64,000 bases of DNA. It comes from an uncultured Bacteroidales bacterium (lineage in GTDB: Bacteria; Bacteroidota; Bacteroidia; Bacteroidales; Paludibacteraceae). The stretch's first letter is position 1; each line of letters opens with the position of its first letter. Shown here in pieces: positions 1-64,000 of this stretch. Location: contig CACYZT010000002.1 of NCBI GenBank assembly GCA_902778935.1, positions 310,001 through 374,000 of the forward strand. Direction: 5' to 3'. The notes under the pieces were generated by a model. It was given only the letters and a program-made list of their open reading frames with translations, did no database searches and was not told where the DNA came from. The position numbers and the translations under genes were made by a program.

Positions 1-356
1 ACATCCGTCTGAAGAAGAGTATTCAGCCACGGCTGACCTTCGACCAGGCTGTGCGTTACGGCAACGTGACCGACAACCCGAAATGGCTGAATGTGATGGT
101 AACCAATAACTTCACCGGCGATGTACAGACCACCGAATGGAAACAACTCGAATGGCCGGCTGAACTGCCGGACGGAAGCAACTGGGTATTCCAGACATCG
201 GGTGTCTTTGACCTGAGCGAATACAACGGTCAGACTATCGTGCTCGGTTTCCGCTATAAGACCGATATCGAGGGAGTGGATGTACCGTCCGCACCGACAT
301 GGGAAATTCAAAATCTCCTTGTGGCTGAGCCGCAAGAAGAAGAGGAACAACAATAA
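1..356 (+). CDS. 3' end of a secreted protein, choice-of-anchor-J-like C-terminus (partial)
   Basis: The reading frame is open from position 3 to the TAA at 354-356, so this is the tail of a gene that begins left of the window; a GTG at 51 is internal. The visible part has the pattern of a beta-sandwich of the choice-of-anchor J / DUF5017 kind found in Bacteroidota surface proteins: a stretch on a named 'VTNNFTGDV' strand, then 'FDLSEYNGQTIVLGFRYKT' and 'TWEIQNLLV'. It ends in an acidic run (EEEEQQ) and lacks the sorting-type tail carried by the next gene. The following secreted gene starts 42 nt downstream, so the two are probably co-transcribed. The domain call rests on pattern only; no catalytic residues are visible. 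Confidence 0.6.
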   Translation, partial: IRLKKSIQPRLTFDQAVRYGNVTDNPKWLNVMVTNNFTGDVQTTEWKQLEWPAELPDGSNWVFQTSGVFDLSEYNGQTIVLGFRYKTDIEGVDVPSAPTWEIQNLLVAEPQEEEEQQ

Positions 357-398
357 ATACAAATAATTCATCAAACAATTAAACAAACTATTAGAAGT

Positions 399-1592
399 AT
401 GAAGAAAATCTTTTCCTTCGCAGCGATGTTGTTCGCTGCCATGACTATCAACGCACAGTCACCCATTGCGGCTACTTGTGCAGAAGCAGCTGCCGCTATG
501 CCGGCACAAAGCGGTAGTGAAACTGAGGATGTGTACGCCGTTACCGGCTATGTAACCAACACCAACGGTGCCATCAGTCCGTCTCGTACAGATCCCACTA
601 TCGACCAACAGACGTTCTATATCGACGATGTAAAGGGTTCGCAGAAGACCGTTCAAGGTTACTGGTGCAACCTGCCGGGCCACGAAGCGCTGAACGTAGG
701 TGACAAAATTACCGTAACCGGTAAAATCATCAACTACAACAACACCCCGGAAATCAAGAATGGCGATGTAGTTATTCTGGAGCGCGCTACCGTAGTTATC
801 GACACCATTGACGCCTCTGTATGCGAGGCTCTCGAAGAGGGAAGTTCGCTCAATGCCGGCGACTACTCGGCTGATGTATTCCGCGTATATGGCCGCCTGA
901 AAGGTCAAGACCAAGTGAACAACAACGGTCAGCACACCTTCGAGATGGCTTGCGGCGAAAATATTTTCAAGCCCTACAACTGTAGCGGTGCGGAAGGTCT
1001 CGAACTAGGTAAGGGCGACTCCGTAGTCGTTATCGGCAAGCTGTACAACTACAGCGGTACAATCGAGATTTCCAACGGTAAAGTGGAGCTGATTGAGAAG
1101 AGCGGTCAAGAGGAAATCATCATCGAGGCAAATGTAGCTGAAGCTACTGCAGCCGCTATGGCTCTCGCAAACGGTGCCAGCTCGGAAGACCGCTATGCTA
1201 TTACCGGTTATGTAGATTCGATTGCTATTGTTTACAGCGATCAATACAACAACATCTCGTTCTTCATGACCGATGACATGGCTCAGCCTACCTATACTTT
1301 CGAGGCTTACCGCGTAAAATGCACCGCTGATCAGGCGGCTCAACTCGGTCTGGGAGCTAAGGTTAAAGTGACCGCTGCTATCAAGCACTACTACAAGGCT
1401 GCAACCGAAACATTACCGGAGATTAACCTTGCAGAGACCGCTGAGGGTGGCGAACTGGATATTATCGAGCCGGTTCAGGGTATCGAGAATATCGTTCTGA
1501 CCGAGAAGGCACAGAAAGTGGTTGTGGACGGTGTGGTTTATATCATCCGTGACAACAAGCTGTTCAATGCGCTTGGTACACAAGTAAAGTAA
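399..1592 (+). CDS. Secreted protein with three OB-fold-like repeats and a C-terminal sorting-type tail
   Basis: A 397-residue protein with a signal peptide (MKKIFSFAAMLFAAMTINAQ, cleavage after NAQ). The mature part holds three related blocks at about residues 25-130, 135-230 and 240-350. Each carries 'Y(A/R)(V/I)(T/Y)G(Y/R)(V/L)' then a 'GDKI/KVTVTGK...YN..PEI..G' strand pattern, as in DUF5689/OB-fold-like domains of Bacteroidota surface proteins. The last about 35 residues (GIENIV...KVVVDGVVYIIRDNKLF) match the tail shared by five other secreted proteins of this window, which I read as a type IX secretion-like sorting signal. No enzyme motif is visible. It may bind ligands on the cell surface; the function is unknown. 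Confidence 0.75.
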   Translation: MKKIFSFAAMLFAAMTINAQSPIAATCAEAAAAMPAQSGSETEDVYAVTGYVTNTNGAISPSRTDPTIDQQTFYIDDVKGSQKTVQGYWCNLPGHEALNVGDKITVTGKIINYNNTPEIKNGDVVILERATVVIDTIDASVCEALEEGSSLNAGDYSADVFRVYGRLKGQDQVNNNGQHTFEMACGENIFKPYNCSGAEGLELGKGDSVVVIGKLYNYSGTIEISNGKVELIEKSGQEEIIIEANVAEATAAAMALANGASSEDRYAITGYVDSIAIVYSDQYNNISFFMTDDMAQPTYTFEAYRVKCTADQAAQLGLGAKVKVTAAIKHYYKAATETLPEINLAETAEGGELDIIEPVQGIENIVLTEKAQKVVVDGVVYIIRDNKLFNALGTQVK

Positions 1593-1593
1593 G

Positions 1594-2379
1594 GTGTTGA
1601 ACCGCATAAAAAATAGTATCCTGTGGGTGATGTGTCTGTGCTCGCTTAGCGCGAGTGCAGGCACAAACCTGCAGCTTTTCTACGACTTCGGCAGCGCGGG
1701 TACCGCCTGTGCCAACCAGCGTACCAACCGCGTGACCACGACGCTGGAGTTGTTCTACCCCGATCCCTGGGGTAATACGTTTGCCTTCGTCGATTTGGAT
1801 TATAACATCAACCCGATAGACCCGAAGAACACGCCATTCATGGCTTACGCGGAGATAGCGCGATGTCTGAACTTCTGGGGTAAGACGAAAGCAAAAGATT
1901 TGAGTATCCAAGTGGAGTACAACGGCGGTATGGGATTGTATAACGACAGCACCGGTCTGCGCGGCTATGCTATCAATCATGCAGCGCTGGTAGGTCTGAA
2001 CTATTGTCTGCACACGCCGGACTACAAGAATATATTCAATATCGAACTGCTGTACAAATATATTGTGGATGACTACAACAAGCTGGCGAACCAAATACCG
2101 CTTCAGTTCACGTTCGTATGGGGATGCGATGATTTCTGCACCGCGCCGGGACTGCGTTTCTCGGGATTTCTGGATATATGGGGACAGCGCTATTCTGGCG
2201 GACAGTCGTTCGTCATGATTAGCGAGCCGCAGTTATGGTACAATGTAGGGCGGTGGTTCAAATGTCCGAACCTGCATATCGGCACGGAGATAGAATTCAG
2301 TTATAATTTCGTCAGCGGCTATCCGGGACTCGGCTTCATGTGCAATCCGTGCTTAGGTATCAAATGGTGTTTTGACTAA
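1594..2379 (+). CDS. DUF5020 family outer membrane channel (Tsx-like)
   Basis: A 261-residue protein with a signal peptide ending near SLSASA and alternating beta-strand character through to the end, which is aromatic-rich as in outer membrane barrels (GLGFMCNPCLGIKWCFD). The features 'LQLFYDFG', 'TTTLELFYPDPWGNTFAFVDLDY', 'AYAEIARCLNFW' and 'IQVEYNGG' are those of the DUF5020 family, related to nucleoside-specific Tsx channels. Start is GTG at 1594 or TTG at 1597; the GTG begins one base after the previous stop, so translation is probably coupled. An inner membrane antiporter gene follows immediately. The family call is fairly firm, while the transported substrate is inference. Confidence 0.8.
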   Translation: MLNRIKNSILWVMCLCSLSASAGTNLQLFYDFGSAGTACANQRTNRVTTTLELFYPDPWGNTFAFVDLDYNINPIDPKNTPFMAYAEIARCLNFWGKTKAKDLSIQVEYNGGMGLYNDSTGLRGYAINHAALVGLNYCLHTPDYKNIFNIELLYKYIVDDYNKLANQIPLQFTFVWGCDDFCTAPGLRFSGFLDIWGQRYSGGQSFVMISEPQLWYNVGRWFKCPNLHIGTEIEFSYNFVSGYPGLGFMCNPCLGIKWCFD

Positions 2380-2380
2380 T

Positions 2381-3646
2381 ATGAAGAAAGGTTTGTTTAC
2401 GCTCTCTCCCATCGTGACGATGGTTGCGCTATTGATTTTGTTTTCTGTGTTTTACGGCGGAGTGAGCAATGCGCCCTTGCTCTTCATTTTTGTCATCACA
2501 GCCATTGTGTCCGTGGCGATGACGCCGGGCATTGCGCTCAAAGAGCGCGTCTCCCTTTTCTCCCAAGGAGCAGGCAGTCCGAACCTGTTGCTGATGGTAT
2601 GGATATTCATGCTCGCCGGTGCGTTTGCGGCGAGTGCCAAAGCGATGGGAGCCGCCGAAGCGATGGTGGATCTCACGCTTCATTTTCTCCCTGCCCGTTT
2701 TGCCCTCACGGGCCTCTTCCTTGCCGCCTGTGTCACTTCCCTTTGTATGGGTACGTCCGTCGGCACTATCGTAGCGCTGATGCCTATTGCCGCCGGCTTG
2801 GCGGACAAGACAGGCATGGTTCTGCCGCTCGTGGCAGCCGCAGTCGTAGGAGGTGCCTTTTTCGGAGACAATCTCTCCTTCATCAGCGACACTACCATTG
2901 TCTCCACGCAGTCGCAAGGATGCCAGCTCCGCGATAAATTCATCTTCAATATACGAATGGTCATTCCCGTTGCGCTGATAGTAGCCGTGATTTATGTGTT
3001 CATGGGCTCCGGCGCTACAGAGGTCACATCGGTGGAGCATATCCACTGGTGGAAAGTGATGCCCTATCTCTCCGTGTTGGTCTGCGCCGCAGTAGGTATT
3101 GACGTGCTCGTGGTGCTCGCTCTGGGTAATATACTCACCTGTATCACCGGTGTGCTGGACGGCAGTTATAACCTCATGGGATGGGTTACTTCTGCCCTTG
3201 GCGGAGTAATGGGAATGAGCGAACTCATCCTCATCTCCATGCTCGCGGGAGGCATTTTCGCCCTTATCCGCTATAACGGAGGACTGGATTTTATGATTAA
3301 TCTTATCATGCGCCGCGTCAAGTCCCGCGCCGGTGCAGAATGGAGTATATGCGGTCTGGTAGCTTTTGCCAATATCTGTACCGCCAATAACACCATAGCC
3401 ATCCTCTCGGTAGGCGATATCTCCAAACATATAGCAGAGCAGTTCGAGATTGACCCTCGCCGCTCTGCCAGTCTGTTAGACACAACATCGTGTTGTGTGC
3501 AGGGACTTCTGCCCTATGGCGCACAATTGCTCATGGCCAGTGGCCTTGCCGGCATCTCTGCCCTTAGTATTGTGCCTTATCTATTCTACCCTGCCCTCCT
3601 GGGCCTCGCCGTTATCGTGACGATTCTCATCCGTCAACGGAAGTAA
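2381..3646 (+). CDS. nhaC: NhaC family Na+/H+ antiporter
   Basis: A 421-residue integral membrane protein with about eleven hydrophobic segments. The family signature GDNLSFISDTTI (residues 162-173, followed by 'VSTQSQGC') is typical of NhaC-type antiporters, which exchange sodium for protons (some relatives use other substrates) across the inner membrane. I chose ATG 2381, which follows the upstream stop at once; an in-frame TTG at 2372 would overlap the upstream gene by 8 nt. The gene ends 2 nt before the stop of the convergent DUF4301 gene, so there is no room for a separate terminator. Pairing with a Tsx-like pore suggests a shared transport operon, which is inference. Confidence 0.88.
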   Translation: MKKGLFTLSPIVTMVALLILFSVFYGGVSNAPLLFIFVITAIVSVAMTPGIALKERVSLFSQGAGSPNLLLMVWIFMLAGAFAASAKAMGAAEAMVDLTLHFLPARFALTGLFLAACVTSLCMGTSVGTIVALMPIAAGLADKTGMVLPLVAAAVVGGAFFGDNLSFISDTTIVSTQSQGCQLRDKFIFNIRMVIPVALIVAVIYVFMGSGATEVTSVEHIHWWKVMPYLSVLVCAAVGIDVLVVLALGNILTCITGVLDGSYNLMGWVTSALGGVMGMSELILISMLAGGIFALIRYNGGLDFMINLIMRRVKSRAGAEWSICGLVAFANICTANNTIAILSVGDISKHIAEQFEIDPRRSASLLDTTSCCVQGLLPYGAQLLMASGLAGISALSIVPYLFYPALLGLAVIVTILIRQRK

Positions 3647-3648
3647 CA

Positions 3649-5010
3649 TCACTGGTGTTGCTCGCGTAGCAGGTCGTTGACCGTCTTAACGGGATTGAAA
3701 GTCGATACGGGCACCTCTACGAAGATGGTGTTCCATTTCGCCATAGCTCCGTTCCAGAGGCCCGGTAACTCGAGTGCCAGCAGTTCCTTACCGTCTTTGG
3801 ACTTATTGGAGATAAAGCCCGTCTTCGGGTCCACGTACTTCGGCAGGTCGAACGGCTTGCCCTCATAGTCACGGATAGCGCAGACGAGGTCCACGGGATT
3901 GAAGTGGGTCGATTGAGCCATCAGAGCCGGGTCGCTAATCTGCGTGGACTCCAATATCTGGCAACTGATAGAGCCGTCTTCGTCGCGAACGAGGAACGGA
4001 CCACCACCGGGTTCGCCCGTATTCTTCACCACGCCGCATACACGGATAGGACGATTCAGCTTAGCGCGTTCTTCATCCGACAGGTTCGGGTCCTTCAGGG
4101 CCTCAAACACACGTTTCTGCTCGGTCACGAGTACACCGGCAAGAATCTGCTTGTAGCGGATAGTGTCTTTCTTCAGACGGTCCGGCACCACATTGTCGAT
4201 ATTTTTGATAAATACGATATCGGCATCCTGCTGATTGAGGTTCTCGATGAGCGCTCCGTGTCCGCCCGGACGGAAGAGCAACTTGCCTTCTTTCGTGCGG
4301 AAAGGTGTGCCGTCGGGGTTAGCCGCGATAGTGTCTGTGGACGGGAGTTGCTCCGAGAAGGTCACATCGTATTTGACGCCGAATTTCTCTTCGAACTTAG
4401 CCAGGTTGTCAGCTATATGCTGGCGGAACAACGGCAGGTGGTCATGGCTCACCGTGAAATGGAGATAGACGGTCGGCTTCTCGCCGTTCTTGGCCGGAGC
4501 TACGCAGTATTGCGCTCCCTCTACAAGGTGCTCCAACGCGGGCGTACGCGCACCATCGCGATATTTATGGAAGAGGAGCAAACCCTTCGGAAGCTCACCG
4601 TACTTCATATCTTTGAGCAAGTACCTAACGGCTTCCTGTCCTTCCTTGCCCGCCAACTGGGGACCGAAAGCAAAGCAATCTTTATGCGCCAGAAAATCCT
4701 GAATGAACGGCGTCTCGATACCATCCTCCAGATACTGGAACAGATTCTTGAACATGCGGCTGGCAGCACCGGAAGCGGGTACGAACTTCAGTATTTTGTG
4801 TCCCTCCTCGAGGTAACTCTGCCATGCAGCGATATACTGCTCTTGCTCTGCTTTCTTCGGAGCCAAGATTCCTTTTTTCGTCGAAGCGGGCGCCACGATG
4901 TCTAACTGAGGAAAACCGGTACGGAAACATTCCAATTGTGCCTCCGCTTTCTCTACGGAGATGCCTCGAGCTTGTAATTGCTCTAAGTCTTTTGCGCTAA
5001 ATTCATTCAT
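3649..5010 (-). CDS. DUF4301 family protein
   Basis: A 453-residue cytoplasmic protein. It matches the DUF4301 family of Bacteroidota: N-terminal 'KDLEQLQARGIS', then 'FVPASGAASRMFK' near residue 77-89, 'FRPGGHGALIENLN', 'IVFIKNIDNVVPD', 'RVCGVVKNTGEPGGGPFLV' and 'STHFNPVDLVCAIRDY'. The 'PGGHGAL...KNIDNV' part resembles the sugar-nucleotide binding region of UDP-sugar pyrophosphorylase-like nucleotidyltransferases, so a nucleotidyltransferase activity is plausible but not shown. It is transcribed leftward from a clear promoter at 5041-5071, back to back with murF-alr. Family assignment is strong, biochemical role open. Confidence 0.85.
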   Translation of the reverse strand: MNEFSAKDLEQLQARGISVEKAEAQLECFRTGFPQLDIVAPASTKKGILAPKKAEQEQYIAAWQSYLEEGHKILKFVPASGAASRMFKNLFQYLEDGIETPFIQDFLAHKDCFAFGPQLAGKEGQEAVRYLLKDMKYGELPKGLLLFHKYRDGARTPALEHLVEGAQYCVAPAKNGEKPTVYLHFTVSHDHLPLFRQHIADNLAKFEEKFGVKYDVTFSEQLPSTDTIAANPDGTPFRTKEGKLLFRPGGHGALIENLNQQDADIVFIKNIDNVVPDRLKKDTIRYKQILAGVLVTEQKRVFEALKDPNLSDEERAKLNRPIRVCGVVKNTGEPGGGPFLVRDEDGSISCQILESTQISDPALMAQSTHFNPVDLVCAIRDYEGKPFDLPKYVDPKTGFISNKSKDGKELLALELPGLWNGAMAKWNTIFVEVPVSTFNPVKTVNDLLREQHQ

Positions 5011-5040
5011 GGTTATACAGATTAATTATTATTTGCGGTG

Positions 5041-5071
5041 CAAAGATACAACTTTTTTTTGAATCGTGCAA
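5041..5071 (-). promoter_or_regulatory. Promoter of the DUF4301 gene (-33/-7 type)
   Basis: Read on the minus strand, TTG (5071-5069, within TTTGCACGATTC) is followed 23 nt later by TATCTTTG (5048-5041), a perfect match to the Bacteroidota -7 box TAnnTTTG. It lies 31 nt before the start codon and is divergent from the murF-alr promoter. Confidence 0.75.
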
Positions 5072-5110
5072 ATAAAAAGAGACATGAAAATGAAAAAAAC
5101 ACTCAAAAAC

Positions 5111-5141
5111 TTGCATATTTCGCAAAAAAGCAGTACTTTTG
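5111..5141 (+). promoter_or_regulatory. Promoter of murF-alr with near-palindromic -33 region
   Basis: TTG at 5111 within TTGCATATTTCGCAA, then TACTTTTG at 5134-5141, 23 nt apart, followed by ATG 5163. The TTGCAT...GCAA arrangement recurs at other promoters in the window. An in-frame TTG at 5139 lies inside this -7 box and so cannot be the start codon. Confidence 0.78.
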
Positions 5142-5162
5142 CACTCACAAAAGTTCAGAGAT

Positions 5163-7007
5163 ATGAAGCTATCGGAAATCAGAAAGGTTATCGGCAACCG
5201 GTTACGAGTGGTTGGCAATGAGGATTTGGACATCCGTCATTTGCTGATTGACAGCAGGGAATTAAAGAGCGAATGGCGACCGGACGAAGTGTTGTTCTTC
5301 GCTATCAAGACCGCCAAGAACGACGGAGCGAAGTATATCCCTGAGTTGGAAGCGAAAGGCGTGAAGGCGTTTGTGACGGAGGATGCGATAGGAGCCCTGC
5401 AAGACCTTGCGGCGTACGTGCGTACGCAGTTCAACGGTACCGTCATCGGTATAACGGGTTCGAACGGCAAGACGGTTGTCAAAGAATGGCTGTACCAGTT
5501 GCTCAAAGACGACTACACCGTTATCCGTTCGCCGAAATCGTATAACTCGCAGATAGGCGTGCCGCTGAGCGTGTGGCAGTTGGCGGGGATCAAGAATCAG
5601 GAATCAGGAATCAAGACTATAGCCATTTTCGAGGCAGGTATCAGTCAGCCCGGAGAGATGGAGAAACTGGAGCGGATTATCCGTCCGACGATAGGCGTGA
5701 TAACCTATATCGGTCATGAGCACGATGAGAATTTCCCCTCGCTGGAAGCCAAACGGGCGGAGAAGATGAAACTGTTCGTTCACTCGGAGCGCGTGATAGA
5801 AGACCCGACGCACCAGAATGTCCGCACGTGTGCGGCAGTCATGCGGGCTCTTGGTTACGATGAAGAGACGATTGCCTCGCGCATCCTACAGCAGACACAC
5901 GAAACGGTACTCAAAGTGAACCTCTCCGCGCTCGTGGATAACGTACGCTATTTCCGTTCGCTGCTCAAACCCGAGACCAAGCTGACGTGTATGGTCAAAG
6001 CGTTTGCCTACGGCGCAGGCAGCGTGGAAGTGAGCAAAGCGCTTCAAGCCAGCGGGCTGGTGGATTATCTGGCGGTCGCGGTGGCAGACGAGGGTGTTGA
6101 GTTGCGCCGCGCCGGTATCACCTTGCCGATTATTATTATGGACCCGGAAGTGGCAGCCATGGATTTGATTCTCGAGAACAACCTGGAGCCGAATGTCTAT
6201 TCGCATCAGTCGCTCAAGACCGTTATTGCAGCCGCGGACGCTAAGGGTCTGGAGCACGTACCTATTCATATCAAGATAGACTCCGGCATGCACCGTTTGG
6301 GCTTTTACAAAGAGGACATACCGTGGTTGGTGGACCGTCTGACGCACCAGAATGCCGTACAGGTTCGTTCCGTCTTTTCGCACCTCGCAGGTTCGGACGA
6401 AGCGCAGTTCGACGATTTCACACTTCAGCAAATCCAATATTTCGATGCCTGTGCCGAAGAATTGAAAAAAGGATTAGGGGATGAGAGGAGTAAGGGATTA
6501 GGAATCCTTAAACATATCTGCAACACCGCCGGCATAGAGCGATTCAGCCAATATCAGTTCGATATGTGCCGTCTGGGTATCGGTTTGTACGGTTTCTCGT
6601 TCGTGGGAGCCAAGTTGCGCAATGTATGCACGTTAGAGACCACTATCCTCTCCGTCAAGACCGTCAAAGCGGGCGAGACGATCGGTTACGGTCGTCATAC
6701 ACGGCTGAACGAAGACCGCGTCATAGCCGTCATTCCTATCGGTTACGCCGATGGTTTCGACCGTCGTTTCTCGAACTACGGCGGTGAGGTATGGGTGCGC
6801 GGCAAGCGCTGCCCGGTGGTCGGAAACGTGTGCATGGACCAAGCGATGGTGGATGTGACCGGTGCCGACGCACGTCCGGGTGACATCGTGGAGGTGTTCG
6901 GCGACCGTTTGCCGCTTGAGGAACTGGCTAACAAACTCGGAACGATAACATACGAAATTCTAACCTCCGTTTCCCGCCGTGTCCAGCGTATCTATTTCTA
7001 CGAATAA
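5163..7007 (+). CDS. murF-alr: MurF-alanine racemase fusion with a shortened MurF half
   Basis: A 614-residue fusion. The N-terminal part has MurF Mur-ligase features: 'DSREL' (30-34), P-loop GITGSNGKT (96-104), 'RSPKSYNSQIGVPLSVW' (122-138), 'IFEAGISQPGEME' and 'IGVITYIGHEHDENF' (177-191). From about residue 246 an apparently complete alanine racemase follows, with PLP lysine in MVKAFAYGAG (K279), 'HIKIDSGMHRLGF', 'HICNTAG', 'GYGRH' and 'GNVCMDQAMVDVTG'. Only about 40 residues separate KMKLF (201-205) from the racemase, where related fusions have about 240. Part of the ATPase domain and the whole C-terminal ligase domain are gone. The racemase should make D-alanine for peptidoglycan; MurF activity is doubtful. 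Residues 143-151 come from a 7-bp repeat. Confidence 0.88.
   Translation: MKLSEIRKVIGNRLRVVGNEDLDIRHLLIDSRELKSEWRPDEVLFFAIKTAKNDGAKYIPELEAKGVKAFVTEDAIGALQDLAAYVRTQFNGTVIGITGSNGKTVVKEWLYQLLKDDYTVIRSPKSYNSQIGVPLSVWQLAGIKNQESGIKTIAIFEAGISQPGEMEKLERIIRPTIGVITYIGHEHDENFPSLEAKRAEKMKLFVHSERVIEDPTHQNVRTCAAVMRALGYDEETIASRILQQTHETVLKVNLSALVDNVRYFRSLLKPETKLTCMVKAFAYGAGSVEVSKALQASGLVDYLAVAVADEGVELRRAGITLPIIIMDPEVAAMDLILENNLEPNVYSHQSLKTVIAAADAKGLEHVPIHIKIDSGMHRLGFYKEDIPWLVDRLTHQNAVQVRSVFSHLAGSDEAQFDDFTLQQIQYFDACAEELKKGLGDERSKGLGILKHICNTAGIERFSQYQFDMCRLGIGLYGFSFVGAKLRNVCTLETTILSVKTVKAGETIGYGRHTRLNEDRVIAVIPIGYADGFDRRFSNYGGEVWVRGKRCPVVGNVCMDQAMVDVTGADARPGDIVEVFGDRLPLEELANKLGTITYEILTSVSRRVQRIYFYE
5588..5615 (+). 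repeat. 7-bp tandem repeat (AATCAGG type) inside murF-alr
   Basis: Four consecutive 7-bp units, GATCAAG, AATCAGG, AATCAGG, AATCAAG, in exact register, read in frame as IKNQESGIK. The stretch lies between a conserved MurF block (SVWQL) and the beta-strand TIAIFEAG. The same unit recurs in dxs and lepB. Confidence 0.85.
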
Positions 7008-7698
7008 ACTGTGTATCGGTTACGGCGAAGCCGTCATCCAGCGCGATTTGACGTTCTCGCTTCACAAGGGCGAGATGGTGTGTATGCTGGGTGCTAACGG
7101 TTGCGGTAAATCAACCTTATTAAGAACGCTGGCGGGTTTGCAGCCTGCCCTCTCGGGCGAATACACCCGTTCGGACGCCAAGCATATCGCGCTGGTTCTG
7201 ACGGAACGGCTGTCGATGGAAAACACCACGGTTCACGATGTGGTAGCGATGGGACGATACCCTTATACGTCCTTTTTAGGCGGTTTGAGCACCGAGGACG
7301 AAGCGATTATCGCACAGGCGTTGACACAAGTGGGATTTGCCGATACGAAGGTCGGGGAAACGATGTTCAATGCTCACTCGGACGGAGAGAAACAACGTAT
7401 TCTGATAGCCAAGGCGATCGCCCAGCAGACACCTATTATACTGCTTGACGAACCGACGGCACACTTGGATTTACCGCACCGCATACTCATTTTGCGGCTG
7501 TTACGCCGGTTAGCGCACGAACAAGGCAAGACGGTACTCATCTCCACGCATGAACTGGACTTGGCGCTCGCCTTGAGCGACCGAATACTGCTGATGACGC
7601 CTCAGAAAGGCATTCTACTGGACACGGCAGCAAATCTAAAGAAGACCGATGCGTTCACTTCGGCTTTCGGAATGGACATCTTCCATCCTTTGGCTTAG
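6979..7698 (+). CDS. ABC transporter ATP-binding protein (FecE/BtuD-like)
   Basis: A 239-residue ATPase with Walker A GANGCGKST (near residue 38-46), a Q-loop region changed to 'ALVLTERLSMENTTV', signature NAHSDGEKQRILIAKA, Walker B PIILLDEPTAHLD and the switch histidine in ISTHELD. This arrangement is that of iron-siderophore, heme or cobalamin importer ATPases. The start is GTG 6979, overlapping the end of murF-alr by 29 nt. No permease or binding protein lies nearby, so the partner must be elsewhere and the substrate cannot be named. Its stop overlaps by 4 nt the stop of the convergent methyltransferase gene. Confidence 0.85.
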   Translation: MSSVSISTNKLCIGYGEAVIQRDLTFSLHKGEMVCMLGANGCGKSTLLRTLAGLQPALSGEYTRSDAKHIALVLTERLSMENTTVHDVVAMGRYPYTSFLGGLSTEDEAIIAQALTQVGFADTKVGETMFNAHSDGEKQRILIAKAIAQQTPIILLDEPTAHLDLPHRILILRLLRRLAHEQGKTVLISTHELDLALALSDRILLMTPQKGILLDTAANLKKTDAFTSAFGMDIFHPLA

Positions 7699-8837
7699 AC
7701 GCGTTCCGCATAAAAGAGCGTCGGTTTGCCCGCTACTCGGCAACCGATTACATAAGCTGTACCTCCGTCACGAAGGTGCAGTTTTTTCTTGAGTTGGTCC
7801 GGCGTGAGCGGATAGTTGCGGCAGATAATATTGGCGGTGGCATTGGCGTTGGCATCGGTTACTCTCCAAACACGACCGGGGAAGTGAGGAACCAATTGGC
7901 ATGAAGCATACAGATGGGTGTTAACGTCCAGTTTGTGCAATCCGAAACGCTGTGCAATAAGTTTGTATGCGCCGGCTTTGAGAATAGCGGCATTGGGTTC
8001 GTAGAGAAAGACCGGCTTCGCCTGACTGAACACAGACTGTCCTTCGGGCTGACAGACCGCTTCGCTGTTAGACTCTTCTTCGCGGGTGAAGGAGAACGCT
8101 TGCTCGGGTTTGTCTAAATCGATTGCTGTTATCTGCCCTTCTCCTCCGCTTAATAATAACAGTTCCTTGACCTCGTTCTTTACCGCTATGACATAGACAT
8201 CCCATAACAAAAGGGAGAGTTCTTTCGTCGCTTGTGTGATATCCAGCATCGGCGACAGTTTGAGCATAATCCGTCCGTTCTCCGTCAGATGGGCACACAA
8301 CTCCGGCAACAGTTCCACCACATTCGGCGTACAATCGGCAAGGCGAAAGACCTTTCCTCCGTGATGGTCGCGCCGCGCGGGGTCCAGGAAAAGGAGGTCA
8401 TATTTCCCTGCTGTCTTTAGGAAATCCTCGGCGGACGCGTTATGAACAGATATCGACCGGCGTTTGTCGAAGAGGGGGAAGTTATGTCCGGCTATGCGGC
8501 ATAGTTCGTCGTTCTGCTCCACATAGTCCGTGCGGTCAAACGCTTCGCTCAGAAAGAGCGTATCGACACCGTAACCGCCGGTCAGATCTAAAAGCGACCG
8601 GTCTGCTGACAAACCGCTACGCTGACAGATTTGCGCTTTGTAACGGGCTGTAGCCTCCGATGAACATTGTTCGCAACTCAGGCGCACGGGATACCACCAG
8701 TCCTCGATGGCAGCGAAGGCAGGCAGCTTGTCGGCGGTTCGTTCGCGCCCGTCCACCTGCTGCAGGAACCATCGCCACTCGTCGTCGGACAGGTGTTTGT
8801 ATTTAGAGCGCTGGAGCGCTAAGTTGGCTACCGACAT
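7695..8837 (-). CDS. Class I SAM-dependent methyltransferase with THUMP-like C-terminus
   Basis: A 380-residue protein. SAM motif I LDLTGGYGVDT (83-93), acidic motif II around YVEQND and motif IV LLFLDPARRD are clear; the DPAR tetrad suits an RNA methyltransferase. N-terminal ('WWYPVRLSCEQCSSE') and C-terminal regions agree with the PG_1098-like, THUMP-like family of Bacteroidota. The target is not known. Two hairpin repeats are read in frame: residues 71-80, directly before motif I, and residues about 256-277. A hexamer array gives NANATAN near residue 330. The start overlaps the upstream SpoIID-like gene by 35 nt, so it belongs to the leftward group starting near 12.2 kb. Confidence 0.8.
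   Translation of the reverse strand: MSVANLALQRSKYKHLSDDEWRWFLQQVDGRERTADKLPAFAAIEDWWYPVRLSCEQCSSEATARYKAQICQRSGLSADRSLLDLTGGYGVDTLFLSEAFDRTDYVEQNDELCRIAGHNFPLFDKRRSISVHNASAEDFLKTAGKYDLLFLDPARRDHHGGKVFRLADCTPNVVELLPELCAHLTENGRIMLKLSPMLDITQATKELSLLLWDVYVIAVKNEVKELLLLSGGEGQITAIDLDKPEQAFSFTREEESNSEAVCQPEGQSVFSQAKPVFLYEPNAAILKAGAYKLIAQRFGLHKLDVNTHLYASCQLVPHFPGRVWRVTDANANATANIICRNYPLTPDQLKKKLHLRDGGTAYVIGCRVAGKPTLFYAERV
7830..7859. repeat. 6-bp tandem repeat (ATTGGC/GTTGGC) in the methyltransferase gene
   Basis: Five hexamer units (ATTGGC, GGTGGC, ATTGGC, GTTGGC, ATCGGT) read on the minus strand as an alternating Asn-Ala stretch (TDANANATAN). A second such array lies at 11470-11493 in the sugar kinase gene. 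Confidence 0.7.
8009..8073 (-). repeat. Three hairpin repeats of the CTGTCAG...GGTC family in the methyltransferase gene
   Basis: On the minus strand three units follow each other: CTAACAG-CGAAGC-GGTC, CTGTCAG-CCCGAAGGA-CAGTC and CAGTCAG-GCGAAGCC-GGTC. They are read in frame as roughly residues 256-277, in a loop before 'FLYEPNAAILKAG'. Confidence 0.75.
8592..8628 (-). repeat. Hairpin repeat of the CTGTCAG...GGTC family before SAM motif I
   Basis: Minus-strand CTGTCAG-CGTAGC-GGT followed by GTCAGCAGACCGGTC; read in frame as CQRSGLSADR (residues 71-80), directly ahead of LDLTGGYG. Confidence 0.7.
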
Positions 8838-9840
8838 AGTAATAACGTAAAATATCCTCGTATTTTTTGCCTTCCGATGCCATGACGGCTGAACCTATCT
8901 GGCACAAGCCTGCTCCGTGTCCCCAGCCGTGACCGGCAAGCGTCCAAACTCCGTTTTCATGATGTACTTCAAACCATGAACTATAGAGACAGCTCTTCGA
9001 CAGCCAGAGACGGATTTTGAGCTCTTTCCCTATGACTTCGGTATGCTTGGTGCCTACTATTTGAAGTTCGTAAATGCGACCGGACGCACCGCGTTTGAGC
9101 GGAACGAGGTCAATTATCTCGCCGAAGTCAATGCCGGACTTGGTACGAATAATCTCGCTCAGTTCGTCCGCCGTATAACGGACTGTCCAATCGCGAAAAT
9201 CCTTGGTCTCCTGGTCATAATCATTAAGTACCAACCGCAAAATAGCCGGCGAAGGTTGCTTGCAGTAATCGCATTGCACGGATTGGATATACGGCACATC
9301 GATGTCCTCCCAGCAGGTTCGCCACACTTCGGTTCGTCCGCCGCAACACTTGTAGTAGCGGCAGTCGCATATCTCGCCATCATACGTGAGCACTTGTCCG
9401 GCCGTCGCACGCACGGCTTCCACGGCTCGTTCGTTCATCCGGCGCAGTCCTTCGTAGCGCTGGCAATGGTCGTCGGCGCAGACATCGAAACCTTCATGGT
9501 TGGGCTTCATCATTGCCCGCATCGCCCACGAGCGGCTGATGACGGCGTGCGCTTTGAGCAGTTCCGTCGGGCTGTTGGCACTCATCTCCGAAGAGATGAC
9601 GGAGCAGAGGTAGTCTTCGAGTTCGATGGTATTGATAGCTGTCTGTGTGCCGTCAGGGTTATCGCGTATCTCCAGTGTGCCGGCGAACTCCTGGTCCTCA
9701 TGGCGGTCCCAATGAAAACCGATACCTATCCGCACGTTCTTGAGAACGAACGAGTGCTCGCGCAACTCATACTCGATATGCGGCGCGGTTAATATCCCTA
9801 CGCGAATATTCACTTTTTGAGTCTCGCTTGCAGCTCCCAT
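8803..9840 (-). CDS. SpoIID/LytB domain protein
   Basis: A 345-residue protein of the SpoIID/LytB (amidase enhancer) type. Visible marks are '[17 protein letters not shown]', '[39 protein letters not shown]', the cysteine-rich '[11 protein letters not shown]', '[14 protein letters not shown]', and the C-terminal [15 protein letters not shown] motif. The family includes peptidoglycan lytic glycosylases acting on denuded glycan. No signal peptide is evident from this start, which is unusual for a wall-active enzyme; a cytoplasmic role or an unseen upstream start is possible. It overlaps the glycosyltransferase gene by 31 nt and the methyltransferase gene by 35 nt. Confidence 0.82.
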
Positions 9841-11213
9841 GTGCGCAAGCGGTCTTTGTACCAGTTGTTACGGTTCATGGCGACGATGTCGCAATTGGCA
9901 TCGGAGTTGTCTTCCCACCGACGGCAGTTATAAAGCACGTCGTAGATACGTCCGATGGGATAATCGCGCGAAATGCGCAGTCCCACGGCATAGTCTTCGC
10001 CGTACTTGGTGGTCGGATAATTAATCGTGCGGAGCAGCGGCACATAGAAACCGCGCGGAGCACCCAAACCGTTGATTCTCAGAGCGTTGTTTCGTCCGTT
10101 CTCATCCGTCCATTCGCGGTGGTCTATCACGCCCGGAGGCAAGATATTACCTTGAATATCGGTCAACTGATAGGTACCGATAACCATACCGTAATGAGGA
10201 GCCGCAAGGCTGTCTTGCTCCGGTTCTAAACCGGCGAAGGTGTCGATGAATTTCTGAACCGTGTTCTCGTCGAAATAGGTATCGTCGGAGTCCAGCTGGA
10301 TAGCGTATTTACCGCAACGCGGGTCGTGAATAGCCACATTCCAGTTACCGCCTATCGCATGCCAGGTCTTGTCCTGCGCGATATAAATCAATTGGCTGTT
10401 CGTTATTTCTTGGATTTTCTCTTTGGTGCCGTCGGTAGAGTTGTCATCGACGACGAAGACGTTGAACGAATAGCCCGGTCGCACTTTCTGGCTGAGCGCA
10501 CTCTGGATAGCGTCGGCTATCGTGCGTACGCGGTTCTTGCAAGGAATGATGACGCTGGCAGTAACGGGGTACGAGTTGTCAGCCGTCGGCAGCGGCTTGT
10601 ACACGCCGGGCTTGAGGTAAGCGCCGATGCGCTTGAGGTGCTCCGTCACGCACGCCTCCATCTCCACTTGCACGGCACGGTTACGCGGGTCCACGTAGTC
10701 GAAGAGTTTCTCGCCGGACTTGCGGGTATCGGTCTCCACCTCGTAATAGAGGTACTCAGGGATGTGAACGAGCGGCTCGCCACCCGTTTGAGCCATTCGG
10801 TCAGTTGCACGAAGTCGCAAGTCATACAGGCCTGCGAACTCATAGTCGGTATCCATCTGCGCCACAAGGGCTTTGAGCTTAGCCGTGTTCCACAGCAGGA
10901 CGGCGCCGAAATCAAAATCGTCACGCAGCGCACCGGCCTGATAGTCAATCACCGGCGCCTCAGAGATAAGCCACGCCTCCTCCTTGGGACCCTGTTCTTT
11001 GTCACATTGTACTTTGTTAAAATGGTCGGCATAGACCATCGTGGCGCCGGTCATCTCCATCACCTGTATCATTCGTTCCTGCCCCAGATAAACCCATTCG
11101 ATGTCGGGTTTGAGACAAATCAGGGTGTAAGGACTGTTAGCTTTTTCCGCAATCTCACGAATAGCTTTGCTTGGGCACACGCGCCCCGGAAGAAAAAAAG
11201 TAGTGATATTCAT
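9810..11213 (-). CDS. Family 2 glycosyltransferase
   Basis: A 467-residue protein beginning at ATG 11213 ([12 protein letters not shown]); an upstream TTG at 11240 is less likely. The C-terminal half is a GT-A fold family 2 transferase: '[26 protein letters not shown]', '[12 protein letters not shown]' and the metal-binding '[17 protein letters not shown]', followed by '[13 protein letters not shown]'. The N-terminal about 210 residues form an additional domain ('[13 protein letters not shown]', 'ATMVYADHF') that resembles a degenerate second GT-A domain. Sugar donor and acceptor are unknown. A dispersed palindromic repeat lies just upstream of the start. Confidence 0.83.
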
Positions 11214-11221
11214 GTTTAATA

Positions 11222-11285
11222 CTATAAAATTCAAAATCAATGGATAATATACATAGTATATTATAGGTATGGGTGGGATACGGTA
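11222..11285 (-). repeat. Dispersed palindromic repeat, copy 1, upstream of the glycosyltransferase
   Basis: On the minus strand this reads CCGTATCCCACCC, then TATACTATGTATA, then TGATTTTGAAT. The core is a perfect inverted repeat, ATAATATAC-ATA-GTATATTAT (11244-11264). A second copy in the same order lies at 51508-51566. It ends within 10 nt of the glycosyltransferase start. Confidence 0.7.
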
Positions 11286-11307
11286 TTACCACGGGAAGAC
11301 CACGGTT

Positions 11308-12225
11308 TTACTCCGTAGTAGGCACAATGGCGTCTTTATGGTATTCTTTGAGTCCTTCGATGGGGTCTTGGAGCACTGTGCCCATGGGTAGCCCTTCGGC
11401 TTGCATCGCCTCTTCGAGAATCGGACGATAGTAGTAGGCTATCGAACCGACGAAGCCTACGCCTGCGGCGTTAGCATTGGCGTTGGCGTTGGTATTTTGG
11501 AAATACTGAACCAGATTGCGACGGATGAATTGGACGAAATGGTCATAGACGAGATTGCGGATACGCGGGTCGTCGATATGGTCAGCACAGAAACGCGACA
11601 ACTTCGCAAGATACCGGTTCGGGAACGGCTGACGATAGACATTCTCGATGATATCCGCCATGGAAGTGTTGTACTCTTTGAAAAACAAGTTTTTCAGATC
11701 GACTTCGTCTGACAGACCGCTAACGCTGTAAGATAACTGATTTTTGAGCAGGTCGCCGACGAGGCGTTTACCAAGCACAGCAGCCGAACCTTCATCGCCA
11801 AGGATGTAACCAAGCGAAGGCACGCACCACTCTATCGTTTCGCCGTTATAGAAACAACTGCCGCTACCTGTTCCGAGGATACAGGCTACGCCTGCATTGC
11901 ATCCGAGCAATCCTCGTGCAGCTCCGAGCATATCGGACTCCACCTGCACTTCGGCTTTCTTGAAGACCGCTTCGAGAGCCTTTTGCACGAACACTTTTTT
12001 CTCGGGAGTACAGCCTGCGCCATAGAAGAAAACATGGGTGAGCGTACCGGCCCAGAGGAGCGGAGCTATCTTCGGCAAGAGTTGGTTACAGATGCTGTTA
12101 CGCATCGCATCGGTGGTCTGAAAAAGCGGGTTGATACCATCGGTGAACACATCCGAACACTGTCCGCTGGCTGTCACCAGACACCAATGGACCTTGGTAC
12201 TTCCGCTGTCTGCTATTAAAACCAT
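11308..12225 (-). CDS. BadF/BadG-type sugar kinase, N-acetylglucosamine kinase-like
   Basis: A 305-residue ASKHA-fold kinase starting at ATG 12225. The phosphate 1 motif LIADSGSTKVHW (3-14), 'GINPLFQT', 'VFFYGAGC', 'VESDMLGAARGLLG', the phosphate 2-like ILGTGSGSCFYNG (116-128) and 'GYILGDEGSAAVLGKR' (139-153) are typical of the bacterial N-acetylglucosamine kinase-like members of the BadF/BadG/BcrA/BcrD ATPase family. It probably phosphorylates an amino sugar released during wall turnover; the substrate is inference. Two repeats are read in frame: a hairpin repeat at residues 165-174 (after 'LLKNQLS') and a hexamer array giving TNANANANAA at about 245-254. Confidence 0.8.
   Translation of the reverse strand: MVLIADSGSTKVHWCLVTASGQCSDVFTDGINPLFQTTDAMRNSICNQLLPKIAPLLWAGTLTHVFFYGAGCTPEKKVFVQKALEAVFKKAEVQVESDMLGAARGLLGCNAGVACILGTGSGSCFYNGETIEWCVPSLGYILGDEGSAAVLGKRLVGDLLKNQLSYSVSGLSDEVDLKNLFFKEYNTSMADIIENVYRQPFPNRYLAKLSRFCADHIDDPRIRNLVYDHFVQFIRRNLVQYFQNTNANANANAAGVGFVGSIAYYYRPILEEAMQAEGLPMGTVLQDPIEGLKEYHKDAIVPTTE
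11464..11496. repeat. 6-bp tandem repeat (GTTGGC/ATTGGC) in the sugar kinase gene
   Basis: Units GTTAGC, ATTGGC, GTTGGC, GTTGGT in register; minus-strand translation is TNANANANAA. Same hexamer type as at 7830-7859. Confidence 0.7.
11708..11735 (-). repeat. Hairpin repeat of the CTGTCAG...GGTC family in the sugar kinase gene
   Basis: Minus strand: CTTACAG-CGTTAGC-GGTC followed at once by a second flank, CTGTCAG. Read in frame as YSVSGLSDE. Confidence 0.72.
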
Positions 12226-12234
12226 AGTTATTGA

Positions 12235-12296
12235 CAATTTAACGATTTGGCTGCAAAGGTACAAAAAATTTACGATTTAACGATTTACGATTTACT
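12235..12296. repeat. 7-bp type repeat (GATTTAC/GATTTAA) around the kinase promoter
   Basis: Units of the ATTTACG/ATTTAAC type at 12268-12296, and a second short piece at 12237-12249, flank a minus-strand TACCTTTG (12261-12254). At the expected -33 position (23 nt upstream) there is no TTG; the repeat occupies it. Confidence 0.6.
12254..12261 (-). promoter_or_regulatory. -7 box of the sugar kinase promoter
   Basis: Minus-strand TACCTTTG, a perfect TAnnTTTG box, 28 nt before ATG 12225. The usual TTG 23 nt upstream is missing because repeat sequence lies there. Confidence 0.55.
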
Positions 12297-12353
12297 ATTT
12301 TTCACTTTTTTAGGCAAAAAAGGCACATTTTCGTTAAAAATACACACGCGCGC

Positions 12354-12384
12354 TTGCATATATAAAAAAAAAGCAGTACTTTTG
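12354..12384 (+). promoter_or_regulatory. Promoter of dxs
   Basis: TTG at 12354 in TTGCATATATAAAA and TACTTTTG at 12377-12384, 23 nt apart. The transcript would begin near 12390 and have a leader of about 60 nt before the GTG start at 12453. Confidence 0.75.
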
Positions 12385-12408
12385 TATGCTTTTTGCGGCG
12401 CTATGCCC

Positions 12409-12433
12409 CGACCGCTGCGCTGACAAAAGACAG
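12409..12433 (-). repeat. Hairpin repeat of the CTGTCAG...GGTC family in the dxs leader
   Basis: Minus strand: TGTCAG-CGCAGC-GGTCG. It lies between the promoter and the start codon, so it would be part of the dxs mRNA leader. Confidence 0.6.
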
Positions 12434-12452
12434 ATTAAACGAAGAAGAAACA

Positions 12453-14411
12453 GTGGAATACCAATATATCAACCATATCGATTCTCCGGCTGACCTAAAG
12501 AAGCTGAGTGTAGAAGAGTTACCGGCTGTGTGCGCGGAGTTGCGCAATTTCATCATTGAGGCGCTTAGCAAGAACCCCGGTCACCTTGCCTCATCGTTAG
12601 GCACGATCGAACTGACGGTAGCGCTTCACTATGTATTCGACACGCCGAACGACAAGCTCGTTTGGGATGTGGGTCATCAGGCCTACGCGCATAAGATTTT
12701 GACCGGCCGTCGCGACCGCTTCCATACCAACCGTCAGTTCAAAGGCCTGTCTCCGTTTACCAACCCTGCGGAGAGCGAATACGATGCGTTCATTGCGGGA
12801 CACGCGAGCAACAGCATATCTGCTGCCCTGGGCCTTGATATAGCAGACCGGCTTCTCCGGACAGAACACAGACCGGCTACGCCTGACAGAACACAGACCA
12901 AAACACCCACCCTTCATAATACGGTTGCTATCATAGGTGACGGAGCGATGACAGGCGGACTGGCTTTCGAGGGCGTGAACAACACCTCGATGGACAAGAA
13001 CAACCTGCTTATCGTGCTGAACGACAACCATATGGCCATCGACCCGCTCAAAGGCGGTTTCACGCAGTACCTGGTCGATTTGACCACCAGCGCGACGTAC
13101 AACAAATGGCGTTGGCGGTTCTACCGTCTGGCGGTGAAGTTGCATCTTGTGGATGAACGGAGGAAACAGGCTATCTTGCGCCGCAACAACAACCTGAAGG
13201 CGATGCTCAGCAAACAGCCGAACAATATCTTCACGGGTTTGAACATCCGCTATTTCGGCCCGACCGACGGTCATGACGTAGAAGGACTCGTTCGTATCTT
13301 AAGCGAGATAAAGAACCACCGCGGTCCGAAAGTGCTGCATATCATCACCAAGAAAGGCAAGGGATACGCTCCGGCGGAGAACGACCAGACCGTTTGGCAT
13401 GCCCCTGGAGAGTTCAATGTGGAATCAGGAATCAGGAATCAGGAATCAGGAGCAAACACACCGCCGTTATGGCAGGAGGTGTTCGGAGAGACGCTGCTGG
13501 AGTTGGCGAAAAAGAACGAGAAGATAGTGGGTATCACGCCGGCTATGCCGTCCGGGTGCTCCATGAGTATCATGCAGAAAGAGTTGCCAGACCGCGTGTT
13601 CGACGTTGGTATAGCGGAAGGTCATGCCGTGACATTCAGTGCCGGCTTGGCGAAAGCAGGTATGCTACCCTACTGCAATATCTACTCCACTTTCCTGCAA
13701 CGCGCGTACGACAACATCGTTCATGACGTAGCGCTGCAGAACCTGCATGTAGTGCTGTGTATCGACCGCGCAGGCATCGTAGGCAACGACGGAGCGACAC
13801 ACCACGGTTTGCTCGACCTGGCTTATCTGCGTCCTATTCCGAACATGCAGATCTGTGCGCCACGTACGGCGGAGGACCTGCGTCAGATGATGCAACTGGC
13901 AGAGACGATGGACGGACCGGTGGCGATTCGGTATCCGAGAGGAAGAACAAACCTCTCCCCGACCCTCCCCTCAAGGGAGGGAGTTAGGTACGGCAAGGGC
14001 GTGAAACTGCGGGACGGAGACGATATCGCCGTACTGACCATCGGCGCGATAGGAAACACGATGAGCGAAGCCATCGAATCTGTCAGTAAAACGGTCAGTC
14101 AGTCCGAAGGACGGTCTGTCAGCTATGCTCACTACGACATGAGGTGGTTGAAGCCGATGGACGAGGAGATATTGCATGAAGTGGGTAAGAAATTCAAGAC
14201 CATCGTGACCGCCGAAGACGGAATGATTGCCGGCGGACTGGGTAGCGCTGTATTGGAATGGATGGCGGAACACGGCTACACCCCGCACGTCATCCGACTG
14301 GGAATAAACGACCAATTTGTAGAACACGGTTCTACGAAAGAACTATATCATATGCTTAAATTAGACAAGGAGGGCTTATGCGAATCGTTATTGCAGGCGC
14401 AGGAGAAGTAG
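12453..14411 (+). CDS. dxs: 1-deoxy-D-xylulose-5-phosphate synthase
   Basis: A 652-residue thiamine diphosphate enzyme that joins pyruvate and glyceraldehyde 3-phosphate in the first step of the MEP isoprenoid pathway. The start is GTG 12453 (VEYQYINHIDSPADLKKL), as in other DXS; the open frame continues upstream only into the leader. Hallmarks are 'NPGHLASSLGTIELTVALHYVF', 'DVGHQAYAHKILTGRR', the cofactor motif GDGAMTGG...NDNHMAID, 'GPTDGHDVEGL', 'DVGIAEGHAVTFSAGLA' (catalytic Glu) and 'YPRG'. Four dispersed repeats are read in frame, at about residues 131-149, 324-333, 501-511 and 543-557, each between conserved blocks. 'GLSPFTNPAESEYDAF' replaces the more usual GLSGFP. It overlaps trkA by 34 nt. 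Confidence 0.93.
   Translation: MEYQYINHIDSPADLKKLSVEELPAVCAELRNFIIEALSKNPGHLASSLGTIELTVALHYVFDTPNDKLVWDVGHQAYAHKILTGRRDRFHTNRQFKGLSPFTNPAESEYDAFIAGHASNSISAALGLDIADRLLRTEHRPATPDRTQTKTPTLHNTVAIIGDGAMTGGLAFEGVNNTSMDKNNLLIVLNDNHMAIDPLKGGFTQYLVDLTTSATYNKWRWRFYRLAVKLHLVDERRKQAILRRNNNLKAMLSKQPNNIFTGLNIRYFGPTDGHDVEGLVRILSEIKNHRGPKVLHIITKKGKGYAPAENDQTVWHAPGEFNVESGIRNQESGANTPPLWQEVFGETLLELAKKNEKIVGITPAMPSGCSMSIMQKELPDRVFDVGIAEGHAVTFSAGLAKAGMLPYCNIYSTFLQRAYDNIVHDVALQNLHVVLCIDRAGIVGNDGATHHGLLDLAYLRPIPNMQICAPRTAEDLRQMMQLAETMDGPVAIRYPRGRTNLSPTLPSREGVRYGKGVKLRDGDDIAVLTIGAIGNTMSEAIESVSKTVSQSEGRSVSYAHYDMRWLKPMDEEILHEVGKKFKTIVTAEDGMIAGGLGSAVLEWMAEHGYTPHVIRLGINDQFVEHGSTKELYHMLKLDKEGLCESLLQAQEK
12845..12898 (-). 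repeat. Hairpin repeats of the CTGTCAG...GGTC family in dxs
   Basis: Two units on the minus strand, ending TCTGTCAG-GCGTAGCC-GGTC and TTCTGT-CCGGAGAAGCCGG-TC, joined by the shared word CAGAACACAGACC. Read in frame as about residues 131-149, in the loop before VAIIGDGAMTGG. Confidence 0.75.
13423..13450 (+). repeat. 7-bp tandem repeat (AATCAGG x4) in dxs
   Basis: Four perfect AATCAGG units; read in frame as ESGIRNQESG. Identical unit to murF-alr and lepB. Confidence 0.88.
13953..13983 (+). repeat. GC-rich palindromic insertion in dxs
   Basis: A 29-nt sequence (13955-13983) identical to 23438-23466 in lepB. It contains the hairpin CCCTCCC-CTCAA-GGGAGGG. Read in frame as LSPTLPSREG, between 'YPRGR' and 'YGKGVKLRDGDD'. 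Confidence 0.88.
14080..14122 (+). repeat. Hairpin repeats of the CTGTCAG...GGTC family in dxs
   Basis: CTGTCAG-TAAAAC-GGTC, then AGTCAG-TCCGAAGGA-CGGTC, then a third flank CTGTCAG. Read in frame as SVSKTVSQSEGRSVS within the C-terminal domain. Confidence 0.78.
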
Positions 14412-15712
14412 GAACACACTTGGCAAAACTGCTGAGCCGTGAAGATATGGAGATAAGCCTCTTGGATGAGAACCAAGAGCGATTGGGTGACCTGAGTGCC
14501 AACTATGACATGTTGACCAAAGTAGGAAACCCGACATCCATTCATGACTTGCGCGAGATAGGTGTTTCCGGTTGTGACCTGTTCATATCCGTTACGCCTC
14601 ACGAGACGGAGAACATGACGGCGTGTCTGATAGCCAACGCGTTAGGAGCCAAACGTACCCTAGCGCGTATCGACAACTACGAGTACCTGTTGCCGGAGAA
14701 CAAGAAATTCTTTGAGGACATGGGTCTAAACCACCTCATCTATCCGGAAGTGCTCGCCGCCAACGAGATAGAAGAAGGTCTGCGTACCAACTGGATGCGC
14801 TACCATCTGCATCTGTGCCAAGGTGCATTAGAGCTATGTATCATCAAAGTGCGCGGCAATGCGCCTATCCTGGGCAAACTGTTCTCTTCGGGCGTCTATA
14901 ACCACGGCAAGTACCGCATTGTAGCCATCAAACGCGACCAAGAGACCATCATCCCGCGTGGAAGCGACTGTGTGATAGAGAACGACATGGTCTATTGTGT
15001 GTGCCCGAAAGAGCACATGGAGTTCATGCGCGAAGAGTTAGGCAAGTCCAAACGCGAGATAAAGAATGTCATCTTCTTCGGCGGCGACCGTATAACCCGA
15101 AAAGCGGCTACGGGACTCGTCAAAGGCAAGAATATCAAGATTATCGAGAAAGACCGCGAGTTGTGCAATATCCTGAGTGAGAAAGTACCCAAGGCGCTGA
15201 TTATCAATGCCGACGGTTCCGACATGGATGTGCTCAAAGAAGAAGGTATCCAAGACGCGGACGCTTTCGTAGCCGTTACCGACAGCAGCGAAGCGAACAT
15301 CTTTGCCTGCCTGGCAGCCAAGCGTTTTGGCGTACGCAAGACCATCGCCGAGGTGGAGAACCTCGATTATATCCCGATGGCGGAAGGACTGGATATAGGC
15401 GCCGTGCTCAATAAGAAAACCATCGCCGCCAGTTACATCTACCAGATGCTGCTGGATGCGACCGTTCGCGGCGTTCACAACCTGACGAGTGCCGATGCCG
15501 AGATCGTAGAGTTCTATGCGAAAGAAGGCAGTCTGGTCACCCGATACAAAGTAAAAACTCTCGACCTGCCGGACGAAGCCAACATAGGCGGTATCGTTCG
15601 TGCCGGCGAAGGAATATTGGTGAACGGCGATACGCAGATTATCCCGGGTGACCTGGTGGTGGTATTCTGCAAGAGCCATGTAATACGTAACTTAGAGCGT
15701 TTCTTCAAATGA
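14378..15712 (+). CDS. trkA: Trk potassium uptake regulatory subunit
   Basis: A 444-residue cytoplasmic regulator with two RCK units. Each begins with a nucleotide-binding Rossmann motif: 'MRIVIAGAGEVGTHLAKLL' at residue 1 and 'NVIFFGGDRITRKAATGL' near 228, and each has a TrkA-C domain ('NAPILGKLF', 'DEANIGGIV'). The acidic ends of the NAD-binding strand are present ('LLDENQERL', 'IIEKDRELC'). It gates TrkH for K+ uptake. The start overlaps dxs by 34 nt and the stop overlaps trkH by 4 nt, so it is translationally coupled to both. Confidence 0.92.
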   Translation: MRIVIAGAGEVGTHLAKLLSREDMEISLLDENQERLGDLSANYDMLTKVGNPTSIHDLREIGVSGCDLFISVTPHETENMTACLIANALGAKRTLARIDNYEYLLPENKKFFEDMGLNHLIYPEVLAANEIEEGLRTNWMRYHLHLCQGALELCIIKVRGNAPILGKLFSSGVYNHGKYRIVAIKRDQETIIPRGSDCVIENDMVYCVCPKEHMEFMREELGKSKREIKNVIFFGGDRITRKAATGLVKGKNIKIIEKDRELCNILSEKVPKALIINADGSDMDVLKEEGIQDADAFVAVTDSSEANIFACLAAKRFGVRKTIAEVENLDYIPMAEGLDIGAVLNKKTIAASYIYQMLLDATVRGVHNLTSADAEIVEFYAKEGSLVTRYKVKTLDLPDEANIGGIVRAGEGILVNGDTQIIPGDLVVVFCKSHVIRNLERFFK

Positions 15713-17160
15713 CACGAACATTCAACTGGCGGCTGGTCTTCAAGACATGGGGCGTGCTAACGACCATCGAGGCCCTCGTTATGCTCATTCCGACCTTCGC
15801 AGCTTGGTGGTACCATGAGGCCGATTTGGGCGCATGGGTGGTGTCCAGTGCCATCACATGGCTGAGCAGCTGGTGGATGTTACTTGCCGGACGAAAAGCC
15901 GAGAAGCGCGTTGGCGAACGCGAAGGTTACGTCATCGTTGCCACGATATGGCTTGTCTATTCTATGTTCGGTATGCTGCCATTCTGGCTGAGCGGTGCGC
16001 TGCCGAGTATCACCGACGCCTGGTACGAGACAATGGCCGGTTTCACGACGACGGGTTCGACCGTATTCACCGATGTGGCCGCACAGACCCACTCCATCCT
16101 ACTCTGGCGATCGCTGATGCAATGGATAGGAGGTATGGGTATTATCGTGCTGAGTGTCGCTATTCTGCCTATGTTCGGCTTAGGCGGTATGCAGCTCTAT
16201 AGTGCCGAAGTGACGGGCGTCAGTTACGAGAAACTGAGTCCGCGAATCGCCGATACCGCCAAGCACATGTGGCTGACCTATATCGTGCTGACCATTGGTG
16301 AGGGTGTACTGCTTTGGTTGTTCGGAATGGGCGGGTTTGATGCCGTGTGTCATTCGATGGCGACTATCTCGACCGGCGGTTTCGCAACCCATAACGACAG
16401 CGTGATAGGTTATACGCCGGCTATTCAGTGGATTATTATGCTGTTCATGCTGCTGTCGGGTATCAACTTTACACAACTCATCTATGCCTTCCGCGGTAAG
16501 CCTCAGCGATTGTTCCAAGATGAAGAGACACGGTGGTACATTTGTGCATGCTTTGTGGCCGGACTTATCCTGATGGGCGGTCTGCTGTCTGTCACGCATG
16601 GTCATCTTTCCAGTATCCGTATCGGTTTCTTTACCGCTGTCGCGACTATCACGAGTACCGGCTTTGTGGCTGCGGATTATATGATTTGGCCGCCGATACT
16701 ATGGGTGATTGTGTTCTTTTTAATGTTCACCGGCGGTGCATCTGGTTCGACTGCCGGCGGTATGAAATGGGTTCGTTTGGCTATCTTCGCCAAGTCCGCC
16801 GTTGCGGAAATCAAACGCCGTATACATCCAAACGCTGTGATACCCGTTCGATTCAACGGGCATACGCTCCGCGAGCAGACAACGAGTAATATCATGGCAT
16901 TCATGTTCTTCTATATCCTCATTATCGTGCTGGCTACGCTGATGTTCTGCGGTTGCGGCGTCGGCTTCGATGAGTCGTTAGGCATCGCAGTCTCGATGAT
17001 CGGCAATGTGGGCGTTTCGATTGGTCAGTGGGGTTCGAGCGGTTGTTATGAAGCCTTGCCGGCCGTCGCCAAATGGGGTGCGACCTTAGTGATGCTGATT
17101 GGTCGTCTTGAGATATTTACGGTGTTGTTGCTCTTCAGCAGGGCTCTTTGGAAGAAATAA
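15709..17160 (+). CDS. trkH: Trk potassium uptake channel subunit
   Basis: A 483-residue inner membrane protein of the TrkH/TrkG/KtrB superfamily. The selectivity-filter loops are visible: 'GFTTTGSTVF', 'ATISTGGFATHNDS', 'ATITSTGFVAADY' and 'IGNVGVS'; the signature 'LMQWIGGMGIIVLSVAILP' is also present. It forms the K+ pore regulated by TrkA, encoded immediately upstream with a 4-nt overlap. Length is normal for the family. Confidence 0.93.
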   Translation: MTRTFNWRLVFKTWGVLTTIEALVMLIPTFAAWWYHEADLGAWVVSSAITWLSSWWMLLAGRKAEKRVGEREGYVIVATIWLVYSMFGMLPFWLSGALPSITDAWYETMAGFTTTGSTVFTDVAAQTHSILLWRSLMQWIGGMGIIVLSVAILPMFGLGGMQLYSAEVTGVSYEKLSPRIADTAKHMWLTYIVLTIGEGVLLWLFGMGGFDAVCHSMATISTGGFATHNDSVIGYTPAIQWIIMLFMLLSGINFTQLIYAFRGKPQRLFQDEETRWYICACFVAGLILMGGLLSVTHGHLSSIRIGFFTAVATITSTGFVAADYMIWPPILWVIVFFLMFTGGASGSTAGGMKWVRLAIFAKSAVAEIKRRIHPNAVIPVRFNGHTLREQTTSNIMAFMFFYILIIVLATLMFCGCGVGFDESLGIAVSMIGNVGVSIGQWGSSGCYEALPAVAKWGATLVMLIGRLEIFTVLLLFSRALWKK

Positions 17161-17169
17161 TCGTTTCGT

Positions 17170-18540
17170 ATGCGGCCCTATAAAGTTCTTTTGTTCATCG
17201 CAGCTGTAATGGCATGTCTGGCGGCACTATGCGAAGTGCTACCGGGGCGTGTTGCGTGGGGAGAGAAAGAACTGCGATGGCCGACATTAGCGGACGTGAT
17301 AGAGACAAAAGACAATGGACAAGGGACGATGGACAATCTTGTGGACACGATTATCGAACCGATTGACACCATCGTCGAACTGACAGACACTATTGCAGCA
17401 AAGGATACCATTGTTCCCGAGAAGCCGAAACCTGTGATACCGAAAGTGGCGGTCGATTCGGTCACGGACAGCCGTCTGTTCTTAGCGGCTTTCTATGAAG
17501 CGCTGGACCACGCCGACGGACAGATGATTCGCGTGTTGCACTACGGCGACAGCCAGATTGAAGAAGACCGGATGAGTCAGCAGATTCGCGAGAAGCTGCA
17601 AGCTCAATACGGCGGTAGAGGAGCAGGTTTGCTGCCTCTGGCACAGACCATACCGAGTCGGACGGTTCGTCAGGAACTATGGATGAACGATCGTAAGATT
17701 ACTCCTGCTCAAGGTCCGCGCAGATATCTGGTTTACGGTCCCAAACGCGACCAACGCACCGATGGTATGTACGGTGTGATGGGACAAGTGGCGATGATGA
17801 ACGACAGTCTGGTCAAAGGCAGCGAGGCGATAACTGCCGCTTGTACGCCGTTGGACGGCAGACCGCGCTACACGCAATGGAAAGTGTTTGCCGACACCTC
17901 CATTCATTATTCGTTTGCCGGCGATACCGTTTATCTAAGCGGAAAAGGAAAGGTGTACGGCCTTTCGCAACAGAGTTCTACCGGTGTGATTGTTGATAAC
18001 ATCCCTATGCGCGGCTGTTTGGGATTGGTCTTCACGAAGATGGACCGAGAACTGCTGACGCGCTTCTACCGCGAGCAGAATGTGCGGTTGATTATCATGC
18101 AGTTCGGCGGAAACGCCATTCCTTCGAACCAAAACCCGGGCACTATACAAGGTATCGTCAAAGGGCTTCGCGAACAAGTGCGTTACATCCGCGAATGTGC
18201 GCCGGACGCTTCTATCCTGTTCATCGGTCCGAGCGATATGCTCACGCAGACCGACGGCGAATGGCATACCTATCCGATGGTACCCTATATGGACAGACTA
18301 CTGCGCAAGATGGCACTGGAAGAGAATATCGCCTATTTCAGTCTCTATCGATGGATGGGCGGAGCAGGTAGTATGGCTCGTTGGCAAGAAATCGGTTTAG
18401 CCGGTTCGGACGGCGTCCATTTCATGCGCAGCGGAGCCCGTAAGGCGGGAAATGCCGTGGCTGATTGGATACTTAGCGGACGAACGGCGAAAGGCGAACA
18501 GACGGATGAAGTTAATAGCGAAAGCGAGGTGGTGGAATGA
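17170..18540 (+). CDS. SGNH/GDSL-type hydrolase with N-terminal membrane anchor, partner of the MBOAT
   Basis: A 456-residue protein with an N-terminal hydrophobic anchor (residues 5-22), a DT-rich linker and an SGNH hydrolase domain. The GDS block is LHYGDSQIEEDRMS, the asparagine block QFGGNAIPSNQ, and the catalytic Asp-His block GSDGVHFMRSG. Bacteroidota members of this type sit beside an MBOAT acyltransferase and are thought to modify exported polysaccharide, like AlgJ/AlgX with AlgI. Here the MBOAT gene follows with a 4-nt overlap, which supports that. Two 7-bp repeats are read in frame: KDNGQGTMDN near residue 47 and GRTAKGEQT near the C-terminus. Confidence 0.8.
   Translation: MRPYKVLLFIAAVMACLAALCEVLPGRVAWGEKELRWPTLADVIETKDNGQGTMDNLVDTIIEPIDTIVELTDTIAAKDTIVPEKPKPVIPKVAVDSVTDSRLFLAAFYEALDHADGQMIRVLHYGDSQIEEDRMSQQIREKLQAQYGGRGAGLLPLAQTIPSRTVRQELWMNDRKITPAQGPRRYLVYGPKRDQRTDGMYGVMGQVAMMNDSLVKGSEAITAACTPLDGRPRYTQWKVFADTSIHYSFAGDTVYLSGKGKVYGLSQQSSTGVIVDNIPMRGCLGLVFTKMDRELLTRFYREQNVRLIIMQFGGNAIPSNQNPGTIQGIVKGLREQVRYIRECAPDASILFIGPSDMLTQTDGEWHTYPMVPYMDRLLRKMALEENIAYFSLYRWMGGAGSMARWQEIGLAGSDGVHFMRSGARKAGNAVADWILSGRTAKGEQTDEVNSESEVVE
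17305..17338 (+). repeat. 7-bp tandem repeat (ACAATGG type) in the SGNH hydrolase gene
   Basis: Units ACAAAAG, ACAATGG, ACAAGGG, ACGATGG, then ACAATCT; read in frame as KDNGQGTMDN. The same type recurs in lepB. Confidence 0.8.
18480..18500 (+). repeat. 7-bp repeat (GCGAAAG type) at the end of the SGNH hydrolase gene
   Basis: Units ACGAACG, GCGAAAG, GCGAACA; read in frame as RTAKGEQ. Related units occur in the MBOAT and coaE genes. Confidence 0.6.
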
Positions 18541-20456
18541 GTTTCTGGGAACACATATTCGCCTTTAACGAGGAATCACCGCTGCTATTCACACAGTTCT
18601 ATTTCTGGGCATTCTTTGCGTTGGTCTATGCGCTGTTTGCGCTTATCATGGCGAAAAGCGAAGGGAGCAAAGCAAAGGTTGACGGGCAAGTATCCAATGG
18701 GCGTTTGCACCTACGGAATGTGTATCTGCTGTTCGTCAGTTGGTTCTTCTACTACAAGACAAGCGGTTTGTTTCTGCTCATACTGGCGTTTATCACGATA
18801 AGCGATTGGTTGATTGCGGGGCGGATAAAAGCGAGCGGCGAAGGGCGCAAGGCGAAAGCATGGCTCTGTCTGTCGGTCGTGATTGACCTCGGTTTGCTGG
18901 CTTATTTCAAGTACGCCTATTTCTTCACGAATATGGTAAACGACCTGTTCGGAACGGGTTTTCGGGTGTTTGATATTTTTGCGTATGTGGGTAACGGATT
19001 TGCGGGGGCAGGCCGTTTCAGCGTAGATACGATTATTCTGCCGGTAGGTATATCGTTCTATATCTTCCAGGTCATTTCCTATACTGCCGATGTATTCCAT
19101 AGGCGCATACAACCGGTAAAGAACATCCTTGATTTCGGATTCTATGTATCGTTCTTTCCGCAATTAGTGGCCGGTCCTATCGTGCGTGCCGAGGAGTTCA
19201 TTCCGCAGCTCTACAAACCATTCCGCCTGAGCCGCAGAGCGTTCGGCATAGCGGTATTTTGGATACTAAACGGATTGGCGAAGAAGATTATCATGTCCGA
19301 TTATCTGGCGGTTAATCTCATCGACCGCGTGTTTGACAACCCGCTGTTGTTCTCCGGTTTTGAGAACCTGTTTGCCCTCTTTGCCTATTCGCTACAGGTG
19401 TATGCCGATTTCTCGGGGTATACGGACATCGCTATCGGCGTGGCAATGCTGATGGGGTTCTATCTGCCGATGAACTTCAACAGTCCTTACAAATCGCAAA
19501 GTCCGCAGGAGTTCTGGCGTCGCTGGCATATGTCGTTAGGCCGATGGCTGAAGACCTATCTGTATATCCCGTTAGGCGGTAACCGTCAGATCGGGTTCGG
19601 CACGTATTTCTGGTTAAGTCTTATAGCGTTCGTGTCCGCCGCTCTGACCGGCTGGTGGGTGTGGATATTGGTGCCCTTCGGCGTATTTATGGCGGGCGTG
19701 TTTGTCTGGAACAAATGGATGAGCCGAAAAGGGGATGCGTCTATCGAGAGCCGAAAACTGCTTTACGCGAACTTAAACTCGTTCATCACACAGGTGTTAG
19801 GCGGTTTATGGCACGGCGCCAGTTGGAACTTCATCATCTGGGGCGGTATCAACGGTATCGGTATGATTGTGGAGAAGATATGGCGTAAGATGGGTTGGCA
19901 TGTCCGCTTTGCGTCCATAACCATACTGACAGCAGGTCTGTGCGTGGCGGATTATACAACCAACCTGCCGGCATGGCGTCTGTTTGCCGTTTGGGCTGCG
20001 ATTATATGGGTGGGAACCGCTATACGCTATGTCTATTGGTTATGCGAAGGCTCAGACAACCGTTTCACAAAAGCGATGGGTACAGCTTGGGCGATTGTGC
20101 AGACGTTTACGTTTATTACGTTCACCCGTTTGTTTTTCCGCTCGAGTAGTAATCTCGATCCGGAGACGGCGAATGAAGTAGCGTGGGCGACGGCGAAGAA
20201 TATGGTTAATCAGATTGGCGGCGCATGGAGTAACGCCATCATTCCTGATTTCCTATGGGAATACCGATGGGTGGTAGCTATGTTCGTTGCCGGTATGGTC
20301 ATCCATTGGTTACCGACCAATTGGAAACGGCGTTACCGTCTGGCGTTTAGTGCCATGCCGCTATGGTTGATGGTAATAGCCGTGTGCGTGGCGATTGTAG
20401 TTATATACCAATTCGTGACGGCCGATATGCAACCGTTTATCTATTTTCAGTTCTAA
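18537..20456 (+). CDS. MBOAT family O-acyltransferase (AlgI/DltB-like)
   Basis: A 639-residue polytopic membrane protein. It has 'PVGISFYIFQVISYTADVFHRR', 'GFYVSFFPQLVAGPIVRAEEFIPQL', 'DFSGYTDIAIGVAMLMG', 'NFNSPYKSQSPQEFWRRWHMSLGRWLKTYLYIPLGG' and the catalytic-histidine block GGLWHGASWNFIIWGG, all typical of AlgI-type MBOAT proteins that pass acetyl groups across the inner membrane. It is longer than AlgI, mainly in the last about 200 residues. With the SGNH protein upstream it probably O-acetylates a cell-surface glycan; the glycan is unknown. Two 7-bp repeats near residues 39-48 and 99-108 add short basic stretches. Confidence 0.9.
   Translation: MSFWEHIFAFNEESPLLFTQFYFWAFFALVYALFALIMAKSEGSKAKVDGQVSNGRLHLRNVYLLFVSWFFYYKTSGLFLLILAFITISDWLIAGRIKASGEGRKAKAWLCLSVVIDLGLLAYFKYAYFFTNMVNDLFGTGFRVFDIFAYVGNGFAGAGRFSVDTIILPVGISFYIFQVISYTADVFHRRIQPVKNILDFGFYVSFFPQLVAGPIVRAEEFIPQLYKPFRLSRRAFGIAVFWILNGLAKKIIMSDYLAVNLIDRVFDNPLLFSGFENLFALFAYSLQVYADFSGYTDIAIGVAMLMGFYLPMNFNSPYKSQSPQEFWRRWHMSLGRWLKTYLYIPLGGNRQIGFGTYFWLSLIAFVSAALTGWWVWILVPFGVFMAGVFVWNKWMSRKGDASIESRKLLYANLNSFITQVLGGLWHGASWNFIIWGGINGIGMIVEKIWRKMGWHVRFASITILTAGLCVADYTTNLPAWRLFAVWAAIIWVGTAIRYVYWLCEGSDNRFTKAMGTAWAIVQTFTFITFTRLFFRSSSNLDPETANEVAWATAKNMVNQIGGAWSNAIIPDFLWEYRWVVAMFVAGMVIHWLPTNWKRRYRLAFSAMPLWLMVIAVCVAIVVIYQFVTADMQPFIYFQF
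18651..18678 (+). repeat. 7-bp repeat (GCGAAGG type) in the MBOAT gene, first
   Basis: Units GCGAAAA, GCGAAGG, GAGCAAA, GCAAAGG; read in frame as AKSEGSKAK on the membrane-flanking loop. Confidence 0.65.
18831..18858 (+). repeat. 7-bp repeat (GCGAAGG type) in the MBOAT gene, second
   Basis: Units GCGAGCG, GCGAAGG, GCGCAAG, GCGAAAG in exact register; read in frame as ASGEGRKAK. Confidence 0.72.
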
Positions 20457-20471
20457 CCGGTTTAGAACCGG
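20457..20471 (+). terminator. Short hairpin directly after the MBOAT stop
   Basis: CCGGTT-TAG-AACCGG begins at the base after the stop codon. There is no U-run, so it may be a processing or attenuation hairpin rather than a terminator; coaE begins 13 nt later. Confidence 0.4.
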
Positions 20472-20483
20472 AGCAAGTTATCT

Positions 20484-21125
20484 ATGCAGACAGTTGGCAT
20501 CACAGGAGGGATAGGAAGCGGGAAGAGCCGGATAGCTCAAGAGCTGGCGAAGCGAGGTTTCGTTGTCTATGATTGCGACCGCGAGGCGAAGCGGATTATC
20601 GAGGAGAACGAGGATGTGCAGAAAGCCATTATTGCGTTGCTGGGAGAGGAAGCCTTTATTCATTTACCATTGGGGCAGGTACCATGTACTATATACAATA
20701 CCGAATATGTAGCCAAGCGCGTTTTCTCGGAGCCGGAACTGTTAGAGCGTCTGAATGCCATCGTTCATCCGGCTGTTGGGGAAGATATCAAGAGGAAGAT
20801 ATCCGAAGGAAGAACGCTTTTGATTGAGTCGGCTATTTTGTACGAAGCGGGACTGGACCGGTTGTGCAACAGGATTATTGTGGTGGATGCGCCGGAAGAT
20901 GTTCGTATCGCGCGTGTGATTGAACGCGATTATCACGGAGAAGCGACCGGCGACAATATAAACAAGGTACGCGCTCGCATGCGCACGCAAGGAGTAAAGG
21001 CGAAAGAACTAAGGGCGAAAGGAAAAGTGTTGTTGGTTAATAATGACGGAAGAAGGACTATTGAACAATTAGCGACTGAGATAGAGGAGCAGATAACTCC
21101 CAAACAGGATAGTTCAAACAGATGA
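20484..21125 (+). CDS. coaE: Dephospho-CoA kinase
   Basis: A 213-residue P-loop kinase catalysing the last step of coenzyme A synthesis. Visible are Walker A GGIGSGKS (8-15), 'VYDCDREAKRII' (CoA-binding Asp), 'HPAV', 'LLIESAILYEAGLDRLCNRIIVVDAP' and the lid 'RARMRTQ'. A 7-bp repeat is read in frame after the lid as GVKAKELRAKGK, about residues 171-180, before the conserved 'VLLVNNDG'. The stop overlaps the start of the next gene (ATGA). Confidence 0.92.
   Translation: MQTVGITGGIGSGKSRIAQELAKRGFVVYDCDREAKRIIEENEDVQKAIIALLGEEAFIHLPLGQVPCTIYNTEYVAKRVFSEPELLERLNAIVHPAVGEDIKRKISEGRTLLIESAILYEAGLDRLCNRIIVVDAPEDVRIARVIERDYHGEATGDNINKVRARMRTQGVKAKELRAKGKVLLVNNDGRRTIEQLATEIEEQITPKQDSSNR
20994..21023 (+). 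repeat. 7-bp repeat (GCGAAAG type) in coaE
   Basis: Units GTAAAGG, CGAAAGA, ACTAAGG, GCGAAAG; read in frame as VKAKELRAKG. Confidence 0.58.
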
Positions 21126-21721
21126 TTCATAGAAGCCGATACATATTGATTTTTCTGCTTAGCGGACTAAGTATCTGTGCGTTTGGCGAGCAGCCGAAGA
21201 AGAGTATCTCGTCCACTATGCGCACATCGTTTATGCTGAACGCCTGCGTATCGAATTACAAACAGCCAGCGTTGGGTTTCACGATTGCCCGTAGCGGAGC
21301 ATTCGGATACTATGCCAATTTCATGATTGGTATGAACAGCATGCACATGGGTTACTCTTACCTCGCGGATGAAGACAACCGATTGCTGGACGGCGAGTAC
21401 AAAGGACAGATTCCATTCTACACAGGTAAACGCGCTTATAACCGTCTCTCTGCGACCGCCGGCGCGATGGTTCGTATGAAAATTCCGCTTTATCTGTATG
21501 TAGGAGCCGGATACGGATACAAGACCGAGACGCGCGAATTGCTCAACAAGCAATGGGTACAAGCAGCTACGAGTTTGGGCCATAGCGCGGTGGTAGAAGG
21601 CGGTCTTTTTGCCCGCTGGGACAATGTGACTCTGCTTGCGGGTTATTCCCTTTTCATCGGTCAGCAGAACCATTTCTATCACGAAGCCAAGGTGGGTTTA
21701 GGTTATACATTTAAGAAATAA
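21122..21721 (+). CDS. Small outer membrane beta-barrel-like protein, unknown function
   Basis: A 199-residue protein with a signal peptide (cleavage near SICAFG). The mature part shows alternating amphipathic strands with glycine-aromatic turns: 'FGYYANFMIGMNSM', 'PLYLYVGAGYGYKT', 'VTLLAGYSLFIGQ', and ends in a barrel-like strand 'AKVGLGYTFKK'. I do not recognise a named family. The start codon overlaps the coaE stop, and a lipoprotein gene follows, so the pair may form a small outer membrane unit. Confidence 0.65.
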   Translation: MIHRSRYILIFLLSGLSICAFGEQPKKSISSTMRTSFMLNACVSNYKQPALGFTIARSGAFGYYANFMIGMNSMHMGYSYLADEDNRLLDGEYKGQIPFYTGKRAYNRLSATAGAMVRMKIPLYLYVGAGYGYKTETRELLNKQWVQAATSLGHSAVVEGGLFARWDNVTLLAGYSLFIGQQNHFYHEAKVGLGYTFKK

Positions 21722-21747
21722 AACTATGCGGAAATAAAACTATGCGC
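21716..21747 (+). repeat. Tandem duplication of a 16-bp start region, with a three-codon leader ORF
   Basis: The 16-mer AAATAAAACTATGCGG is followed by an almost perfect copy (last base changed). The first copy gives ATG CGG AAA TAA (21726-21737), a MRK peptide ending 4 nt before the real ATG at 21742. Confidence 0.75.
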
Positions 21748-22272
21748 AAACAATTATACTATATCGTTCTCGTTTTGCTGGTTAGCGTTCATCTGTCTTC
21801 CTGTAAGGAAGATCCTATTCCGACGGTAAGTTTGGAGATGCTTCCTACGGAACTGGTTGGTTTGGGTGAGACGATGCTATTTGATACGCTTCCGTACACT
21901 ATTACGGAGTATATATCCGATACGATTACGCCCGATTCGATAGTGGTGGACACGCTGGTGATCGATACGTTCAGTATTGACACATTCTGGATGGATACGA
22001 TTTGTCTGTTGGGTGCTATTTCGTATGCGGGCGATGCGTTAACAGGTCCGGCTCTGCATGAGGTCGGTTTTTGCATCAACGATTATATCTGCTATCCTGT
22101 TTATGAGTCATTAGAACCGGAGACGCCGGCATTTGTCTATGATACGTTTGCGTACATCCTTCCGGTTCGTTATGACGAGAAGATGTATGTTCATTCCTAC
22201 GCCATCAACCCGTTCGGTACCGTGCGGAGTAAGACGATTCACGTGCGGATGTCGGACTTCGACGAGCGTTAA
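21742..22272 (+). CDS. Lipoprotein of unknown function
   Basis: A 176-residue protein with a lipoprotein signal (lipobox SSC, Cys21, followed by KEDP). The N-terminal half of the mature chain has repeated 'DT' units (SDTITPD, VVDTLVIDTFSIDTFWMDTI), much like the linker of the SGNH hydrolase at 17.2 kb. The rest has short hydrophobic strands and ends 'RSKTIHVRMSDFDER', suggesting a small beta domain. No family recognised. The start region is duplicated (see 21716-21747). Confidence 0.65.
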   Translation: MRKQLYYIVLVLLVSVHLSSCKEDPIPTVSLEMLPTELVGLGETMLFDTLPYTITEYISDTITPDSIVVDTLVIDTFSIDTFWMDTICLLGAISYAGDALTGPALHEVGFCINDYICYPVYESLEPETPAFVYDTFAYILPVRYDEKMYVHSYAINPFGTVRSKTIHVRMSDFDER

Positions 22273-22337
22273 TATGTGGAAAAATTGACGGATTTTGCAT
22301 AAAAGGGGCAATAAATTGCTCCTTTTTTCATATATGC

Positions 22338-22368
22338 TTGCATATATGGATAATTTTTACTATCTTTG
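22338..22368 (+). promoter_or_regulatory. Promoter of dapB
   Basis: TTG at 22338 in CTTGCATATATGG and TATCTTTG at 22361-22368, 23 nt apart, 55 nt before the ATG. Another ATATATG lies just upstream. Confidence 0.75.
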
Positions 22369-22422
22369 CACGATTTTTGTGTGTGCGTGTAAGGCGCGTA
22401 CGTGTATGTAAGGAGAAAGAAT

Positions 22423-23118
22423 ATGAGAATCGCTATTATCGGATATGGAAAAATGGGGCACATGATAGAGGATGTAGCCATTGAACGCGGACATGAGATT
22501 GTTGCGCGGATAGATGCCGGCGATGTATTTGATTTGAGAGACGCAGATGTGGCGATTGAGTTCACTACACCTGCTACCGCCAAGGATAATATTTTACGCG
22601 CGTGGGCGCAAGGAGTGCCGGTTATTTCCGGCTCTACGGGTTGGAAGCCGGAGGAATTGAAGATTGAAGATTTGAGATTGAAGATTGAGGGCAACAAGAC
22701 CATCATCTCTAATGAGGCGGGTAAGGTGATGCTGGTATGGAGCAGTAACTATTCGGTGGGCGTGAATATCACATTTGAGTTGAATAAAATACTGGCACAA
22801 ATGATGAGCACACAGCCGCAATACACTCCGAGCATCAAAGAGATTCACCATATTCATAAGCTGGATAAACCGAGCGGAACGGCAAAGACGCTGGCGGAAC
22901 AGATTCAAGATGCCGACCTATCGAAATATCGAAGTATCGAAGATATTCAGATCGAATCTATTCGCGAGGGCGAAGTGCCGGGTACGCATATTGTGACATG
23001 GGACAGCGAAGAAGATACGATTGTGCTGACGCATATTGCTAAAGGCCGCAGAGGCTTTGCGCTGGGCGCCGTTTTGGCTGCGGAGTCGTTAGCTCGACAG
23101 CAGCACGAGATTGGATAA
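22423..23118 (+). CDS. dapB: 4-hydroxy-tetrahydrodipicolinate reductase
   Basis: A 231-residue reductase of the lysine/diaminopimelate pathway. It starts at ATG 22423 after AGGAGAAAG, a good ribosome site for this group. NAD(P)-binding 'IAIIGYGKMGHMIED', 'ADVAIEFTTPATAKDNILRA', 'GVPVISGSTGW' and the catalytic/binding 'EIHHIHKLDKPSGTAKTLAEQI' are clear, with 'GEVPGTHIVTWDSEEDTIVLTHIAKGRRGFA' at the end. A 7-bp array is read in frame as ELKIEDLRLKIEG, about residues 79-90, just after the GSTGW block. It ends inside the first unit of an 11-bp array. Confidence 0.93.
   Translation: MRIAIIGYGKMGHMIEDVAIERGHEIVARIDAGDVFDLRDADVAIEFTTPATAKDNILRAWAQGVPVISGSTGWKPEELKIEDLRLKIEGNKTIISNEAGKVMLVWSSNYSVGVNITFELNKILAQMMSTQPQYTPSIKEIHHIHKLDKPSGTAKTLAEQIQDADLSKYRSIEDIQIESIREGEVPGTHIVTWDSEEDTIVLTHIAKGRRGFALGAVLAAESLARQQHEIG
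22654..22689 (+). repeat. 7-bp tandem repeat (AGATTGA type) in dapB
   Basis: Units GAATTGA, AGATTGA, AGATTTG, AGATTGA, AGATTGA in exact register. A pure array would place TGA in frame; the third unit reads AGATTTG, giving GAT TTG where a perfect unit would give GAT TGA. Confidence 0.88.
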
Positions 23119-23172
23119 ATCACTCGACAATCACCCGTGAATCACCCGACAATCACCCGCGAATCACCCGTG
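23118..23172 (+). repeat. 11-bp tandem array after dapB
   Basis: Five 11-bp units (AATCACTCGAC, AATCACCCGTG, AATCACCCGAC, AATCACCCGCG, AATCACCCGTG). The first base is the last base of the dapB stop codon. It fills half of the gap to lepB. Confidence 0.9.
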
Positions 23173-23222
23173 TTTGAGTAGAAAAAGTATCGAGATAAAT
23201 AAGGAAGAGTATTTGAACTATA

Positions 23223-24677
23223 ATGGAAAGTTTTCAAGACAGAATAAAGAATGTGCCGCGTGGCGGATGGATACGCGCGGGTATTTGGAGCGCGCTGTAT
23301 ATTGCATTCGTGATTTGGGTTGCATGGGGCGATTGGGCTTCACTGGGTTGGTTGGCGTTACTGCCGCTGATTGTGGATGCATTCACTACGAAATATATCA
23401 ACTACGGCTGGTGGAAGAAATACAGGCCAAATAACCCCTCCCCGACCCTCCCCTCAAGGGAGGGAGAGAACGAGGCAACACAAAACCCCAAGGGGAATGC
23501 GTTTCTTTATACCTTGTTTAGTTGGTTAGACGCGATTGTGTTTGCGTTAGTGGCGGTATATTTTATTAATTTGTACATTTTCCAGAACTATCAGATACCG
23601 AGTTCGAGTTTGGAGAAGAGCTTGCGTGTGGGTGATTTTCTGTATGTGAGCAAGATGGCTTATGGAGCGCGTGTGCCGCAGACGCCGTTGAGTATGCCGC
23701 TCGTGCAGCACACGATGCCGAAATGGTTAGGCGGCGGTAAGAGTTACTGCGATTGGCCTCATTGGGAATACAAGCGTCTGGCGGGTTGGACAAGTCCGCA
23801 GAAAGGCGATATCGTAGTGTTCAATTTTCCTGCCGGCGACACGGTATGTCTGAATATGCAAAATCCGGATTACTACACGCTGAAGTATTACTACGGCGAG
23901 AATGTAGTTCGTACGCGGACAGATGTGTTTGGCGAGATAGTGACACGTCCGGTGGATAGACGGGAGAACTATGTGAAGCGCTGTGTGGGAACACCCGGCG
24001 ATTCGTTGAAAATCGTGGATAATACGATTTGGACAAAGGACAATGGACAAAGGACGAAGGAATCAGGAGTCAGGAACCAGGACTCGAATGTTTTGGGAGA
24101 GTGGATTCGTGAGCCGGAGAGAGAGGGTGTGCAGTTGAATTACTATGTACAAACAGACGGACATGTGTTTGGCGCTAAATACTTAGAGAAGCTTGGCGTG
24201 AGTGTAGCCGACCGCGTGCAGATAGATGCACAGACCTGGCATTTCCCGTTGACAGAGGCGATGCGTGAGGAGTTGGCGAAGAATCCTCATGTGCTGAATA
24301 TGTTCGTTGAGCCGGAAGAGCGCGGTGGAGAAGTGTATCCGCTGGGCCACAACGAATGGACGCGCGATAACTACGGTCCGATTTATATTCCGCGGAAGGG
24401 CGACAAAATCATGATTACGGAGGAGAACTACTGGGTATATAAGCGGATTGCGGACGCCTATGAGTTCAAACCGATGTGTATCGGCGAGGAGTACGAGTTT
24501 TCGATGGACTACTACTGGATGATGGGCGACAACCGGCATAATTCGGCGGACAGCCGTTATTGGGGTTTTGTGCCTGAAGACCATATTGTCGGTAGGCCGG
24601 TATTCATCTGGCTCTCTATCGACAAAGACAAGCACAGTATCCGTTGGAACAGGATTGGCAGAGGAGCGAAGAGATAG
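23223..24677 (+). CDS. lepB: Signal peptidase I
   Basis: A 484-residue inner membrane protease that removes Sec signal peptides. Membrane segments lie near residues 20-50 and 95-120. The Ser nucleophile block is YQIPSSSLEKSL (Ser129 likely) and the Lys block ENYVKRCVGTPGD (Lys252); 'YYWMMGDNRHNSADSRYWGFVPEDHIVGRPVFIWLS' near the C-terminus is conserved. Two dispersed repeats are read in frame: SPTLPSREG at 73-81, between the two membrane segments, and a 7-bp array giving about residues 271-290 after 'IVDNTIW', directly beyond the catalytic lysine block. The catalytic residues are intact. Confidence 0.93.
   Translation: MESFQDRIKNVPRGGWIRAGIWSALYIAFVIWVAWGDWASLGWLALLPLIVDAFTTKYINYGWWKKYRPNNPSPTLPSREGENEATQNPKGNAFLYTLFSWLDAIVFALVAVYFINLYIFQNYQIPSSSLEKSLRVGDFLYVSKMAYGARVPQTPLSMPLVQHTMPKWLGGGKSYCDWPHWEYKRLAGWTSPQKGDIVVFNFPAGDTVCLNMQNPDYYTLKYYYGENVVRTRTDVFGEIVTRPVDRRENYVKRCVGTPGDSLKIVDNTIWTKDNGQRTKESGVRNQDSNVLGEWIREPEREGVQLNYYVQTDGHVFGAKYLEKLGVSVADRVQIDAQTWHFPLTEAMREELAKNPHVLNMFVEPEERGGEVYPLGHNEWTRDNYGPIYIPRKGDKIMITEENYWVYKRIADAYEFKPMCIGEEYEFSMDYYWMMGDNRHNSADSRYWGFVPEDHIVGRPVFIWLSIDKDKHSIRWNRIGRGAKR
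23435..23466 (+). repeat. GC-rich palindromic insertion in lepB
   Basis: Second copy of the 29-nt element found in dxs (hairpin CCCTCCC-CTCAA-GGGAGGG), in the same orientation and the same reading frame (SPTLPSREG). Confidence 0.88.
24031..24085 (+). repeat. Composite 7-bp tandem repeat in lepB
   Basis: Seven units in unbroken 7-bp register: ACAAAGG, ACAATGG, ACAAAGG, ACGAAGG, AATCAGG, AGTCAGG, AACCAGG. It joins the ACAATGG type of 17.3 kb to the AATCAGG type of murF-alr and dxs. Read in frame as KDNGQRTKESGVRNQDS. Confidence 0.9.
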
Positions 24678-24735
24678 TGCTGTGGTTTTAGAGTAAAAGC
24701 ATTTTAAAGACATAAACACAAAAAATATTGTTGAA

Positions 24736-25260
24736 TTGATACTACCGACTGCATATTTGCCGCCCTTGTCGTACATGGAAGCGCTGATGCGCGAACCGGC
24801 GACAATCGAACAGATGGAGACGTTTGAGAAACAGACGTTCCGCAACAGGGCGATTATAAGAGACGCCAAAGACGAGTTGGTGCGGCTGACGATACCGGTG
24901 AAGAAAGTGGAGCATAAACAGCTCACGCGTGACATCGAGATCAGTTACCAGACGCGATGGCAACACCAACACTGGATTACGCTCGTAAGTGCCTACCAAC
25001 ACACGCCGTATTTCATGTATTTCGCGGACTACCTGAAGCCGTTCTACGAACGCGAGTACAAATGGCTGATAGACCTGAATGACGAGCTGAACGCGACGAT
25101 TGTGAGTTTGCTGAAAAAAGAAAGACCGGCTTTAGTCGAAAGTCAAAAGTCGAAAGTCGAAAGACGCACAACGGATTGGAGCGGACAGATCTGGACAGAC
25201 AAACATCCGTGGCAAACGGAGATAAGTATATTTGATAGATTGTTTGATGAAAGAGATTGA
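24736..25260 (+). CDS. WbqC-like family protein
   Basis: A 174-residue protein starting at TTG 24736 (ILPTAYLPPLSYMEAL). The start pattern, 'QTFRNRAIIRDAKDELVRLTIPV', 'ISYQTRWQHQHWITLVSAYQHTPYFMYFADYLKPFYE' and 'LIDLNDELN' fit the WbqC-like family, often linked to glycan or sugar-nucleotide genes and of unproven reaction. A 7-bp array near the C-terminus is read in frame as ESQKSKVER. It overlaps ilvE by 14 nt. Confidence 0.75.
   Translation: MILPTAYLPPLSYMEALMREPATIEQMETFEKQTFRNRAIIRDAKDELVRLTIPVKKVEHKQLTRDIEISYQTRWQHQHWITLVSAYQHTPYFMYFADYLKPFYEREYKWLIDLNDELNATIVSLLKKERPALVESQKSKVERRTTDWSGQIWTDKHPWQTEISIFDRLFDERD
25134..25164 (+). repeat. 7-bp tandem repeat (AGTCGAA type) in the WbqC-like gene
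   Basis: Units AGTCGAA, AGTCAAA, AGTCGAA, AGTCGAA in exact register; read in frame as VESQKSKVE. Confidence 0.85.
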
Positions 25261-26290
25261 TTGGAGTACATTAGGTTTTCATTATACCGAGCCGGATTAT
25301 ATCGTTCGGTCGGCATATCACAATGGTGTATGGGAAGAGCCGTACGCTACGAAGGACAAGTATCTGCACCTGCATGTGTCAGCCACTTGTCTGCAATACG
25401 GGCAAGAGGCATTTGAGGGGTTGAAAGCTTTTCGCGGTGTGGACGGAAAGATTCGTATCTTCCGCTGGCGCGAGAATGCGAAACGAATGGCACGTAGTGC
25501 GGAAGGCTTGTACATGGCGCCTGTGCCGGAGGAGTTGTTAGGCAAGGCTATCCGTTTGGCGCTGGAGAAGAATATGGATTTTGTACCGCCTTATGGAACG
25601 GGTGCAACACTTTATTTCCGTCCGTTGCTGATTGGTACGACGCCCCGTCTGGGGGTGGGACCGGGACGTGACTTCGAGTTCATCGTCATCCCTTCACCGA
25701 TCGGACCGTACTATCCGGGTAAGTTCCACTGCACGTCTTTTATCGTGAACCGGCATGTGGACAGAGCCGCACCATATGGAACGGGAACCTTCAAAGTCGG
25801 CGGTAACTATGCTTCCTCGTTCCGTGCGACGGAAGCAGCACATGCGCAAGGTTACGACTGTTTGTTTTTGGACTCCAAGTACCACCGGTATATTGACGAG
25901 TGCTCGGCAGCGAATTTCATCGGTATCCGGCGCGTCGCCGGAGACAGCCAGCCTTGCGGAGGGTACGAATACTTGACGCCGAGGAGTAGTGCTATATTGC
26001 CGAGTATCACGAATGACAGCCTGATGACGCTGGCGCGCGAGAAAGGGATGAAAGTGACGCGTCGGCATATACGTCTGGAGGAGTTAGCGGAGATGAGTGA
26101 AGCCGCAGCGTGCGGAACGGCTTGCGTCATTTCTCCGATAGACCAAGTGCTGGACCCGGAACGCAACAAAGTCTATCGTTTCGGCACCGAACCCGGTCCT
26201 GTGTTGACAGAATTGTATCACGCGCTGAGGGATATTCAGTTCGGACGGGCGGAAGACAGACACGGATGGACGGAGGTATTTGAGAATTGA
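25247..26290 (+). CDS. ilvE: Branched-chain amino acid aminotransferase
   Basis: A 347-residue fold-type IV PLP aminotransferase for leucine, isoleucine and valine, starting at ATG 25247. PLP lysine lies in GTFKVGGNYASS (Lys183); other marks are 'QYGQEAFEGLKAFRG', 'RPLLIG', 'DECSAANFIGIR', 'ITNDSLMTLAREKGMKV' and 'AACGTACVISPI'. The stop codon TGA (26288-26290) is supplied by the first unit of a 7-bp repeat, so the C-terminal residues EN come from repeat sequence. Confidence 0.93.
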   Translation: MKEIDWSTLGFHYTEPDYIVRSAYHNGVWEEPYATKDKYLHLHVSATCLQYGQEAFEGLKAFRGVDGKIRIFRWRENAKRMARSAEGLYMAPVPEELLGKAIRLALEKNMDFVPPYGTGATLYFRPLLIGTTPRLGVGPGRDFEFIVIPSPIGPYYPGKFHCTSFIVNRHVDRAAPYGTGTFKVGGNYASSFRATEAAHAQGYDCLFLDSKYHRYIDECSAANFIGIRRVAGDSQPCGGYEYLTPRSSAILPSITNDSLMTLAREKGMKVTRRHIRLEELAEMSEAAACGTACVISPIDQVLDPERNKVYRFGTEPGPVLTELYHALRDIQFGRAEDRHGWTEVFEN

Positions 26291-26317
26291 GAATTGAAAA
26301 TTGAAAATTAAGAATTA
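26284..26317 (+). repeat. 7-bp tandem repeat (GAATTGA/AAATTGA) at the end of ilvE
   Basis: Units GAATTGA, GAATTGA, AAATTGA, AAATTAA, GAATTAC. The TGA of the first unit is the ilvE stop codon; the remaining units are intergenic. Confidence 0.85.
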
Positions 26318-26333
26318 CTCAAAATTATAGTTT

Positions 26334-27860
26334 ATGTTTAAGAATCAACCCAAAGGATTGTTCGCGTTGGCTCTTGCCAACACAGGCGAGCGTTTCGGCT
26401 ACTACACGATGTTAGCCGTGTTTGCGCTATTCTTGCGCGCTAATTTCGGATTGTCGGCAGATGCCGCGAGCCGTATTTACGCCGGTTTTCTGGCATTCGT
26501 ATATTTCTTGCCGCTCATCGGCGGTTGGATAGCAGACAAGATCGGTTACGGCAAGTGCGTAACGATAGGTATCTTTGTGATGTTCCTTGGTTATGTCTGT
26601 CTGGCGTTGCCGTTAGGCGGTAACGGTTTTGCGATGGGTGTGATGCTGTTTGCGTTATTGCTCATTTCGTTCGGAACAGGTCTGTTCAAGGGCAACCTGC
26701 AAGTGATGGTAGGAAATCTGTATGACGATCCGCAGTATGCCGACCGTCGTGACGCTGCCTTCTCGTTATTCTACATGGCGATTAATATCGGTGCTATGTT
26801 CGCTCCGACCGCTGCTGTGAAAATCATGGCATGGGCACAAGAGAGCTTAGGTTACAGCGTGAATGACAGTTATCACTTCGCTTTCATGGTTGCGTGCGCT
26901 TCGCTGATATTGAGTATCGCTATTTACTACGCTTGCCGTCCGTGGTTCAAGCATGTGGAGTACTCGGTTAAACAAGTAGCGACACAGAAGAACGAGGCGG
27001 TGGAGGAGTTGACGCCGGAACAGACGAAGAAACGTATCGTGGCGCTGTGCCTGGTGTTCACGGTTGTGCTGTTCTTCTGGATGGCGTTCCATCAGAACGG
27101 TCTGACGCTTACTTTCTTCGCGGATGAGTTCGTGAACCCGATTGTGAGCGGCGCTCAGACGATGGCATTCGATATCTGGAATCTTGTGCTTGTAGCTATA
27201 CTGGTGTACGCGTTGTTCGGTTTGTTCGGCGATGGTTCGCGTCAAGCCAAAACGGCGTGGGGTTTAGTTGGTCTGGTATCGGTAGGTGCGCTGATTTACA
27301 AGTTCCTCAGCCATCCGGCCGACCTGCATATCGCAGCTCCTATTTTCCAACAGTTCAACCCGTTCTATGTAGTGGCATTGACGCCGGTTAGTATGGCTAT
27401 CTTCGGTGCGCTCGCCAAACGCGGTAAAGAGCCGAGTGCTCCGCGTAAGATTGCGTACGGAATGTTAGTTGCAGCTGGCGCGTACGTGCTGATGGCCGTT
27501 TGCTCGATTGGTTTGCTGACGCCGGCGCAACAGGAGTTGGCGCGAGTAAGCGGAGACGCCACATTCGTGAACGCGAACGTGCTCATTTATACCTATCTGA
27601 TTTTGACCTTCGGTGAGTTGCTTCTCAGCCCGATGGGTATCTCGTTCGTCAGCAAAGTGGCTCCTCCGAAATACAAAGGTCTGATGATGGGCGGTTGGTT
27701 CGTAGCTACGGCTATTGGAAACTACCTCGTTCGTATCGGTGGCAAACTATGGGGCGACATACCTTTGTGGATTGTATGGAGCGTATTCATCGGCGTTTGC
27801 CTCGTAGCGGCTATCTTTATGTTCTCCATTATGAAGAAACTGGAGGAAGCAACAAAATAA
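26334..27860 (+). CDS. POT/PTR family proton-coupled oligopeptide transporter
   Basis: A 508-residue major facilitator protein. The PTR signatures 'ANTGERFGYYTMLAVFALFL' at residues 15-34 and 'YFLPLIGGWIADKIGYGK' are clear, with 'FYMAINIGAMFAPTAA' (PTR2 motif) and about twelve to fourteen hydrophobic segments. It should import di- or tripeptides with protons across the inner membrane. A proline-rich coiled-coil gene follows 4 nt later. In a genome rich in secreted proteases, peptide uptake is a sensible partner function. Confidence 0.9.
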   Translation: MFKNQPKGLFALALANTGERFGYYTMLAVFALFLRANFGLSADAASRIYAGFLAFVYFLPLIGGWIADKIGYGKCVTIGIFVMFLGYVCLALPLGGNGFAMGVMLFALLLISFGTGLFKGNLQVMVGNLYDDPQYADRRDAAFSLFYMAINIGAMFAPTAAVKIMAWAQESLGYSVNDSYHFAFMVACASLILSIAIYYACRPWFKHVEYSVKQVATQKNEAVEELTPEQTKKRIVALCLVFTVVLFFWMAFHQNGLTLTFFADEFVNPIVSGAQTMAFDIWNLVLVAILVYALFGLFGDGSRQAKTAWGLVGLVSVGALIYKFLSHPADLHIAAPIFQQFNPFYVVALTPVSMAIFGALAKRGKEPSAPRKIAYGMLVAAGAYVLMAVCSIGLLTPAQQELARVSGDATFVNANVLIYTYLILTFGELLLSPMGISFVSKVAPPKYKGLMMGGWFVATAIGNYLVRIGGKLWGDIPLWIVWSVFIGVCLVAAIFMFSIMKKLEEATK

Positions 27861-27864
27861 GATT

Positions 27865-28395
27865 ATGGAAGAAGTAATTAAATATTTTGAGGGTCTTGAG
27901 GAACGTATCGCCACTCTGGAAGCAGAGTTGGCGAGCCTCGAGTCCGAGTTAGAAGAGCTCAAGAACCGTCCTCTGCCTGAGCCGCAGGTGGTGGAGAAGA
28001 TCGTGGAGAAACCGGTGGAAGTCATCAAAGAGGTGATTGTAGAGAAACCGGTAGAAGTGAAGGTTCCGGAAACTCCAGAGAGTCCGGAAACTCCGGAAGT
28101 TCCAGAGATTCAAGAGGTTCCAGAAGTTCAAGAGGAGGCGGTTGACCATAAGGCAGCGATTTACGGCAAAGCTGTGGATGATATCCGTCAGGCTATCTCG
28201 CTGGGCGACCGTTTTTTGTACCAGCGTGAGTTGTTCGGCCAGAACGCGGAACTGATGCAACGTACCCTAACGGAACTCAATGCGCTGCATTCGTTCGACG
28301 AAGCTGTGACATATATCTCCGCCCATTTCCATTGGGATACGGAGAGCAACACCTACCAGCAGTTCCTCGTAACACTTCACAGACGCTTTGGATAA
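27865..28395 (+). CDS. Coiled-coil and proline/glutamate-rich protein with conserved C-terminal domain
   Basis: A 176-residue protein without a signal peptide. Residues 1-33 form a coiled coil (LEERIATLEAELASLESELEELK), residues 36-95 a repetitive stretch of VEKPVEV and (P/V)ETPE/PEVQE units, and residues 97-176 a globular part 'AVDDIRQAISLGDRFLYQRELFGQNAELMQ' to 'YQQFLVTLHRRFG' seen in Bacteroidota proteins of unknown role. The repeats here look like ordinary protein-level low complexity, not the dispersed 7-bp type. It is directly followed by rsmI with no gap. Confidence 0.7.
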   Translation: MEEVIKYFEGLEERIATLEAELASLESELEELKNRPLPEPQVVEKIVEKPVEVIKEVIVEKPVEVKVPETPESPETPEVPEIQEVPEVQEEAVDHKAAIYGKAVDDIRQAISLGDRFLYQRELFGQNAELMQRTLTELNALHSFDEAVTYISAHFHWDTESNTYQQFLVTLHRRFG

Positions 28396-29061
28396 ATGCT
28401 GTATATCGTTCCGACACCAGTAGGCAATTTGCAGGACATGACGTTCCGCGCGATAGAGACGCTGAAGTCCGTGGATTTGATTCTTGCAGAAGACACCCGC
28501 ACGAGCGGTGTGTTGCTGCAGCATTTTGACATCCACACGCCGCTCAAGAGCCATCATAAGTTCAACGAGCATGAGACGAGTGCGGACATCGTGGAGCGAC
28601 TGAAAGCAGGTGCAAACATCGCCTTGATAAGCGATGCAGGCACTCCGGCAATCAGCGACCCCGGGTTCTTCCTCGTCAGAGCCGCAGCGGAGGCAGAAAT
28701 AGAGATTCAATGTCTGCCGGGCGCAACGGCGTTTGTACCTGCGCTGGTGGATAGCGGTCTGCCGAACAACCATTTCTATTTCGAAGGCTTCCTGCCGCAG
28801 AAGAAAGGTCGTCAGACGCGTCTGCAATACTTGGCGCAACTGGACCAGACGTTCATCGTCTACGAATCGCCTTTCCGATTGGTGAAGACGCTTGAGCAAC
28901 TGGCTGCCGTTTGCGGCGAAGAACGCAAAGCGAGCGTGACGCGGGAGATCAGCAAAGTGCATGAAGAGACCCTACGCGGGACACTCGCGGAACTGAGAAA
29001 CCATTTTCAACAAACGCCGCCAAAAGGCGAGATTGTAATTTGTGTAGCAGGCAATGAGTGA
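28396..29061 (+). CDS. rsmI: 16S rRNA (cytidine(1402)-2'-O)-methyltransferase
   Basis: A 221-residue tetrapyrrole-methylase-fold enzyme that 2'-O-methylates C1402 in 16S rRNA. Typical blocks are 'LYIVPTPVGNLQDMTFRAIETLKSVDLILAEDTRTS', 'HKFNEHE', 'ALISDAGTPAISDPG', 'CLPGATAFVPALV', 'FEGFLPQKKGR' and 'RKASVTREISKVHEET'. It lacks the C-terminal extension of longer homologues, as common in Bacteroidota. It overlaps the flippase start by 8 nt. Confidence 0.93.
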   Translation: MLYIVPTPVGNLQDMTFRAIETLKSVDLILAEDTRTSGVLLQHFDIHTPLKSHHKFNEHETSADIVERLKAGANIALISDAGTPAISDPGFFLVRAAAEAEIEIQCLPGATAFVPALVDSGLPNNHFYFEGFLPQKKGRQTRLQYLAQLDQTFIVYESPFRLVKTLEQLAAVCGEERKASVTREISKVHEETLRGTLAELRNHFQQTPPKGEIVICVAGNE

Positions 29062-30514
29062 GATGAAATCCTTGGCGAAGGACACCGCCATCTATGGTTT
29101 GAGCAGCATAATAGGTAAGTTCCTGAACTACCTGTTGGTGCCGCTATATACGTACGTGCTGGCTCGCACGGATGACTACGGCATCGTGACAAACCTGTAC
29201 GCATGGACGGCGTTGCTGCTGGTTATCCTCACGTACGGCATGGAGACGGGTTTCTTCCGTTTCGCCAACCGCGAGGACTACGATGCCAAGAGCGTCTATA
29301 AGACGGCTTATATCACGCTCTTCAGCACAAGCGCGTTGTTTGCGCTACTGGTGGTTCTATTTCAAAAGCCGATAGCCACCGCAATGGGCTATGCCGGCCA
29401 TTCGGAGTTCATTGCTATGATGGCTGTGACGGTTGCGATTGACGCGTTTGCCTGTATCCCGTTTGCGTACCTGCGTTACCAGAAACGACCGATGGTGTTT
29501 GCGGCACTCAAGCTGCTGTTTGTGGTTCTCAATATCGCTTTTAACCTACTCTTCCTGGTTGTGCTGGGCAAGAATGATGTATTCTACGTCTTCTTGAGCA
29601 ATATCCTTGCGACGAGCATCCAGACGCTGTGTCTGTTACCTTGCTGTTTGCCGAAAGGCGGACGATTTGACGTACAGACGCTCAAAGAGATGTTACGCTA
29701 TTCGCTGCCTCTGTTAGTGCTTGGCGTAGCAGGTATCATGAACCAGACGCTGGACCGCATCCTCTTCCCGTATCTCTATACCGGCGCGGACGCGCAAGCG
29801 CAACTTGGTATCTATGGTGCGTGTTTCAAAGTGGCGATGGTAATGATGATGTTTACGCAGGCTTTCCGCTATGCGTACGAGCCTTTCGTGTTCGCCAAGC
29901 ATAAAGACCGCAACTCGGTGGAGGCGTACGCCGACGCAATGAAGTACTATATCATCTTCTCGTATCTGATTTTATTAGGCGTCATCTTCTATCTCGACAT
30001 CTTCCGTTACATCGTTTCCAGCGCATATTGGGACGGTTTGAAGATTGTGCCGGTTGTGCTGTGGACGTACGTGTTCCAGGGCATCTATTTCAACCTCAGT
30101 TTCTGGTACAAGCTGACGGACGAGACCAAATGGGGAGCGTATTTCTCGCTGATTGGTCTGGTTATCACGCTTGTGCTGCAGATAGTGGGCGTGCCGCGTA
30201 TCGGCTATTGGGCAAGTTGCGGAAGTAGTCTGGTATGCTATTTCACCATTATGCTGCTATCCTATTTCATCGGTCAGAAGAAAGCGCCCATCCCATACGA
30301 CCTGAAGAGCATCGGCGGCTATACAGCTCTGACGCTCGGGTTGCTGGGTGTCTATTACGCCTTCCGGCTTTATTATGTACAGAACATGTGGGCGCTGATG
30401 GGTATCGGAACAGTACTGATTGGCATCTATCTATTAATATTAACCCGTAAAGATTTTCCTATTCAAAATGTTTTCAGGAATCGTAGAAACCATGGCTCAG
30501 GTCGTGAAGATTGA
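29054..30514 (+). CDS. Polysaccharide biosynthesis flippase (MATE-like, Wzx type)
   Basis: A 486-residue membrane protein with about 14 hydrophobic segments. The N-terminus 'LAKDTAIYGLSSIIGKFLNYLLVPLYTYVL' and 'DYGIVTNLYAW' are typical of oligosaccharide flippases that move lipid-linked glycans across the inner membrane. Substrate unknown. The last 47 nt overlap ribE, so the two are translationally linked; the C-terminal tail (VFRNRRNHGSGRED) is encoded in the overlap. Confidence 0.87.
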   Translation: MSEMKSLAKDTAIYGLSSIIGKFLNYLLVPLYTYVLARTDDYGIVTNLYAWTALLLVILTYGMETGFFRFANREDYDAKSVYKTAYITLFSTSALFALLVVLFQKPIATAMGYAGHSEFIAMMAVTVAIDAFACIPFAYLRYQKRPMVFAALKLLFVVLNIAFNLLFLVVLGKNDVFYVFLSNILATSIQTLCLLPCCLPKGGRFDVQTLKEMLRYSLPLLVLGVAGIMNQTLDRILFPYLYTGADAQAQLGIYGACFKVAMVMMMFTQAFRYAYEPFVFAKHKDRNSVEAYADAMKYYIIFSYLILLGVIFYLDIFRYIVSSAYWDGLKIVPVVLWTYVFQGIYFNLSFWYKLTDETKWGAYFSLIGLVITLVLQIVGVPRIGYWASCGSSLVCYFTIMLLSYFIGQKKAPIPYDLKSIGGYTALTLGLLGVYYAFRLYYVQNMWALMGIGTVLIGIYLLILTRKDFPIQNVFRNRRNHGSGRED

Positions 30515-31088
30515 GACTGAGCAAACGAATAAACATTTCACGCTTCGCAATCCATTTGGCGAACCGCTGACGATCGACCAGTCGATAGCGCATAACGGCG
30601 TCTGTCTGACCGTGGTGAAGATAGAGGGTGATCTCTATACCGTCACTGCCATGCAGGAGACGCTGCGTCTGACCAACCTCGATGTGCTCAAAGAGGGCGA
30701 TTGGGTAAATGTGGAGCGCTCCATGCTCATGGGCGGACGTTTGGACGGACATATTGTGCAAGGCCATGTGGACCAGAAAGCCCGTTGTATTGAGGCCAAA
30801 GAGACCGACGGCAGTTGGTACTACCGCTTCGAGTATGACACGACACCGGAGATGATAGAGCGAGGCTATTTCTGCGTGGACAAGGGTTCTGTCACCATCA
30901 ACGGCGTCAGCCTCACGGTCTGCGAACCCGACATAAAGGGAAACAAAGGATACGTTTCCGTTTGCATCATCCCATACACAGAGGAGAACACTAATTTCAA
31001 ATATATTGAAGTCGGCACGATTGTCAATATCGAGTTTGACATCCTGGGCAAGTACATAGCAGCCTATGCCAAGTACCTTACAAAATAA
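30468..31088 (+). CDS. ribE: Riboflavin synthase
   Basis: A 206-residue enzyme that dismutates two 6,7-dimethyl-8-ribityllumazines to riboflavin. Two lumazine-binding domains are visible: residues 1-97 (MFSGIVE start, 'NGVCLTVV', 'GDWVNVERSM') and 98-200 ('GHIVQGHVDQKA', 'GSVTINGVSLTV', 'GTIVNIEFDILGKY'). The start lies 47 nt inside the upstream flippase gene. An 11-bp array begins 7 nt after the stop. Confidence 0.93.
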   Translation: MFSGIVETMAQVVKIETEQTNKHFTLRNPFGEPLTIDQSIAHNGVCLTVVKIEGDLYTVTAMQETLRLTNLDVLKEGDWVNVERSMLMGGRLDGHIVQGHVDQKARCIEAKETDGSWYYRFEYDTTPEMIERGYFCVDKGSVTINGVSLTVCEPDIKGNKGYVSVCIIPYTEENTNFKYIEVGTIVNIEFDILGKYIAAYAKYLTK

Positions 31089-31094
31089 GTCCAA

Positions 31095-31138
31095 AAGCAT
31101 AACATAAGCATAACATAAGCATAACACAAGTATTACGT
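31095..31138 (+). repeat. 11-bp tandem array between ribE and the FKBP gene
   Basis: Three units of AAGCATAACAT (last ending in C) and a divergent fourth, AAGTATTACGT. It fills nearly all of the 59-nt gap between the two genes. Confidence 0.85.
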
Positions 31139-31147
31139 TATTATAAC

Positions 31148-31660
31148 ATGAAAGAAAGTTTATCGTATCAATTAGGAACGTCCGTAGCTCAATATCTGAT
31201 GCAATACGGACAGAAGGAACTCAATTATGAGGAGTTCAAAGCCGGCATCGACTTTGTGATGAACATGTCGGCGAAAGCCAAAGAGGAAGGCGAGAAATTC
31301 CTTGCCGAGAATGCCAAGCGTGAAGGCGTGAAGACGACTGCCAGCGGGCTTCAATACGAAGTGCTGGAGGCTACCATCGGTCAGAAACCGAAGGCAACCG
31401 ACACCGTCAAGGTTCACTATGAAGGTACGCTCATCGATGGCACGGTCTTCGACAGCAGTTACAAACGCGGCGAGTCTATCTCGTTCCCGCTCAACGGCGT
31501 CATCAAAGGTTGGACGGAAGGTCTGCAGCTGATGTCAGTAGGTTCGAAGTACAAATTCTTCATCCCGTATCAGTTAGCGTACGGCGAGACAGGCGCAGGT
31601 GGTTCCATTCCTCCGTACGCTGCACTCATTTTCACCGTAGAACTTTTAGGAATTCAATAA
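31148..31660 (+). CDS. FKBP-type peptidyl-prolyl isomerase (short form)
   Basis: A 170-residue protein without a signal peptide. The C-terminal about 110 residues are an FKBP domain ('[24 protein letters not shown]', '[17 protein letters not shown]', '[36 protein letters not shown]'). The N-terminal part is a shortened version of the dimerisation helix domain of FkpA/Mip proteins ('[27 protein letters not shown]'). It is a close paralogue of the C-terminal part of the next gene, pointing to a tandem duplication. Likely a cytoplasmic folding helper. Confidence 0.9.
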
Positions 31661-31695
31661 ATCCAAATGTATATTATATGAAGGTTCGTGCAAAT

Positions 31696-31722
31696 CGAGT
31701 GTAAGCTTGCTTACGCAACTCG
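31696..31722 (+). terminator. Hairpin between the two FKBP genes
   Basis: CGAGT-GTAAGC-TT-GCTTAC-(GCA)-ACTCG forms a bulged stem. No U-run follows, so a terminator is only one option. A second inverted repeat, AATTTTAA-TTTA-TTAAAATT (31741-31760), touches the start codon of the next gene. Confidence 0.4.
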
Positions 31723-31760
31723 ATGCAGCCGAAGCTCCAGAATTTTAATTTATTAAAATT

Positions 31761-33002
31761 ATGAAAAAATTAAGTATTTTCATGCTTGCCGCGATGGCTA
31801 TGATTTCCTGCGGCAACAGTTACAAAGCGCAAGACGCAGTGATGACCAACGCTACTGATTCCGTTAACCACGCACTCGGTGTGCTCAATGGTCTGCAAAT
31901 CAAGATGTATTACCTGGCAAAGGACAGTAGCGACGAGGCAGTGGCTGAGTTCATCGATGCTCTCGAAGAGGCTTATCTGGGCAAAGAGGAGCAGTTAAGC
32001 GAGATCGCACAAGCCGGCCGTCAGTTTGGTTCGTCGGTTAAGGGCTTTGAGAAAAAAGGTCTGGCAGACAACGAAAAATGGCCGCTCAACGAGAAGATTT
32101 TCTTCCAGGGATTCGTAAACGCATTGTGCGAAGACACGACCGTGCTGAAAGCTGACGATGCAGAGACTTTCCTCATGGAGAGCTATCAGAGCCAGAAAGA
32201 GGAGCAAGGCAAAACGGTTACTGCCAAGTGCCCGAAGAAAGCCAAAACGATTACACTGGCTTCCAACCTCGACTCGCTCAACTACGCTTTCGGTTTCATG
32301 AACGGCTCGCAGGTTAAGAGTTACCTCCTTGCGAACGACTCCACCGGTGATGACTTTGACGAGTTCATCGACAACGTCAACAAAGCGCTCAAACAGAACG
32401 TTCACAACCCGCAGATGGTTTCGATCGGTAAGAATATCGGTAAGGCTATTCGCGAGCAAGAGCCTGTTGGTCTGCTTGGTATCGAAGGCTTGGAGACCAA
32501 TTACGACCTGATCAAACAAGGATTCATCAATGGTCTGTACAACTACACCGAGCAGTTTGACATGCAATCAGCGAACACTTACGTTGAGGAAACAATCAAC
32601 AATATCAAGTACGGCAACACCAAGGAAGAAGGTGAGAAATTTCTGCAGGAGAACGCTCTGCGCGATGAGGTAAAGACGACAGAGTCCGGTTTGCAGTACG
32701 AAGTATTGGTTCAAGGTAAGGGTAAGAAACCGACCGCAGAGCAAACCGTAAAAGTTCACTACGAGGGTACGCTCATCGATGGTACGGTATTCGACAGCAG
32801 TTACCAACGCGGCGAGCCGATTGAGTTCCCGCTCAACGGCGTTATCAAAGGTTGGACGGAAGGTCTGCAACTGATGCCTGTTGGTTCGAAATACAAACTC
32901 TACATCCCATACGAGTTAGGTTATGGCGAGCGTGGCGCAGGCCAATCGATTCCTCCGTACGCAACCCTTATCTTCACGGTTGAACTGCTGGAGATTAAGT
33001 AA
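31761..33002 (+). CDS. FKBP-type peptidyl-prolyl isomerase lipoprotein with duplicated N-domain
   Basis: A 413-residue lipoprotein (lipobox MISC, Cys17). Two FkpA/Mip-type helical N-domains lie in tandem: about residues 25-145 ('[25 protein letters not shown]...[12 protein letters not shown]') and 160-285 ('[25 protein letters not shown]...[11 protein letters not shown]'). An FKBP domain follows at about 310-413, almost identical to that of the upstream gene. The fold suggests a periplasmic or outer-membrane-anchored isomerase chaperone. A doubled N-domain is not the usual layout and would allow intramolecular dimerisation; that is inference. Confidence 0.9.
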
Positions 33003-33004
33003 TC

Positions 33005-34501
33005 ATGGGCGTCATCGCTAAGCAATCGATACGTGGTACGATAGTTACCTATTTAGGCATCGCCGTAGGCGTTGTCACCACGTTCTTCGTGTTAACCCGT
33101 TTCCTCACGACCGAGGAAATCGGGTTGACGCGAGTGCTTATCGATGCAGCGGTGCTGTTTATCGGTCTTGCCCAACTGGGTACGAACACCAGCATCATCC
33201 GTTTCTATCCGTATTTCCAGGACGACAAGAACGACCACGGTTTCTTCTTTTGGGCGTTGGTGGTTCCGTTCGTCGGGTTCTGTATTTTTGCCGTCATCTA
33301 TTGGGCATGCCGCGTTCCGCTGGGTGCATGGTTCGGAGACAAGTCGCCGCTTTTCGTTGAGTACTATTATTTCGTACTCCCGTTGGCGTTCTTCATGTTG
33401 TACCAGACGATATTTGAGACGACGTGCAATGTGCTGATGAATATCGTGCTGCCTCGTGCGGTACGTGAACTGATTATCCGAATCGGTCTGCTGATTATCT
33501 ATCTGCTGTACGCTTTCCGTTGGCTATCGATGGACGGACTCGTCATCGCTATTTGTCTTAACTATGCCGTTGCAGCCCTCATCAACCTATGTTACTTTTT
33601 CTCGCTCAAGCATATCCGTTTGCGTCCTGATTGGCAGTTCCTGCGGGAGAACAAACCGCTCGTTCGCCGATACCTGCTCTACACCGGTTTTCTCTTCCTA
33701 TCCGCCATCACTTCGGTCCTGGCACCTACCCTCTCTTCGTTTTTCGTGACCGCCAAGATGGGATTGGACAGCACGGGTGTCTTTGCCATCGCCACGTACA
33801 TGGCTGTTCTGGTATCTATTCCGAACCGCTCAGTAGCAGCCATAGCTTCGCCTCAGATGGCACGGGCTATCAAAGAGCAGAACCACGAAGAGTGCTCGTA
33901 TCTCACGCAACAAGTGACGCGTAACATGTTGCTCATCTGCGGATTCATCCTCCTTGCCATCTGGATTAACATTGACCTCATTTTCCATATTCTGCCGAAT
34001 GGCGCTACATTTGCCGTGGCGAAAAATGTAGTGCTCATCCTGGGCGTCAGCCAATTGATTTCGGCTACGTTCGCTATTTGCTTTACCGCGCTTAACTACT
34101 CGCGGTTCTATGCCTTCAGCCTCTTGCTGTCGCTTATACTGACCGCCAGCGCGCTATGGCTCAATAATTATCTTGTGCCGCTTTTCGGTATTGACGGAGC
34201 AGCACTCAGTAACCTGTTCTCGTACGGGTTGTACTACCTGTTGGTTCTGCTGACCGTACTGCCGTTGTGCCGTATTCGTGTGGTGGACAAACGATGGTGG
34301 CTGATATTGGCACTTTTGGCACTTCTGTTTGCGCTCAACTGGCTTTGGCAGACTTACCTGCCGGCAAAGAACATCTGGTTCGACAGCATTGCCCGCAGTA
34401 TAGTCTTCCTCGGCCTCGGAGCTCTCATCGCCTACAAAGCGGAACTCTCTCCTGAAATAAACAATCAAATAGTACATCGTAAATCGTCCAATCGTCAATA
34501 G
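33005..34501 (+). CDS. Oligosaccharide flippase family protein
   Basis: A 498-residue membrane protein with about 14 hydrophobic segments, starting 'GVIAKQSIRGTIVTYLGIAVGVVTTFFVLTRFLTTEEIGL', the entry pattern of Wzx/MATE-like polysaccharide flippases. It is the second flippase in this window and is distant from the one at 29 kb. The substrate is unknown. The final residues (IVHRKSSNRQ) are encoded by a 7-bp ATCGTAA-type repeat that also carries the stop codon region. truA starts 2 nt after the stop. Confidence 0.85.
   Translation: MGVIAKQSIRGTIVTYLGIAVGVVTTFFVLTRFLTTEEIGLTRVLIDAAVLFIGLAQLGTNTSIIRFYPYFQDDKNDHGFFFWALVVPFVGFCIFAVIYWACRVPLGAWFGDKSPLFVEYYYFVLPLAFFMLYQTIFETTCNVLMNIVLPRAVRELIIRIGLLIIYLLYAFRWLSMDGLVIAICLNYAVAALINLCYFFSLKHIRLRPDWQFLRENKPLVRRYLLYTGFLFLSAITSVLAPTLSSFFVTAKMGLDSTGVFAIATYMAVLVSIPNRSVAAIASPQMARAIKEQNHEECSYLTQQVTRNMLLICGFILLAIWINIDLIFHILPNGATFAVAKNVVLILGVSQLISATFAICFTALNYSRFYAFSLLLSLILTASALWLNNYLVPLFGIDGAALSNLFSYGLYYLLVLLTVLPLCRIRVVDKRWWLILALLALLFALNWLWQTYLPAKNIWFDSIARSIVFLGLGALIAYKAELSPEINNQIVHRKSSNRQ
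34476..34500 (+). repeat. 7-bp type repeat (ATCGTAA) at the end of the flippase gene
   Basis: ATCGTAA, ATCGTCC, then AATCGTC; read in frame as HRKSSNRQ up to the stop. Related to the GATTTAC type at 12.27 kb read from the other strand. Confidence 0.55.
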
Positions 34502-34503
34502 CA

Positions 34504-35247
34504 ATGCGTTATTTCATCACCTTTGCATATCGCGGCACGGATTTCCACGGTTCGCAGACACAACCGAACGGGAACACGGTTCAAGCAGAAATGGAAGCAG
34601 CTTTCGCTACTATTCTGCGAGAACCCGTATCGCTGACTTTCGCCGGCAGAACCGATGCGGGCGTGCATGCCGATATGATGGTGGCGCATTTCGATTGGTA
34701 TCAACCTTTGCCCGCTAATTTAGCAGGGCGACTGAATAACTTACTACCCGCCTCCATTGCCGTCCGCGATATCCGACAGGTGATAGACGTTGCCCATGCG
34801 CGCTTCGATGCTCTGGCACGTACGTACCGATATCGTATCACGATGCGCAAAGATCCGTTCCTCTGTTTCAACCATACACGGGTGGCGGAGGGCCTTGACT
34901 TCGATGCGATGAATGAAGCGGCATTGTATCTGTTAGGCAGACAGGACTTTGCTTCTTTCTGCCGCGCACATACTGATGCCAAGACCACTATCTGCAACGT
35001 GAAAGAGGCGTACTGGACGCAAGAGAACGAGACGGAGGCTACATTTGTCATTACTGCCGACCGCTTCCTGCGCAATATGGTTCGTGCAATAGTGGGAACG
35101 TTGTTTGAAGTAGGACGCGGCAAGATGATGCCCGAAGAGATGGAAAGCATTCTCGCAGCCCGTAACCGCTGTAGCGCCGGCCATTCATCACCGGCGGAAG
35201 GACTATCATTAGTAGAAATCATTTATCCTAATAATATATACGTATGA
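34504..35247 (+). CDS. truA: tRNA pseudouridine(38-40) synthase
   Basis: A 247-residue pseudouridine synthase. The catalytic aspartate lies in GRTDAGVHA (Asp51); 'YFITFAYRGTDFHGSQTQPNGNTVQ', 'FDALARTYRYRI', 'DFASFCRAH' and 'FLRNMVRAIVGTLFEVGRGK' are family blocks. It modifies the anticodon arm of many tRNAs. It overlaps the polygalacturonase start by 4 nt. Confidence 0.94.
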   Translation: MRYFITFAYRGTDFHGSQTQPNGNTVQAEMEAAFATILREPVSLTFAGRTDAGVHADMMVAHFDWYQPLPANLAGRLNNLLPASIAVRDIRQVIDVAHARFDALARTYRYRITMRKDPFLCFNHTRVAEGLDFDAMNEAALYLLGRQDFASFCRAHTDAKTTICNVKEAYWTQENETEATFVITADRFLRNMVRAIVGTLFEVGRGKMMPEEMESILAARNRCSAGHSSPAEGLSLVEIIYPNNIYV

Positions 35248-36788
35248 AAAAAATCACTCTTTTGCTGCTGGCTGCAGCACTGATGGGCGCCTGTACAGCG
35301 ACCGAGTATCAAACAACCACGCAACGCGAGATTAACGCGCTGACCAAGTCCGCATCGTTCCAGATGCCGAAAGTACCTGTTCCTTCGTTCCCGTCCGGCA
35401 CATACAACGTGCTTGATTACGGAGCAGACAAAACGGGTGTAGCACTCTCCACCGAGGCTATCCAAGGCGCTATAGACGCTTGTACCAATGCCGGCGGTGG
35501 AACGGTTATCATCCCTGAAGGAATCTATTTCACAGGCCCGCTGACCTTGAAATCCAATGTGCGTCTATATACGGAGAAGAACTGCTTCGTAGTCTTCTCG
35601 CACGATTTGGACTTATATGAGATATACGACGAGTGGTTCGAGGGTATTCCGACAAAACGCTGCACGAGTCCGCTCAACGCACGCGATGCAGAAAATATCG
35701 CTATCACCGGACATGGTACATTCAACGGCAACGGTGACTGGTGGCGTCCGCTCAAGAAGAGCAAGATGGCTCCGGGACAATGGAAGAAACATCTCAAAGA
35801 GAAAGGCGGCATTGTGGTGAACGATATCTGGTATCCGGATAGTGCCTCGTTGCTTGCGCAGAGTTACTGCCTGGACCAGAACGTGCCTGTTATTACCGAT
35901 GACAGCCTGTGGCAAGTAGTGAAATCATTCCTTCGTCCGGTAATGTTGCATTTCGTAGGCTGCAAGAATATTTTGCTTGAAGGCGTAACCTTTGAGAACA
36001 GCCCGGCGTGGAATCTCCACCCGATGTGCTGCGAGAATATGATATTGAACAACCTCTATGTCCGCAACCCATGGTACAGCCAGAACGGCGACGGAGTGGA
36101 CGTAGAGAGCTGCAAGAACGTCGTTATAGCTCATTGCTCGTTTGACGTAGGCGACGATGCTATCTGCATGAAGTCCGGCAAAGACAAACCAGGTCGCGAC
36201 AGAGGCATCCCGACAGAGAACGTAGTGGTCGATGACTGCGTCGTTTATCACGGTCACGGCGGTTTCGTTTGCGGCAGTGAGATGTCCGGTGGCATCAAGA
36301 ATGTGGAAGTTCGCAACAACCTCTATATCGGTACAGACGTAGGTCTGCGCTTCAAGAGTACACGCGGTCGCGGCGGTGTGGTAGAGAATATCTACATCAA
36401 CGGCGTGAACATGGTCAATATTCCGAATGAAGGCTTGCTGTTTGACCTCTTCTACGGCGGTAAAGGAGCAGGCGAAGAGAGCGAAGAGGAACTCGCAGCT
36501 CGTATGAACGCAGAGGCGCCGGCGGTAAGCGAAGAGACGCCGGCATTCAAGAATATCGTCATTGAGAACGTCAAAGGCGCCAACCTCAAACGCGCTATCT
36601 ATTTCAACGGCCTGCCGGAGATGAAGATTCAAAACGTGACATTGCGCAACATCCAGATGAGCGCTACCGAAGGAGCCCTTTTCCGTCAGACGAACGGCCT
36701 TGTCATCGACAATGTGGACATCAAAGCCGAGAAAGGCGAAGCGTTCTCGCTCGCTCCGACCGTAGAGAATGTCACGATCAATAAATAA
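35244..36788 (+). CDS. GH28 family polygalacturonase-like lipoprotein
   Basis: A 514-residue lipoprotein (lipobox MGAC, Cys17) with a right-handed beta-helix glycoside hydrolase family 28 domain. The catalytic aspartates lie in 'QNGDGVDVESCKNV' and 'DVGDDAICMKSGKD', and the GHGG motif in 'YHGHGGFVCGSEMSGGIKNV', followed by 'LRFKSTRGRGG'. The N-terminal 'NVLDYGADKTGVALSTEAIQGAIDACTNAGGGTVIIPEGIYFTGPL' is the usual pectate-lyase-like start. It should cut galacturonan-type glycans at the cell surface or in the periplasm. The DUF4861 gene begins within its last 20 nt. Confidence 0.92.
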   Translation: MKKITLLLLAAALMGACTATEYQTTTQREINALTKSASFQMPKVPVPSFPSGTYNVLDYGADKTGVALSTEAIQGAIDACTNAGGGTVIIPEGIYFTGPLTLKSNVRLYTEKNCFVVFSHDLDLYEIYDEWFEGIPTKRCTSPLNARDAENIAITGHGTFNGNGDWWRPLKKSKMAPGQWKKHLKEKGGIVVNDIWYPDSASLLAQSYCLDQNVPVITDDSLWQVVKSFLRPVMLHFVGCKNILLEGVTFENSPAWNLHPMCCENMILNNLYVRNPWYSQNGDGVDVESCKNVVIAHCSFDVGDDAICMKSGKDKPGRDRGIPTENVVVDDCVVYHGHGGFVCGSEMSGGIKNVEVRNNLYIGTDVGLRFKSTRGRGGVVENIYINGVNMVNIPNEGLLFDLFYGGKGAGEESEEELAARMNAEAPAVSEETPAFKNIVIENVKGANLKRAIYFNGLPEMKIQNVTLRNIQMSATEGALFRQTNGLVIDNVDIKAEKGEAFSLAPTVENVTINK

Positions 36789-37872
36789 ACAGGTTTGTAT
36801 CCCGTCAGCTAAAGCGGTCTGTATTCTGTCAGCCGCTTTAGCGGCGGTCTTACTCACGGGTTGCGCCCCGCGGGTAGCTACCTCTTTCTGGCGGATCGGT
36901 ACTCCGGCTGATTCAACCAGAGAGGGTTATACCGTCATTCACGCCGAAGGCAAAACGCGGCACTGCTACCCTATTACAGAATGGTCAGATATGCCTGAGG
37001 TGGATACCTATCATCAGCTCCATCACCATGGTGTAGCCGTTGAGTCTGAACTCATGGCGTACCGCATTTATTTCGACAAGAAACAGACCATCGATCCTTA
37101 CTGCAAACGCAAGCCTCAGCTGGAACTCGCGCAGAGTCATTGGTATCCGAACGACAGCTTGCTGGCAGCGGGTTACGGCGATGATATTCTCCGCGTGAGT
37201 GGCACGGTAGGCGTTGGTTCCGTGAAATATTGGAACGGCAAGAAGATGGTTCATATTGAGCCGGTGGCAGAGAGAAGTCAGCGGATTGTGCAATCCAAAA
37301 GGGACCAAGCTACGATAGAAGTGGCTGTCAAAGGATGGCAAATAGAGGACAAAATGGTCAATATGGTCACGCAATATACGATGCTTGCCGGCCATAGAGA
37401 TTTGCGTTGCGATGTTTCTGTAAGCGAACCCGTAGAAGGTCTCTGCACCGGCGTGCAGACTATTCCGGCCAAAGGAGGAAAAGACACTATAACCATTGTT
37501 TTGCCTAATGGGATTCTTCTCGCATCTTGGGGCACGGATTGGCCTGTAAACGACTCAGCCAAGTATGCCAAAGAGACTGTTGGTTTAGGTGTGTTCATCC
37601 CGAAAGCGTTTGCCGGAGAATGTGTCCATGACAAGCAGAATAACATGTGCTTGCTACATCTTACAGCGAAGACATCTTACAGCAAAGCGGTCTTACAGTC
37701 CGAAGGACGGTCCTACAGTCCAAAGGACGGTCTTACAGCGAAGCGGTCAGAAATGTGCCGCGCACATTTCTATCTCACTTGCTGTGGAGCGACCAAAGAA
37801 AACCACCCCGTGGCAACAAGTGCCGAGGAGTGGTTTGCATATCTCCGCCGCTGGGCTTCCCGATTGAAATAA
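36769..37872 (+). CDS. DUF4861 family lipoprotein with repeat-encoded signal peptide
   Basis: A 367-residue lipoprotein (lipobox LLTGC, Cys32). The mature chain matches DUF4861, a family that accompanies pectin and rhamnogalacturonan enzymes: 'EGKTRHCYPITEWSDMPEVDTYHQLHHHGVAVESELMAYRIYFDKKQTIDPYCKRKPQLELAQSHWYP', 'GYGDDILRVSGTVGVGSVKYWNG' and 'GWGTDWPVNDS'-like 'LLASWGTDWPVND'. Its exact role is unproven; location beside GH28 supports pectin use. Residues 11-28 of the signal peptide and residues about 299-328 are encoded by hairpin repeats. The start overlaps the GH28 gene by 20 nt; no later ATG would keep a signal peptide. Confidence 0.8.
   Translation: MSRSINKQVCIPSAKAVCILSAALAAVLLTGCAPRVATSFWRIGTPADSTREGYTVIHAEGKTRHCYPITEWSDMPEVDTYHQLHHHGVAVESELMAYRIYFDKKQTIDPYCKRKPQLELAQSHWYPNDSLLAAGYGDDILRVSGTVGVGSVKYWNGKKMVHIEPVAERSQRIVQSKRDQATIEVAVKGWQIEDKMVNMVTQYTMLAGHRDLRCDVSVSEPVEGLCTGVQTIPAKGGKDTITIVLPNGILLASWGTDWPVNDSAKYAKETVGLGVFIPKAFAGECVHDKQNNMCLLHLTAKTSYSKAVLQSEGRSYSPKDGLTAKRSEMCRAHFYLTCCGATKENHPVATSAEEWFAYLRRWASRLK
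36801..36850 (+). repeat. Hairpin repeats of the CTGTCAG...GGTC family in the DUF4861 signal peptide
   Basis: CCGTCAG-CTAAAGC-GGTC, then CTGTCAG-CCGCTTTAGCGG-CGGTCT. The second hairpin is a perfect 5-bp stem. Read in frame as part of the hydrophobic signal region (VCILSAALAAVL). Confidence 0.78.
37662..37750 (+). repeat. Tandem array of four hairpin repeats in the DUF4861 gene
   Basis: The clearest array of the family: CTTACAG-CAAAGC-GGT, CTTACAG-TCCGAAGGA-CGGT, CCTACAG-TCCAAAGGA-CGGT, CTTACAG-CGAAGC-GGTCAG. Conserved flanks enclose variable small inverted repeats. Read in frame as about 30 residues before 'CRAHFYLTCCGATKENHP'. Confidence 0.88.
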
Positions 37873-37998
37873 TCAGAAGACGGGTGACTTATGAGGCATT
37901 CCATATGGAGGCGGACTACCCGGAGCCAACTGCATCAAGTCGTTGGACTGTAAGATGATTATCTCTGTTAAGGGGCGTATATATTCTTTCTTCATCTC

Positions 37999-40900
37999 TT
38001 ATCGAATCAGTTTACCATTTACGTCATACATTGCGCCATCCGGTGTGATGACATAAATCGTATTATCAATGAGCACTTTGCGAACAGAGTGATTGTCCTC
38101 GTCGATATTGTCAACGCCTTCTGCGATTTCCGGAGCATTATGCAACTTGAGTATCAAGCCGAAATCATTCTTAACACCAGCATTCAGAACTATCTCTGCC
38201 GGACTGGAAGTCAAATTCCAGATGACTTTACCATAATAGGTTAAGAATAACTCTGCATCTTCCGGTGCTTGCTCTACAACCAATGTATAAGTAGCCTGCT
38301 TAGGAGCATATATATTCAAAGGACAGCTCGCCTCACCATATACAAGCGGCATTTCTACATCGCACAAATTATAATTACTCTTACTCTTTCTCGTCCACAT
38401 CTGTGCGACATTAGCTTCCGTCGGATTACCCATCTTCATTAGGTCATGACCAATTACGTAAGAAGATTTAGCATCTTCGCTTGCGGAGAAGAACAAGACA
38501 TCCTCATTTTCCTCCGAACCATCCATACGCAAAGCTATGCGGAACTCTTCGGTTTCCTCTACATCGCGTTTGGGGGCATAGTAAATAGGATGCTCATTGG
38601 ATGCTTCCGAAGCAGTCCATGAAATGCTACTTACGTTCTCAGGCACCTGGATAAAGAATGCCGTTCCGACAGCAAAGGTGTAGTTTTCAATACTATCAAT
38701 AGCGACATAATTATTGCCCTTATGACTGAAGATTTGTGCCTTATACCCAGTATTCAAATGTCCATGACTTAACATACCATTACCGATACCATTCCAGCCG
38801 CGTAATTCCTCCACATCACCTTCAGAGCATTGCGTCTGCTGCGAATAGCCATTTTTCCGCGAACCTTCTTTATTCCATACAAAGCGGAACTTATTCTGAT
38901 CAAGGTCTGCCCGATAATTTAATGTAATGCTATATAGTTTGCCCGGCTTCAGAACGTCAACATTCGACATTTTATGCCATCCGTTTCCTCCATGGGCTCG
39001 ATTGTACTCATCTGCTTCATAGATAATGAAGTCTGTTCCGTTAAGCATTAAACGATCTTCTATACTTTCTATACGATATATGCCATTTAGAACATTAACA
39101 TTAAACGGCACGGTAAAGTTATACCATCCATAACTAATTTTACCACTAGGATCAAACGAGATGTCAAAATAAGTGTTACCGTTTATATTCATCAAATCGC
39201 TCTCGTCTAAAATTTGACCGGAAGTTCCTCCTTGCTGGCCTTTTACATTATCTTTTTCCGTGCTTCCCAATTTTGATTCTATAGAGATGTTGTTGACTTT
39301 CAGTTCTCCATTGAGTATTATCTTACCGCCGTTCTCAACATATAAGTTACCTGCTGTTTCCTTAAGCGAATAAGAGTCAACACTTAGAGTTGCTCCACTC
39401 TTAACTGTTACAGTCACACCAGGATTGATAGTCAAACTTCTTGCCGATATATTTGAATTTGAAACCACATCCATATTGTGCTTAACAACTACATCTTTAT
39501 AATCATCATACCAATCATTATCCCAGTTAGGAACAAGGTCTGAGGAAGTGCCTTGTTTTCCCGTAAACTTGCATATATTCGGGTCCTCAAGCAAAGGATA
39601 AACCGTTCCTTCTACATCAACCAAATAGCATTTTCCGTATCCAGAAGCTGGTAATTCCCCTATTGTCTTAGTCAAGCGAGCCAATAAGTCGCCAGCAGTA
39701 TTCAAAGGCGGGAACGCACGTCCCTTAGCATCATATACTTTCACCGTTCCATCATTGAATGTACCACCATCAATGATGGTATGGCGCGGCATACCAAGAA
39801 TAGAAGCACCGGTAATTGTACCATCCTTAATTGCGACAGAGCCTGTAGTTTTATCTGCTCCGCTCATGTTTGCGATAGCCATATTGACATTATGACCGCT
39901 TATGGTCATGGCTGCATTATGCAACTCTACTTGTGAGCCTTTAATCTCCACACTACCATTAGCACTACCTAAATCAATAGATGGTTTGTTGGAAGAAGGT
40001 ATAATAGCTAATTTACCCAAGCCTTCTGCAATAACAAGTTTGGATGCATTAGAAGAAAGCTGAATAGCAGCATTGGAATTAGCAATGAACTTATTGTTCA
40101 GTCCGTTGATAATAAGTTTTGCCACATAGGGATTTGCATTGCTCGAACTATTAACTTCAAGAACAGCATCCTTCGCCATTATTTCACTATTATGCAGATA
40201 GAGTTCCGTTTGCTCGCCTACATTACCATTCAACTGAATAGCAGGTACAGAGGTTTTCAAACTTGCCGGTTTATAGCCCATAAAGGCAATTTTCTTCTTA
40301 TCTGCTACTGAGATATTCAGCGTTGTAGTAGCAGCATCAAACGTACGCGTATGCACGTACCTATTATTATCTTTCGCATATACGAAGCACGGCGTGTGAA
40401 CATTGCCTTCTGCTAAATTGATGGCAGGCAGCAAACCCGACCAGCTTGAGGTCGAATCTCTCTTATCAACCGCTGATGCACTAACTCCGTATATATATAA
40501 GGTGTCAAAACGCGGAGTTCCGGCATTGAAACAAGTCGAGAAATTGTAGGTTGTTATTCCGCGATAAGGAGAATTCTCCGATGCAGGCTGTTCAGTACCG
40601 GTTCTGAAAATAAGGGTACTTGAATTAGCGGATGTTAACTCAGGTGTGGCAGACTGTACCAAAACACTCTCCATAACTACGTTCCCAACCTTGAAATTCA
40701 AAACACCGCTTTTACCGACATCCGTACAACGAACGCGCACCTCATAGCTTCCCATTTCGTCAATACCTACGGATTTCGTATGAATATCCACATAGAAAGC
40801 ATCATTAGTAGATTCAACTTCAATAGCTTCAGGTGAATCACAGGAACCAATCGAAGAGTAATTCAATGTTACTATTTGAGGCTCCTGCAACGGACGTTCA

Positions 40901-43900
40901 TCCGCATCACCAAAGGTTAAAGAAGATTTATCCGCTTCAAGATATCTTTTCCTGGTAATTTGCAAGTTTTGTACAAATCCTGTAAAGTTTCCCGTATATG
41001 TAATCCGAACATAACGGGTACTCGAGTTCAGATTTCTTTGGATATGAGTACCTTCTGTACCTCCGGAAGGACTTTCGAAGCCTTCTCCTACCTGTGAGAA
41101 ATGAACACCATCAGCACTTTCCTCTAAGGTCCAATTACGTAACGTCGCGTCATAGTTTCCAGTTGCACCAGTTACATTACCAACCGACCGCAAATGTTGA
41201 GAATAAACATCAAATTTAATATCGTCAGGAACACCTGTGAAAGAAAGTACGACTGATTTAGTAGAATAACTAAAATTTTCGAAATTGAATCCAGACAAAC
41301 CATCTTTCCAAGAACCCAATGCTATACCTTTACGTTGTGTATAATAAACCGTGTATAGTTTTCCAACGTACTGACCGCTCCCTTGGTTGTTTGTTCCACA
41401 CCATTCAACGCTACTCTCGCTTTTCGTTGTCATATCTTTGAGAATATCGTTGTTCATCTCTGTCAATGGCAAACAAACATTCCCACGCGGAGAGAGAGTT
41501 ATTGTTATAGTCTGAGGCTCAACTGCGTTGTAGTTCTCAGTTCCGTCTTGAGAAACGGTAATTGTCAGTCCTGTTACAGGTTCGGCATCTTTATCCAAAT
41601 TTCCCGTTGTGAGCACATATACACCATTAACACATGTTACAGTTAACAGTCCGTTATTATCATTGGATATTGCTATATTCAGCCCCACTTCTTTGTTAGT
41701 AGATGTAACAAAATTGGTATAGGTAGTATTAGCGCGGAGGCTTTCAGTAATATTCCATATCAACACCGGATCTCTCTGGCTGAGTGTAGTAGCGGTAACA
41801 GGAACAAGTATACTTTCGCGCAAATTATTGCTAACCTCTATATTGCCATCGTGCTTACCATCCGCGTCTGCCAAATATTTGACATACACCGTGAACTCTC
41901 CCATGATATCGCCACCGGTACGTTTGGTTTCATTTGTGCTATACACTACCAACTCCGAGAAAGAAGAATTATCTAATGAAACTCGATAATGCTCAGGAGC
42001 CGTTACTGTTGTCTGATAACCCGCGTTTGCATGTTTCACTACAAATGATTGGGAAGACGGCTCCACGTTCAACTGATTTCTATCACCGAAATCCAAAGAC
42101 TCGGTTGCAGTCTTGAAATGCTGAAGTTCTGTAATTGTTAAGTCCTTGACATATCCAGCAAAGTTACCGGAATAGCACAAACGGATGTATCGTGTAGTCG
42201 AAGACAAAGGCACAGCGAAAGAAGCATAACTCTCTCCTTCGTGCTCAGAGTGCCATATTTCATCCGACCAAGCACTTCCATTTGAGCTCTCTTTTACGTA
42301 CCAATACTCTCCTGTAGCAGCATTGTTATTGGTAGCGATATCAAATGTTACTTTCTCCGGTATACCTTCGAAAGCGACATCTATATACTTGTCTTCCCAA
42401 TCGTACGCAGGAGAGCCTATAACTATGTCTGTTCTGCTTCCACCTAACCGGATTCCATTATCTGTATAGGATACATCGCCCTGTGTTGCTCCCTTTACTG
42501 CATTATATACATCTGAACTATTAACGGTCAACGTTACATGGTTATTTTTCTTAACCGGGGTAATGACATAGTCCTGCGATTTAGCACTATATTTATAATT
42601 TTCTTTTTGCTTAACGGTGATGGTTGCTGATTTATTTACGTTATAAATAATAAGTGTATCTATAGTACCTTTTACAGCAACTGCCGATGCCGGATTCTTA
42701 GAATCGAAACTATACTCGTTCGGGCTACTCGTTGAGAATATATCATAAATCTTTGAATTATAGTAATAGGGAGTACCTTTCGTTGTTTCTTCATCATTCC
42801 AGTGGAATACAGGCTCATGCTTGCTGACCGTAATTTCTATGGCCTTATTCGCACTTGAATACATATATGTCTCTTTTTGATAGAAGGTGATAGTAGCCGT
42901 ACCGGCATTCTTACCATATACTTTGTTGTCGGAAAAAGTCAAAATAGAACCCTGAGTGTCACTGCCTTCTACATTTCCTGTCGGTGTATTATTCGTAAAT
43001 ACATAATAGAAATTATCGGCATCCTTTGCAGATGGTGTAGTTGCACTAGTATTATTGTATGTACACGACAAGTTTTGGTCCACTTTCATTGAAGTTCCAC
43101 AAGAGAAGGACGGCTCCTTTTTTGCAACTTTCACCACAAAACTTACTTCTTTATATTGATGTGTAGTTGTCGACTTATTTATAAATTTGATAGTTGCCTT
43201 GCCCGCATTAAGTGCCAGAATAGCACCCGTCGAAGGATCGTACGAAATAACATTCGTTCCGTTATTCACAGAAGTACTCAACTCGTGAGTAATAGTATAA
43301 TAGAAATCGGCAGTATTTGAAGAAGACGGTGTTGCAGAACTCGTATTTGTAAATGTAAAATCAGCCCTATACGAATCACCTACCTTTTTATCCACAGACG
43401 CAGTTCCGGTAATCTGCGGAGCAAATCTCTCTCCAAAGATAGCATAGTATTGAATAGTTGCAGGACTTTCACTATTCTTGCTCGAACTTGTTAAATCATA
43501 CGTTATGGATGTAGCGGTATTAAAAATATTAGCTTCTGTATTGTCCGTTGACCAGCCTTTGAATACATATCCGGTTTTAGGAGCGGCACGAAAATATGCA
43601 GTCTTTGTCATAGAAGCCGTATTATAGTGCGTTCCATAACAATTAGTTGTTGACTCAGACGTTGTTGCTGACGATTTGTTCGTTTCTGTAAAAGTCACAT
43701 ATGCATTTCCATATGTCGGATTATTCGTCGTTGCTGTTGCCTTGAAATAAAATATAGGTTTGGCTTTAAATATAGCATAGCGCGTTATTGTAGCTGGCTT
43801 GCTGGACTTGTTATTTCCATTTTTTGTCTTTGCCGTTATTTCCTGAGTAATGTTTAAATTGGAGGAAATTACATTTCCTGTACCAGCAGCATTGTCATAC

Positions 43901-44193
43901 CAGCCATAAAATTCATATGCATCATTAGATTGACTAGCTTGGAAAGCCATAGTGAAAGTCCAAGAAGAGTTCCACCAATTACCTCCTGAACCCGAATTAT
44001 TTGTAGTAGTTGTACTCCATCCTGTAAAAGAAGAGTTATTGTACGACACACGCACACTACCGGCATTAGAAGGTGAAACAACTCCTACAGCCTTACCATA
44101 CAACTGACCCCACACTTCAGTGGTAAAGCCACCAAAGACAAGGAGGAAGAGGAGCGTAAAGAGGGTAAATATTTTATTTTTAATAATTTGCAT
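37999..44193 (-). CDS. Giant secreted multidomain surface protein (2064 residues)
   Basis: A 2064-residue protein with a signal peptide (cleavage near EVWGQ). In order: two GW(Y/S)-type repeat blocks ('YEFYGWYDNAAGTG', 'GYVFKGWSTDNTE', residues about 95-250); Ig-like beta blocks with 'AGKATI.F..K....Y' units (260-560); two related beta-sandwich modules ('FEGIPEKVTFDIA...STTRYIRLCYSGNFAGYVKDLTI' and 'FTGVPDDIKFDVY...SSTRYVRITYTGNFTGFVQNLQI'); a long repeat-strand region resembling a beta-solenoid; and a C-terminal sorting-type tail (VDNIDE...KVLIDNTIYVI). No protease or glycosidase motif is seen. It probably acts as an adhesin or glycan-binding surface protein. The gene is visibly AT-richer than its housekeeping neighbours. 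Confidence 0.82.
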   Translation of the reverse strand: MQIIKNKIFTLFTLLFLLVFGGFTTEVWGQLYGKAVGVVSPSNAGSVRVSYNNSSFTGWSTTTTNNSGSGGNWWNSSWTFTMAFQASQSNDAYEFYGWYDNAAGTGNVISSNLNITQEITAKTKNGNNKSSKPATITRYAIFKAKPIFYFKATATTNNPTYGNAYVTFTETNKSSATTSESTTNCYGTHYNTASMTKTAYFRAAPKTGYVFKGWSTDNTEANIFNTATSITYDLTSSSKNSESPATIQYYAIFGERFAPQITGTASVDKKVGDSYRADFTFTNTSSATPSSSNTADFYYTITHELSTSVNNGTNVISYDPSTGAILALNAGKATIKFINKSTTTHQYKEVSFVVKVAKKEPSFSCGTSMKVDQNLSCTYNNTSATTPSAKDADNFYYVFTNNTPTGNVEGSDTQGSILTFSDNKVYGKNAGTATITFYQKETYMYSSANKAIEITVSKHEPVFHWNDEETTKGTPYYYNSKIYDIFSTSSPNEYSFDSKNPASAVAVKGTIDTLIIYNVNKSATITVKQKENYKYSAKSQDYVITPVKKNNHVTLTVNSSDVYNAVKGATQGDVSYTDNGIRLGGSRTDIVIGSPAYDWEDKYIDVAFEGIPEKVTFDIATNNNAATGEYWYVKESSNGSAWSDEIWHSEHEGESYASFAVPLSSTTRYIRLCYSGNFAGYVKDLTITELQHFKTATESLDFGDRNQLNVEPSSQSFVVKHANAGYQTTVTAPEHYRVSLDNSSFSELVVYSTNETKRTGGDIMGEFTVYVKYLADADGKHDGNIEVSNNLRESILVPVTATTLSQRDPVLIWNITESLRANTTYTNFVTSTNKEVGLNIAISNDNNGLLTVTCVNGVYVLTTGNLDKDAEPVTGLTITVSQDGTENYNAVEPQTITITLSPRGNVCLPLTEMNNDILKDMTTKSESSVEWCGTNNQGSGQYVGKLYTVYYTQRKGIALGSWKDGLSGFNFENFSYSTKSVVLSFTGVPDDIKFDVYSQHLRSVGNVTGATGNYDATLRNWTLEESADGVHFSQVGEGFESPSGGTEGTHIQRNLNSSTRYVRITYTGNFTGFVQNLQITRKRYLEADKSSLTFGDADERPLQEPQIVTLNYSSIGSCDSPEAIEVESTNDAFYVDIHTKSVGIDEMGSYEVRVRCTDVGKSGVLNFKVGNVVMESVLVQSATPELTSANSSTLIFRTGTEQPASENSPYRGITTYNFSTCFNAGTPRFDTLYIYGVSASAVDKRDSTSSWSGLLPAINLAEGNVHTPCFVYAKDNNRYVHTRTFDAATTTLNISVADKKKIAFMGYKPASLKTSVPAIQLNGNVGEQTELYLHNSEIMAKDAVLEVNSSSNANPYVAKLIINGLNNKFIANSNAAIQLSSNASKLVIAEGLGKLAIIPSSNKPSIDLGSANGSVEIKGSQVELHNAAMTISGHNVNMAIANMSGADKTTGSVAIKDGTITGASILGMPRHTIIDGGTFNDGTVKVYDAKGRAFPPLNTAGDLLARLTKTIGELPASGYGKCYLVDVEGTVYPLLEDPNICKFTGKQGTSSDLVPNWDNDWYDDYKDVVVKHNMDVVSNSNISARSLTINPGVTVTVKSGATLSVDSYSLKETAGNLYVENGGKIILNGELKVNNISIESKLGSTEKDNVKGQQGGTSGQILDESDLMNINGNTYFDISFDPSGKISYGWYNFTVPFNVNVLNGIYRIESIEDRLMLNGTDFIIYEADEYNRAHGGNGWHKMSNVDVLKPGKLYSITLNYRADLDQNKFRFVWNKEGSRKNGYSQQTQCSEGDVEELRGWNGIGNGMLSHGHLNTGYKAQIFSHKGNNYVAIDSIENYTFAVGTAFFIQVPENVSSISWTASEASNEHPIYYAPKRDVEETEEFRIALRMDGSEENEDVLFFSASEDAKSSYVIGHDLMKMGNPTEANVAQMWTRKSKSNYNLCDVEMPLVYGEASCPLNIYAPKQATYTLVVEQAPEDAELFLTYYGKVIWNLTSSPAEIVLNAGVKNDFGLILKLHNAPEIAEGVDNIDEDNHSVRKVLIDNTIYVITPDGAMYDVNGKLIR

Positions 44194-44311
44194 TGTTTTT
44201 GCTGTACCTTATAAACTAACTAACACCTGTTTTGCTAAGTTGAGTTGGCAAAATGTACGATTATTAAGATTGTTCACACATTTTGTATGGCTCTACCTGC
44301 GAAATCGGGTG

Positions 44312-44342
44312 CAAAATTAATATTTTTCTTCGAAACATGCAA
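44312..44342 (-). promoter_or_regulatory. Promoter of the 2064-residue protein gene
   Basis: Minus strand: TTG (44342-44340) in TTTGCATGTTTC and TAATTTTG (44319-44312), 23 nt apart. The leader before ATG 44193 would be about 110 nt. Confidence 0.7.
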
Positions 44343-44431
44343 ATAATTAGGGCTCGTACGCATACGAATAGTAACAAAATATAGCCTTTTCTTAAGAAAA
44401 AGCATGTTTAGGACACAAAAAAACGAAAAGT

Positions 44432-44484
44432 GTAGTCGGTAGAGTATCGAAAGAGTATCGGTTTTGGTTCGGTTATGAGTCGGC
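44432..44484. repeat. 11-bp tandem array downstream of the PqqD gene
   Basis: Units AGAGTATCGAA, AGAGTATCGGT, TTTGGTTCGGT, TATGAGTCGGC in 11-bp register, preceded by TAGTCGGT. It lies 12 nt beyond the stop of the leftward PqqD gene. The rest of the 44194-44496 gap holds only the promoter of the 2064-residue protein. Confidence 0.68.
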
Positions 44485-44496
44485 GGGAGTCTTACT

Positions 44497-44787
44497 TTAC
44501 TCTTCCAGCACGCCGGCGTCGCGCCACTCGGAGACGGTTTGGGAGACGTCAGTCATGGCTTTATCGGGGGCGACGTCGTACTCGTCGCACAGGGCTTTGC
44601 AGAGGGCTGAGACATCAAAAGAGCCTTTTTCGCGGGATAAGCGCTCTGCCTGTTGCCAGAGAAAGGCTGCGGTCTCGTTGAAGGTAATCATCTTATTGAA
44701 ATTGATGAGTTCCATTGTTTCGCCAACGAGTATGTATTCGATGCCTAATTTGCGTAATTTGAAGCCTTCTATTGTTTTCATTTTCAA
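44497..44787 (-). CDS. PqqD family protein (peptide-recognition-like)
   Basis: A 96-residue cytoplasmic protein with the PqqD/RRE pattern: 'LRKLGIEYILVGETMELINFNKMITFNETAAFLWQQ' then helix 'DVSALCKALCDEYDVAPDKAMTDVSQTVSEWRDAGVLEE'. PqqD-type domains bind precursor peptides of ribosomally made, modified natural products and present them to an enzyme. Here no radical SAM or other modifying enzyme is next to it; instead it closes an operon with an S26-type peptidase and two C10 proteases. It starts 38 nt after the peptidase stop. Confidence 0.85.
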   Translation of the reverse strand: MKMKTIEGFKLRKLGIEYILVGETMELINFNKMITFNETAAFLWQQAERLSREKGSFDVSALCKALCDEYDVAPDKAMTDVSQTVSEWRDAGVLEE

Positions 44788-44825
44788 AAAAAAGTACTAA
44801 ATCAACAAGCAGTATTTATCATTTT

Positions 44826-45272
44826 TTATTTACTAACCAAGAGATGTCGATAGAGTTTGAGGAGGTGTTGACGGGCGGGTTTGAGTAAACGCCACAAATA
44901 GCCGTGTGTCAGGAGTTTAGGACGACCGGAAGGCGATTCAATTCGTCGCACAAAGCCATAGATATTGGAACGACGGCAATACTCTTCACCGGTTAGATTA
45001 CCGTCTCCTTGGAGACGAAAAAGACCGTCTCGGGTGACGCCTATTATCCGATGCAAAACATAGACAGAATTGTTCGACTTTTCGGTTTTCGCCAGTACTA
45101 TTTGTCCTATTTGGGGGGCTTGCCGGTTTGCAAAAGGTGCTACTATGACGGAGTCACGGTCGCCTTCAATGAACGGTCGCATACTGACGCCGGAAGGGGT
45201 AAAGCGCACTTCTTTTCCTTCGCTCAAGAGGCGTGCCATTTCTGGAATCAATATATCGTTCTCAATCTTCAT
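44826..45272 (-). CDS. S24/S26 family peptidase (Ser-His signal peptidase-like)
   Basis: A 148-residue protein starting at ATG 45272, whose first base is shared with the upstream stop (TAATG). The nucleophile block is 'TPSGVSMRPFIEGDRDSVIV' and a histidine takes the place of the usual lysine, 'VYVLHRIIGV', as in Sec11-like and archaeal signal peptidases. 'LFRLQGDGNLTGEE' completes the fold. No clear membrane segment is visible, unlike a true signal peptidase. Such peptidases occur beside PqqD genes in modified-peptide clusters, where they may trim a leader; its substrate here is unknown. Confidence 0.8.
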   Translation of the reverse strand: MKIENDILIPEMARLLSEGKEVRFTPSGVSMRPFIEGDRDSVIVAPFANRQAPQIGQIVLAKTEKSNNSVYVLHRIIGVTRDGLFRLQGDGNLTGEEYCRRSNIYGFVRRIESPSGRPKLLTHGYLWRLLKPARQHLLKLYRHLLVSK

Positions 45273-45823
45273 TAAGGCGTGTAAACGAAGCAATTACAGT
45301 CCTCCGGCTCGGTAACAAAACGAAGTTCGGTAATATAAATCCGAGAACTGGGCGAAGTGCTATTATACAACTTTACATAGTAATCACCTTTAGGGAAAGT
45401 AGCTCCGCAGGTCTTCTTACCTTGGGTAAACAAAATAGCATCGCCCCAAGTAGAGCCATCTGTTGACAGCTTAAGTTTAATATCCGTAGTCAGCAGACCC
45501 GAAGATGACACATTAATCATCTTTATCTCTTTCAAATTGGCAATACGGGTTGTCGTTACAGAATCCATCCTTGATCCGAGATTAAGCGCAAACTCACCCA
45601 CACTTGGCGAAAAGAACTTGGCGTTGTTACTTCCTTTACAGGTATAAACAATGCCGTCATCAACCGTTCCGACAGCGTTTGCTACGCCTAAACGCGCAGA
45701 AAAGGCAATCTTACTCTCCGATACCAACGAAGTAAAATTATGCACTATCGTGTCATTCTCGGCCATGCATGGAGCAGAGCCGAGAATGAGTAAGAGAGCT
45801 AATAATCGAAAAAACTGTTTCAT
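45272..45823 (-). CDS. Small secreted beta protein of the C10 operon
   Basis: A 183-residue protein with a signal peptide (cleavage near PCMA). The mature chain resembles the C-terminal accessory domain of the neighbouring 697-residue C10 protease: 'MDSVTTTRIANLKEIKMINVSSSGLLTTDIKLKLSTDGSTWGDAILFTQG' compared with 'KAKKITIDWSANTVNERVVDVYG', and 'YYVKLYNSTSPSSRIYITELRFV' compared with 'YTFIGLRSRSSALYMNSVSILW'. It lacks the sorting tail. It overlaps the protease gene by 4 nt. C10 proteases of Bacteroides can be encoded beside small inhibitors; that role is possible but not supported by a motif. Confidence 0.68.
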   Translation of the reverse strand: MKQFFRLLALLLILGSAPCMAENDTIVHNFTSLVSESKIAFSARLGVANAVGTVDDGIVYTCKGSNNAKFFSPSVGEFALNLGSRMDSVTTTRIANLKEIKMINVSSSGLLTTDIKLKLSTDGSTWGDAILFTQGKKTCGATFPKGDYYVKLYNSTSPSSRIYITELRFVTEPEDCNCFVYTP

Positions 45824-47913
45824 AAATGGATTCTATTTCCGGTTATTGAATAGTAGACACCTTCCCGTACAATAATGAGTTGCCCGTTGCGGATTAACTT
45901 GAGCGACACCGGCTTAACATCCAGAGGTTCAATACTTTGCTCCTGACAGTCATACTCCGTGGTATAGTCGCTATAGATGATGCTCTGTCCATTCCAAAGG
46001 ATAGAAACGGAGTTCATATAAAGCGCACTACTCCTTGAGCGAAGACCGATGAAGGTATAGTCGCCGTTGATGGTCAGTTCGGTAGAGGTGCCTTTCTTAA
46101 TCGAGCCGAGCAAGTCACCTTTCGCACTCGCGTCGTACAGGTCGGAAGCCGATGTATAAGCCGTGTTTTTGCCATAGACATCAACAACACGTTCGTTGAC
46201 GGTATTGGCGCTCCAGTCGATGGTGATTTTCTTTGCCTTACCGCCGGTCGAAGTCGTAACGATACCGGAATTGCTATTCGCCGAACGCATCTGAATAGCC
46301 TCATGTCCGCCGGCTGTGTTACCGGCATAGACAGCGATGGACGAAACGGTCAAGCCGTGCCATTCTTCATAATTACTGGACATTACGCCCGTTACGTCAC
46401 GATTGAGCACATCGGTCACGTCGCCATAGCCGGACCTCGTGATAGTAGCGAAGAGGGCATAACAGGTATCTGCACCGAGTTCCGTCATCGCTGTAACGAG
46501 TTCAGGAATAGAATCCGCGCTATAGTAGTCAGCCTGCGTACACCAGCCGATGAACTTTCTATCCTGGCATGTCTGCGGTTCGCTGCCCGGAAGGACATAG
46601 TTACCGTAACAACAATCGGTGGTAGCGAACACTTCGTCGTTGACCATCCAAGTGACCACCACCGTGTCCAGCGGTGCTGCGGGTTGAATACCTACAATCA
46701 CACAATGTTCGTAGTTATAATCGCCGTTACCGCCACCCGAACCGGGCTCCGTAGGCGAAAGGGCGTCAAGCTCATAGTAACCGTTGCAGGAACCGCTCCA
46801 ACCCCAGTTGAAATGGAAATAGTCGTTCGTGTCATAACCATCGCAGATGAAGCTATGGCCGTAGCATGTTTCGTAATCCTCCGGGTCGTCGCAACCGATA
46901 CCATCGTACATGATCGGTCGCTCTGCATCCAGTTCCTCCTTGAGCATCGCAATCCATTCATCTTTGGTCCACGAGCGCATACCATCCGACTCAGAGCCAT
47001 CGCGGGCATAACCTTTGATGGTCGAAGCATCATAGCCGAAGAACTCAGGCAGCGCAGTCTCCGAGCACATGTAGCCATGTTTCGAGTACATGCCATTCCA
47101 ATCGATGGTATAGGCACCACTACCGCCTTCCGAGTAGGTGCCGTACTGCATATCAACCGCCACGCCGCAGTGGTACATCAGCGTAGCGACAGCAGTCTTC
47201 TGCGCCGAGGTAGAACTACCCAAATAGCTGTTTGTCATGTTCTCCCAATCGTAGGTCGTAGCCCCGAAATCAACGGTATATTTGGTGGTGCCGACATAGA
47301 CGGAATGGGAACCGACACCTTGCTTGGGCCACTCCCAGTATTTCATAACCTGCGCCATGGACGTAGCCACACAGCCGACGTAGGTATTCTTGCCGCCTTT
47401 TTTCGGGCAGAGGTTCCAATAGGGGTTGTCCTGGTCCCAGGTAGTCTGGATAAGGGGTGACACAACGGGCGTAGCCGTCAAGCGATGGGCACCCGAACGG
47501 AGACGTCTCCATTCGCTTTTCACTTCCTCGGTAGCCGCTGTGTTCTGCGCTGCATGGGCGATCTGCTTGTTATAACCGCGCAACCAATGCTGCAGGTTAA
47601 CCGGCATGTCATCGGTATTGAAAGAACCCGTCTCGGAGTACGCGAGGACAGGACGCACCACATCGTCCGCCGCAATCATCACCCATCCTTCGCCGTTCGC
47701 GTTCTCATAGATGTAGAAATTGTTCTCCGAAGCGTTGCCGCTCGCCTTTAGCACCATTCCCTTAGCGGGCACTTTGAGGGCACCGGGCGTAGCGGTAGCC
47801 ACATTCATAAAATTACTTGCCACCAAAGCGGCATCCTCTTCACTCACGCGTTCAGCCCAAGTCAAGTTTACTGCGACGATACACGCAGCAACAGTCATCA
47901 AAATCTTTTTCAT
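45820..47913 (-). CDS. C10 family cysteine protease (streptopain-like), 697 residues
   Basis: A 697-residue secreted protease. Signal peptide to about residue 20; pro-region 'RVSEEDAALVASNFMNV' to about 145; peptidase C10 domain with catalytic Cys181 in YVGCVATSMAQVMKYW, His353 in YGHSFICDGYD and 'YFHFNWGWSGSCNGYYELD'. A GW-type repeat block follows ('KFIGWCTQADYY', 'CYALFATI'), then a beta-sandwich domain and the sorting-type tail (LKLIRNGQLIIVREG). It should mature by removal of the pro-region. It lies second in the leftward operon, 6 nt after the larger C10 gene. Confidence 0.93.
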   Translation of the reverse strand: MKKILMTVAACIVAVNLTWAERVSEEDAALVASNFMNVATATPGALKVPAKGMVLKASGNASENNFYIYENANGEGWVMIAADDVVRPVLAYSETGSFNTDDMPVNLQHWLRGYNKQIAHAAQNTAATEEVKSEWRRLRSGAHRLTATPVVSPLIQTTWDQDNPYWNLCPKKGGKNTYVGCVATSMAQVMKYWEWPKQGVGSHSVYVGTTKYTVDFGATTYDWENMTNSYLGSSTSAQKTAVATLMYHCGVAVDMQYGTYSEGGSGAYTIDWNGMYSKHGYMCSETALPEFFGYDASTIKGYARDGSESDGMRSWTKDEWIAMLKEELDAERPIMYDGIGCDDPEDYETCYGHSFICDGYDTNDYFHFNWGWSGSCNGYYELDALSPTEPGSGGGNGDYNYEHCVIVGIQPAAPLDTVVVTWMVNDEVFATTDCCYGNYVLPGSEPQTCQDRKFIGWCTQADYYSADSIPELVTAMTELGADTCYALFATITRSGYGDVTDVLNRDVTGVMSSNYEEWHGLTVSSIAVYAGNTAGGHEAIQMRSANSNSGIVTTSTGGKAKKITIDWSANTVNERVVDVYGKNTAYTSASDLYDASAKGDLLGSIKKGTSTELTINGDYTFIGLRSRSSALYMNSVSILWNGQSIIYSDYTTEYDCQEQSIEPLDVKPVSLKLIRNGQLIIVREGVYYSITGNRIHL

Positions 47914-47919
47914 AATATG

Positions 47920-50900
47920 TTATTGTATTCTTTCTCCGGTTATGGTATAAACCGCCTCTCCGCGGATAATCACTAACTGTCCGTTTCGCAACAATTTCTG
48001 TGCCATAGGCACAATGGCCGTATTCTCTATCTCCGTTGTACTGCTGCAGCCCTCGGAGGAGTAATAGGCGGTACTATTTGTTCCTTGCTTATACAACTTA
48101 ATGGTCGTCGTTGAAGACGGTTTCGCAGCAAACTCATATGTAGTCGATTTGCCGGAATAGATGAAATAGACCATGTACTGCCCCGCATAATCGCTGGCCT
48201 CGAACGACCAGTTGTCATTCGTGACGCTCACATTGAACCAATAGACCTCGTCCCGCAGGCCCACATCGTAGTACGAACCCGACTTATACAAATAAGCATA
48301 TTTGTCCACCGCCGCATTGTAGAACGAAATGGTATTGTCCAAACGGGTAAGCTGCCAAATAATAGCTGCACCCGGATTCGTAATCGCATTGTTAGACGGA
48401 GAAACGGACTGCGTGCTCAGATAATAGTTGTTGTAAACCGTGTTTTTGAGCGCATAAGCACCATCGCCGGCAACGACATAATTACCGTCGGTCAGCTCAT
48501 TGAGCAGGCTTATCTTCTCGTATTTGTTACTCAATCCGCTTTCTTCCGTCCGGCTGTAGATCGCATAGTACGTAGTGTCGCGAGTAGCTTTAAAATCGGT
48601 CGTCCAGGTATGCGCCGTAGTGTTATCCTCCGGCAAGGTAGCGCCCCACCAACCGACGAACGTATAGCCGTCGCAGGCCTCAGGGTCTGACGGAACTTCA
48701 GGCTGCGAATTTTTCAGCACGCTCTGCGTCTCGCCTACCTGCACACCTTTGTCAAAGAAACGGATGGTATAATATACCGGTTCCGGCGGTTCCGGAGTCG
48801 TGCAAGTCGTAGAATAATCGCTATAGGAAGAACCTCCATTGGATTTGCGATATAATTGCGGGAGAAGCATAGCCGCTGTTACATCAGATGTATAGGTAGT
48901 GAATCGAGGATTCGTTTTATTGTACAAGAATCGCCCATAACTATCGGTACCATTTTGGATGGTAGCATCTCCGTCGGAAATACTGATACTCCATGTGGTT
49001 GTTCCGCCGTCCCATGCCAATTTCTTAACGGCAGTTGCTCCCAGCAACCCATTATTCGCCGTGCTCAATGTCCATGCGCCCGAAGTACCTCCTAAGGTGA
49101 ACTCAAGCGTACCGACACCAAGCGAACTAATCTGGCTGTTGCTAAAGGTCGAAGAAACGGCTCCTAATATCTGGCTACTAAGGGCACCGGCAGTGACCTC
49201 ATTAGCCGCATTGGCAATAACAAGCACATCGCCAGCCTTGAGAGTAGCAGCATTGGTTACCAAGTTCCATGTTGCTATTCCGCCTTCTCCCGGCGTAGCG
49301 TAAACGGCATAATAGGTATCGACGGTATAGGTGTCGCCGTCTTCTGCAAAGGTCGGCGCGACTGTTGCACTCTCGTAATTCTCGGTAGCGGTCCAACCGA
49401 CAAACTCCTTGTCCACACAAGCGACAGGCTCGTTCTCCGGCAACCGGATTATATTGCTAAACGCCAAATTGGTCTCGAACACTTCTCCGTTTGACATCCA
49501 AGTGACCGATTTGCCGCCGTACACAAAAATTAGCACATCGCCCGTTACGCTCGCAATGCTAAAGGCACCTGTTGATGCGTCATAAGTGAAATCCGTTCCG
49601 TAAACGAGAGTTTCATCTCCCATTTCAACATCCCAGCAAGAGGCATCAGCGAGCGTATAGCCCTCGTCCGGCAGAATCGTCAGTTCCAATGCTACGCCGC
49701 TCATAGCCAGCGTTCCGCTCAGGTCATCCGGCGTACAATTTTCGCCCAACAGCGCATATAGATAGCGGCTTTTCGTCCACACGGCAGTAATCGTCAAGTC
49801 ATTGTTCTCATCGCCGGAAATAGCGGAAGCATTGATGGTCAGCGTCTGATGGTCCGCGCTGAGCGTGTAATCCGTGTTCAGCGTCAGCGTTGCAGAACCC
49901 AACTGAACCGTCAGACTCGTGAAGTCATAGGTCTCATCCGTCGGAGTAATCGTTGCTGCAAAATCCTCGCCGTTCTTGGCGTAGTTCGTACAACTAATCG
50001 TACAACCCGTAGCATTCTTAACGACCTCATGACCTGTCTCAGGCGGCTGAATACCGATAATGATATCCTGGGAATCATTATAACTACCATTGCCCGCTCC
50101 GGAACCACCGATACCGGGAACCAGATTGTCAACATCATAATATCCGTCGCAATAACCCGACCAGCCAAAATTGAAATGGTATTTGCGTGTGGGCGTCGTA
50201 TTGTCATAGCCATCGCATATAAAACTATGACCACCCTCGTCGTCTGCACCGGCGTACATAACCGGTCGAGCCGCATCAAGTTCGGTTTTGAGGTAATTAT
50301 GCCAATCGGCATCCGAAACTTGGCTATAACCATAACCGCCTTCGCGATTATAGCCCTTGATAGTGGATGAATTATATCCAAAATTCTGATAAAGGGCATT
50401 CAAAGCGCATTTTGCAGTTGTTAGAGACGCATTCGGTCTAATCGTGTATGCGCCACTACCGCCTGCAGATGAAATATTATAGTCCATTGCCACAGCCACA
50501 CCGCAATGGTACATCAGCGTAGCAATGGCATTCTTTTGAGCCGTAGTCGGAGTCGGTACTCCTGAAGTAGTCCAGTTACTACTTCCTTCCGGGAAATAGC
50601 CGTTGTAAATTAGCAGCATATTATCCCAATCGTATGTAGTATTAGCAAAATCAGCAGAGCAAGAAAGACCAAGCGACTCTGTGGAATAGGAATGAGAACC
50701 TGTGCCTTGTTTCGGCCATTTCCAATAGTACATCACCTGCGCCATCGCAGTAGCCACACAACCGACTAATGTATGGTTGCTTCCGCTCATTGGACATAAG
50801 TTCCAATAGGGATCATCTTGATCCCATTTGGTTTGGATGAGCGGAGAAACAACCGGGGTCGCATTTCTGGGGGACAGCCCTCTGCGAAGTCGTCTCCATT

Positions 50901-51306
50901 CGCGCCCGACTTCTTCAGTTGCCTGCACATTATTTTCCTCCGCCTGCTTAATCTGCCGGCTATATCTACCCAGCCAGCTCTTGACATTAGCAGGCATGTT
51001 GTCCGTGCGGAAGTAACCCTCGTTGGAGTACGCCAAAATCGGTCGCACCACATCGTTTGCCGCCACCATTACCCATCCTTCGCCATTCGCATTCTCATAG
51101 ATATAATACTGCGGCTCCTCTGCCTGTGTCGCAGCTGCAGCCTTTAGCACCATTCGTTTCGCCGGAGCACGATGAACACCCGAAGCCGGCTGAGCTACGT
51201 TCATAAAATTGTTCGCAACAACCGCCGCATCTTCTACACTCACGCGCTCCGCCCACATATTCAGCGCCATGACGCACGCGAAACCAATAATCAAAACCTT
51301 TTTCAT
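47920..51306 (-). CDS. C10 family cysteine protease (streptopain-like), 1128 residues
   Basis: A 1128-residue paralogue of the next gene and first in the operon. Signal peptide to about residue 19, pro-region 'RVSVEDAAVVANNFMNVAQ', peptidase C10 domain with Cys183 in LVGCVATAMAQVMYYW, His360 in GGHSFICDGYD and 'YHFNFGWSGYCDGYYDVD'. Beyond residue 420 come several accessory beta domains, including GW-type repeats ('KEFVGWTATENYE', 'YTFVGWWGATLPED', each ending in YYA(V/I)Y), and the sorting-type tail (QKLLRNGQLVIIRGE). The longer C-terminus is the main difference from its neighbour and may bind host or glycan targets. Confidence 0.93.
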   Translation of the reverse strand: MKKVLIIGFACVMALNMWAERVSVEDAAVVANNFMNVAQPASGVHRAPAKRMVLKAAAATQAEEPQYYIYENANGEGWVMVAANDVVRPILAYSNEGYFRTDNMPANVKSWLGRYSRQIKQAEENNVQATEEVGREWRRLRRGLSPRNATPVVSPLIQTKWDQDDPYWNLCPMSGSNHTLVGCVATAMAQVMYYWKWPKQGTGSHSYSTESLGLSCSADFANTTYDWDNMLLIYNGYFPEGSSNWTTSGVPTPTTAQKNAIATLMYHCGVAVAMDYNISSAGGSGAYTIRPNASLTTAKCALNALYQNFGYNSSTIKGYNREGGYGYSQVSDADWHNYLKTELDAARPVMYAGADDEGGHSFICDGYDNTTPTRKYHFNFGWSGYCDGYYDVDNLVPGIGGSGAGNGSYNDSQDIIIGIQPPETGHEVVKNATGCTISCTNYAKNGEDFAATITPTDETYDFTSLTVQLGSATLTLNTDYTLSADHQTLTINASAISGDENNDLTITAVWTKSRYLYALLGENCTPDDLSGTLAMSGVALELTILPDEGYTLADASCWDVEMGDETLVYGTDFTYDASTGAFSIASVTGDVLIFVYGGKSVTWMSNGEVFETNLAFSNIIRLPENEPVACVDKEFVGWTATENYESATVAPTFAEDGDTYTVDTYYAVYATPGEGGIATWNLVTNAATLKAGDVLVIANAANEVTAGALSSQILGAVSSTFSNSQISSLGVGTLEFTLGGTSGAWTLSTANNGLLGATAVKKLAWDGGTTTWSISISDGDATIQNGTDSYGRFLYNKTNPRFTTYTSDVTAAMLLPQLYRKSNGGSSYSDYSTTCTTPEPPEPVYYTIRFFDKGVQVGETQSVLKNSQPEVPSDPEACDGYTFVGWWGATLPEDNTTAHTWTTDFKATRDTTYYAIYSRTEESGLSNKYEKISLLNELTDGNYVVAGDGAYALKNTVYNNYYLSTQSVSPSNNAITNPGAAIIWQLTRLDNTISFYNAAVDKYAYLYKSGSYYDVGLRDEVYWFNVSVTNDNWSFEASDYAGQYMVYFIYSGKSTTYEFAAKPSSTTTIKLYKQGTNSTAYYSSEGCSSTTEIENTAIVPMAQKLLRNGQLVIIRGEAVYTITGERIQ

Positions 51307-51348
51307 CTAATATCGGATATTTATATGTCCTATTTTTCAAATAGCCTG

Positions 51349-51379
51349 CAAAGTTACAACATTTTTCTCAAATACACAA
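51349..51379 (-). promoter_or_regulatory. Promoter of the C10 protease operon
   Basis: Minus strand: TTG (51379-51377) and TAACTTTG (51356-51349), 23 nt apart, 43 nt before the first ATG. All five genes to 44497 can be read from it, as gaps between them are at most 38 nt. Confidence 0.75.
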
Positions 51380-51473
51380 GGATTTGTCCATAAAAAACGA
51401 ATTTATTTTCATTTTGCAGCGGGAAACCTCTATTATTCGCGCGATAGTGAAAACAAGCACAATCGTTGAGGCA

Positions 51474-51506
51474 ACAAAGGGTAAAGTAAGAGGCAAGTAA
51501 GGGTAA
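51474..51506 (+). repeat. Purine-rich 11-bp-type repeat between divergent promoters
   Basis: CAACAAAGGGT, AAAGTAAGAGG, CAAGTAAGGGT are approximate 11-bp units in the 426-nt gap between the C10 operon and the 976-residue protein gene. Confidence 0.4.
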
Positions 51507-51507
51507 A

Positions 51508-51566
51508 ACCGTATCCCACCCTACCCTATATATACTATGTATATATCCCGTGATTTTGAATATATA
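51508..51566 (+). repeat. Dispersed palindromic repeat, copy 2
   Basis: CCGTATCCCACCC, TATACTATGTATATAT and GATTTTGAAT occur in the same order and spacing as on the minus strand at 11285-11222. It lies about 60 nt upstream of the next promoter. Confidence 0.7.
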
Positions 51567-51627
51567 GGCCTAATTGTGTAAAAATTGACACTTTTTGCGA
51601 AAAATTCGATTTTTCTCCTTTTTTATT

Positions 51628-51658
51628 TGCGTATGTGCGCGAAAAACAGTATATTTGC
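51628..51658 (+). promoter_or_regulatory. Promoter of the 976-residue secreted protein gene
   Basis: TTG at 51628 in TTGCGTATGTGCGCGAA and TATATTTG at 51651-51658, 23 nt apart. About 50 nt around it are nearly repeated at 54798-54852. Confidence 0.75.
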
Positions 51659-51732
51659 ACCCGATTTGCAAAGTATAATTAGCAAAAGCTATTATAAAAC
51701 CCAAAATTTTCGTTTAACTAAAACACAAAAAC

Positions 51733-54663
51733 ATGAAAAAATTATTTACTTTTGCAGCTGCCTTATTGGCTTCGTTGACAATGATGGCGCAGAGCTACAC
51801 TACGCTCTTCTCGACGGATTTCAGCGATGCAAGTTGGGCAGGACACGACACCATTTGTAAGGGTGCCACAGCGGAAGAAACCATCAATGGTATTTTCTTC
51901 AGAAGCGCGAACAACTCAAAGTATTACACCATCGCTGATGGCGCTTTGACGTTCTGCGACAACAACTCCGGTAACGCTTATTTTATGGCTATTCCTGTTC
52001 AAAACGTAAACGACTCTGTTATCGTTACCATCGGAACTGTTGACAACAGTCAACGCGTTAACTATTTGTTCCGCGAGACGAATGTTATCAGCACCAGTAG
52101 TGTCAGTATGACTTCTACCGCTGCCAGCATCAACACCAACAAATCGATTACTATCAAGTATGCAATGAAGACGGATAGTACCGTAGCATTGGTAATGTTG
52201 GGTCGTCAAGGTTCCGGACAAAAGACGGTTATCAAATCCATCACTGTATCCACACTGAGCGGCGGTGAACCTCCGGTTCCTTCTACCGATTCCGTTGCTG
52301 CTGCAACTATTTCCGGTGCAGACTCATGCTACGTAGGCAAATCTGTTACGCTGACTTGTACCGCAGAGCACGCTACCACGTATCAATGGTACAACACCGA
52401 TGGTATTATTGAAGGTGCAACGGCAAAAACATACGTATTTACTCCGGCAGCAGAAGGCATTTACGGTTTCTACTGCATGGCTTCCAACCAATACAACACG
52501 AACCCTGTTCGTTCGAACTCTCTTATCGTTACTGCAACCATCAAACCTGCTGCTGTTCCATGTGCAAATATTATTCCTGCTTCTTCCGGAACAGTTCCTA
52601 CAGAAGTAGGTGCCGAAATAGATTTGGATTTAATGTCCGATGGTGGTAAGTTGATTGTTGCAGGTATGAAAACCCCGGGTGAGAGTTTTGTTTACAGCCA
52701 ATATGGTCTTGGTTTCATGAAAGGTGGTGCTGATTCCATCCGCGTTGAATTCAACAATTATATTGCCGAAGGTTCCGTTATCAAACTTGTGATAGTTTCC
52801 AATGGAACCGGCGATCGCGGTCTTAAACTTCAGACACTTGCCAAAAGCGTGCTTTTGAATGCCTCCTGGAATGCTGCTGCAGCTGCCGAAGTAAAAGAAT
52901 TCGAGTACGAAGTTCCGGCTGGTAGCGCACTTATCGGCACAAATAAGATCCTGCTCCAACGCAACAACTCCGTATATCTGCAGAGCGTTTCTATGGCAGA
53001 CTGCGGCGATCCTGTTCCGGGAACTGGAACTGACTACACTCCGATTCTGAATGTAAACAAGTCTTCTGTTGATTTGGATGTAACTGCTGCTGTTGCAGAA
53101 CCGACGGCTTCGGTAGTTTACACCGGTAAGCATCTTGTTCCTGGCGAGTATGCACTGACCGTTCCTGATTTGGCAGGTCTGACCGTTAATCCGGTTGCAG
53201 TAACTGTTGGCGCTGATAGTCTTCTTAACGCAACTATTAATCTTTCTTTCACCAGTGATGTTGAAATAGCTGCAGCTAGTTCCTCTATTAGCCTTACGAT
53301 TGGCGACCTTACCAAGAGCGTAACTATCAACTATTCGGCAACATTGGCGAAAGCGTATATGAGTTCTCTGAATATTGAGCAATTTGTTCTTGATAATGGC
53401 AAATCGGGTGACATCGCTTCCGCTCTGACCGCTGCACATATCGATTTCGCGAACATCAACGACCTCGATTCGCTCAATGACCTTGAGAACAAGGCCAACC
53501 GCAACTACGCTTATCTTGGTTTGAAATTGAAGACCAGCGGTGCTTTCATTGCAGGTTGGATACACACAGGCGATACAATTAATGTGAAATTCGGTGCTGT
53601 TGGTGGCGACATCAAAGTGCGCATCAATGGTGCAGAGCAGACCTTTGCAAAGGCTGACTTAGAAAACAATGTACTCGGCCGTCGTGCAGCTACTGAAGAG
53701 TACCTCGAGCTTATCACTACTTCAGGAAGCACCGTTGTTCTCAAGCAAATTATAATCAACGAGAATACCGCAGAAGTAGAACTCCCTGCTCCGAGCGCAT
53801 ATCTTATTACCTGTGCAGAGGCAGAACACGGTTCTGTAACAGTAAATTGGGAGGACAAGAAATATCGTACTCCGGTTGGCGCAACCGTTACCGTTACTCC
53901 GACTCCGGCAGAGGGATACCATGTAGCTTCCGTAACTGCCGGTGATGCTGTTCTTGTTCCGGTAGAGGGTGTTTATTCCTTCGTAATGATTGCTCAAGAT
54001 ATCACCGTTAGCGCTACTTTCGCAGCGGACGAGCCTGTCGTACCGACGCTCTATGCTGTTACGTGTGATGGTGATACCGAGAACGGAGCTGTGGGCATTG
54101 AAGGTGGTTTGTTGAACTTCGAGGCAGGCGTTGAGATTACCCTCACAAATATACCTGAAGAAGGTTACGAACTCGATGAGTACATCGTTTACAAGACCGG
54201 CGAACCGACTACGCTTGTTACCGTAACAGATGGCAAGTTCATCATGCCGGCTTATGACGTAACCGTTTCTGCTACATTCAAACTCATCCCTGTTGTCGAG
54301 ATGTTCACCGTTACTCTCGGCACATACGAGCACGGAAACGTAGCATTCATCGAGCCGAACGAGGGCAACAAGTACGAGGCTGGCGCAGAAGTACGTCTGA
54401 GCGTTACTCCGGCTGAGGGTTACGAACTCGAGGCTATCAGTCTGGAAGGCATCGACTTGGCTATCCCGGTTGTTGACGGCGTTGCTTCGTTCAACATGCC
54501 GGCTCAGAATGTAACCGTACTGGCTACCTTCATACTGTCAAGCGGCCAAGGCTTCGACAATATCGACGCTTCCATGAAGGCTACCAAGCGCATCATCAAC
54601 GGCAAGCTGTTCATCGAGAAGAACGGCAAGCTCTACGATGCACAGGGCGCAATGGTTAAGTAA
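51733..54663 (+). CDS. Secreted multidomain protein, 976 residues, with InlB-like repeats
   Basis: A 976-residue protein with a signal peptide (cleavage after MMAQ). Domains in order: a beta-sandwich (20-165), an Ig-like domain ('CYVGKSVTLTCTAEHATTYQWYNTDG', 195-265), a second beta region, a module at about 540-675 shared with the 912-residue protein ('SSLNIEQFVLDNGKSGD', 'YAYLGLKLKTSG', 'VVLKQIIINE'), and three repeats of 'HGSVTVN...GATVTVTPTPAEGYHV...VTVSATF' type (divergent InlB B-repeat) from about 690. The sorting-type tail (FDNIDA...KRIINGKLFIEKNGKLY) closes it. No enzyme motif. Likely a surface binding protein. Confidence 0.83.
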   Translation: MKKLFTFAAALLASLTMMAQSYTTLFSTDFSDASWAGHDTICKGATAEETINGIFFRSANNSKYYTIADGALTFCDNNSGNAYFMAIPVQNVNDSVIVTIGTVDNSQRVNYLFRETNVISTSSVSMTSTAASINTNKSITIKYAMKTDSTVALVMLGRQGSGQKTVIKSITVSTLSGGEPPVPSTDSVAAATISGADSCYVGKSVTLTCTAEHATTYQWYNTDGIIEGATAKTYVFTPAAEGIYGFYCMASNQYNTNPVRSNSLIVTATIKPAAVPCANIIPASSGTVPTEVGAEIDLDLMSDGGKLIVAGMKTPGESFVYSQYGLGFMKGGADSIRVEFNNYIAEGSVIKLVIVSNGTGDRGLKLQTLAKSVLLNASWNAAAAAEVKEFEYEVPAGSALIGTNKILLQRNNSVYLQSVSMADCGDPVPGTGTDYTPILNVNKSSVDLDVTAAVAEPTASVVYTGKHLVPGEYALTVPDLAGLTVNPVAVTVGADSLLNATINLSFTSDVEIAAASSSISLTIGDLTKSVTINYSATLAKAYMSSLNIEQFVLDNGKSGDIASALTAAHIDFANINDLDSLNDLENKANRNYAYLGLKLKTSGAFIAGWIHTGDTINVKFGAVGGDIKVRINGAEQTFAKADLENNVLGRRAATEEYLELITTSGSTVVLKQIIINENTAEVELPAPSAYLITCAEAEHGSVTVNWEDKKYRTPVGATVTVTPTPAEGYHVASVTAGDAVLVPVEGVYSFVMIAQDITVSATFAADEPVVPTLYAVTCDGDTENGAVGIEGGLLNFEAGVEITLTNIPEEGYELDEYIVYKTGEPTTLVTVTDGKFIMPAYDVTVSATFKLIPVVEMFTVTLGTYEHGNVAFIEPNEGNKYEAGAEVRLSVTPAEGYELEAISLEGIDLAIPVVDGVASFNMPAQNVTVLATFILSSGQGFDNIDASMKATKRIINGKLFIEKNGKLYDAQGAMVK

Positions 54664-54678
54664 CAAGACCTCTCTCGA

Positions 54679-54744
54679 CTCATTCTCGGCTCATTCTCGG
54701 CTCATTCTCGAGTCAATACCGAGTCAATACCGAGTCAATACCGA
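54679..54744 (+). repeat. Six-unit 11-bp tandem array after the 976-residue protein gene
   Basis: CTCATTCTCGG twice, CTCATTCTCGA, then GTCAATACCGA three times, in unbroken 11-bp register. The two halves are partly complementary. It begins 15 nt after the stop. Confidence 0.92.
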
Positions 54745-54756
54745 GAGATAAATTTC

Positions 54757-54788
54757 AACAGCTCGCCTCCGCGGGCTGTTGATTTTTT
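54757..54788 (+). terminator. Rho-independent terminator
   Basis: CAACAGC ... GCTGTTG with inner GC pairs, followed by ATTTTTT. Ends the 976-residue protein transcript. Confidence 0.8.
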
Positions 54789-54797
54789 GTACAAAAT

Positions 54798-54960
54798 GCA
54801 TTTTTTCTCCTTATTTATTTGCGTATGTGCGCGAAAAGTAGTATCTTCGACCTTCTTCCCCAAAGGGGGCCCCTTCGAAGCTATGTTCGCACTTTCGTGC
54901 AAACAACAATCTTTTTAGCACAAAACTACGCTTGTGCAAGCACAGACGATATTTTTTTGC
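54798..54960 (+). ncRNA. Degenerate promoter copy with possible small RNA
   Basis: The 50 nt at 54798-54852 nearly repeat the promoter region of the 976-residue protein gene: TTG at 54819, and TATCTTCG (one mismatch) 23 nt later at 54842. No gene follows. The next 100 nt hold small stems (CCCC-AAA-GGGG, GCAC-TTTC-GTGC, GCTTG-TG-CAAGC) and a T-run at 54952-54958. It could be a decayed promoter or a small RNA gene; evidence is weak. Confidence 0.25.
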
Positions 54961-54968
54961 TAAAAACC

Positions 54969-54999
54969 TTGTACATTTGAAAATTTTGTTGTATCTTTG
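54969..54999 (+). promoter_or_regulatory. Promoter of the ParE-type toxin-antitoxin pair
   Basis: TTG at 54969 and TATCTTTG at 54992-54999, 23 nt apart. The start codon is ATG 55027 after AAAGGAGGT, a strong Shine-Dalgarno sequence that is unusual in this window. Confidence 0.75.
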
Positions 55000-55026
55000 C
55001 ACCGAAATTCGAAAAAGGAGGTAATT

Positions 55027-55278
55027 ATGTGCATTTTGGAAAGAAATACAAGAAGTATTACTGTTAGAATGTCACCCAAACGCTGGGAGAGACTAATGGT
55101 ATTAGAACGCCAGGCTAAAGAATTAGAAAAGATTGCACGCGCAGCAGCTATGCCAGCCGTGCAAATAGATCCGGATTTTAAGAGTAAACCAACATACACT
55201 GTTGACGAATTTATAGATACATTAGCCAAAGACCTTGGCCAACATTATGGTGTAGACGATATTCGTAATGTAAGATGA
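55027..55278 (+). CDS. Antitoxin of a RelE/ParE-type module
   Basis: An 83-residue protein starting at ATG 55027. 'NTRSITVRMSPKRWERLMVLERQAKELEKIARAAA' fits a DNA-binding N-terminus and helix, and the C-terminal 'PTYTVDEFIDTLAKDLGQHYGVDDIRNVR' would wrap the toxin. The stop overlaps the toxin start by 4 nt, the normal order for type II modules. The antitoxin family is not clear to me; the call rests on position and size. Confidence 0.75.
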   Translation: MCILERNTRSITVRMSPKRWERLMVLERQAKELEKIARAAAMPAVQIDPDFKSKPTYTVDEFIDTLAKDLGQHYGVDDIRNVR

Positions 55279-55577
55279 AAACGTACGACATTCGGTTTAC
55301 GGAACAAGGTATGCAGGATGAAAAGATACTTTTCTATCACATATGCGAAAAAGTGCATGCCCCTTTGACAGCCCAAAGATATATATCCGGCCTAAGAAAA
55401 GCCATTCTCCAGTTGGAATACTCCGCAGGAGTTCATCCCATAGACGAAGATTTGTCCAAAGTGTTGGGATTAAAAGTTTACCGTATTTATTATAAACAAG
55501 TGGCTATTATCTACACCATAGAAGAAAATTTAGTATATATACATCACATTATTCCTCAAAAGATGGTGATTTTCTAA
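55275..55577 (+). CDS. RelE/ParE family toxin
   Basis: A 100-residue basic protein with the RelE/ParE pattern: 'YDIRFTEQGMQDEKILFYHICEKVHAPLTAQRYISGLRKAILQLEYSAGVHPI' and the C-terminal strands 'GLKVYRIYYKQVAIIYTIEENLVYIHHIIPQKMVIF'. Family members cut mRNA at the ribosome or poison gyrase; which applies here cannot be told. An A/T-rich hairpin with a T-run follows at 55635-55669. Confidence 0.82.
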   Translation: MKTYDIRFTEQGMQDEKILFYHICEKVHAPLTAQRYISGLRKAILQLEYSAGVHPIDEDLSKVLGLKVYRIYYKQVAIIYTIEENLVYIHHIIPQKMVIF

Positions 55578-55634
55578 ATCTTTCTCTCCTAACATCCTCC
55601 TGCCAAGATTGTAGAAAAATAGCGACAAATTAAC

Positions 55635-55669
55635 GAAAAAGGGTAAAAAATCAACTTTTTACCTTTTTT
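55635..55669 (+). terminator. Terminator of the ParE-type module
   Basis: GGTAAAAA-ATCAAC-TTTTTACC, flanked by A- and T-runs (T7 after the stem). It ends just before the mntA promoter. Confidence 0.65.
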
Positions 55670-55671
55670 TC

Positions 55672-55702
55672 TTGCATATATGCAAAATTAGTTGTACCTT
55701 TG
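55672..55702 (+). promoter_or_regulatory. Promoter of mntA-hepT with perfect palindromic -33 region
   Basis: TTGCATATATGCAA (55672-55685) is a perfect 14-bp palindrome; TACCTTTG follows at 55695-55702, 23 nt after the TTG. ATG 55732 lies 30 nt further. Confidence 0.8.
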
Positions 55703-55731
55703 CACAGATTTTGCAAAACAGACATAGCAAA

Positions 55732-56034
55732 ATGAGTACTGAAATCACCAATATGATACCAAAGATGAAGCGCTTTTTCGCCACTCAACCGGTTAAGAGA
55801 GCTTATTTATTTGGGTCCTTTTCGCGCGGAGAAGAAATGCCGGATAGCGATGTGGACATATTGGTTGATTTGGATAAAACCAAGCCTGTAGGTTTGTTCC
55901 AATATGTGAATATGAAGCTTGATTTGCAAGACCTGCTGAACCGAGAGGTGGACTTGGTAGAGAACGGAGAATTGCTGCCTTTCGCACAAGAATCCGCCGA
56001 CAGAGACAAACTGCTGATTTATGAGAGAGCATAA
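55732..56034 (+). CDS. mntA: MntA-type nucleotidyltransferase antitoxin
   Basis: A 100-residue minimal nucleotidyltransferase. The active-site pattern is GSFSRGEEMPDSDVDILVD (GSx10DxD). In MntA/HepT modules this protein adds AMP to the HEPN toxin and so silences it. The start is ATG 55732; the open frame reaches further upstream only through the promoter. It overlaps the HEPN gene by 14 nt. Confidence 0.88.
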   Translation: MSTEITNMIPKMKRFFATQPVKRAYLFGSFSRGEEMPDSDVDILVDLDKTKPVGLFQYVNMKLDLQDLLNREVDLVENGELLPFAQESADRDKLLIYERA

Positions 56035-56371
56035 GCGCGACAAGGAACGGCTGGAGCACATCTTGGATGCGATAAAAGTCATCGAGAACGGGCTTGCAAC
56101 ATACTCCAAGGAGGAACTGTTAGATACTCCGTTGTTCTACTATGGATTAGTCAAGCAGGTAGAAATCATTGGAGAGGCAGCAAACTTGTTAACAATAGAG
56201 TTCCGCGAATCGCACAGCGAAGTTGACTGGCGTCCTATTGTAAACATGCGCAATGTACTGGTACATGACTACATTCATATCAGCAAGGACATTTTGTGGG
56301 TAACCTTAACGCAGGACATTCCTGAGTTAAAGAAGCACATTGAGCGGTATTATGACAAAATGAATTCTTGA
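56021..56371 (+). CDS. hepT: HepT-type HEPN (DUF86) RNase toxin
   Basis: A 116-residue helical HEPN protein. The catalytic RNase motif Rx4HxY is seen in MRNVLVHDYIH, and 'YYGLVKQVEIIGEAANLL' is typical of DUF86. It pairs with the nucleotidyltransferase upstream to form a type VII toxin-antitoxin module. The motif is intact, so the toxin is probably active. Confidence 0.9.
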   Translation: MREHKRDKERLEHILDAIKVIENGLATYSKEELLDTPLFYYGLVKQVEIIGEAANLLTIEFRESHSEVDWRPIVNMRNVLVHDYIHISKDILWVTLTQDIPELKKHIERYYDKMNS

Positions 56372-56399
56372 CTATCAGGACATTTGCCACAGCAATAAG

Positions 56400-56419
56400 C
56401 ATTCCGAAGCGTCGGAATG
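56400..56419 (+). terminator. Hairpin after hepT
   Basis: CATTCCGA-AGCG-TCGGAATG, a perfect 8-bp stem 29 nt after the hepT stop. There is no U-run at once after it. No TAnnTTTG promoter was found between it and the next gene. Confidence 0.5.
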
Positions 56420-56495
56420 ACACTATAGAAAAACAACTTTTTACAACTTTTTATTAATAAACTTTTTTATTTAACTTATTAAAATTTATTGTATT

Positions 56496-59234
56496 ATGCG
56501 AAAACTTTTTACATTAACTTTGGCCTTATTGGCCTCCTTTAGCCTGTGGGCAGCGTTGCCGACATTACCAACGAGCACACTTACAATTCCTAATTTCCCA
56601 GCATCAGGATGGAAGGGGATAATGCTTCCTAGTGTTATCGACACGACTGACAATTGGTACATTGTTAGTCCATATGAGATTTATCAAAGTGCCTTTTCGT
56701 GGTCTAACACCGCTGGAGGAGGATCTTCAGATGGAACTTGGGCTGCTACTGGGATTTTCCCTGCAAACACCAGGTATACAACAACAGATTCGAAAGGAAA
56801 GTTTAAATTTGCCACATTAAAAGAGTTTGATAGCAAAAAGCATTATTATGGCTATCGAGTAACTAATTGCGAAGCTGTTGCTTTAATTGGTGCTTCTGGC
56901 TCCAATAAAAAGCGCACCATTTATCTTGCGGCTTACGAGATAACTAATAGTACATTACCAGACTCTGCTAATGCAACAAAAACAGCTTCTTTTGAATCTT
57001 CTAACTTAACTCAAATTATGATTGAAGATTTGGATGCGACAAAAGAGTATTATATTTACGTTACTCAAAAGGGTACTGGTTCTGGAGGTTCAAGCGAAGG
57101 CAATAGTAACTTCTATTCAATTGCATTTAAGTCCGCACCTTCATGCGAAGATTCAGAATCCACAATTAAAGGAGATACCACTCTATATGTAAACAATGGT
57201 TACAACATTGGCTTTAATTCGATTAACACGAATGGCTGCACTATTGATGTAAAGAAAAACGGTGCAGCTGCAGTTGATGATGTTGATTATTCAAAAACAA
57301 ATATCAACAACTATACTTTCCTAAAAGCAGGTGAATTTGTTATCACAATTAGTCAAGCAAAAGATGCTAACAATCACTGTGCCGTTGAAGAAAGCGTTAC
57401 TGTAACTGTTTTAGATGCTACTCCTGTTGCTGCTGTAACTGTAGCAGGTGAAACAAACGCATATGTAGGCGCAGAACTTACTTACACTGCAACTGCCGCA
57501 AATGCAACTGCTTATGAATGGTATTTGGATGATGTAAAGCAAGGAAGCGACTCTGCTAAATTTATTTACACCGCTGTTAAGGGAAGCCACACTATCGTCT
57601 GCAAAGCGCGTAACGAGTTCAATGTTGATCCATACCCCGAATGGATTGCTTCTGTAGCGAAAGAAGTTACCATTACTAACCCGAGTGGCACACTGATTAC
57701 GTATACTCTTACAGGAGGTACTGTAAATAACGCAAATATACCCGTTGGAGCAAATAATATTGTAGGTGGTACAGCAAATGCTCAAACAGAAGCTGCTCAA
57801 AAAGGTCCAGAGGGCGACAAAGGCTACAAACTTGGAAGTGCTGGCCATTTTATCCAACTAACATTAGCAAGCGGTTCTTTCCTTGCTGGAGACACCGTAT
57901 GTGTATACGCAGTACCAGAAGATAAAGATGTATTATCCACACTGACAATATCAAGTGATAAAGATAAAACTGACGTTATTGGCTCTGCAACTGGTTTAAC
58001 AAATGAGACCTCCAAACCAGCCAAGATTGTACTTACAAAAGGTGCAACTGATGTGTATTTATCTCGTCCTACTAAAGGAGACCAAAACCCTGTAGTAAAA
58101 TATATGTCGGTTATCCGTCCGAAAGAGATTAAATCAGTAACTGAGAATTTGTCAAATGTTAAGATTGACGGAGAGGCTATTTCATCTGATAACTTGACAA
58201 CATTGTTGGCCGATGAGAGCCTTGATATCGCAGAAAGTTATCTTAATGCTCCGGAAGTAAAGTTCTACAAAAACATCCGAACTACCTATGAAGATGACAC
58301 CTACTCTGATAAGCTTGACTCTATCGTTGTAACTTCTACAACAGAAGCCGGAAAATGGCAGGCACAAGCGACCATCAACGAAGTAGAATATACTATCACA
58401 ATGGCTAAGACTCCGTCGTATTCTGTAACCTACAAACTCGGTTCTAGGACTCTTGGCTCGGAATTGGTCATCGCAAATGGCAATCCTGCCGATTATGAGG
58501 ATTATCAAACTATAGATAATAATGGTTTGTCCACATTCGTGAACTGGTATAGTAGATCTGACTTGTCTGGCGATGCTGTAACCATGGCAAGTGCTACTAT
58601 AACTAAAGACACAACGTTTTATGCAAAATTCAACATCAAATATGCTTCTTCTATCAACATGGAGCAGTGGATTTTGGATAACGGTGCAGGCAAAGGTTCA
58701 AGCACGAAAACCGATGCATTGATTGCCGAGATGAATAGCCGCAATTATTCAACCAATATTGCATGGTCGAATGACTCTAAAGAAGAAATAGAACTTGACT
58801 CTCTTGATGATGGCAAAACTAGCCGAAACGAGCCTTACCTTGGACTCAAGGTTAAAAAGTCGGGTAAGTTAATTAACTTCCGCTTGAAAGAAGGTGAGTA
58901 TGTTAAGGTAAAATTCGGTCAAGTAAATACAACCCCGAAAGTTGCAATTAACGGAGGTGACTATACGGCTATGACTATTACTGACGATGTATATACCTAC
59001 AACGCCACTGGCGAAGATTTGGTAAGCATCTATATCGATGTTGCTAAACAAGCGGTAGTTTACAAACAAATCATGATTAATGAGGAGATTCAGGATGTAA
59101 CACTTCCTGACACTCCTACCGCTATCGACAACACCGCTGATGAAATCAAGGCTGTGAAGTTCATTGAGAACGGACAGTTGTTCATCCGCCGTGGTGAGAA
59201 GGTTTATACCATCACCGGCGAAGAGGTTAAGTAA
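56496..59234 (+). CDS. Secreted multidomain protein, 912 residues
   Basis: A 912-residue protein with a signal peptide (cleavage near SLWA). Beta-rich domains throughout: an N-terminal sandwich (25-215), an Ig-like domain ('AYVGAELTYTATAANATAYEWYLDD', about 320-390), a GW-type repeat ('STFVNWYSRSDLSGDAVTMASATITKDTTFYAKF'), and the module shared with the 976-residue protein at about 715-875 ('SSINMEQWILDNGAGKG', 'EPYLGLKVKKSG', 'VVYKQIMINE'). The sorting-type tail (AIDNTA...KFIENGQLFIRRGEKVY) ends it. The gene is AT-rich. No enzyme motif; a surface binding role is inferred. Confidence 0.82.
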   Translation: MRKLFTLTLALLASFSLWAALPTLPTSTLTIPNFPASGWKGIMLPSVIDTTDNWYIVSPYEIYQSAFSWSNTAGGGSSDGTWAATGIFPANTRYTTTDSKGKFKFATLKEFDSKKHYYGYRVTNCEAVALIGASGSNKKRTIYLAAYEITNSTLPDSANATKTASFESSNLTQIMIEDLDATKEYYIYVTQKGTGSGGSSEGNSNFYSIAFKSAPSCEDSESTIKGDTTLYVNNGYNIGFNSINTNGCTIDVKKNGAAAVDDVDYSKTNINNYTFLKAGEFVITISQAKDANNHCAVEESVTVTVLDATPVAAVTVAGETNAYVGAELTYTATAANATAYEWYLDDVKQGSDSAKFIYTAVKGSHTIVCKARNEFNVDPYPEWIASVAKEVTITNPSGTLITYTLTGGTVNNANIPVGANNIVGGTANAQTEAAQKGPEGDKGYKLGSAGHFIQLTLASGSFLAGDTVCVYAVPEDKDVLSTLTISSDKDKTDVIGSATGLTNETSKPAKIVLTKGATDVYLSRPTKGDQNPVVKYMSVIRPKEIKSVTENLSNVKIDGEAISSDNLTTLLADESLDIAESYLNAPEVKFYKNIRTTYEDDTYSDKLDSIVVTSTTEAGKWQAQATINEVEYTITMAKTPSYSVTYKLGSRTLGSELVIANGNPADYEDYQTIDNNGLSTFVNWYSRSDLSGDAVTMASATITKDTTFYAKFNIKYASSINMEQWILDNGAGKGSSTKTDALIAEMNSRNYSTNIAWSNDSKEEIELDSLDDGKTSRNEPYLGLKVKKSGKLINFRLKEGEYVKVKFGQVNTTPKVAINGGDYTAMTITDDVYTYNATGEDLVSIYIDVAKQAVVYKQIMINEEIQDVTLPDTPTAIDNTADEIKAVKFIENGQLFIRRGEKVYTITGEEVK

Positions 59235-59281
59235 TCGTGCCGCAAGGTAAGAAATAACAAAACTTTTTACTTTAACTTCAA

Positions 59282-59311
59282 CCAAGGGCAGCTCAAAAGG
59301 CTGCCTTTGGT
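59282..59311 (+). terminator. Hairpin terminator-like stem after the 912-residue protein gene
   Basis: CCAAGGGCAGC-TCAAAA-GGCTGCCTTTGG forms an 11-bp stem. The T-run is short. It is the only clear signal between 59235 and 59500. Confidence 0.6.
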
Positions 59312-59511
59312 GCGTTATGCCCCGCACTGATGATATATATGTAAATAAAACAAAATAAACACTGCTGAATTATTTTAGTACTGCGTACAACGAGGCTTAT
59401 TTAGCTAATATGTTCTCACAAGTAAACTTGCAGCCCATAATATCCAAACAACCCTCATCTCTAACGAGATTAAAATAATTCATCAGCCATAAACCAAGAT
59501 AAAATTATATA

Positions 59512-59580
59512 TAGCGCTTAGCGCTGACCGCTTACGCTGTAGGACCACTACGTTGTAAGACCGGCTACGCCTGTAGGATA
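59512..59580 (-). repeat. Intergenic array of CTGTCAG...GGTC-family hairpins
   Basis: Units GACCGCTTACGCTGTAG, GACCACTACGTTGTAA and GACCGGCTACGCCTGTAG, preceded by GCGC-TTA-GCGC. On the minus strand these match the CTACAG-hairpin-GGTC form seen inside genes. The rest of the 59235-59859 gap shows no gene. Confidence 0.75.
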
Positions 59581-59813
59581 TGAGAGAGAAAATTTTTATT
59601 TATGTTTATTGCCGACAGTGGTTGTTATCTCGTAGAGATGTAGGTTAGGATGATTGAGCGGCTTGGAAGCTCGCTTACGAAGACGGACAAGCATACGAAG
59701 ATACACAGCCCAAAGGGCAACAACCAATGGAGGGGTTTATCTTGGTTTATTTACTTTCTATAGTGCGTTTGGGGTGCAAAATAAAGAAAAATTGCATTTT
59801 TTTGCAAAAATAT

Positions 59814-59844
59814 TTGGTTTGTAACTAAAAAATAGTTACCTTTG
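59814..59844 (+). promoter_or_regulatory. Promoter of hicAB
   Basis: TTG at 59814 and TACCTTTG at 59837-59844, 23 nt apart. ATG 59860 follows after 15 nt, so the leader is very short. Confidence 0.72.
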
Positions 59845-59859
59845 CACAAAATTTGTTAT

Positions 59860-60117
59860 ATGAGTTCAAAAGACAAACTAATTACACGCTTTTTAGCCCT
59901 GCCGTCTGACTTTACTTTCGACGAGCTGGAGCGCTTGCTTAATTTGCTTGGCTACACCAAATCGAACAAAGGAAAAACATCCGGTTCGCGAGTGGTGTTC
60001 AAAGATAAAAACGGGCATCCAATAATGCTTCACAAGCCTCATCCGGGAAATATTGTAAAACATTATGCGTTGCGACAAGTATTAGAAGAATTACAATCAA
60101 AAGGATATATAAAATAA
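59860..60117 (+). CDS. hicA: HicA family toxin
   Basis: An 85-residue mRNA interferase of the HicA fold: 'FTFDELERLLNLLGYTKSNKGKTSGSRVVFKDKNGHPIMLHKPHPGNIVKHYALRQVLEELQSKGYIK', with the active-site histidine in MLHKPHPG. The start is ATG 59860; in-frame codons before it lie in the promoter. hicB follows 6 nt later. Confidence 0.92.
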   Translation: MSSKDKLITRFLALPSDFTFDELERLLNLLGYTKSNKGKTSGSRVVFKDKNGHPIMLHKPHPGNIVKHYALRQVLEELQSKGYIK

Positions 60118-60123
60118 ACGACT

Positions 60124-60462
60124 ATGAATACTATCAGTTACAAGGGATACCTCGGTACAGTGAATTTTTCCGAGAAAGATGCTTGCTTCTACGGCAAAAT
60201 AGAAGGCATTGACGGCTTGGTCAATTTTGAGGGAGAAAGTGTTCAGGAATTAACCGAAGCCTTTCATGAGGCGGTGGATGACTACGTAGCCTATTGTCAC
60301 GCCGAAGGCATCGAGCCTCACAAGAGTTATTCGGGACAACTGAACATCCGTATCAAGCCCGAGACGCACAGCCGTATTGCCGCCTTGGCTAAACAAGCCG
60401 GCGAGTCAATTAACGCATTTATCAGTCAAGCACTCGACTCACGAGTTGCAGCGATGTTATAA
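60124..60462 (+). CDS. hicB: HicB family antitoxin
   Basis: A 112-residue protein with the degenerate RNase H-like HicB domain ('YKGYLGTVNFSEKDACFYGKIEGIDGLVNFEGESVQELTEAFHEAVDDYVAYC') and a C-terminal ribbon-helix-helix/Arc-like DNA-binding part ('SGQLNIRIKPETHSRIAALAKQAGESINAFISQAL'). It neutralises HicA and likely represses the operon. Confidence 0.92.
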   Translation: MNTISYKGYLGTVNFSEKDACFYGKIEGIDGLVNFEGESVQELTEAFHEAVDDYVAYCHAEGIEPHKSYSGQLNIRIKPETHSRIAALAKQAGESINAFISQALDSRVAAML

Positions 60463-60476
60463 ACAAAGCGTTTGTC

Positions 60477-60504
60477 AAAAGAGTGCCGCGGCACTCTTTT
60501 TTTT
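60477..60504 (+). terminator. Rho-independent terminator of hicAB
   Basis: AAAA-GAGTGCC-GC-GGCACTC followed by eight T. A textbook intrinsic terminator 14 nt after the hicB stop. Confidence 0.93.
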
Positions 60505-60515
60505 GCTCTATTGAC

Positions 60516-60548
60516 AAGCACTTGATAAGCATTCGATAAGCACTTGAT
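60516..60548 (+). repeat. 11-bp tandem array after the hicAB terminator
   Basis: AAGCACTTGAT, AAGCATTCGAT, AAGCACTTGAT in register, followed by AC. It lies between the terminator and the mlaE promoter. Confidence 0.85.
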
Positions 60549-60590
60549 ACCGATTTAAGTGCGTAAAAAAGCAAAAAACAGCCCCAAAAT

Positions 60591-60621
60591 TTGCATATAT
60601 GCAAAAAAAGCAGTACCTTTG
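60591..60621 (+). promoter_or_regulatory. Promoter of mlaEF with perfect palindromic -33 region
   Basis: TTGCATATATGCAA (60591-60604), identical to the mntA promoter palindrome, and TACCTTTG at 60614-60621, 23 nt from the TTG. ATG 60645 follows. Confidence 0.8.
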
Positions 60622-60644
60622 TGCCCTGAATAATTTGGAGTAGT

Positions 60645-61382
60645 ATGCATTTGTTACAACATACAGGAGAATATTTCCTGCTCATGGGCAGAGTTTTGCG
60701 GTTGCCGGACAGGCAACGGATGTTCTGGCGGCAGTACAGCAAAGAGTTAGAGAAACAGGGCTTGCAGTCACTGCCGATAGTGCTGTTGATTTCGGTTTTC
60801 ATCGGTGCCATCCTCACCATCCAGGCGAAGACGAACACCGAGAACCCGTTGTTGCCAACCTATATAACCGGTCTGCTAACTCGCGACACGCTGTTGTTGG
60901 AGTTCTCCAGTACTATCTTGTGTCTGATATTGGCAGGTAAAGTAGGTTCGAACATCGCCTCGGAGATTGGTACGATGCGTATCACGGAGCAGATTGACGC
61001 CATGGAGATAATGGGCGTGAACAGCGCTAATTATCTTATCTTGCCGAAAATCGTCGCCTTCATGAGTATGATGCCCTTCCTGTTTATTATCTCGACTGCC
61101 GCAGGACTGATTGGCGGTTACGGCGTAGGTGCGTTCACAGACATCATTACTATTCATGATTACCTGCTCGGCGTGCAGTACGCGTTCAACCCCTATTTTG
61201 TATGGTACGCCATCATCAAAGCGCTGGTGTTCGCCTTTGTGATAACGAGCATGGCGAGTTACTACGGCTATTACGCCCGAGGCGGAGCCCTCGATGTCGG
61301 ACGAGCTTCGACCAACGCGGTGGTCAATAGCAATATTATGATTTTGTTTCTTGATTTGATATTGAGTAAATTGCTGCTATGA
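60645..61382 (+). CDS. mlaE: MlaE family ABC transporter permease
   Basis: A 245-residue inner membrane permease of the MlaE/YrbE type, part of the system that moves phospholipids between the inner and outer membranes. Family blocks are 'LPIVLLISVFIGAILTIQ', 'LAGKVGSNIASEIGTMRITEQIDAMEIMGVNSANYLILPKIVA' (coupling region) and 'YYGYYARGGALDVGRASTNAVV'. It overlaps mlaF by 4 nt. The substrate-binding MlaD gene, usually third, is not found downstream here. Confidence 0.92.
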   Translation: MHLLQHTGEYFLLMGRVLRLPDRQRMFWRQYSKELEKQGLQSLPIVLLISVFIGAILTIQAKTNTENPLLPTYITGLLTRDTLLLEFSSTILCLILAGKVGSNIASEIGTMRITEQIDAMEIMGVNSANYLILPKIVAFMSMMPFLFIISTAAGLIGGYGVGAFTDIITIHDYLLGVQYAFNPYFVWYAIIKALVFAFVITSMASYYGYYARGGALDVGRASTNAVVNSNIMILFLDLILSKLLL

Positions 61383-62155
61383 TACAGGTTCAAGATATTG
61401 TTAAGTCTTTCGATGGGAACATCGTCCTTAACCATGTCTCCACGGAGATGCGGGACGGAGAGGTGAACATGATCATCGGTCAGTCGGGTTCGGGTAAGAC
61501 CGTGCTGATGAAATCGCTTATCGGCCTTCATCCGCTGGATAGCGGAAAGATTCTCTATGACGGGCGCGACCTGGCGGAGATGCGCAGCAATGATATCCGT
61601 TTGCTGCACCGCGAAGTAGGAATGCTGTTCCAGGGTAGCGCGCTGTTTGACTCCATGACCGTCATGGAGAACGTGCTGTTCCCGATGGAGATGTTCTCCA
61701 CCAAGAGTCGCGCAGAGATGAAAGAGCGTGCAGAGTTCTGTCTGCGCCGTGTGGAGATGCCCGAACGCGTATGGAACCTCATGCCGAGTGAGATCTCCGG
61801 CGGGCAGCAGAAACGTGTGGCTATCGCCCGTGCGATTGTGCTGGAACCGAAATACCTGTTCTGCGACGAACCGAACTCAGGTCTGGACCCCAAGACCAGT
61901 CTCGTCATCGACGCACTGATACAAGACATCACACGGGAGTACAACATCTGCACGATTGTCAATAGCCACGACATGAACTCTATCATGGAAATAGGCGATA
62001 ACATCGTATTCCTCAAGAACGGCAAGAAAGAATGGCAGGGTTCGCGGCACGAAATCATGACCAGCGACAACGAAGCGCTGAACGACTTCGTGTTCGCATC
62101 AGAACTGTTCAAGAGAATAAAGACCGCTGCGCTGACAGAAGAAAGACAAAAATGA
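61379..62155 (+). CDS. mlaF: MlaF family ABC transporter ATP-binding protein
   Basis: A 258-residue ATPase with Walker A GQSGSGKT (near 36-43), Q-loop 'GMLFQGSALFDSMTV', signature 'EISGGQQKRVAIARA', Walker B 'YLFCDEPNSGLDP' and switch 'NSHDMNS'. It powers the MlaE permease. The last residues (TAALTEERQK) include a hairpin repeat of the CTGTCAG...GGTC family. The stop overlaps the next start (ATGA). Confidence 0.93.
   Translation: MIQVQDIVKSFDGNIVLNHVSTEMRDGEVNMIIGQSGSGKTVLMKSLIGLHPLDSGKILYDGRDLAEMRSNDIRLLHREVGMLFQGSALFDSMTVMENVLFPMEMFSTKSRAEMKERAEFCLRRVEMPERVWNLMPSEISGGQQKRVAIARAIVLEPKYLFCDEPNSGLDPKTSLVIDALIQDITREYNICTIVNSHDMNSIMEIGDNIVFLKNGKKEWQGSRHEIMTSDNEALNDFVFASELFKRIKTAALTEERQK
62120..62143 (-). 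repeat. Hairpin repeat of the CTGTCAG...GGTC family at the mlaF 3' end
   Basis: Minus strand: TTCTGTCAG-CGCAGC-GGTCTT. The core CTGACAG/GGTC unit equals the one in the dxs leader; it forms the MlaF C-terminal tail. Confidence 0.65.
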
Positions 62156-62493
62156 AAAAGATAATAACCATACTATTTGCCGCCATACTGGCAATGGGTT
62201 TGCAGGCTCAAGCACCGGCGAGAGTGCCTGCTTATCAGGGTTTGATAGAACGCGTGCAGCCGAACGGTGACACCCTGCGGACTTACCTGCGCGGCGATGA
62301 GCGTTCGCACTATATGATGACCGAAGACGGATGGCAGATTAGCGAAGACGCGAAAGGATGGCTCCGATACACCAAGCGAAACCGCAAAGGCGAGTTGGTT
62401 ACCGGTTGCCGCAAAGCGCACAACGCCGAAAACCGCAGCCAATGCGAGAAAAGATGGCTGAAGAGACACGGAGTGATGATGGTTCAGGGTTAA
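62152..62493 (+). CDS. Orphan N-terminal domain of an M6-type metalloprotease
   Basis: A 113-residue secreted protein starting at ATG 62152 (signal peptide, cleavage near LQAQ). 'RVQPNGDTLRTYLRGDERSHYMMTEDGWQISEDAKGWLRYTKR' is the short N-terminal domain that precedes the catalytic domain in Bacteroidota M6 metalloproteases, and the next gene has the same block ('FLNGDETFHYLTDQEGNW'). No catalytic domain follows; the protein ends at a TAA supplied by a 7-bp repeat. It could be a relic of a duplication or a free pro-domain acting on the neighbour. Confidence 0.75.
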   Translation: MKKIITILFAAILAMGLQAQAPARVPAYQGLIERVQPNGDTLRTYLRGDERSHYMMTEDGWQISEDAKGWLRYTKRNRKGELVTGCRKAHNAENRSQCEKRWLKRHGVMMVQG

Positions 62494-62530
62494 TGGTTAA
62501 TGGTTAACGGTTAACGGTTTATGGTTAAAG
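62481..62530 (+). repeat. 7-bp tandem repeat (GGTTAAT/GGTTAAC) at a gene end
   Basis: Seven units in exact register: GGTTCAG, GGTTAAT twice, GGTTAAC twice, GGTTTAT, GGTTAAA. The first TAA is the stop codon of the orphan M6 N-domain gene. Confidence 0.9.
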
Positions 62531-62546
62531 ATGAAAGGATGACAAT

Positions 62547-64000
62547 ATGAGAAAGATTTTAGGAATAGTGATTGTATGTGCTGTCGCAGTGAGTGCGATG
62601 GCAATGCCGGCACGCCGTGGGGGCGTAGTCCGCACAGCAGAGGACGGAACCGAGAAAATCGTGTTCCTTAACGGCGATGAGACATTCCATTACCTTACCG
62701 ACCAAGAAGGTAACTGGTTAGACGAGGCAACCCTTATGCCGATGAGCGAAGAGACAAAGACCGGTACGGAGAAACAGGGCATGGCACGTATGCAAGCCCG
62801 CCGCTCGGCTATGAAGCAACCCGGACAAAAACTGTTAAGTCCCCGCGGTGCCATTATTTTAGTTAGTTTTCAGGATAAGGCTTTCAAGAGTTCGAATGCA
62901 GACATGACCGAATGGGCGATGGGCGAGAACTATACATACAACGGTGCTACCGGTTCGGTACGTCAGTATTTCCTTGACCAGAGTTGGGGACAATACGACA
63001 TGCAGATTGATGTGTTCGGACCTGTTTTAGTCAGCAATAACGCCTCTTATTACGGCGAGAACGACCGTCAGGGTAATGACAAACATGTAGCGGATTTGAT
63101 TGTAGAAGCATGCCGATTGGCGCACGACAGTCTTGGTGCTGATTTCAGTCAATATGACTTCGACGGCGACGACTATGTCGATTGGGTAGTCATCCTCTAT
63201 GCCGGTTACGGCGAAGCGGATGGAGGTTCTTCCTCTACTATTTGGCCACACCAATATGACTTGCATTATTACAATAAGCAATTCCCGCTGGACGGGGATA
63301 CCATTGACCACTACTGCTGTCTGAACGAAATAGACTTCGATACCAAAGCCCGTTGCGGCATCGGTACGTTCTGCCACGAGTTCAGTCATGTCTTAGGTTT
63401 GCCGGATTTCTATTCGACCAACTACTCCACCCATCGCACCTTATTCGACTGGGATGTGATGGATTATGGCGGTTATAACAATAACGGCAACACTCCTCCG
63501 GACTATTCGGCGTACGAGCGTTGGTTCATGGGTTGGATGACGCCTACATTGCTCAACTCGGCTTGCACCGTTTCTCTACCGCCGTTGTGCGACTCTCATT
63601 CAGCATGCCTGCTTACCGAAGACGGCTCGAACGTAACGGATATCCTCGACCCCAATCCGAATATTTTCTATCTCTTGGAGAACCGCAAGAAAGAAGGATG
63701 GGACGCACCCCTCGCTGGCGAAGGACTGATGGTTACCAGAGTGAAGTACAACGCCGGACGATGGGAGTACAACACGGTTAACAATAATGCCAACGACATG
63801 GGTATTGACATCATCGAGGCCAAACCGAACACCAAAAACCGTAAGAGTTTCGACACCGACCTCTACCCTGCCGGTTCCGGTCAATTCACTCAAATAACGA
63901 ACTATCAAGTAACCCATATTCAACTGGACAACCATATCATCACTTTTGACCTCAACGGCGGTGGACAACATATCACGCTCGACCTGGACAGCATCATCGT
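62547..64000 (+). CDS. M6 family metalloprotease (partial, runs off the window)
   Basis: The frame is open from ATG 62547 to the window end, at least 484 residues. Signal peptide (cleavage near VSAMA), N-domain with 'FLNGDETFHYLTDQEGNW', then an M6 (immune inhibitor A-like) zinc protease domain: 'GAIILVSFQDKAFKSS', 'GSVRQYFLDQSWGQYDMQIDVFGPV', 'DFDGDDYVDWVVILYAGYGEADG', the zinc motif in CHEFSHVLGLPDFY, and 'WDVMDYGGYNNNGNTPPDYSAYERWFMGWM'. Its end, where a sorting-type tail would be expected, lies beyond the window. Confidence 0.9.
   Translation, partial: MRKILGIVIVCAVAVSAMAMPARRGGVVRTAEDGTEKIVFLNGDETFHYLTDQEGNWLDEATLMPMSEETKTGTEKQGMARMQARRSAMKQPGQKLLSPRGAIILVSFQDKAFKSSNADMTEWAMGENYTYNGATGSVRQYFLDQSWGQYDMQIDVFGPVLVSNNASYYGENDRQGNDKHVADLIVEACRLAHDSLGADFSQYDFDGDDYVDWVVILYAGYGEADGGSSSTIWPHQYDLHYYNKQFPLDGDTIDHYCCLNEIDFDTKARCGIGTFCHEFSHVLGLPDFYSTNYSTHRTLFDWDVMDYGGYNNNGNTPPDYSAYERWFMGWMTPTLLNSACTVSLPPLCDSHSACLLTEDGSNVTDILDPNPNIFYLLENRKKEGWDAPLAGEGLMVTRVKYNAGRWEYNTVNNNANDMGIDIIEAKPNTKNRKSFDTDLYPAGSGQFTQITNYQVTHIQLDNHIITFDLNGGGQHITLDLDSII

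Follow-up and report, generated by a model that had tools for sequence, protein, structure and literature searches.

A stretch of 64,000 nucleotides from a Bacteroidales metagenome-assembled genome (MAG), hereafter the window, raises the question of what process writes tandem repeats with a 7-bp period, in frame, into the coding sequences of core enzymes. We detected arrays with TRF and with a separate lag-7 scan accompanied by codon-shuffle controls. The window contained seven strict period-7 arrays, or nine at a looser cut (score ≥10), compared with 0.0 in codon shuffles (n = 20); at score ≥10, periods of 6, 8, 9 and 10 bp gave one array each and 11 bp gave four. A preliminary description of this DNA had listed ten sites, and six of them were real, all on the + strand and within ORFs, whose frame they keep: AATCAGG at 5589–5613 in murF-alr (ORF 5139–7007; peptide IKNQESGIK), a perfect AATCAGG array at 13421–13451 in loop 2 of dxs (peptide ESGIRNQESG), a weak GGACAAT-type array at 17303–17334 in the SGNH/GDSL gene (17170–18540; score 10, still beyond the shuffles), ATTGAAG at 22656–22688 in dapB (ORF 22402–23118), a composite array at 24031–24082 in lepB (ORF 23223–24677), and AGTCGAA at 25134–25163 in a WbqC-like gene (ORF 24736–25260; peptide SQKSKVE). 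Those in murF-alr, dxs, dapB, lepB and the WbqC-like gene were found by both TRF and the lag-7 scan. In dapB, the sole irregular unit is ATTTGAG at 22670–22676, where a regular unit would place an in-frame TGA at 22672. The lepB array combines GGACAAA, GGACAAT, GGACGAA, GGAATCA, GGAGTCA and GGAACCA in one 7-bp register; the fusion of unit types in register that had been read from it was seen this once in the window, and mutation inside an array could also give it.

The four remaining listed sites, GCGAAGG types in the SGNH, MBOAT (two) and coaE genes, were at chance level. The best of them (18481–18498) scored 8, a level that turns up in shuffles 1.05 times per window, and no other GCGAAGG-type site in the lag-7 scan of positions 1–31000 reached it; TRF gave 18837–18858 (MBOAT) a score of 30, the lowest that it lists, and reported a 14-bp array at 20780–20813 in coaE (score 47). 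Three further period-7 arrays were absent from the earlier list: one at 12280–12300 (TRF/lag-7 scan), a TTGAGAA-type array on the + strand at 26280–26317, across the stop codon of a class IV aminotransferase ORF (25232–26290), and a GGTTAAT/GGTTAAC array without assigned strand at 62481–62526, at the end of ORF 62032–62493 and beyond. Units akin to the last (AACCATT, AACCATG) recur in another stretch of the same contig.

We extended the search to 80 named loci (1.555 Mb; 72 related and 8 more distant); the named relatives of the window are ruminant-gut Paludibacteraceae/Bacteroidales MAGs. The 72 related loci held 281 period-7 arrays, against 0 in one shuffle, and the 8 more distant loci held none. 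Other periods in the 80 loci were rarer (5 bp, 0; 6 bp, 2, with 0 in the 72 related loci; 8 bp, 22; 9 bp, 17; 10 bp, 5; 11 bp, 38). Among 542 orthologues of 15 window genes, from which 22 sequences containing a stop (dxs accounted for 8), 13 with coverage <70% and the aminotransferase gene (6 orthologues remaining) had been left out, 238 in-frame period-7 arrays were found compared with a shuffle mean of 1.0, and periods of 5, 6, 8, 9, 10 and 11 bp gave 0, 6, 17, 25, 2 and 3, respectively. The 9-bp arrays in genes also exceeded shuffles (25 vs 3.8), with 13 of the 25 in SGNH. The 7-bp period was thus far above both 6 and 8 bp and shuffled controls in the window, the loci and the orthologues, contrary to the outcome that the preliminary description had named as its refutation. 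Array density differed by species, from 21 per 100 kb in one genome (G014) to 1 per 100 kb in another (G010) and 0 in 100 kb of a third (G039). A sample of 381 arrays comprised 122 unit types. Three tandem copies of GTCGAAA occurred in 36/101 genomes of the genus (reversed control, 0) and of ACGGGTT in 12/101; across the phylum, GTCGAAA ×3 occurred in 6/296 genomes, all six in one other genus, and the control matched 3 others. We therefore rejected a vocabulary shared across the phylum.

Nearly all orthologue arrays (227/238) lay in alignment columns with mean conservation <0.5, in agreement with the earlier claim that they sit in frame between conserved blocks. Of 288 arrays, 173 were wholly within predicted genes and 48 wholly outside; relative to content, arrays are depleted in genes, as 90% of bases were predicted as coding (our own crude script, coding fraction 0.87–0.90). 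Among 223 coding arrays, the strand that is translated held a stop word in 46 and the opposite strand in 127. A given unit was read in all three frames.

The same sites carried mostly different residues and units in orthologues. The murF-alr loop reads SQESGVK in one orthologue (L057) and holds different words in other relatives; the dapB site reads KIKNYELKIK, at equal length, in relatives such as L097; at the lepB composite site, 4/17 orthologues lack the insert (VNG/ING) and the others have different words; and the WbqC-like word is found in one other locus (L035), with different words in other relatives. In dxs, 109 arrays with 48 units were found in 57/81 sequences, all at four sites, loop 2 alone holding period-7 arrays in 36/81. 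On a FastTree phylogeny of this single gene, the 107 occupied loop states require at least 100 unit-state changes, with "none" counted (18 + 32 + 22 + 28), and dxs array turnover is near-independent. Comparison with relatives rarely gave the clean gain or loss that had been proposed as a check, because the sites are already loops varying in length and content, where an array often stands in place of a different repeat word of about the same length.

Whole-unit length changes occurred between close relatives but were infrequent in the five close pairs compared. Three clear cases were found: 42 bp in coaE (L044/L050), the only coding one, 21 bp between two genes, before the SGNH gene (L042/L045), and 14 bp at the SGNH/MBOAT junction. 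Across five close pairs, 6/32 size differences at arrays were multiples of 7, compared with 3/59 at other positions and a chance expectation of 1 in 7; the number at arrays is low in part through the exchange of entire words and the poor alignment at these places. The 7-bp stepping suggested in the preliminary description is therefore weakly supported.

The copying process that it suggested fared better. Same-unit sharing fell with distance, from 16.9% at 60–300 bp to 10.6% at 1–3 kb and 1.6% beyond 30 kb. Between genomes it was 1.35%, compared with a random expectation of 0.16%, so that part of the vocabulary is genus-wide. Within dxs, 12/76 cross-loop pairs shared a unit (permutation mean 1.9; 0/2000 permutations reached 12). 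Irregular strings of at least 21 bp were shared in direct orientation by 35/2743 same-genome pairs versus 198/116573 between genomes; 10 of the 35 came from one genome (n034), and inverted pairs added 9 more. In one relative (L072), dxs sites 1 and 2 lie 549 bp from each other and carry an identical irregular string, ≥33 bp long, with 11 and 8 of 30 flanking positions alike; the loop-1 copy may include native loop-2 bases, although AER/ADR-like codons are also present at loop 1 in relatives. Among same-unit pairs within 3 kb that were not both coding, 23 had the same and 5 the opposite orientation. Flanks of same-unit arrays were mostly unrelated, and a larger element carrying the arrays was rejected on this ground; the exception, located around 11.4 and 12.9 kb of L163 in G014, is a block that includes spacer sequence. 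Some irregular pairs have similar flanks (e.g. 28/30 in L163) and may be larger duplications. Overall, the data suggest copying of arrays among neighbouring sites.

Palindromic elements and heptamer arrays occupy the same loops. Loop 1 of dxs holds 7-bp arrays in relatives, and in the window it carries a tandem 25-bp palindrome-type element of the GACCGGCTTCGCC family (12844–12899, + strand), which is not a 7-bp array; the core pattern of this family matched 11 times in 464 kb of the window's own genome (G000). At dxs loop 3, one member of a close pair (L042/L045) has a heptamer array and the other a GACCGGCTTCGCC-family element. A 34-bp hairpin element (CTCCCC...GGGAG) encodes the in-frame peptide SPTLPSREG both in dxs loop 3 (13950–13983, + strand) and in lepB (23433–23466, + strand), where most of 17 orthologues lack the insert. 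The two copies are identical at 33/34 positions, with identity and dxs coordinates read by eye from the sequences.

Taken together, these results probably reflect a genus-specific mutational process that makes and remakes 7-bp-period DNA wherever it is tolerated, through slippage, short-range copying and a protein-level filter. Short tandem heptamer arrays would arise and change by whole units, the period being observed directly and slippage being the presumed mechanism. Array sequence, irregular units included, would then be copied elsewhere, usually no more than a few kb away, usually with its orientation kept and often without flanking homology, a pattern carried by the sharing statistics; such copying would lead neighbouring loops of one genome to share units, as a local "dialect". 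The likeliest machinery would be ordinary replication slippage combined with short-range template switching, for which the heptamer itself or a few native bases may supply the microhomology. Within genes, the arrays that persist keep the frame, lie in loops of low conservation and mostly have the orientation free of stops, the pattern expected under purifying selection on proteins; the arrays probably fill loops in a near-neutral way and do not act as functional motifs. Among the points against this reading, a gain or loss of one or two units would frameshift an essential gene, and coding arrays therefore need multi-unit or compensated events; slippage also leaves the preference for 7 over 5, 6 or 8 bp unexplained. 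Loss of MutS or RecJ was rejected as the cause for G000: mutS1 was matched there and in 40/41 genomes (over the cut-off in 39), recJ there and in 38/41, and their presence in G000 and most relatives indicates that mismatch-repair loss is not the cause.

A bolder reading, which we regard as speculative and rather unlikely, is that the genus has a copying activity that is independent of sequence, moves in 7-nt steps and can start heptamer "words", lengthen them and transfer them from one core-enzyme loop to another. The arrays would then behave as a mobile element whose identity lies in its period and not in its sequence, and would continuously rewrite the variable loops of essential proteins in dialects specific to each genome.

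It is improbable that the arrays derive from insertion of a dispersed selfish element that resembles the Rickettsia palindromic elements (RPEs) and is mobilized by a transposase or a reverse transcriptase. The GACCGGCTTCGCC-family and hairpin palindromes in frame in the same loops, the exchange of one palindromic element with an array between close relatives, the irregular array strings at more than one site, and one reverse transcriptase match each in G000 and array-rich G014 speak for such an element, but no sequence is conserved among the arrays (122 unit types in 381 arrays, 48 in dxs) and their flanks are mostly unrelated. The Y1 transposase (RAYT type) was unmatched in G000 (90% complete) and matched in 25/81 genus genomes, and was rejected as the agent. 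The reverse transcriptase, found in 6/25 genus genomes and not in the other 19, among them array-rich G005, G006 and G016, was set aside as well.

A putative dedicated activity that synthesizes or copies DNA in 7-nt steps, and so makes and spreads the arrays, has little probability in our judgement. The strong period specificity, the clade restriction, the differences in density among species and the copying, often without flank homology, would fit it, but no candidate gene was found: neither RAYT nor reverse transcriptase follows the distribution of the arrays, and a Y-family polymerase, present in 34/41 genomes including the one with no array in 100 kb, was uninformative.

Phase variation, with arrays as contingency loci switching genes on and off by single-unit changes in copy number, is very improbable. 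A single-unit change would shift the frame, as 7 is not a multiple of 3, and phase variation through heptanucleotide repeats has been reported elsewhere (e.g. Haemophilus HMW, E. coli NeuO), but the hosts here are mostly housekeeping enzymes (dxs, dapB, lepB, murF-alr) and the arrays are short and imperfect. Each of the 80 relatives gave one dxs match with no frameshift within the part covered, and thus no out-of-frame dxs allele was found among them; stops occurred in 8/80, seven of them immediately upstream of the probable start codon and the eighth, in L096, at the C-terminus, and the dxs genes of G024 and G007, for which stops had been flagged, were single stop-free matches. Selection of loops for repeated hydrophilic peptides, with the DNA period as a by-product, is equally remote: the mostly stop-free orientation of coding arrays would suit it, but 3n periods would be expected, yet 6-, 9- and 12-bp arrays together number 35 versus 238 of 7 bp, one unit is read in all three frames, 48/288 arrays lie wholly outside genes, and units at a given site are mostly unconserved.

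Under the preferred reading, a mutational process filtered by protein tolerance would repeatedly give core enzymes new peptide sequence, and the arrays would mark which of their loops tolerate arbitrary change, a rare view of such a process rewriting essential proteins in one gut-bacterial genus. To our knowledge, the dominance of heptamers among long simple repeats of bacteria has been an open question since 2007, with a polymerase-contact idea proposed and untested; it is testable here, with at least 100 sampled species, well-understood host enzymes, mismatch-repair genes present and wide differences in density.

Heptanucleotide repeats are known from cyanobacteria as STRR, and Mrazek (2007) reportedly included heptanucleotide units among prokaryotic long simple sequence repeats (LSSR). 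Our literature search on Paludibacteraceae with tandem repeats found no paper. The preliminary description knew of no named counterpart in Bacteroidota, where heptamer repeats do have a precedent: according to MacGregor (2015), TAACTGA arrays, mostly intergenic, occur in five Bacteroidetes, one of them Paludibacter, and the repeat is found in Beggiatoaceae, Cyanobacteria and Bacteroidetes (PMC4679880). GGGAATC repeats in Xanthomonas and GGGGA(C/T)T repeats in Nostoc are reported in PMC4692102. The arrays described here resemble heptanucleotide SSR/LSSR in their 7-bp tandem units beyond chance and beyond neighbouring unit lengths, sporadic distribution and length variation between relatives. 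In the published cases (Xanthomonas, Nostoc, Beggiatoaceae), as far as the available texts state, attention has gone mainly to intergenic repeats, a typical property and not a strict definition; a genome there carries one or a few units, and units of 3n length are called likeliest in coding sequence; here, in contrast, most arrays are genic, in core-enzyme loops, with 122 unit types and local unit sharing. Like RPEs, they lie in frame at tolerated sites of unrelated housekeeping genes, and the hairpin and GACCGGC elements of the window resemble the RPE mode; RPEs, however, are described in PMC10969869 as palindromes of ~150 bp with conserved peptides, whereas the heptamer arrays are short and have neither conserved sequence nor palindrome. 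The REP/RAYT system differs in its Y1 transposase, which had no match in G000 (90% complete). Phase-variable contingency loci share short, partly coding tandem repeats with these arrays, but here no off-state was seen and the hosts of the short, imperfect arrays are core enzymes. Heptamer repeats and in-frame palindromes are thus each known; a genus-wide, loop-confined process generating coding heptamers with local unit dialects is a new variation on these.

We scanned the window with TRF and for lag-7 runs, using codon and dinucleotide shuffles as controls. The scans confirmed a strict 7-bp period: at score 14, seven arrays had period 7, none had period 5, 6, 8, 9 or 10, three had period 11, and the shuffles gave none. 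The preliminary description had placed in-frame heptanucleotide arrays within recognisable enzymes. In the lag-7 scan with shuffles, five of these were strong and the SGNH array was weak yet beyond chance, whereas the GCGAAGG group did not exceed chance level. The host identities were borne out by Pfam (Mur ligase/alanine racemase, DXP synthase, GDSL lipase, MBOAT, CoaE, DapB, signal peptidase S26, WbqC and aminotransferase IV). The murF-alr frame (window 5139-7007) encodes just 622 aa; its Mur_ligase_M match reaches only position 114 of 200, and Pfam lists no Mur ligase C-terminal domain ahead of the racemase.

Orthologues of 15 window genes (542 sequences, 735 kb) contained 238 arrays of period 7, compared with 0, 6, 17, 25, 2, 3 and 4 at periods 5, 6, 8, 9, 10, 11 and 12; codon shuffles gave 1.0, 3.8, 0.8 and 3.8 arrays at periods 7, 6, 8 and 9. 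The reading frame is conserved. Frame-neutral periods were not favoured, since few arrays had periods divisible by three. The 9-bp arrays likewise exceeded the shuffles (25 vs 3.8), 13 of the 25 lying in SGNH. Mean column conservation was below 0.5 at 227 of the 238 period-7 arrays. MBOAT carried 41 arrays in 66 sequences and coaE 23 in 64, and the two genes following dxs had none among 143 sequences. Given that 90% of bases were predicted coding, genes were depleted in arrays (173/288 wholly inside, 48/288 wholly outside).

The window is G000:C2:310001-374000, from a 2.18-Mb assembly that is 90% complete. Its named-genome dxs relatives are MAGs labelled 'Paludibacteraceae' or 'Bacteroidales', and ruminant stomachs are the source of many of them. 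One dxs search covered 24 other same-genus genomes, and because these show dxs identities of 64-87%, loci L033-L104 (63-85%) were taken as the genus, an assignment inferred from identity. In 80 named loci (dxs with up to 10 kb either side, 1.555 Mb), period 7 gave 281 arrays and periods 5, 6, 8, 9, 10 and 11 gave 0, 2, 22, 17, 5 and 38; one codon shuffle gave none at period 7. Arrays with periods 14 (149) and 21 (57) should be largely identical with the period-7 arrays. At least one period-7 array occurred in 59 of the 72 genus loci; none occurred in eight more distant loci (L105-L112, dxs identity 57-59%) or within 100 kb scanned of G039, a genome of another family. Density differed by genome: 21, 16 and 13 per 100 kb in G014, G005 and G016, 25 per 464 kb in the window's own genome, 6 per 200 kb in G013, 1 per 100 kb in G010, 1 per 77.5 kb in G015, and none in the short stretches sampled from G020 (30 kb) and G021 (12 kb). 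With 100 other genus genomes searched, GTCGAAA x3 was found in 36/101 (65 without; maximum 29 matches in one genome, overlapping matches counted; reversed control 0) and ACGGGTT x3 in 12/101. In 296 genomes spread across the phylum, six had GTCGAAA x3, all belonging to a single other genus, and three had the reversed control.

In DXS, 109 arrays from 81 sequences, with 48 units (7-bp words), were confined to four places (window residues 150-175, 343-357, 517-533 and 560-579), occupied in 19, 36, 22 and 30 genomes; codon shuffles gave 0.2 arrays. An AlphaFold2 model (28 sequences, mean pLDDT 72.0) placed site 1 where helix 138-158 ends and in the coil leading to strand 177-182, sites 2 and 3 mainly in coil, and site 4 where helix 553-572 ends and in the following coil; mean pLDDT over 10-residue blocks was 50-74, 50-69, 60-94 and 84-88, respectively. 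The E. coli-type DXS 2o1s can be aligned through all four sites and is the shorter protein at sites 1 and 4. Turnover in these loops is rapid. On a FastTree tree with loop columns removed, array presence alone required 18, 23, 20 and 19 changes at the four sites; for unit state the figures were 18, 32, 22 and 28, against 107 occupied states. As these counts approach the number of occupied states, most dxs arrays are separate events or have since been altered.

Units were shared locally. Within genomes, 3.96% of array pairs had the same unit; 1000 permutations of the labels gave 1.43% (2.86% at most), pairs from different genomes 1.40%, and random units matched in base composition 0.16%. Sharing fell with distance, from 16.9% (60-300 bp) through 12.1% (0.3-1 kb) and 10.6% (1-3 kb) to 3.5% (3-10 kb), 4.4% (10-30 kb), 1.6% (>30 kb) and 2.6% (other stretches of the same genome). 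Within 3 kb, same-unit pairs with at least one noncoding member had the same orientation in 23 cases and the opposite in five. Cross-loop dxs pairs within one genome shared a unit in 12/76 (permutation mean 1.9; 0/2000 permutations reached 12). Different sites also had array strings in common: irregular strings 21 bp or longer were shared directly by 35 of 2743 same-genome pairs (a total that includes the skipped pairs <150 bp apart), 10 of them from genome n034, and by 198 of 116573 different-genome pairs, orthologues included; inverted sharing numbered 9 and 71. Some of the 35, with similar flanks, may be larger duplications. Others have flanks no more alike than chance predicts; examples are L072, in which dxs sites 1 and 2 carry an identical string spanning at least 33 bp, and L089, where the shared string measures 34 bp. 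In G014 (L163:11388-12944), one composite of AAAGGTG arrays, an ACATAT spacer and AAAATTG arrays occurs at two sites 1.5 kb apart.

Close relatives differed in both words and lengths. At dxs loop 3, one of L042 and L045 (dxs identity 94.9%) has a heptamer array where its partner has a GACCGGCTTCGCC element in tandem, and an AGATTTG-type array between the dxs+2 and SGNH genes differs by exactly 21 bp in this pair. For L044 and L050 (90%), a TCAGCCA-type array within coaE shows a 42-bp length difference, and a GAATTGA array at the junction of SGNH and MBOAT one of 14 bp. On our own reading of the units, dapB relatives carry equal-length but different heptamer words (KIEDLRLKIE in the window, KIKNYELKIK in L097), and TCAG-type words are common to lepB and WbqC of L044 and L083. 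Across five pairs, net size differences were multiples of 7 in 6/32 cases at arrays vs 3/59 elsewhere. Chance alone would give 1 in 7, so these counts lend weak support to 7-bp stepping.

RAYT (the Y1-transposase type linked to REP elements) and reverse transcriptase were rejected as agents, as the distribution of neither tracks the array trait. The best explanation as a whole is that slippage would generate the heptamer arrays and template switching would copy them between sites, leaving putatively neutral arrays in tolerant loops. We hold this to be somewhat probable, our confidence being limited by the weak support for whole-unit steps. For the 7-bp step, PMC4679880 and PMC4692102 describe Mrazek's polymerase-contact idea. 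Both mutS1 and recJ are present. The recJ of G013 (G013:C7:30475-32370) gives a two-piece match inside a single 685-aa open frame, which suggests that sequence has been inserted in frame around profile position 82.

Other repeats accompany the heptamers. Tandem 11-bp arrays lie at window 31095-31130, 54673-54710, 54709-54745 and 60511-60549; in related loci this separate class is mostly extragenic (33/41 wholly outside genes, 2/41 wholly inside), the reverse of the 7-bp class. A dispersed GACCGGC(T/G)(T/A)CGCC element (window 8010, 12871 and 59559; also stretches L118, L125 and L128) has 11 core matches in 464 kb of the window's own genome, some in tandem, and is in frame in dxs. A 34-bp hairpin element, AACCYCTCCCCGACCCTCCCCTCAAGGGAGGGAG, lies in frame in dxs (window 13950-13983) and lepB (23433-23466).

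This hairpin resembles the in-frame palindromes already described in Rickettsia (PMC10969869) in being a protein-coding palindrome. Heptamer repeats are also known, as TAACTGA repeats with Paludibacter among their hosts (PMC4679880) and GGGAATC repeats of Xanthomonas (PMC4692102). Among the literature matches listed, no paper dealt with heptamer arrays that lie in coding sequence, keep to loops and recur through a whole genus, or with repeat units copied from loop to loop; beside the known heptamer repeats and in-frame palindromes, these features therefore appear to be new.
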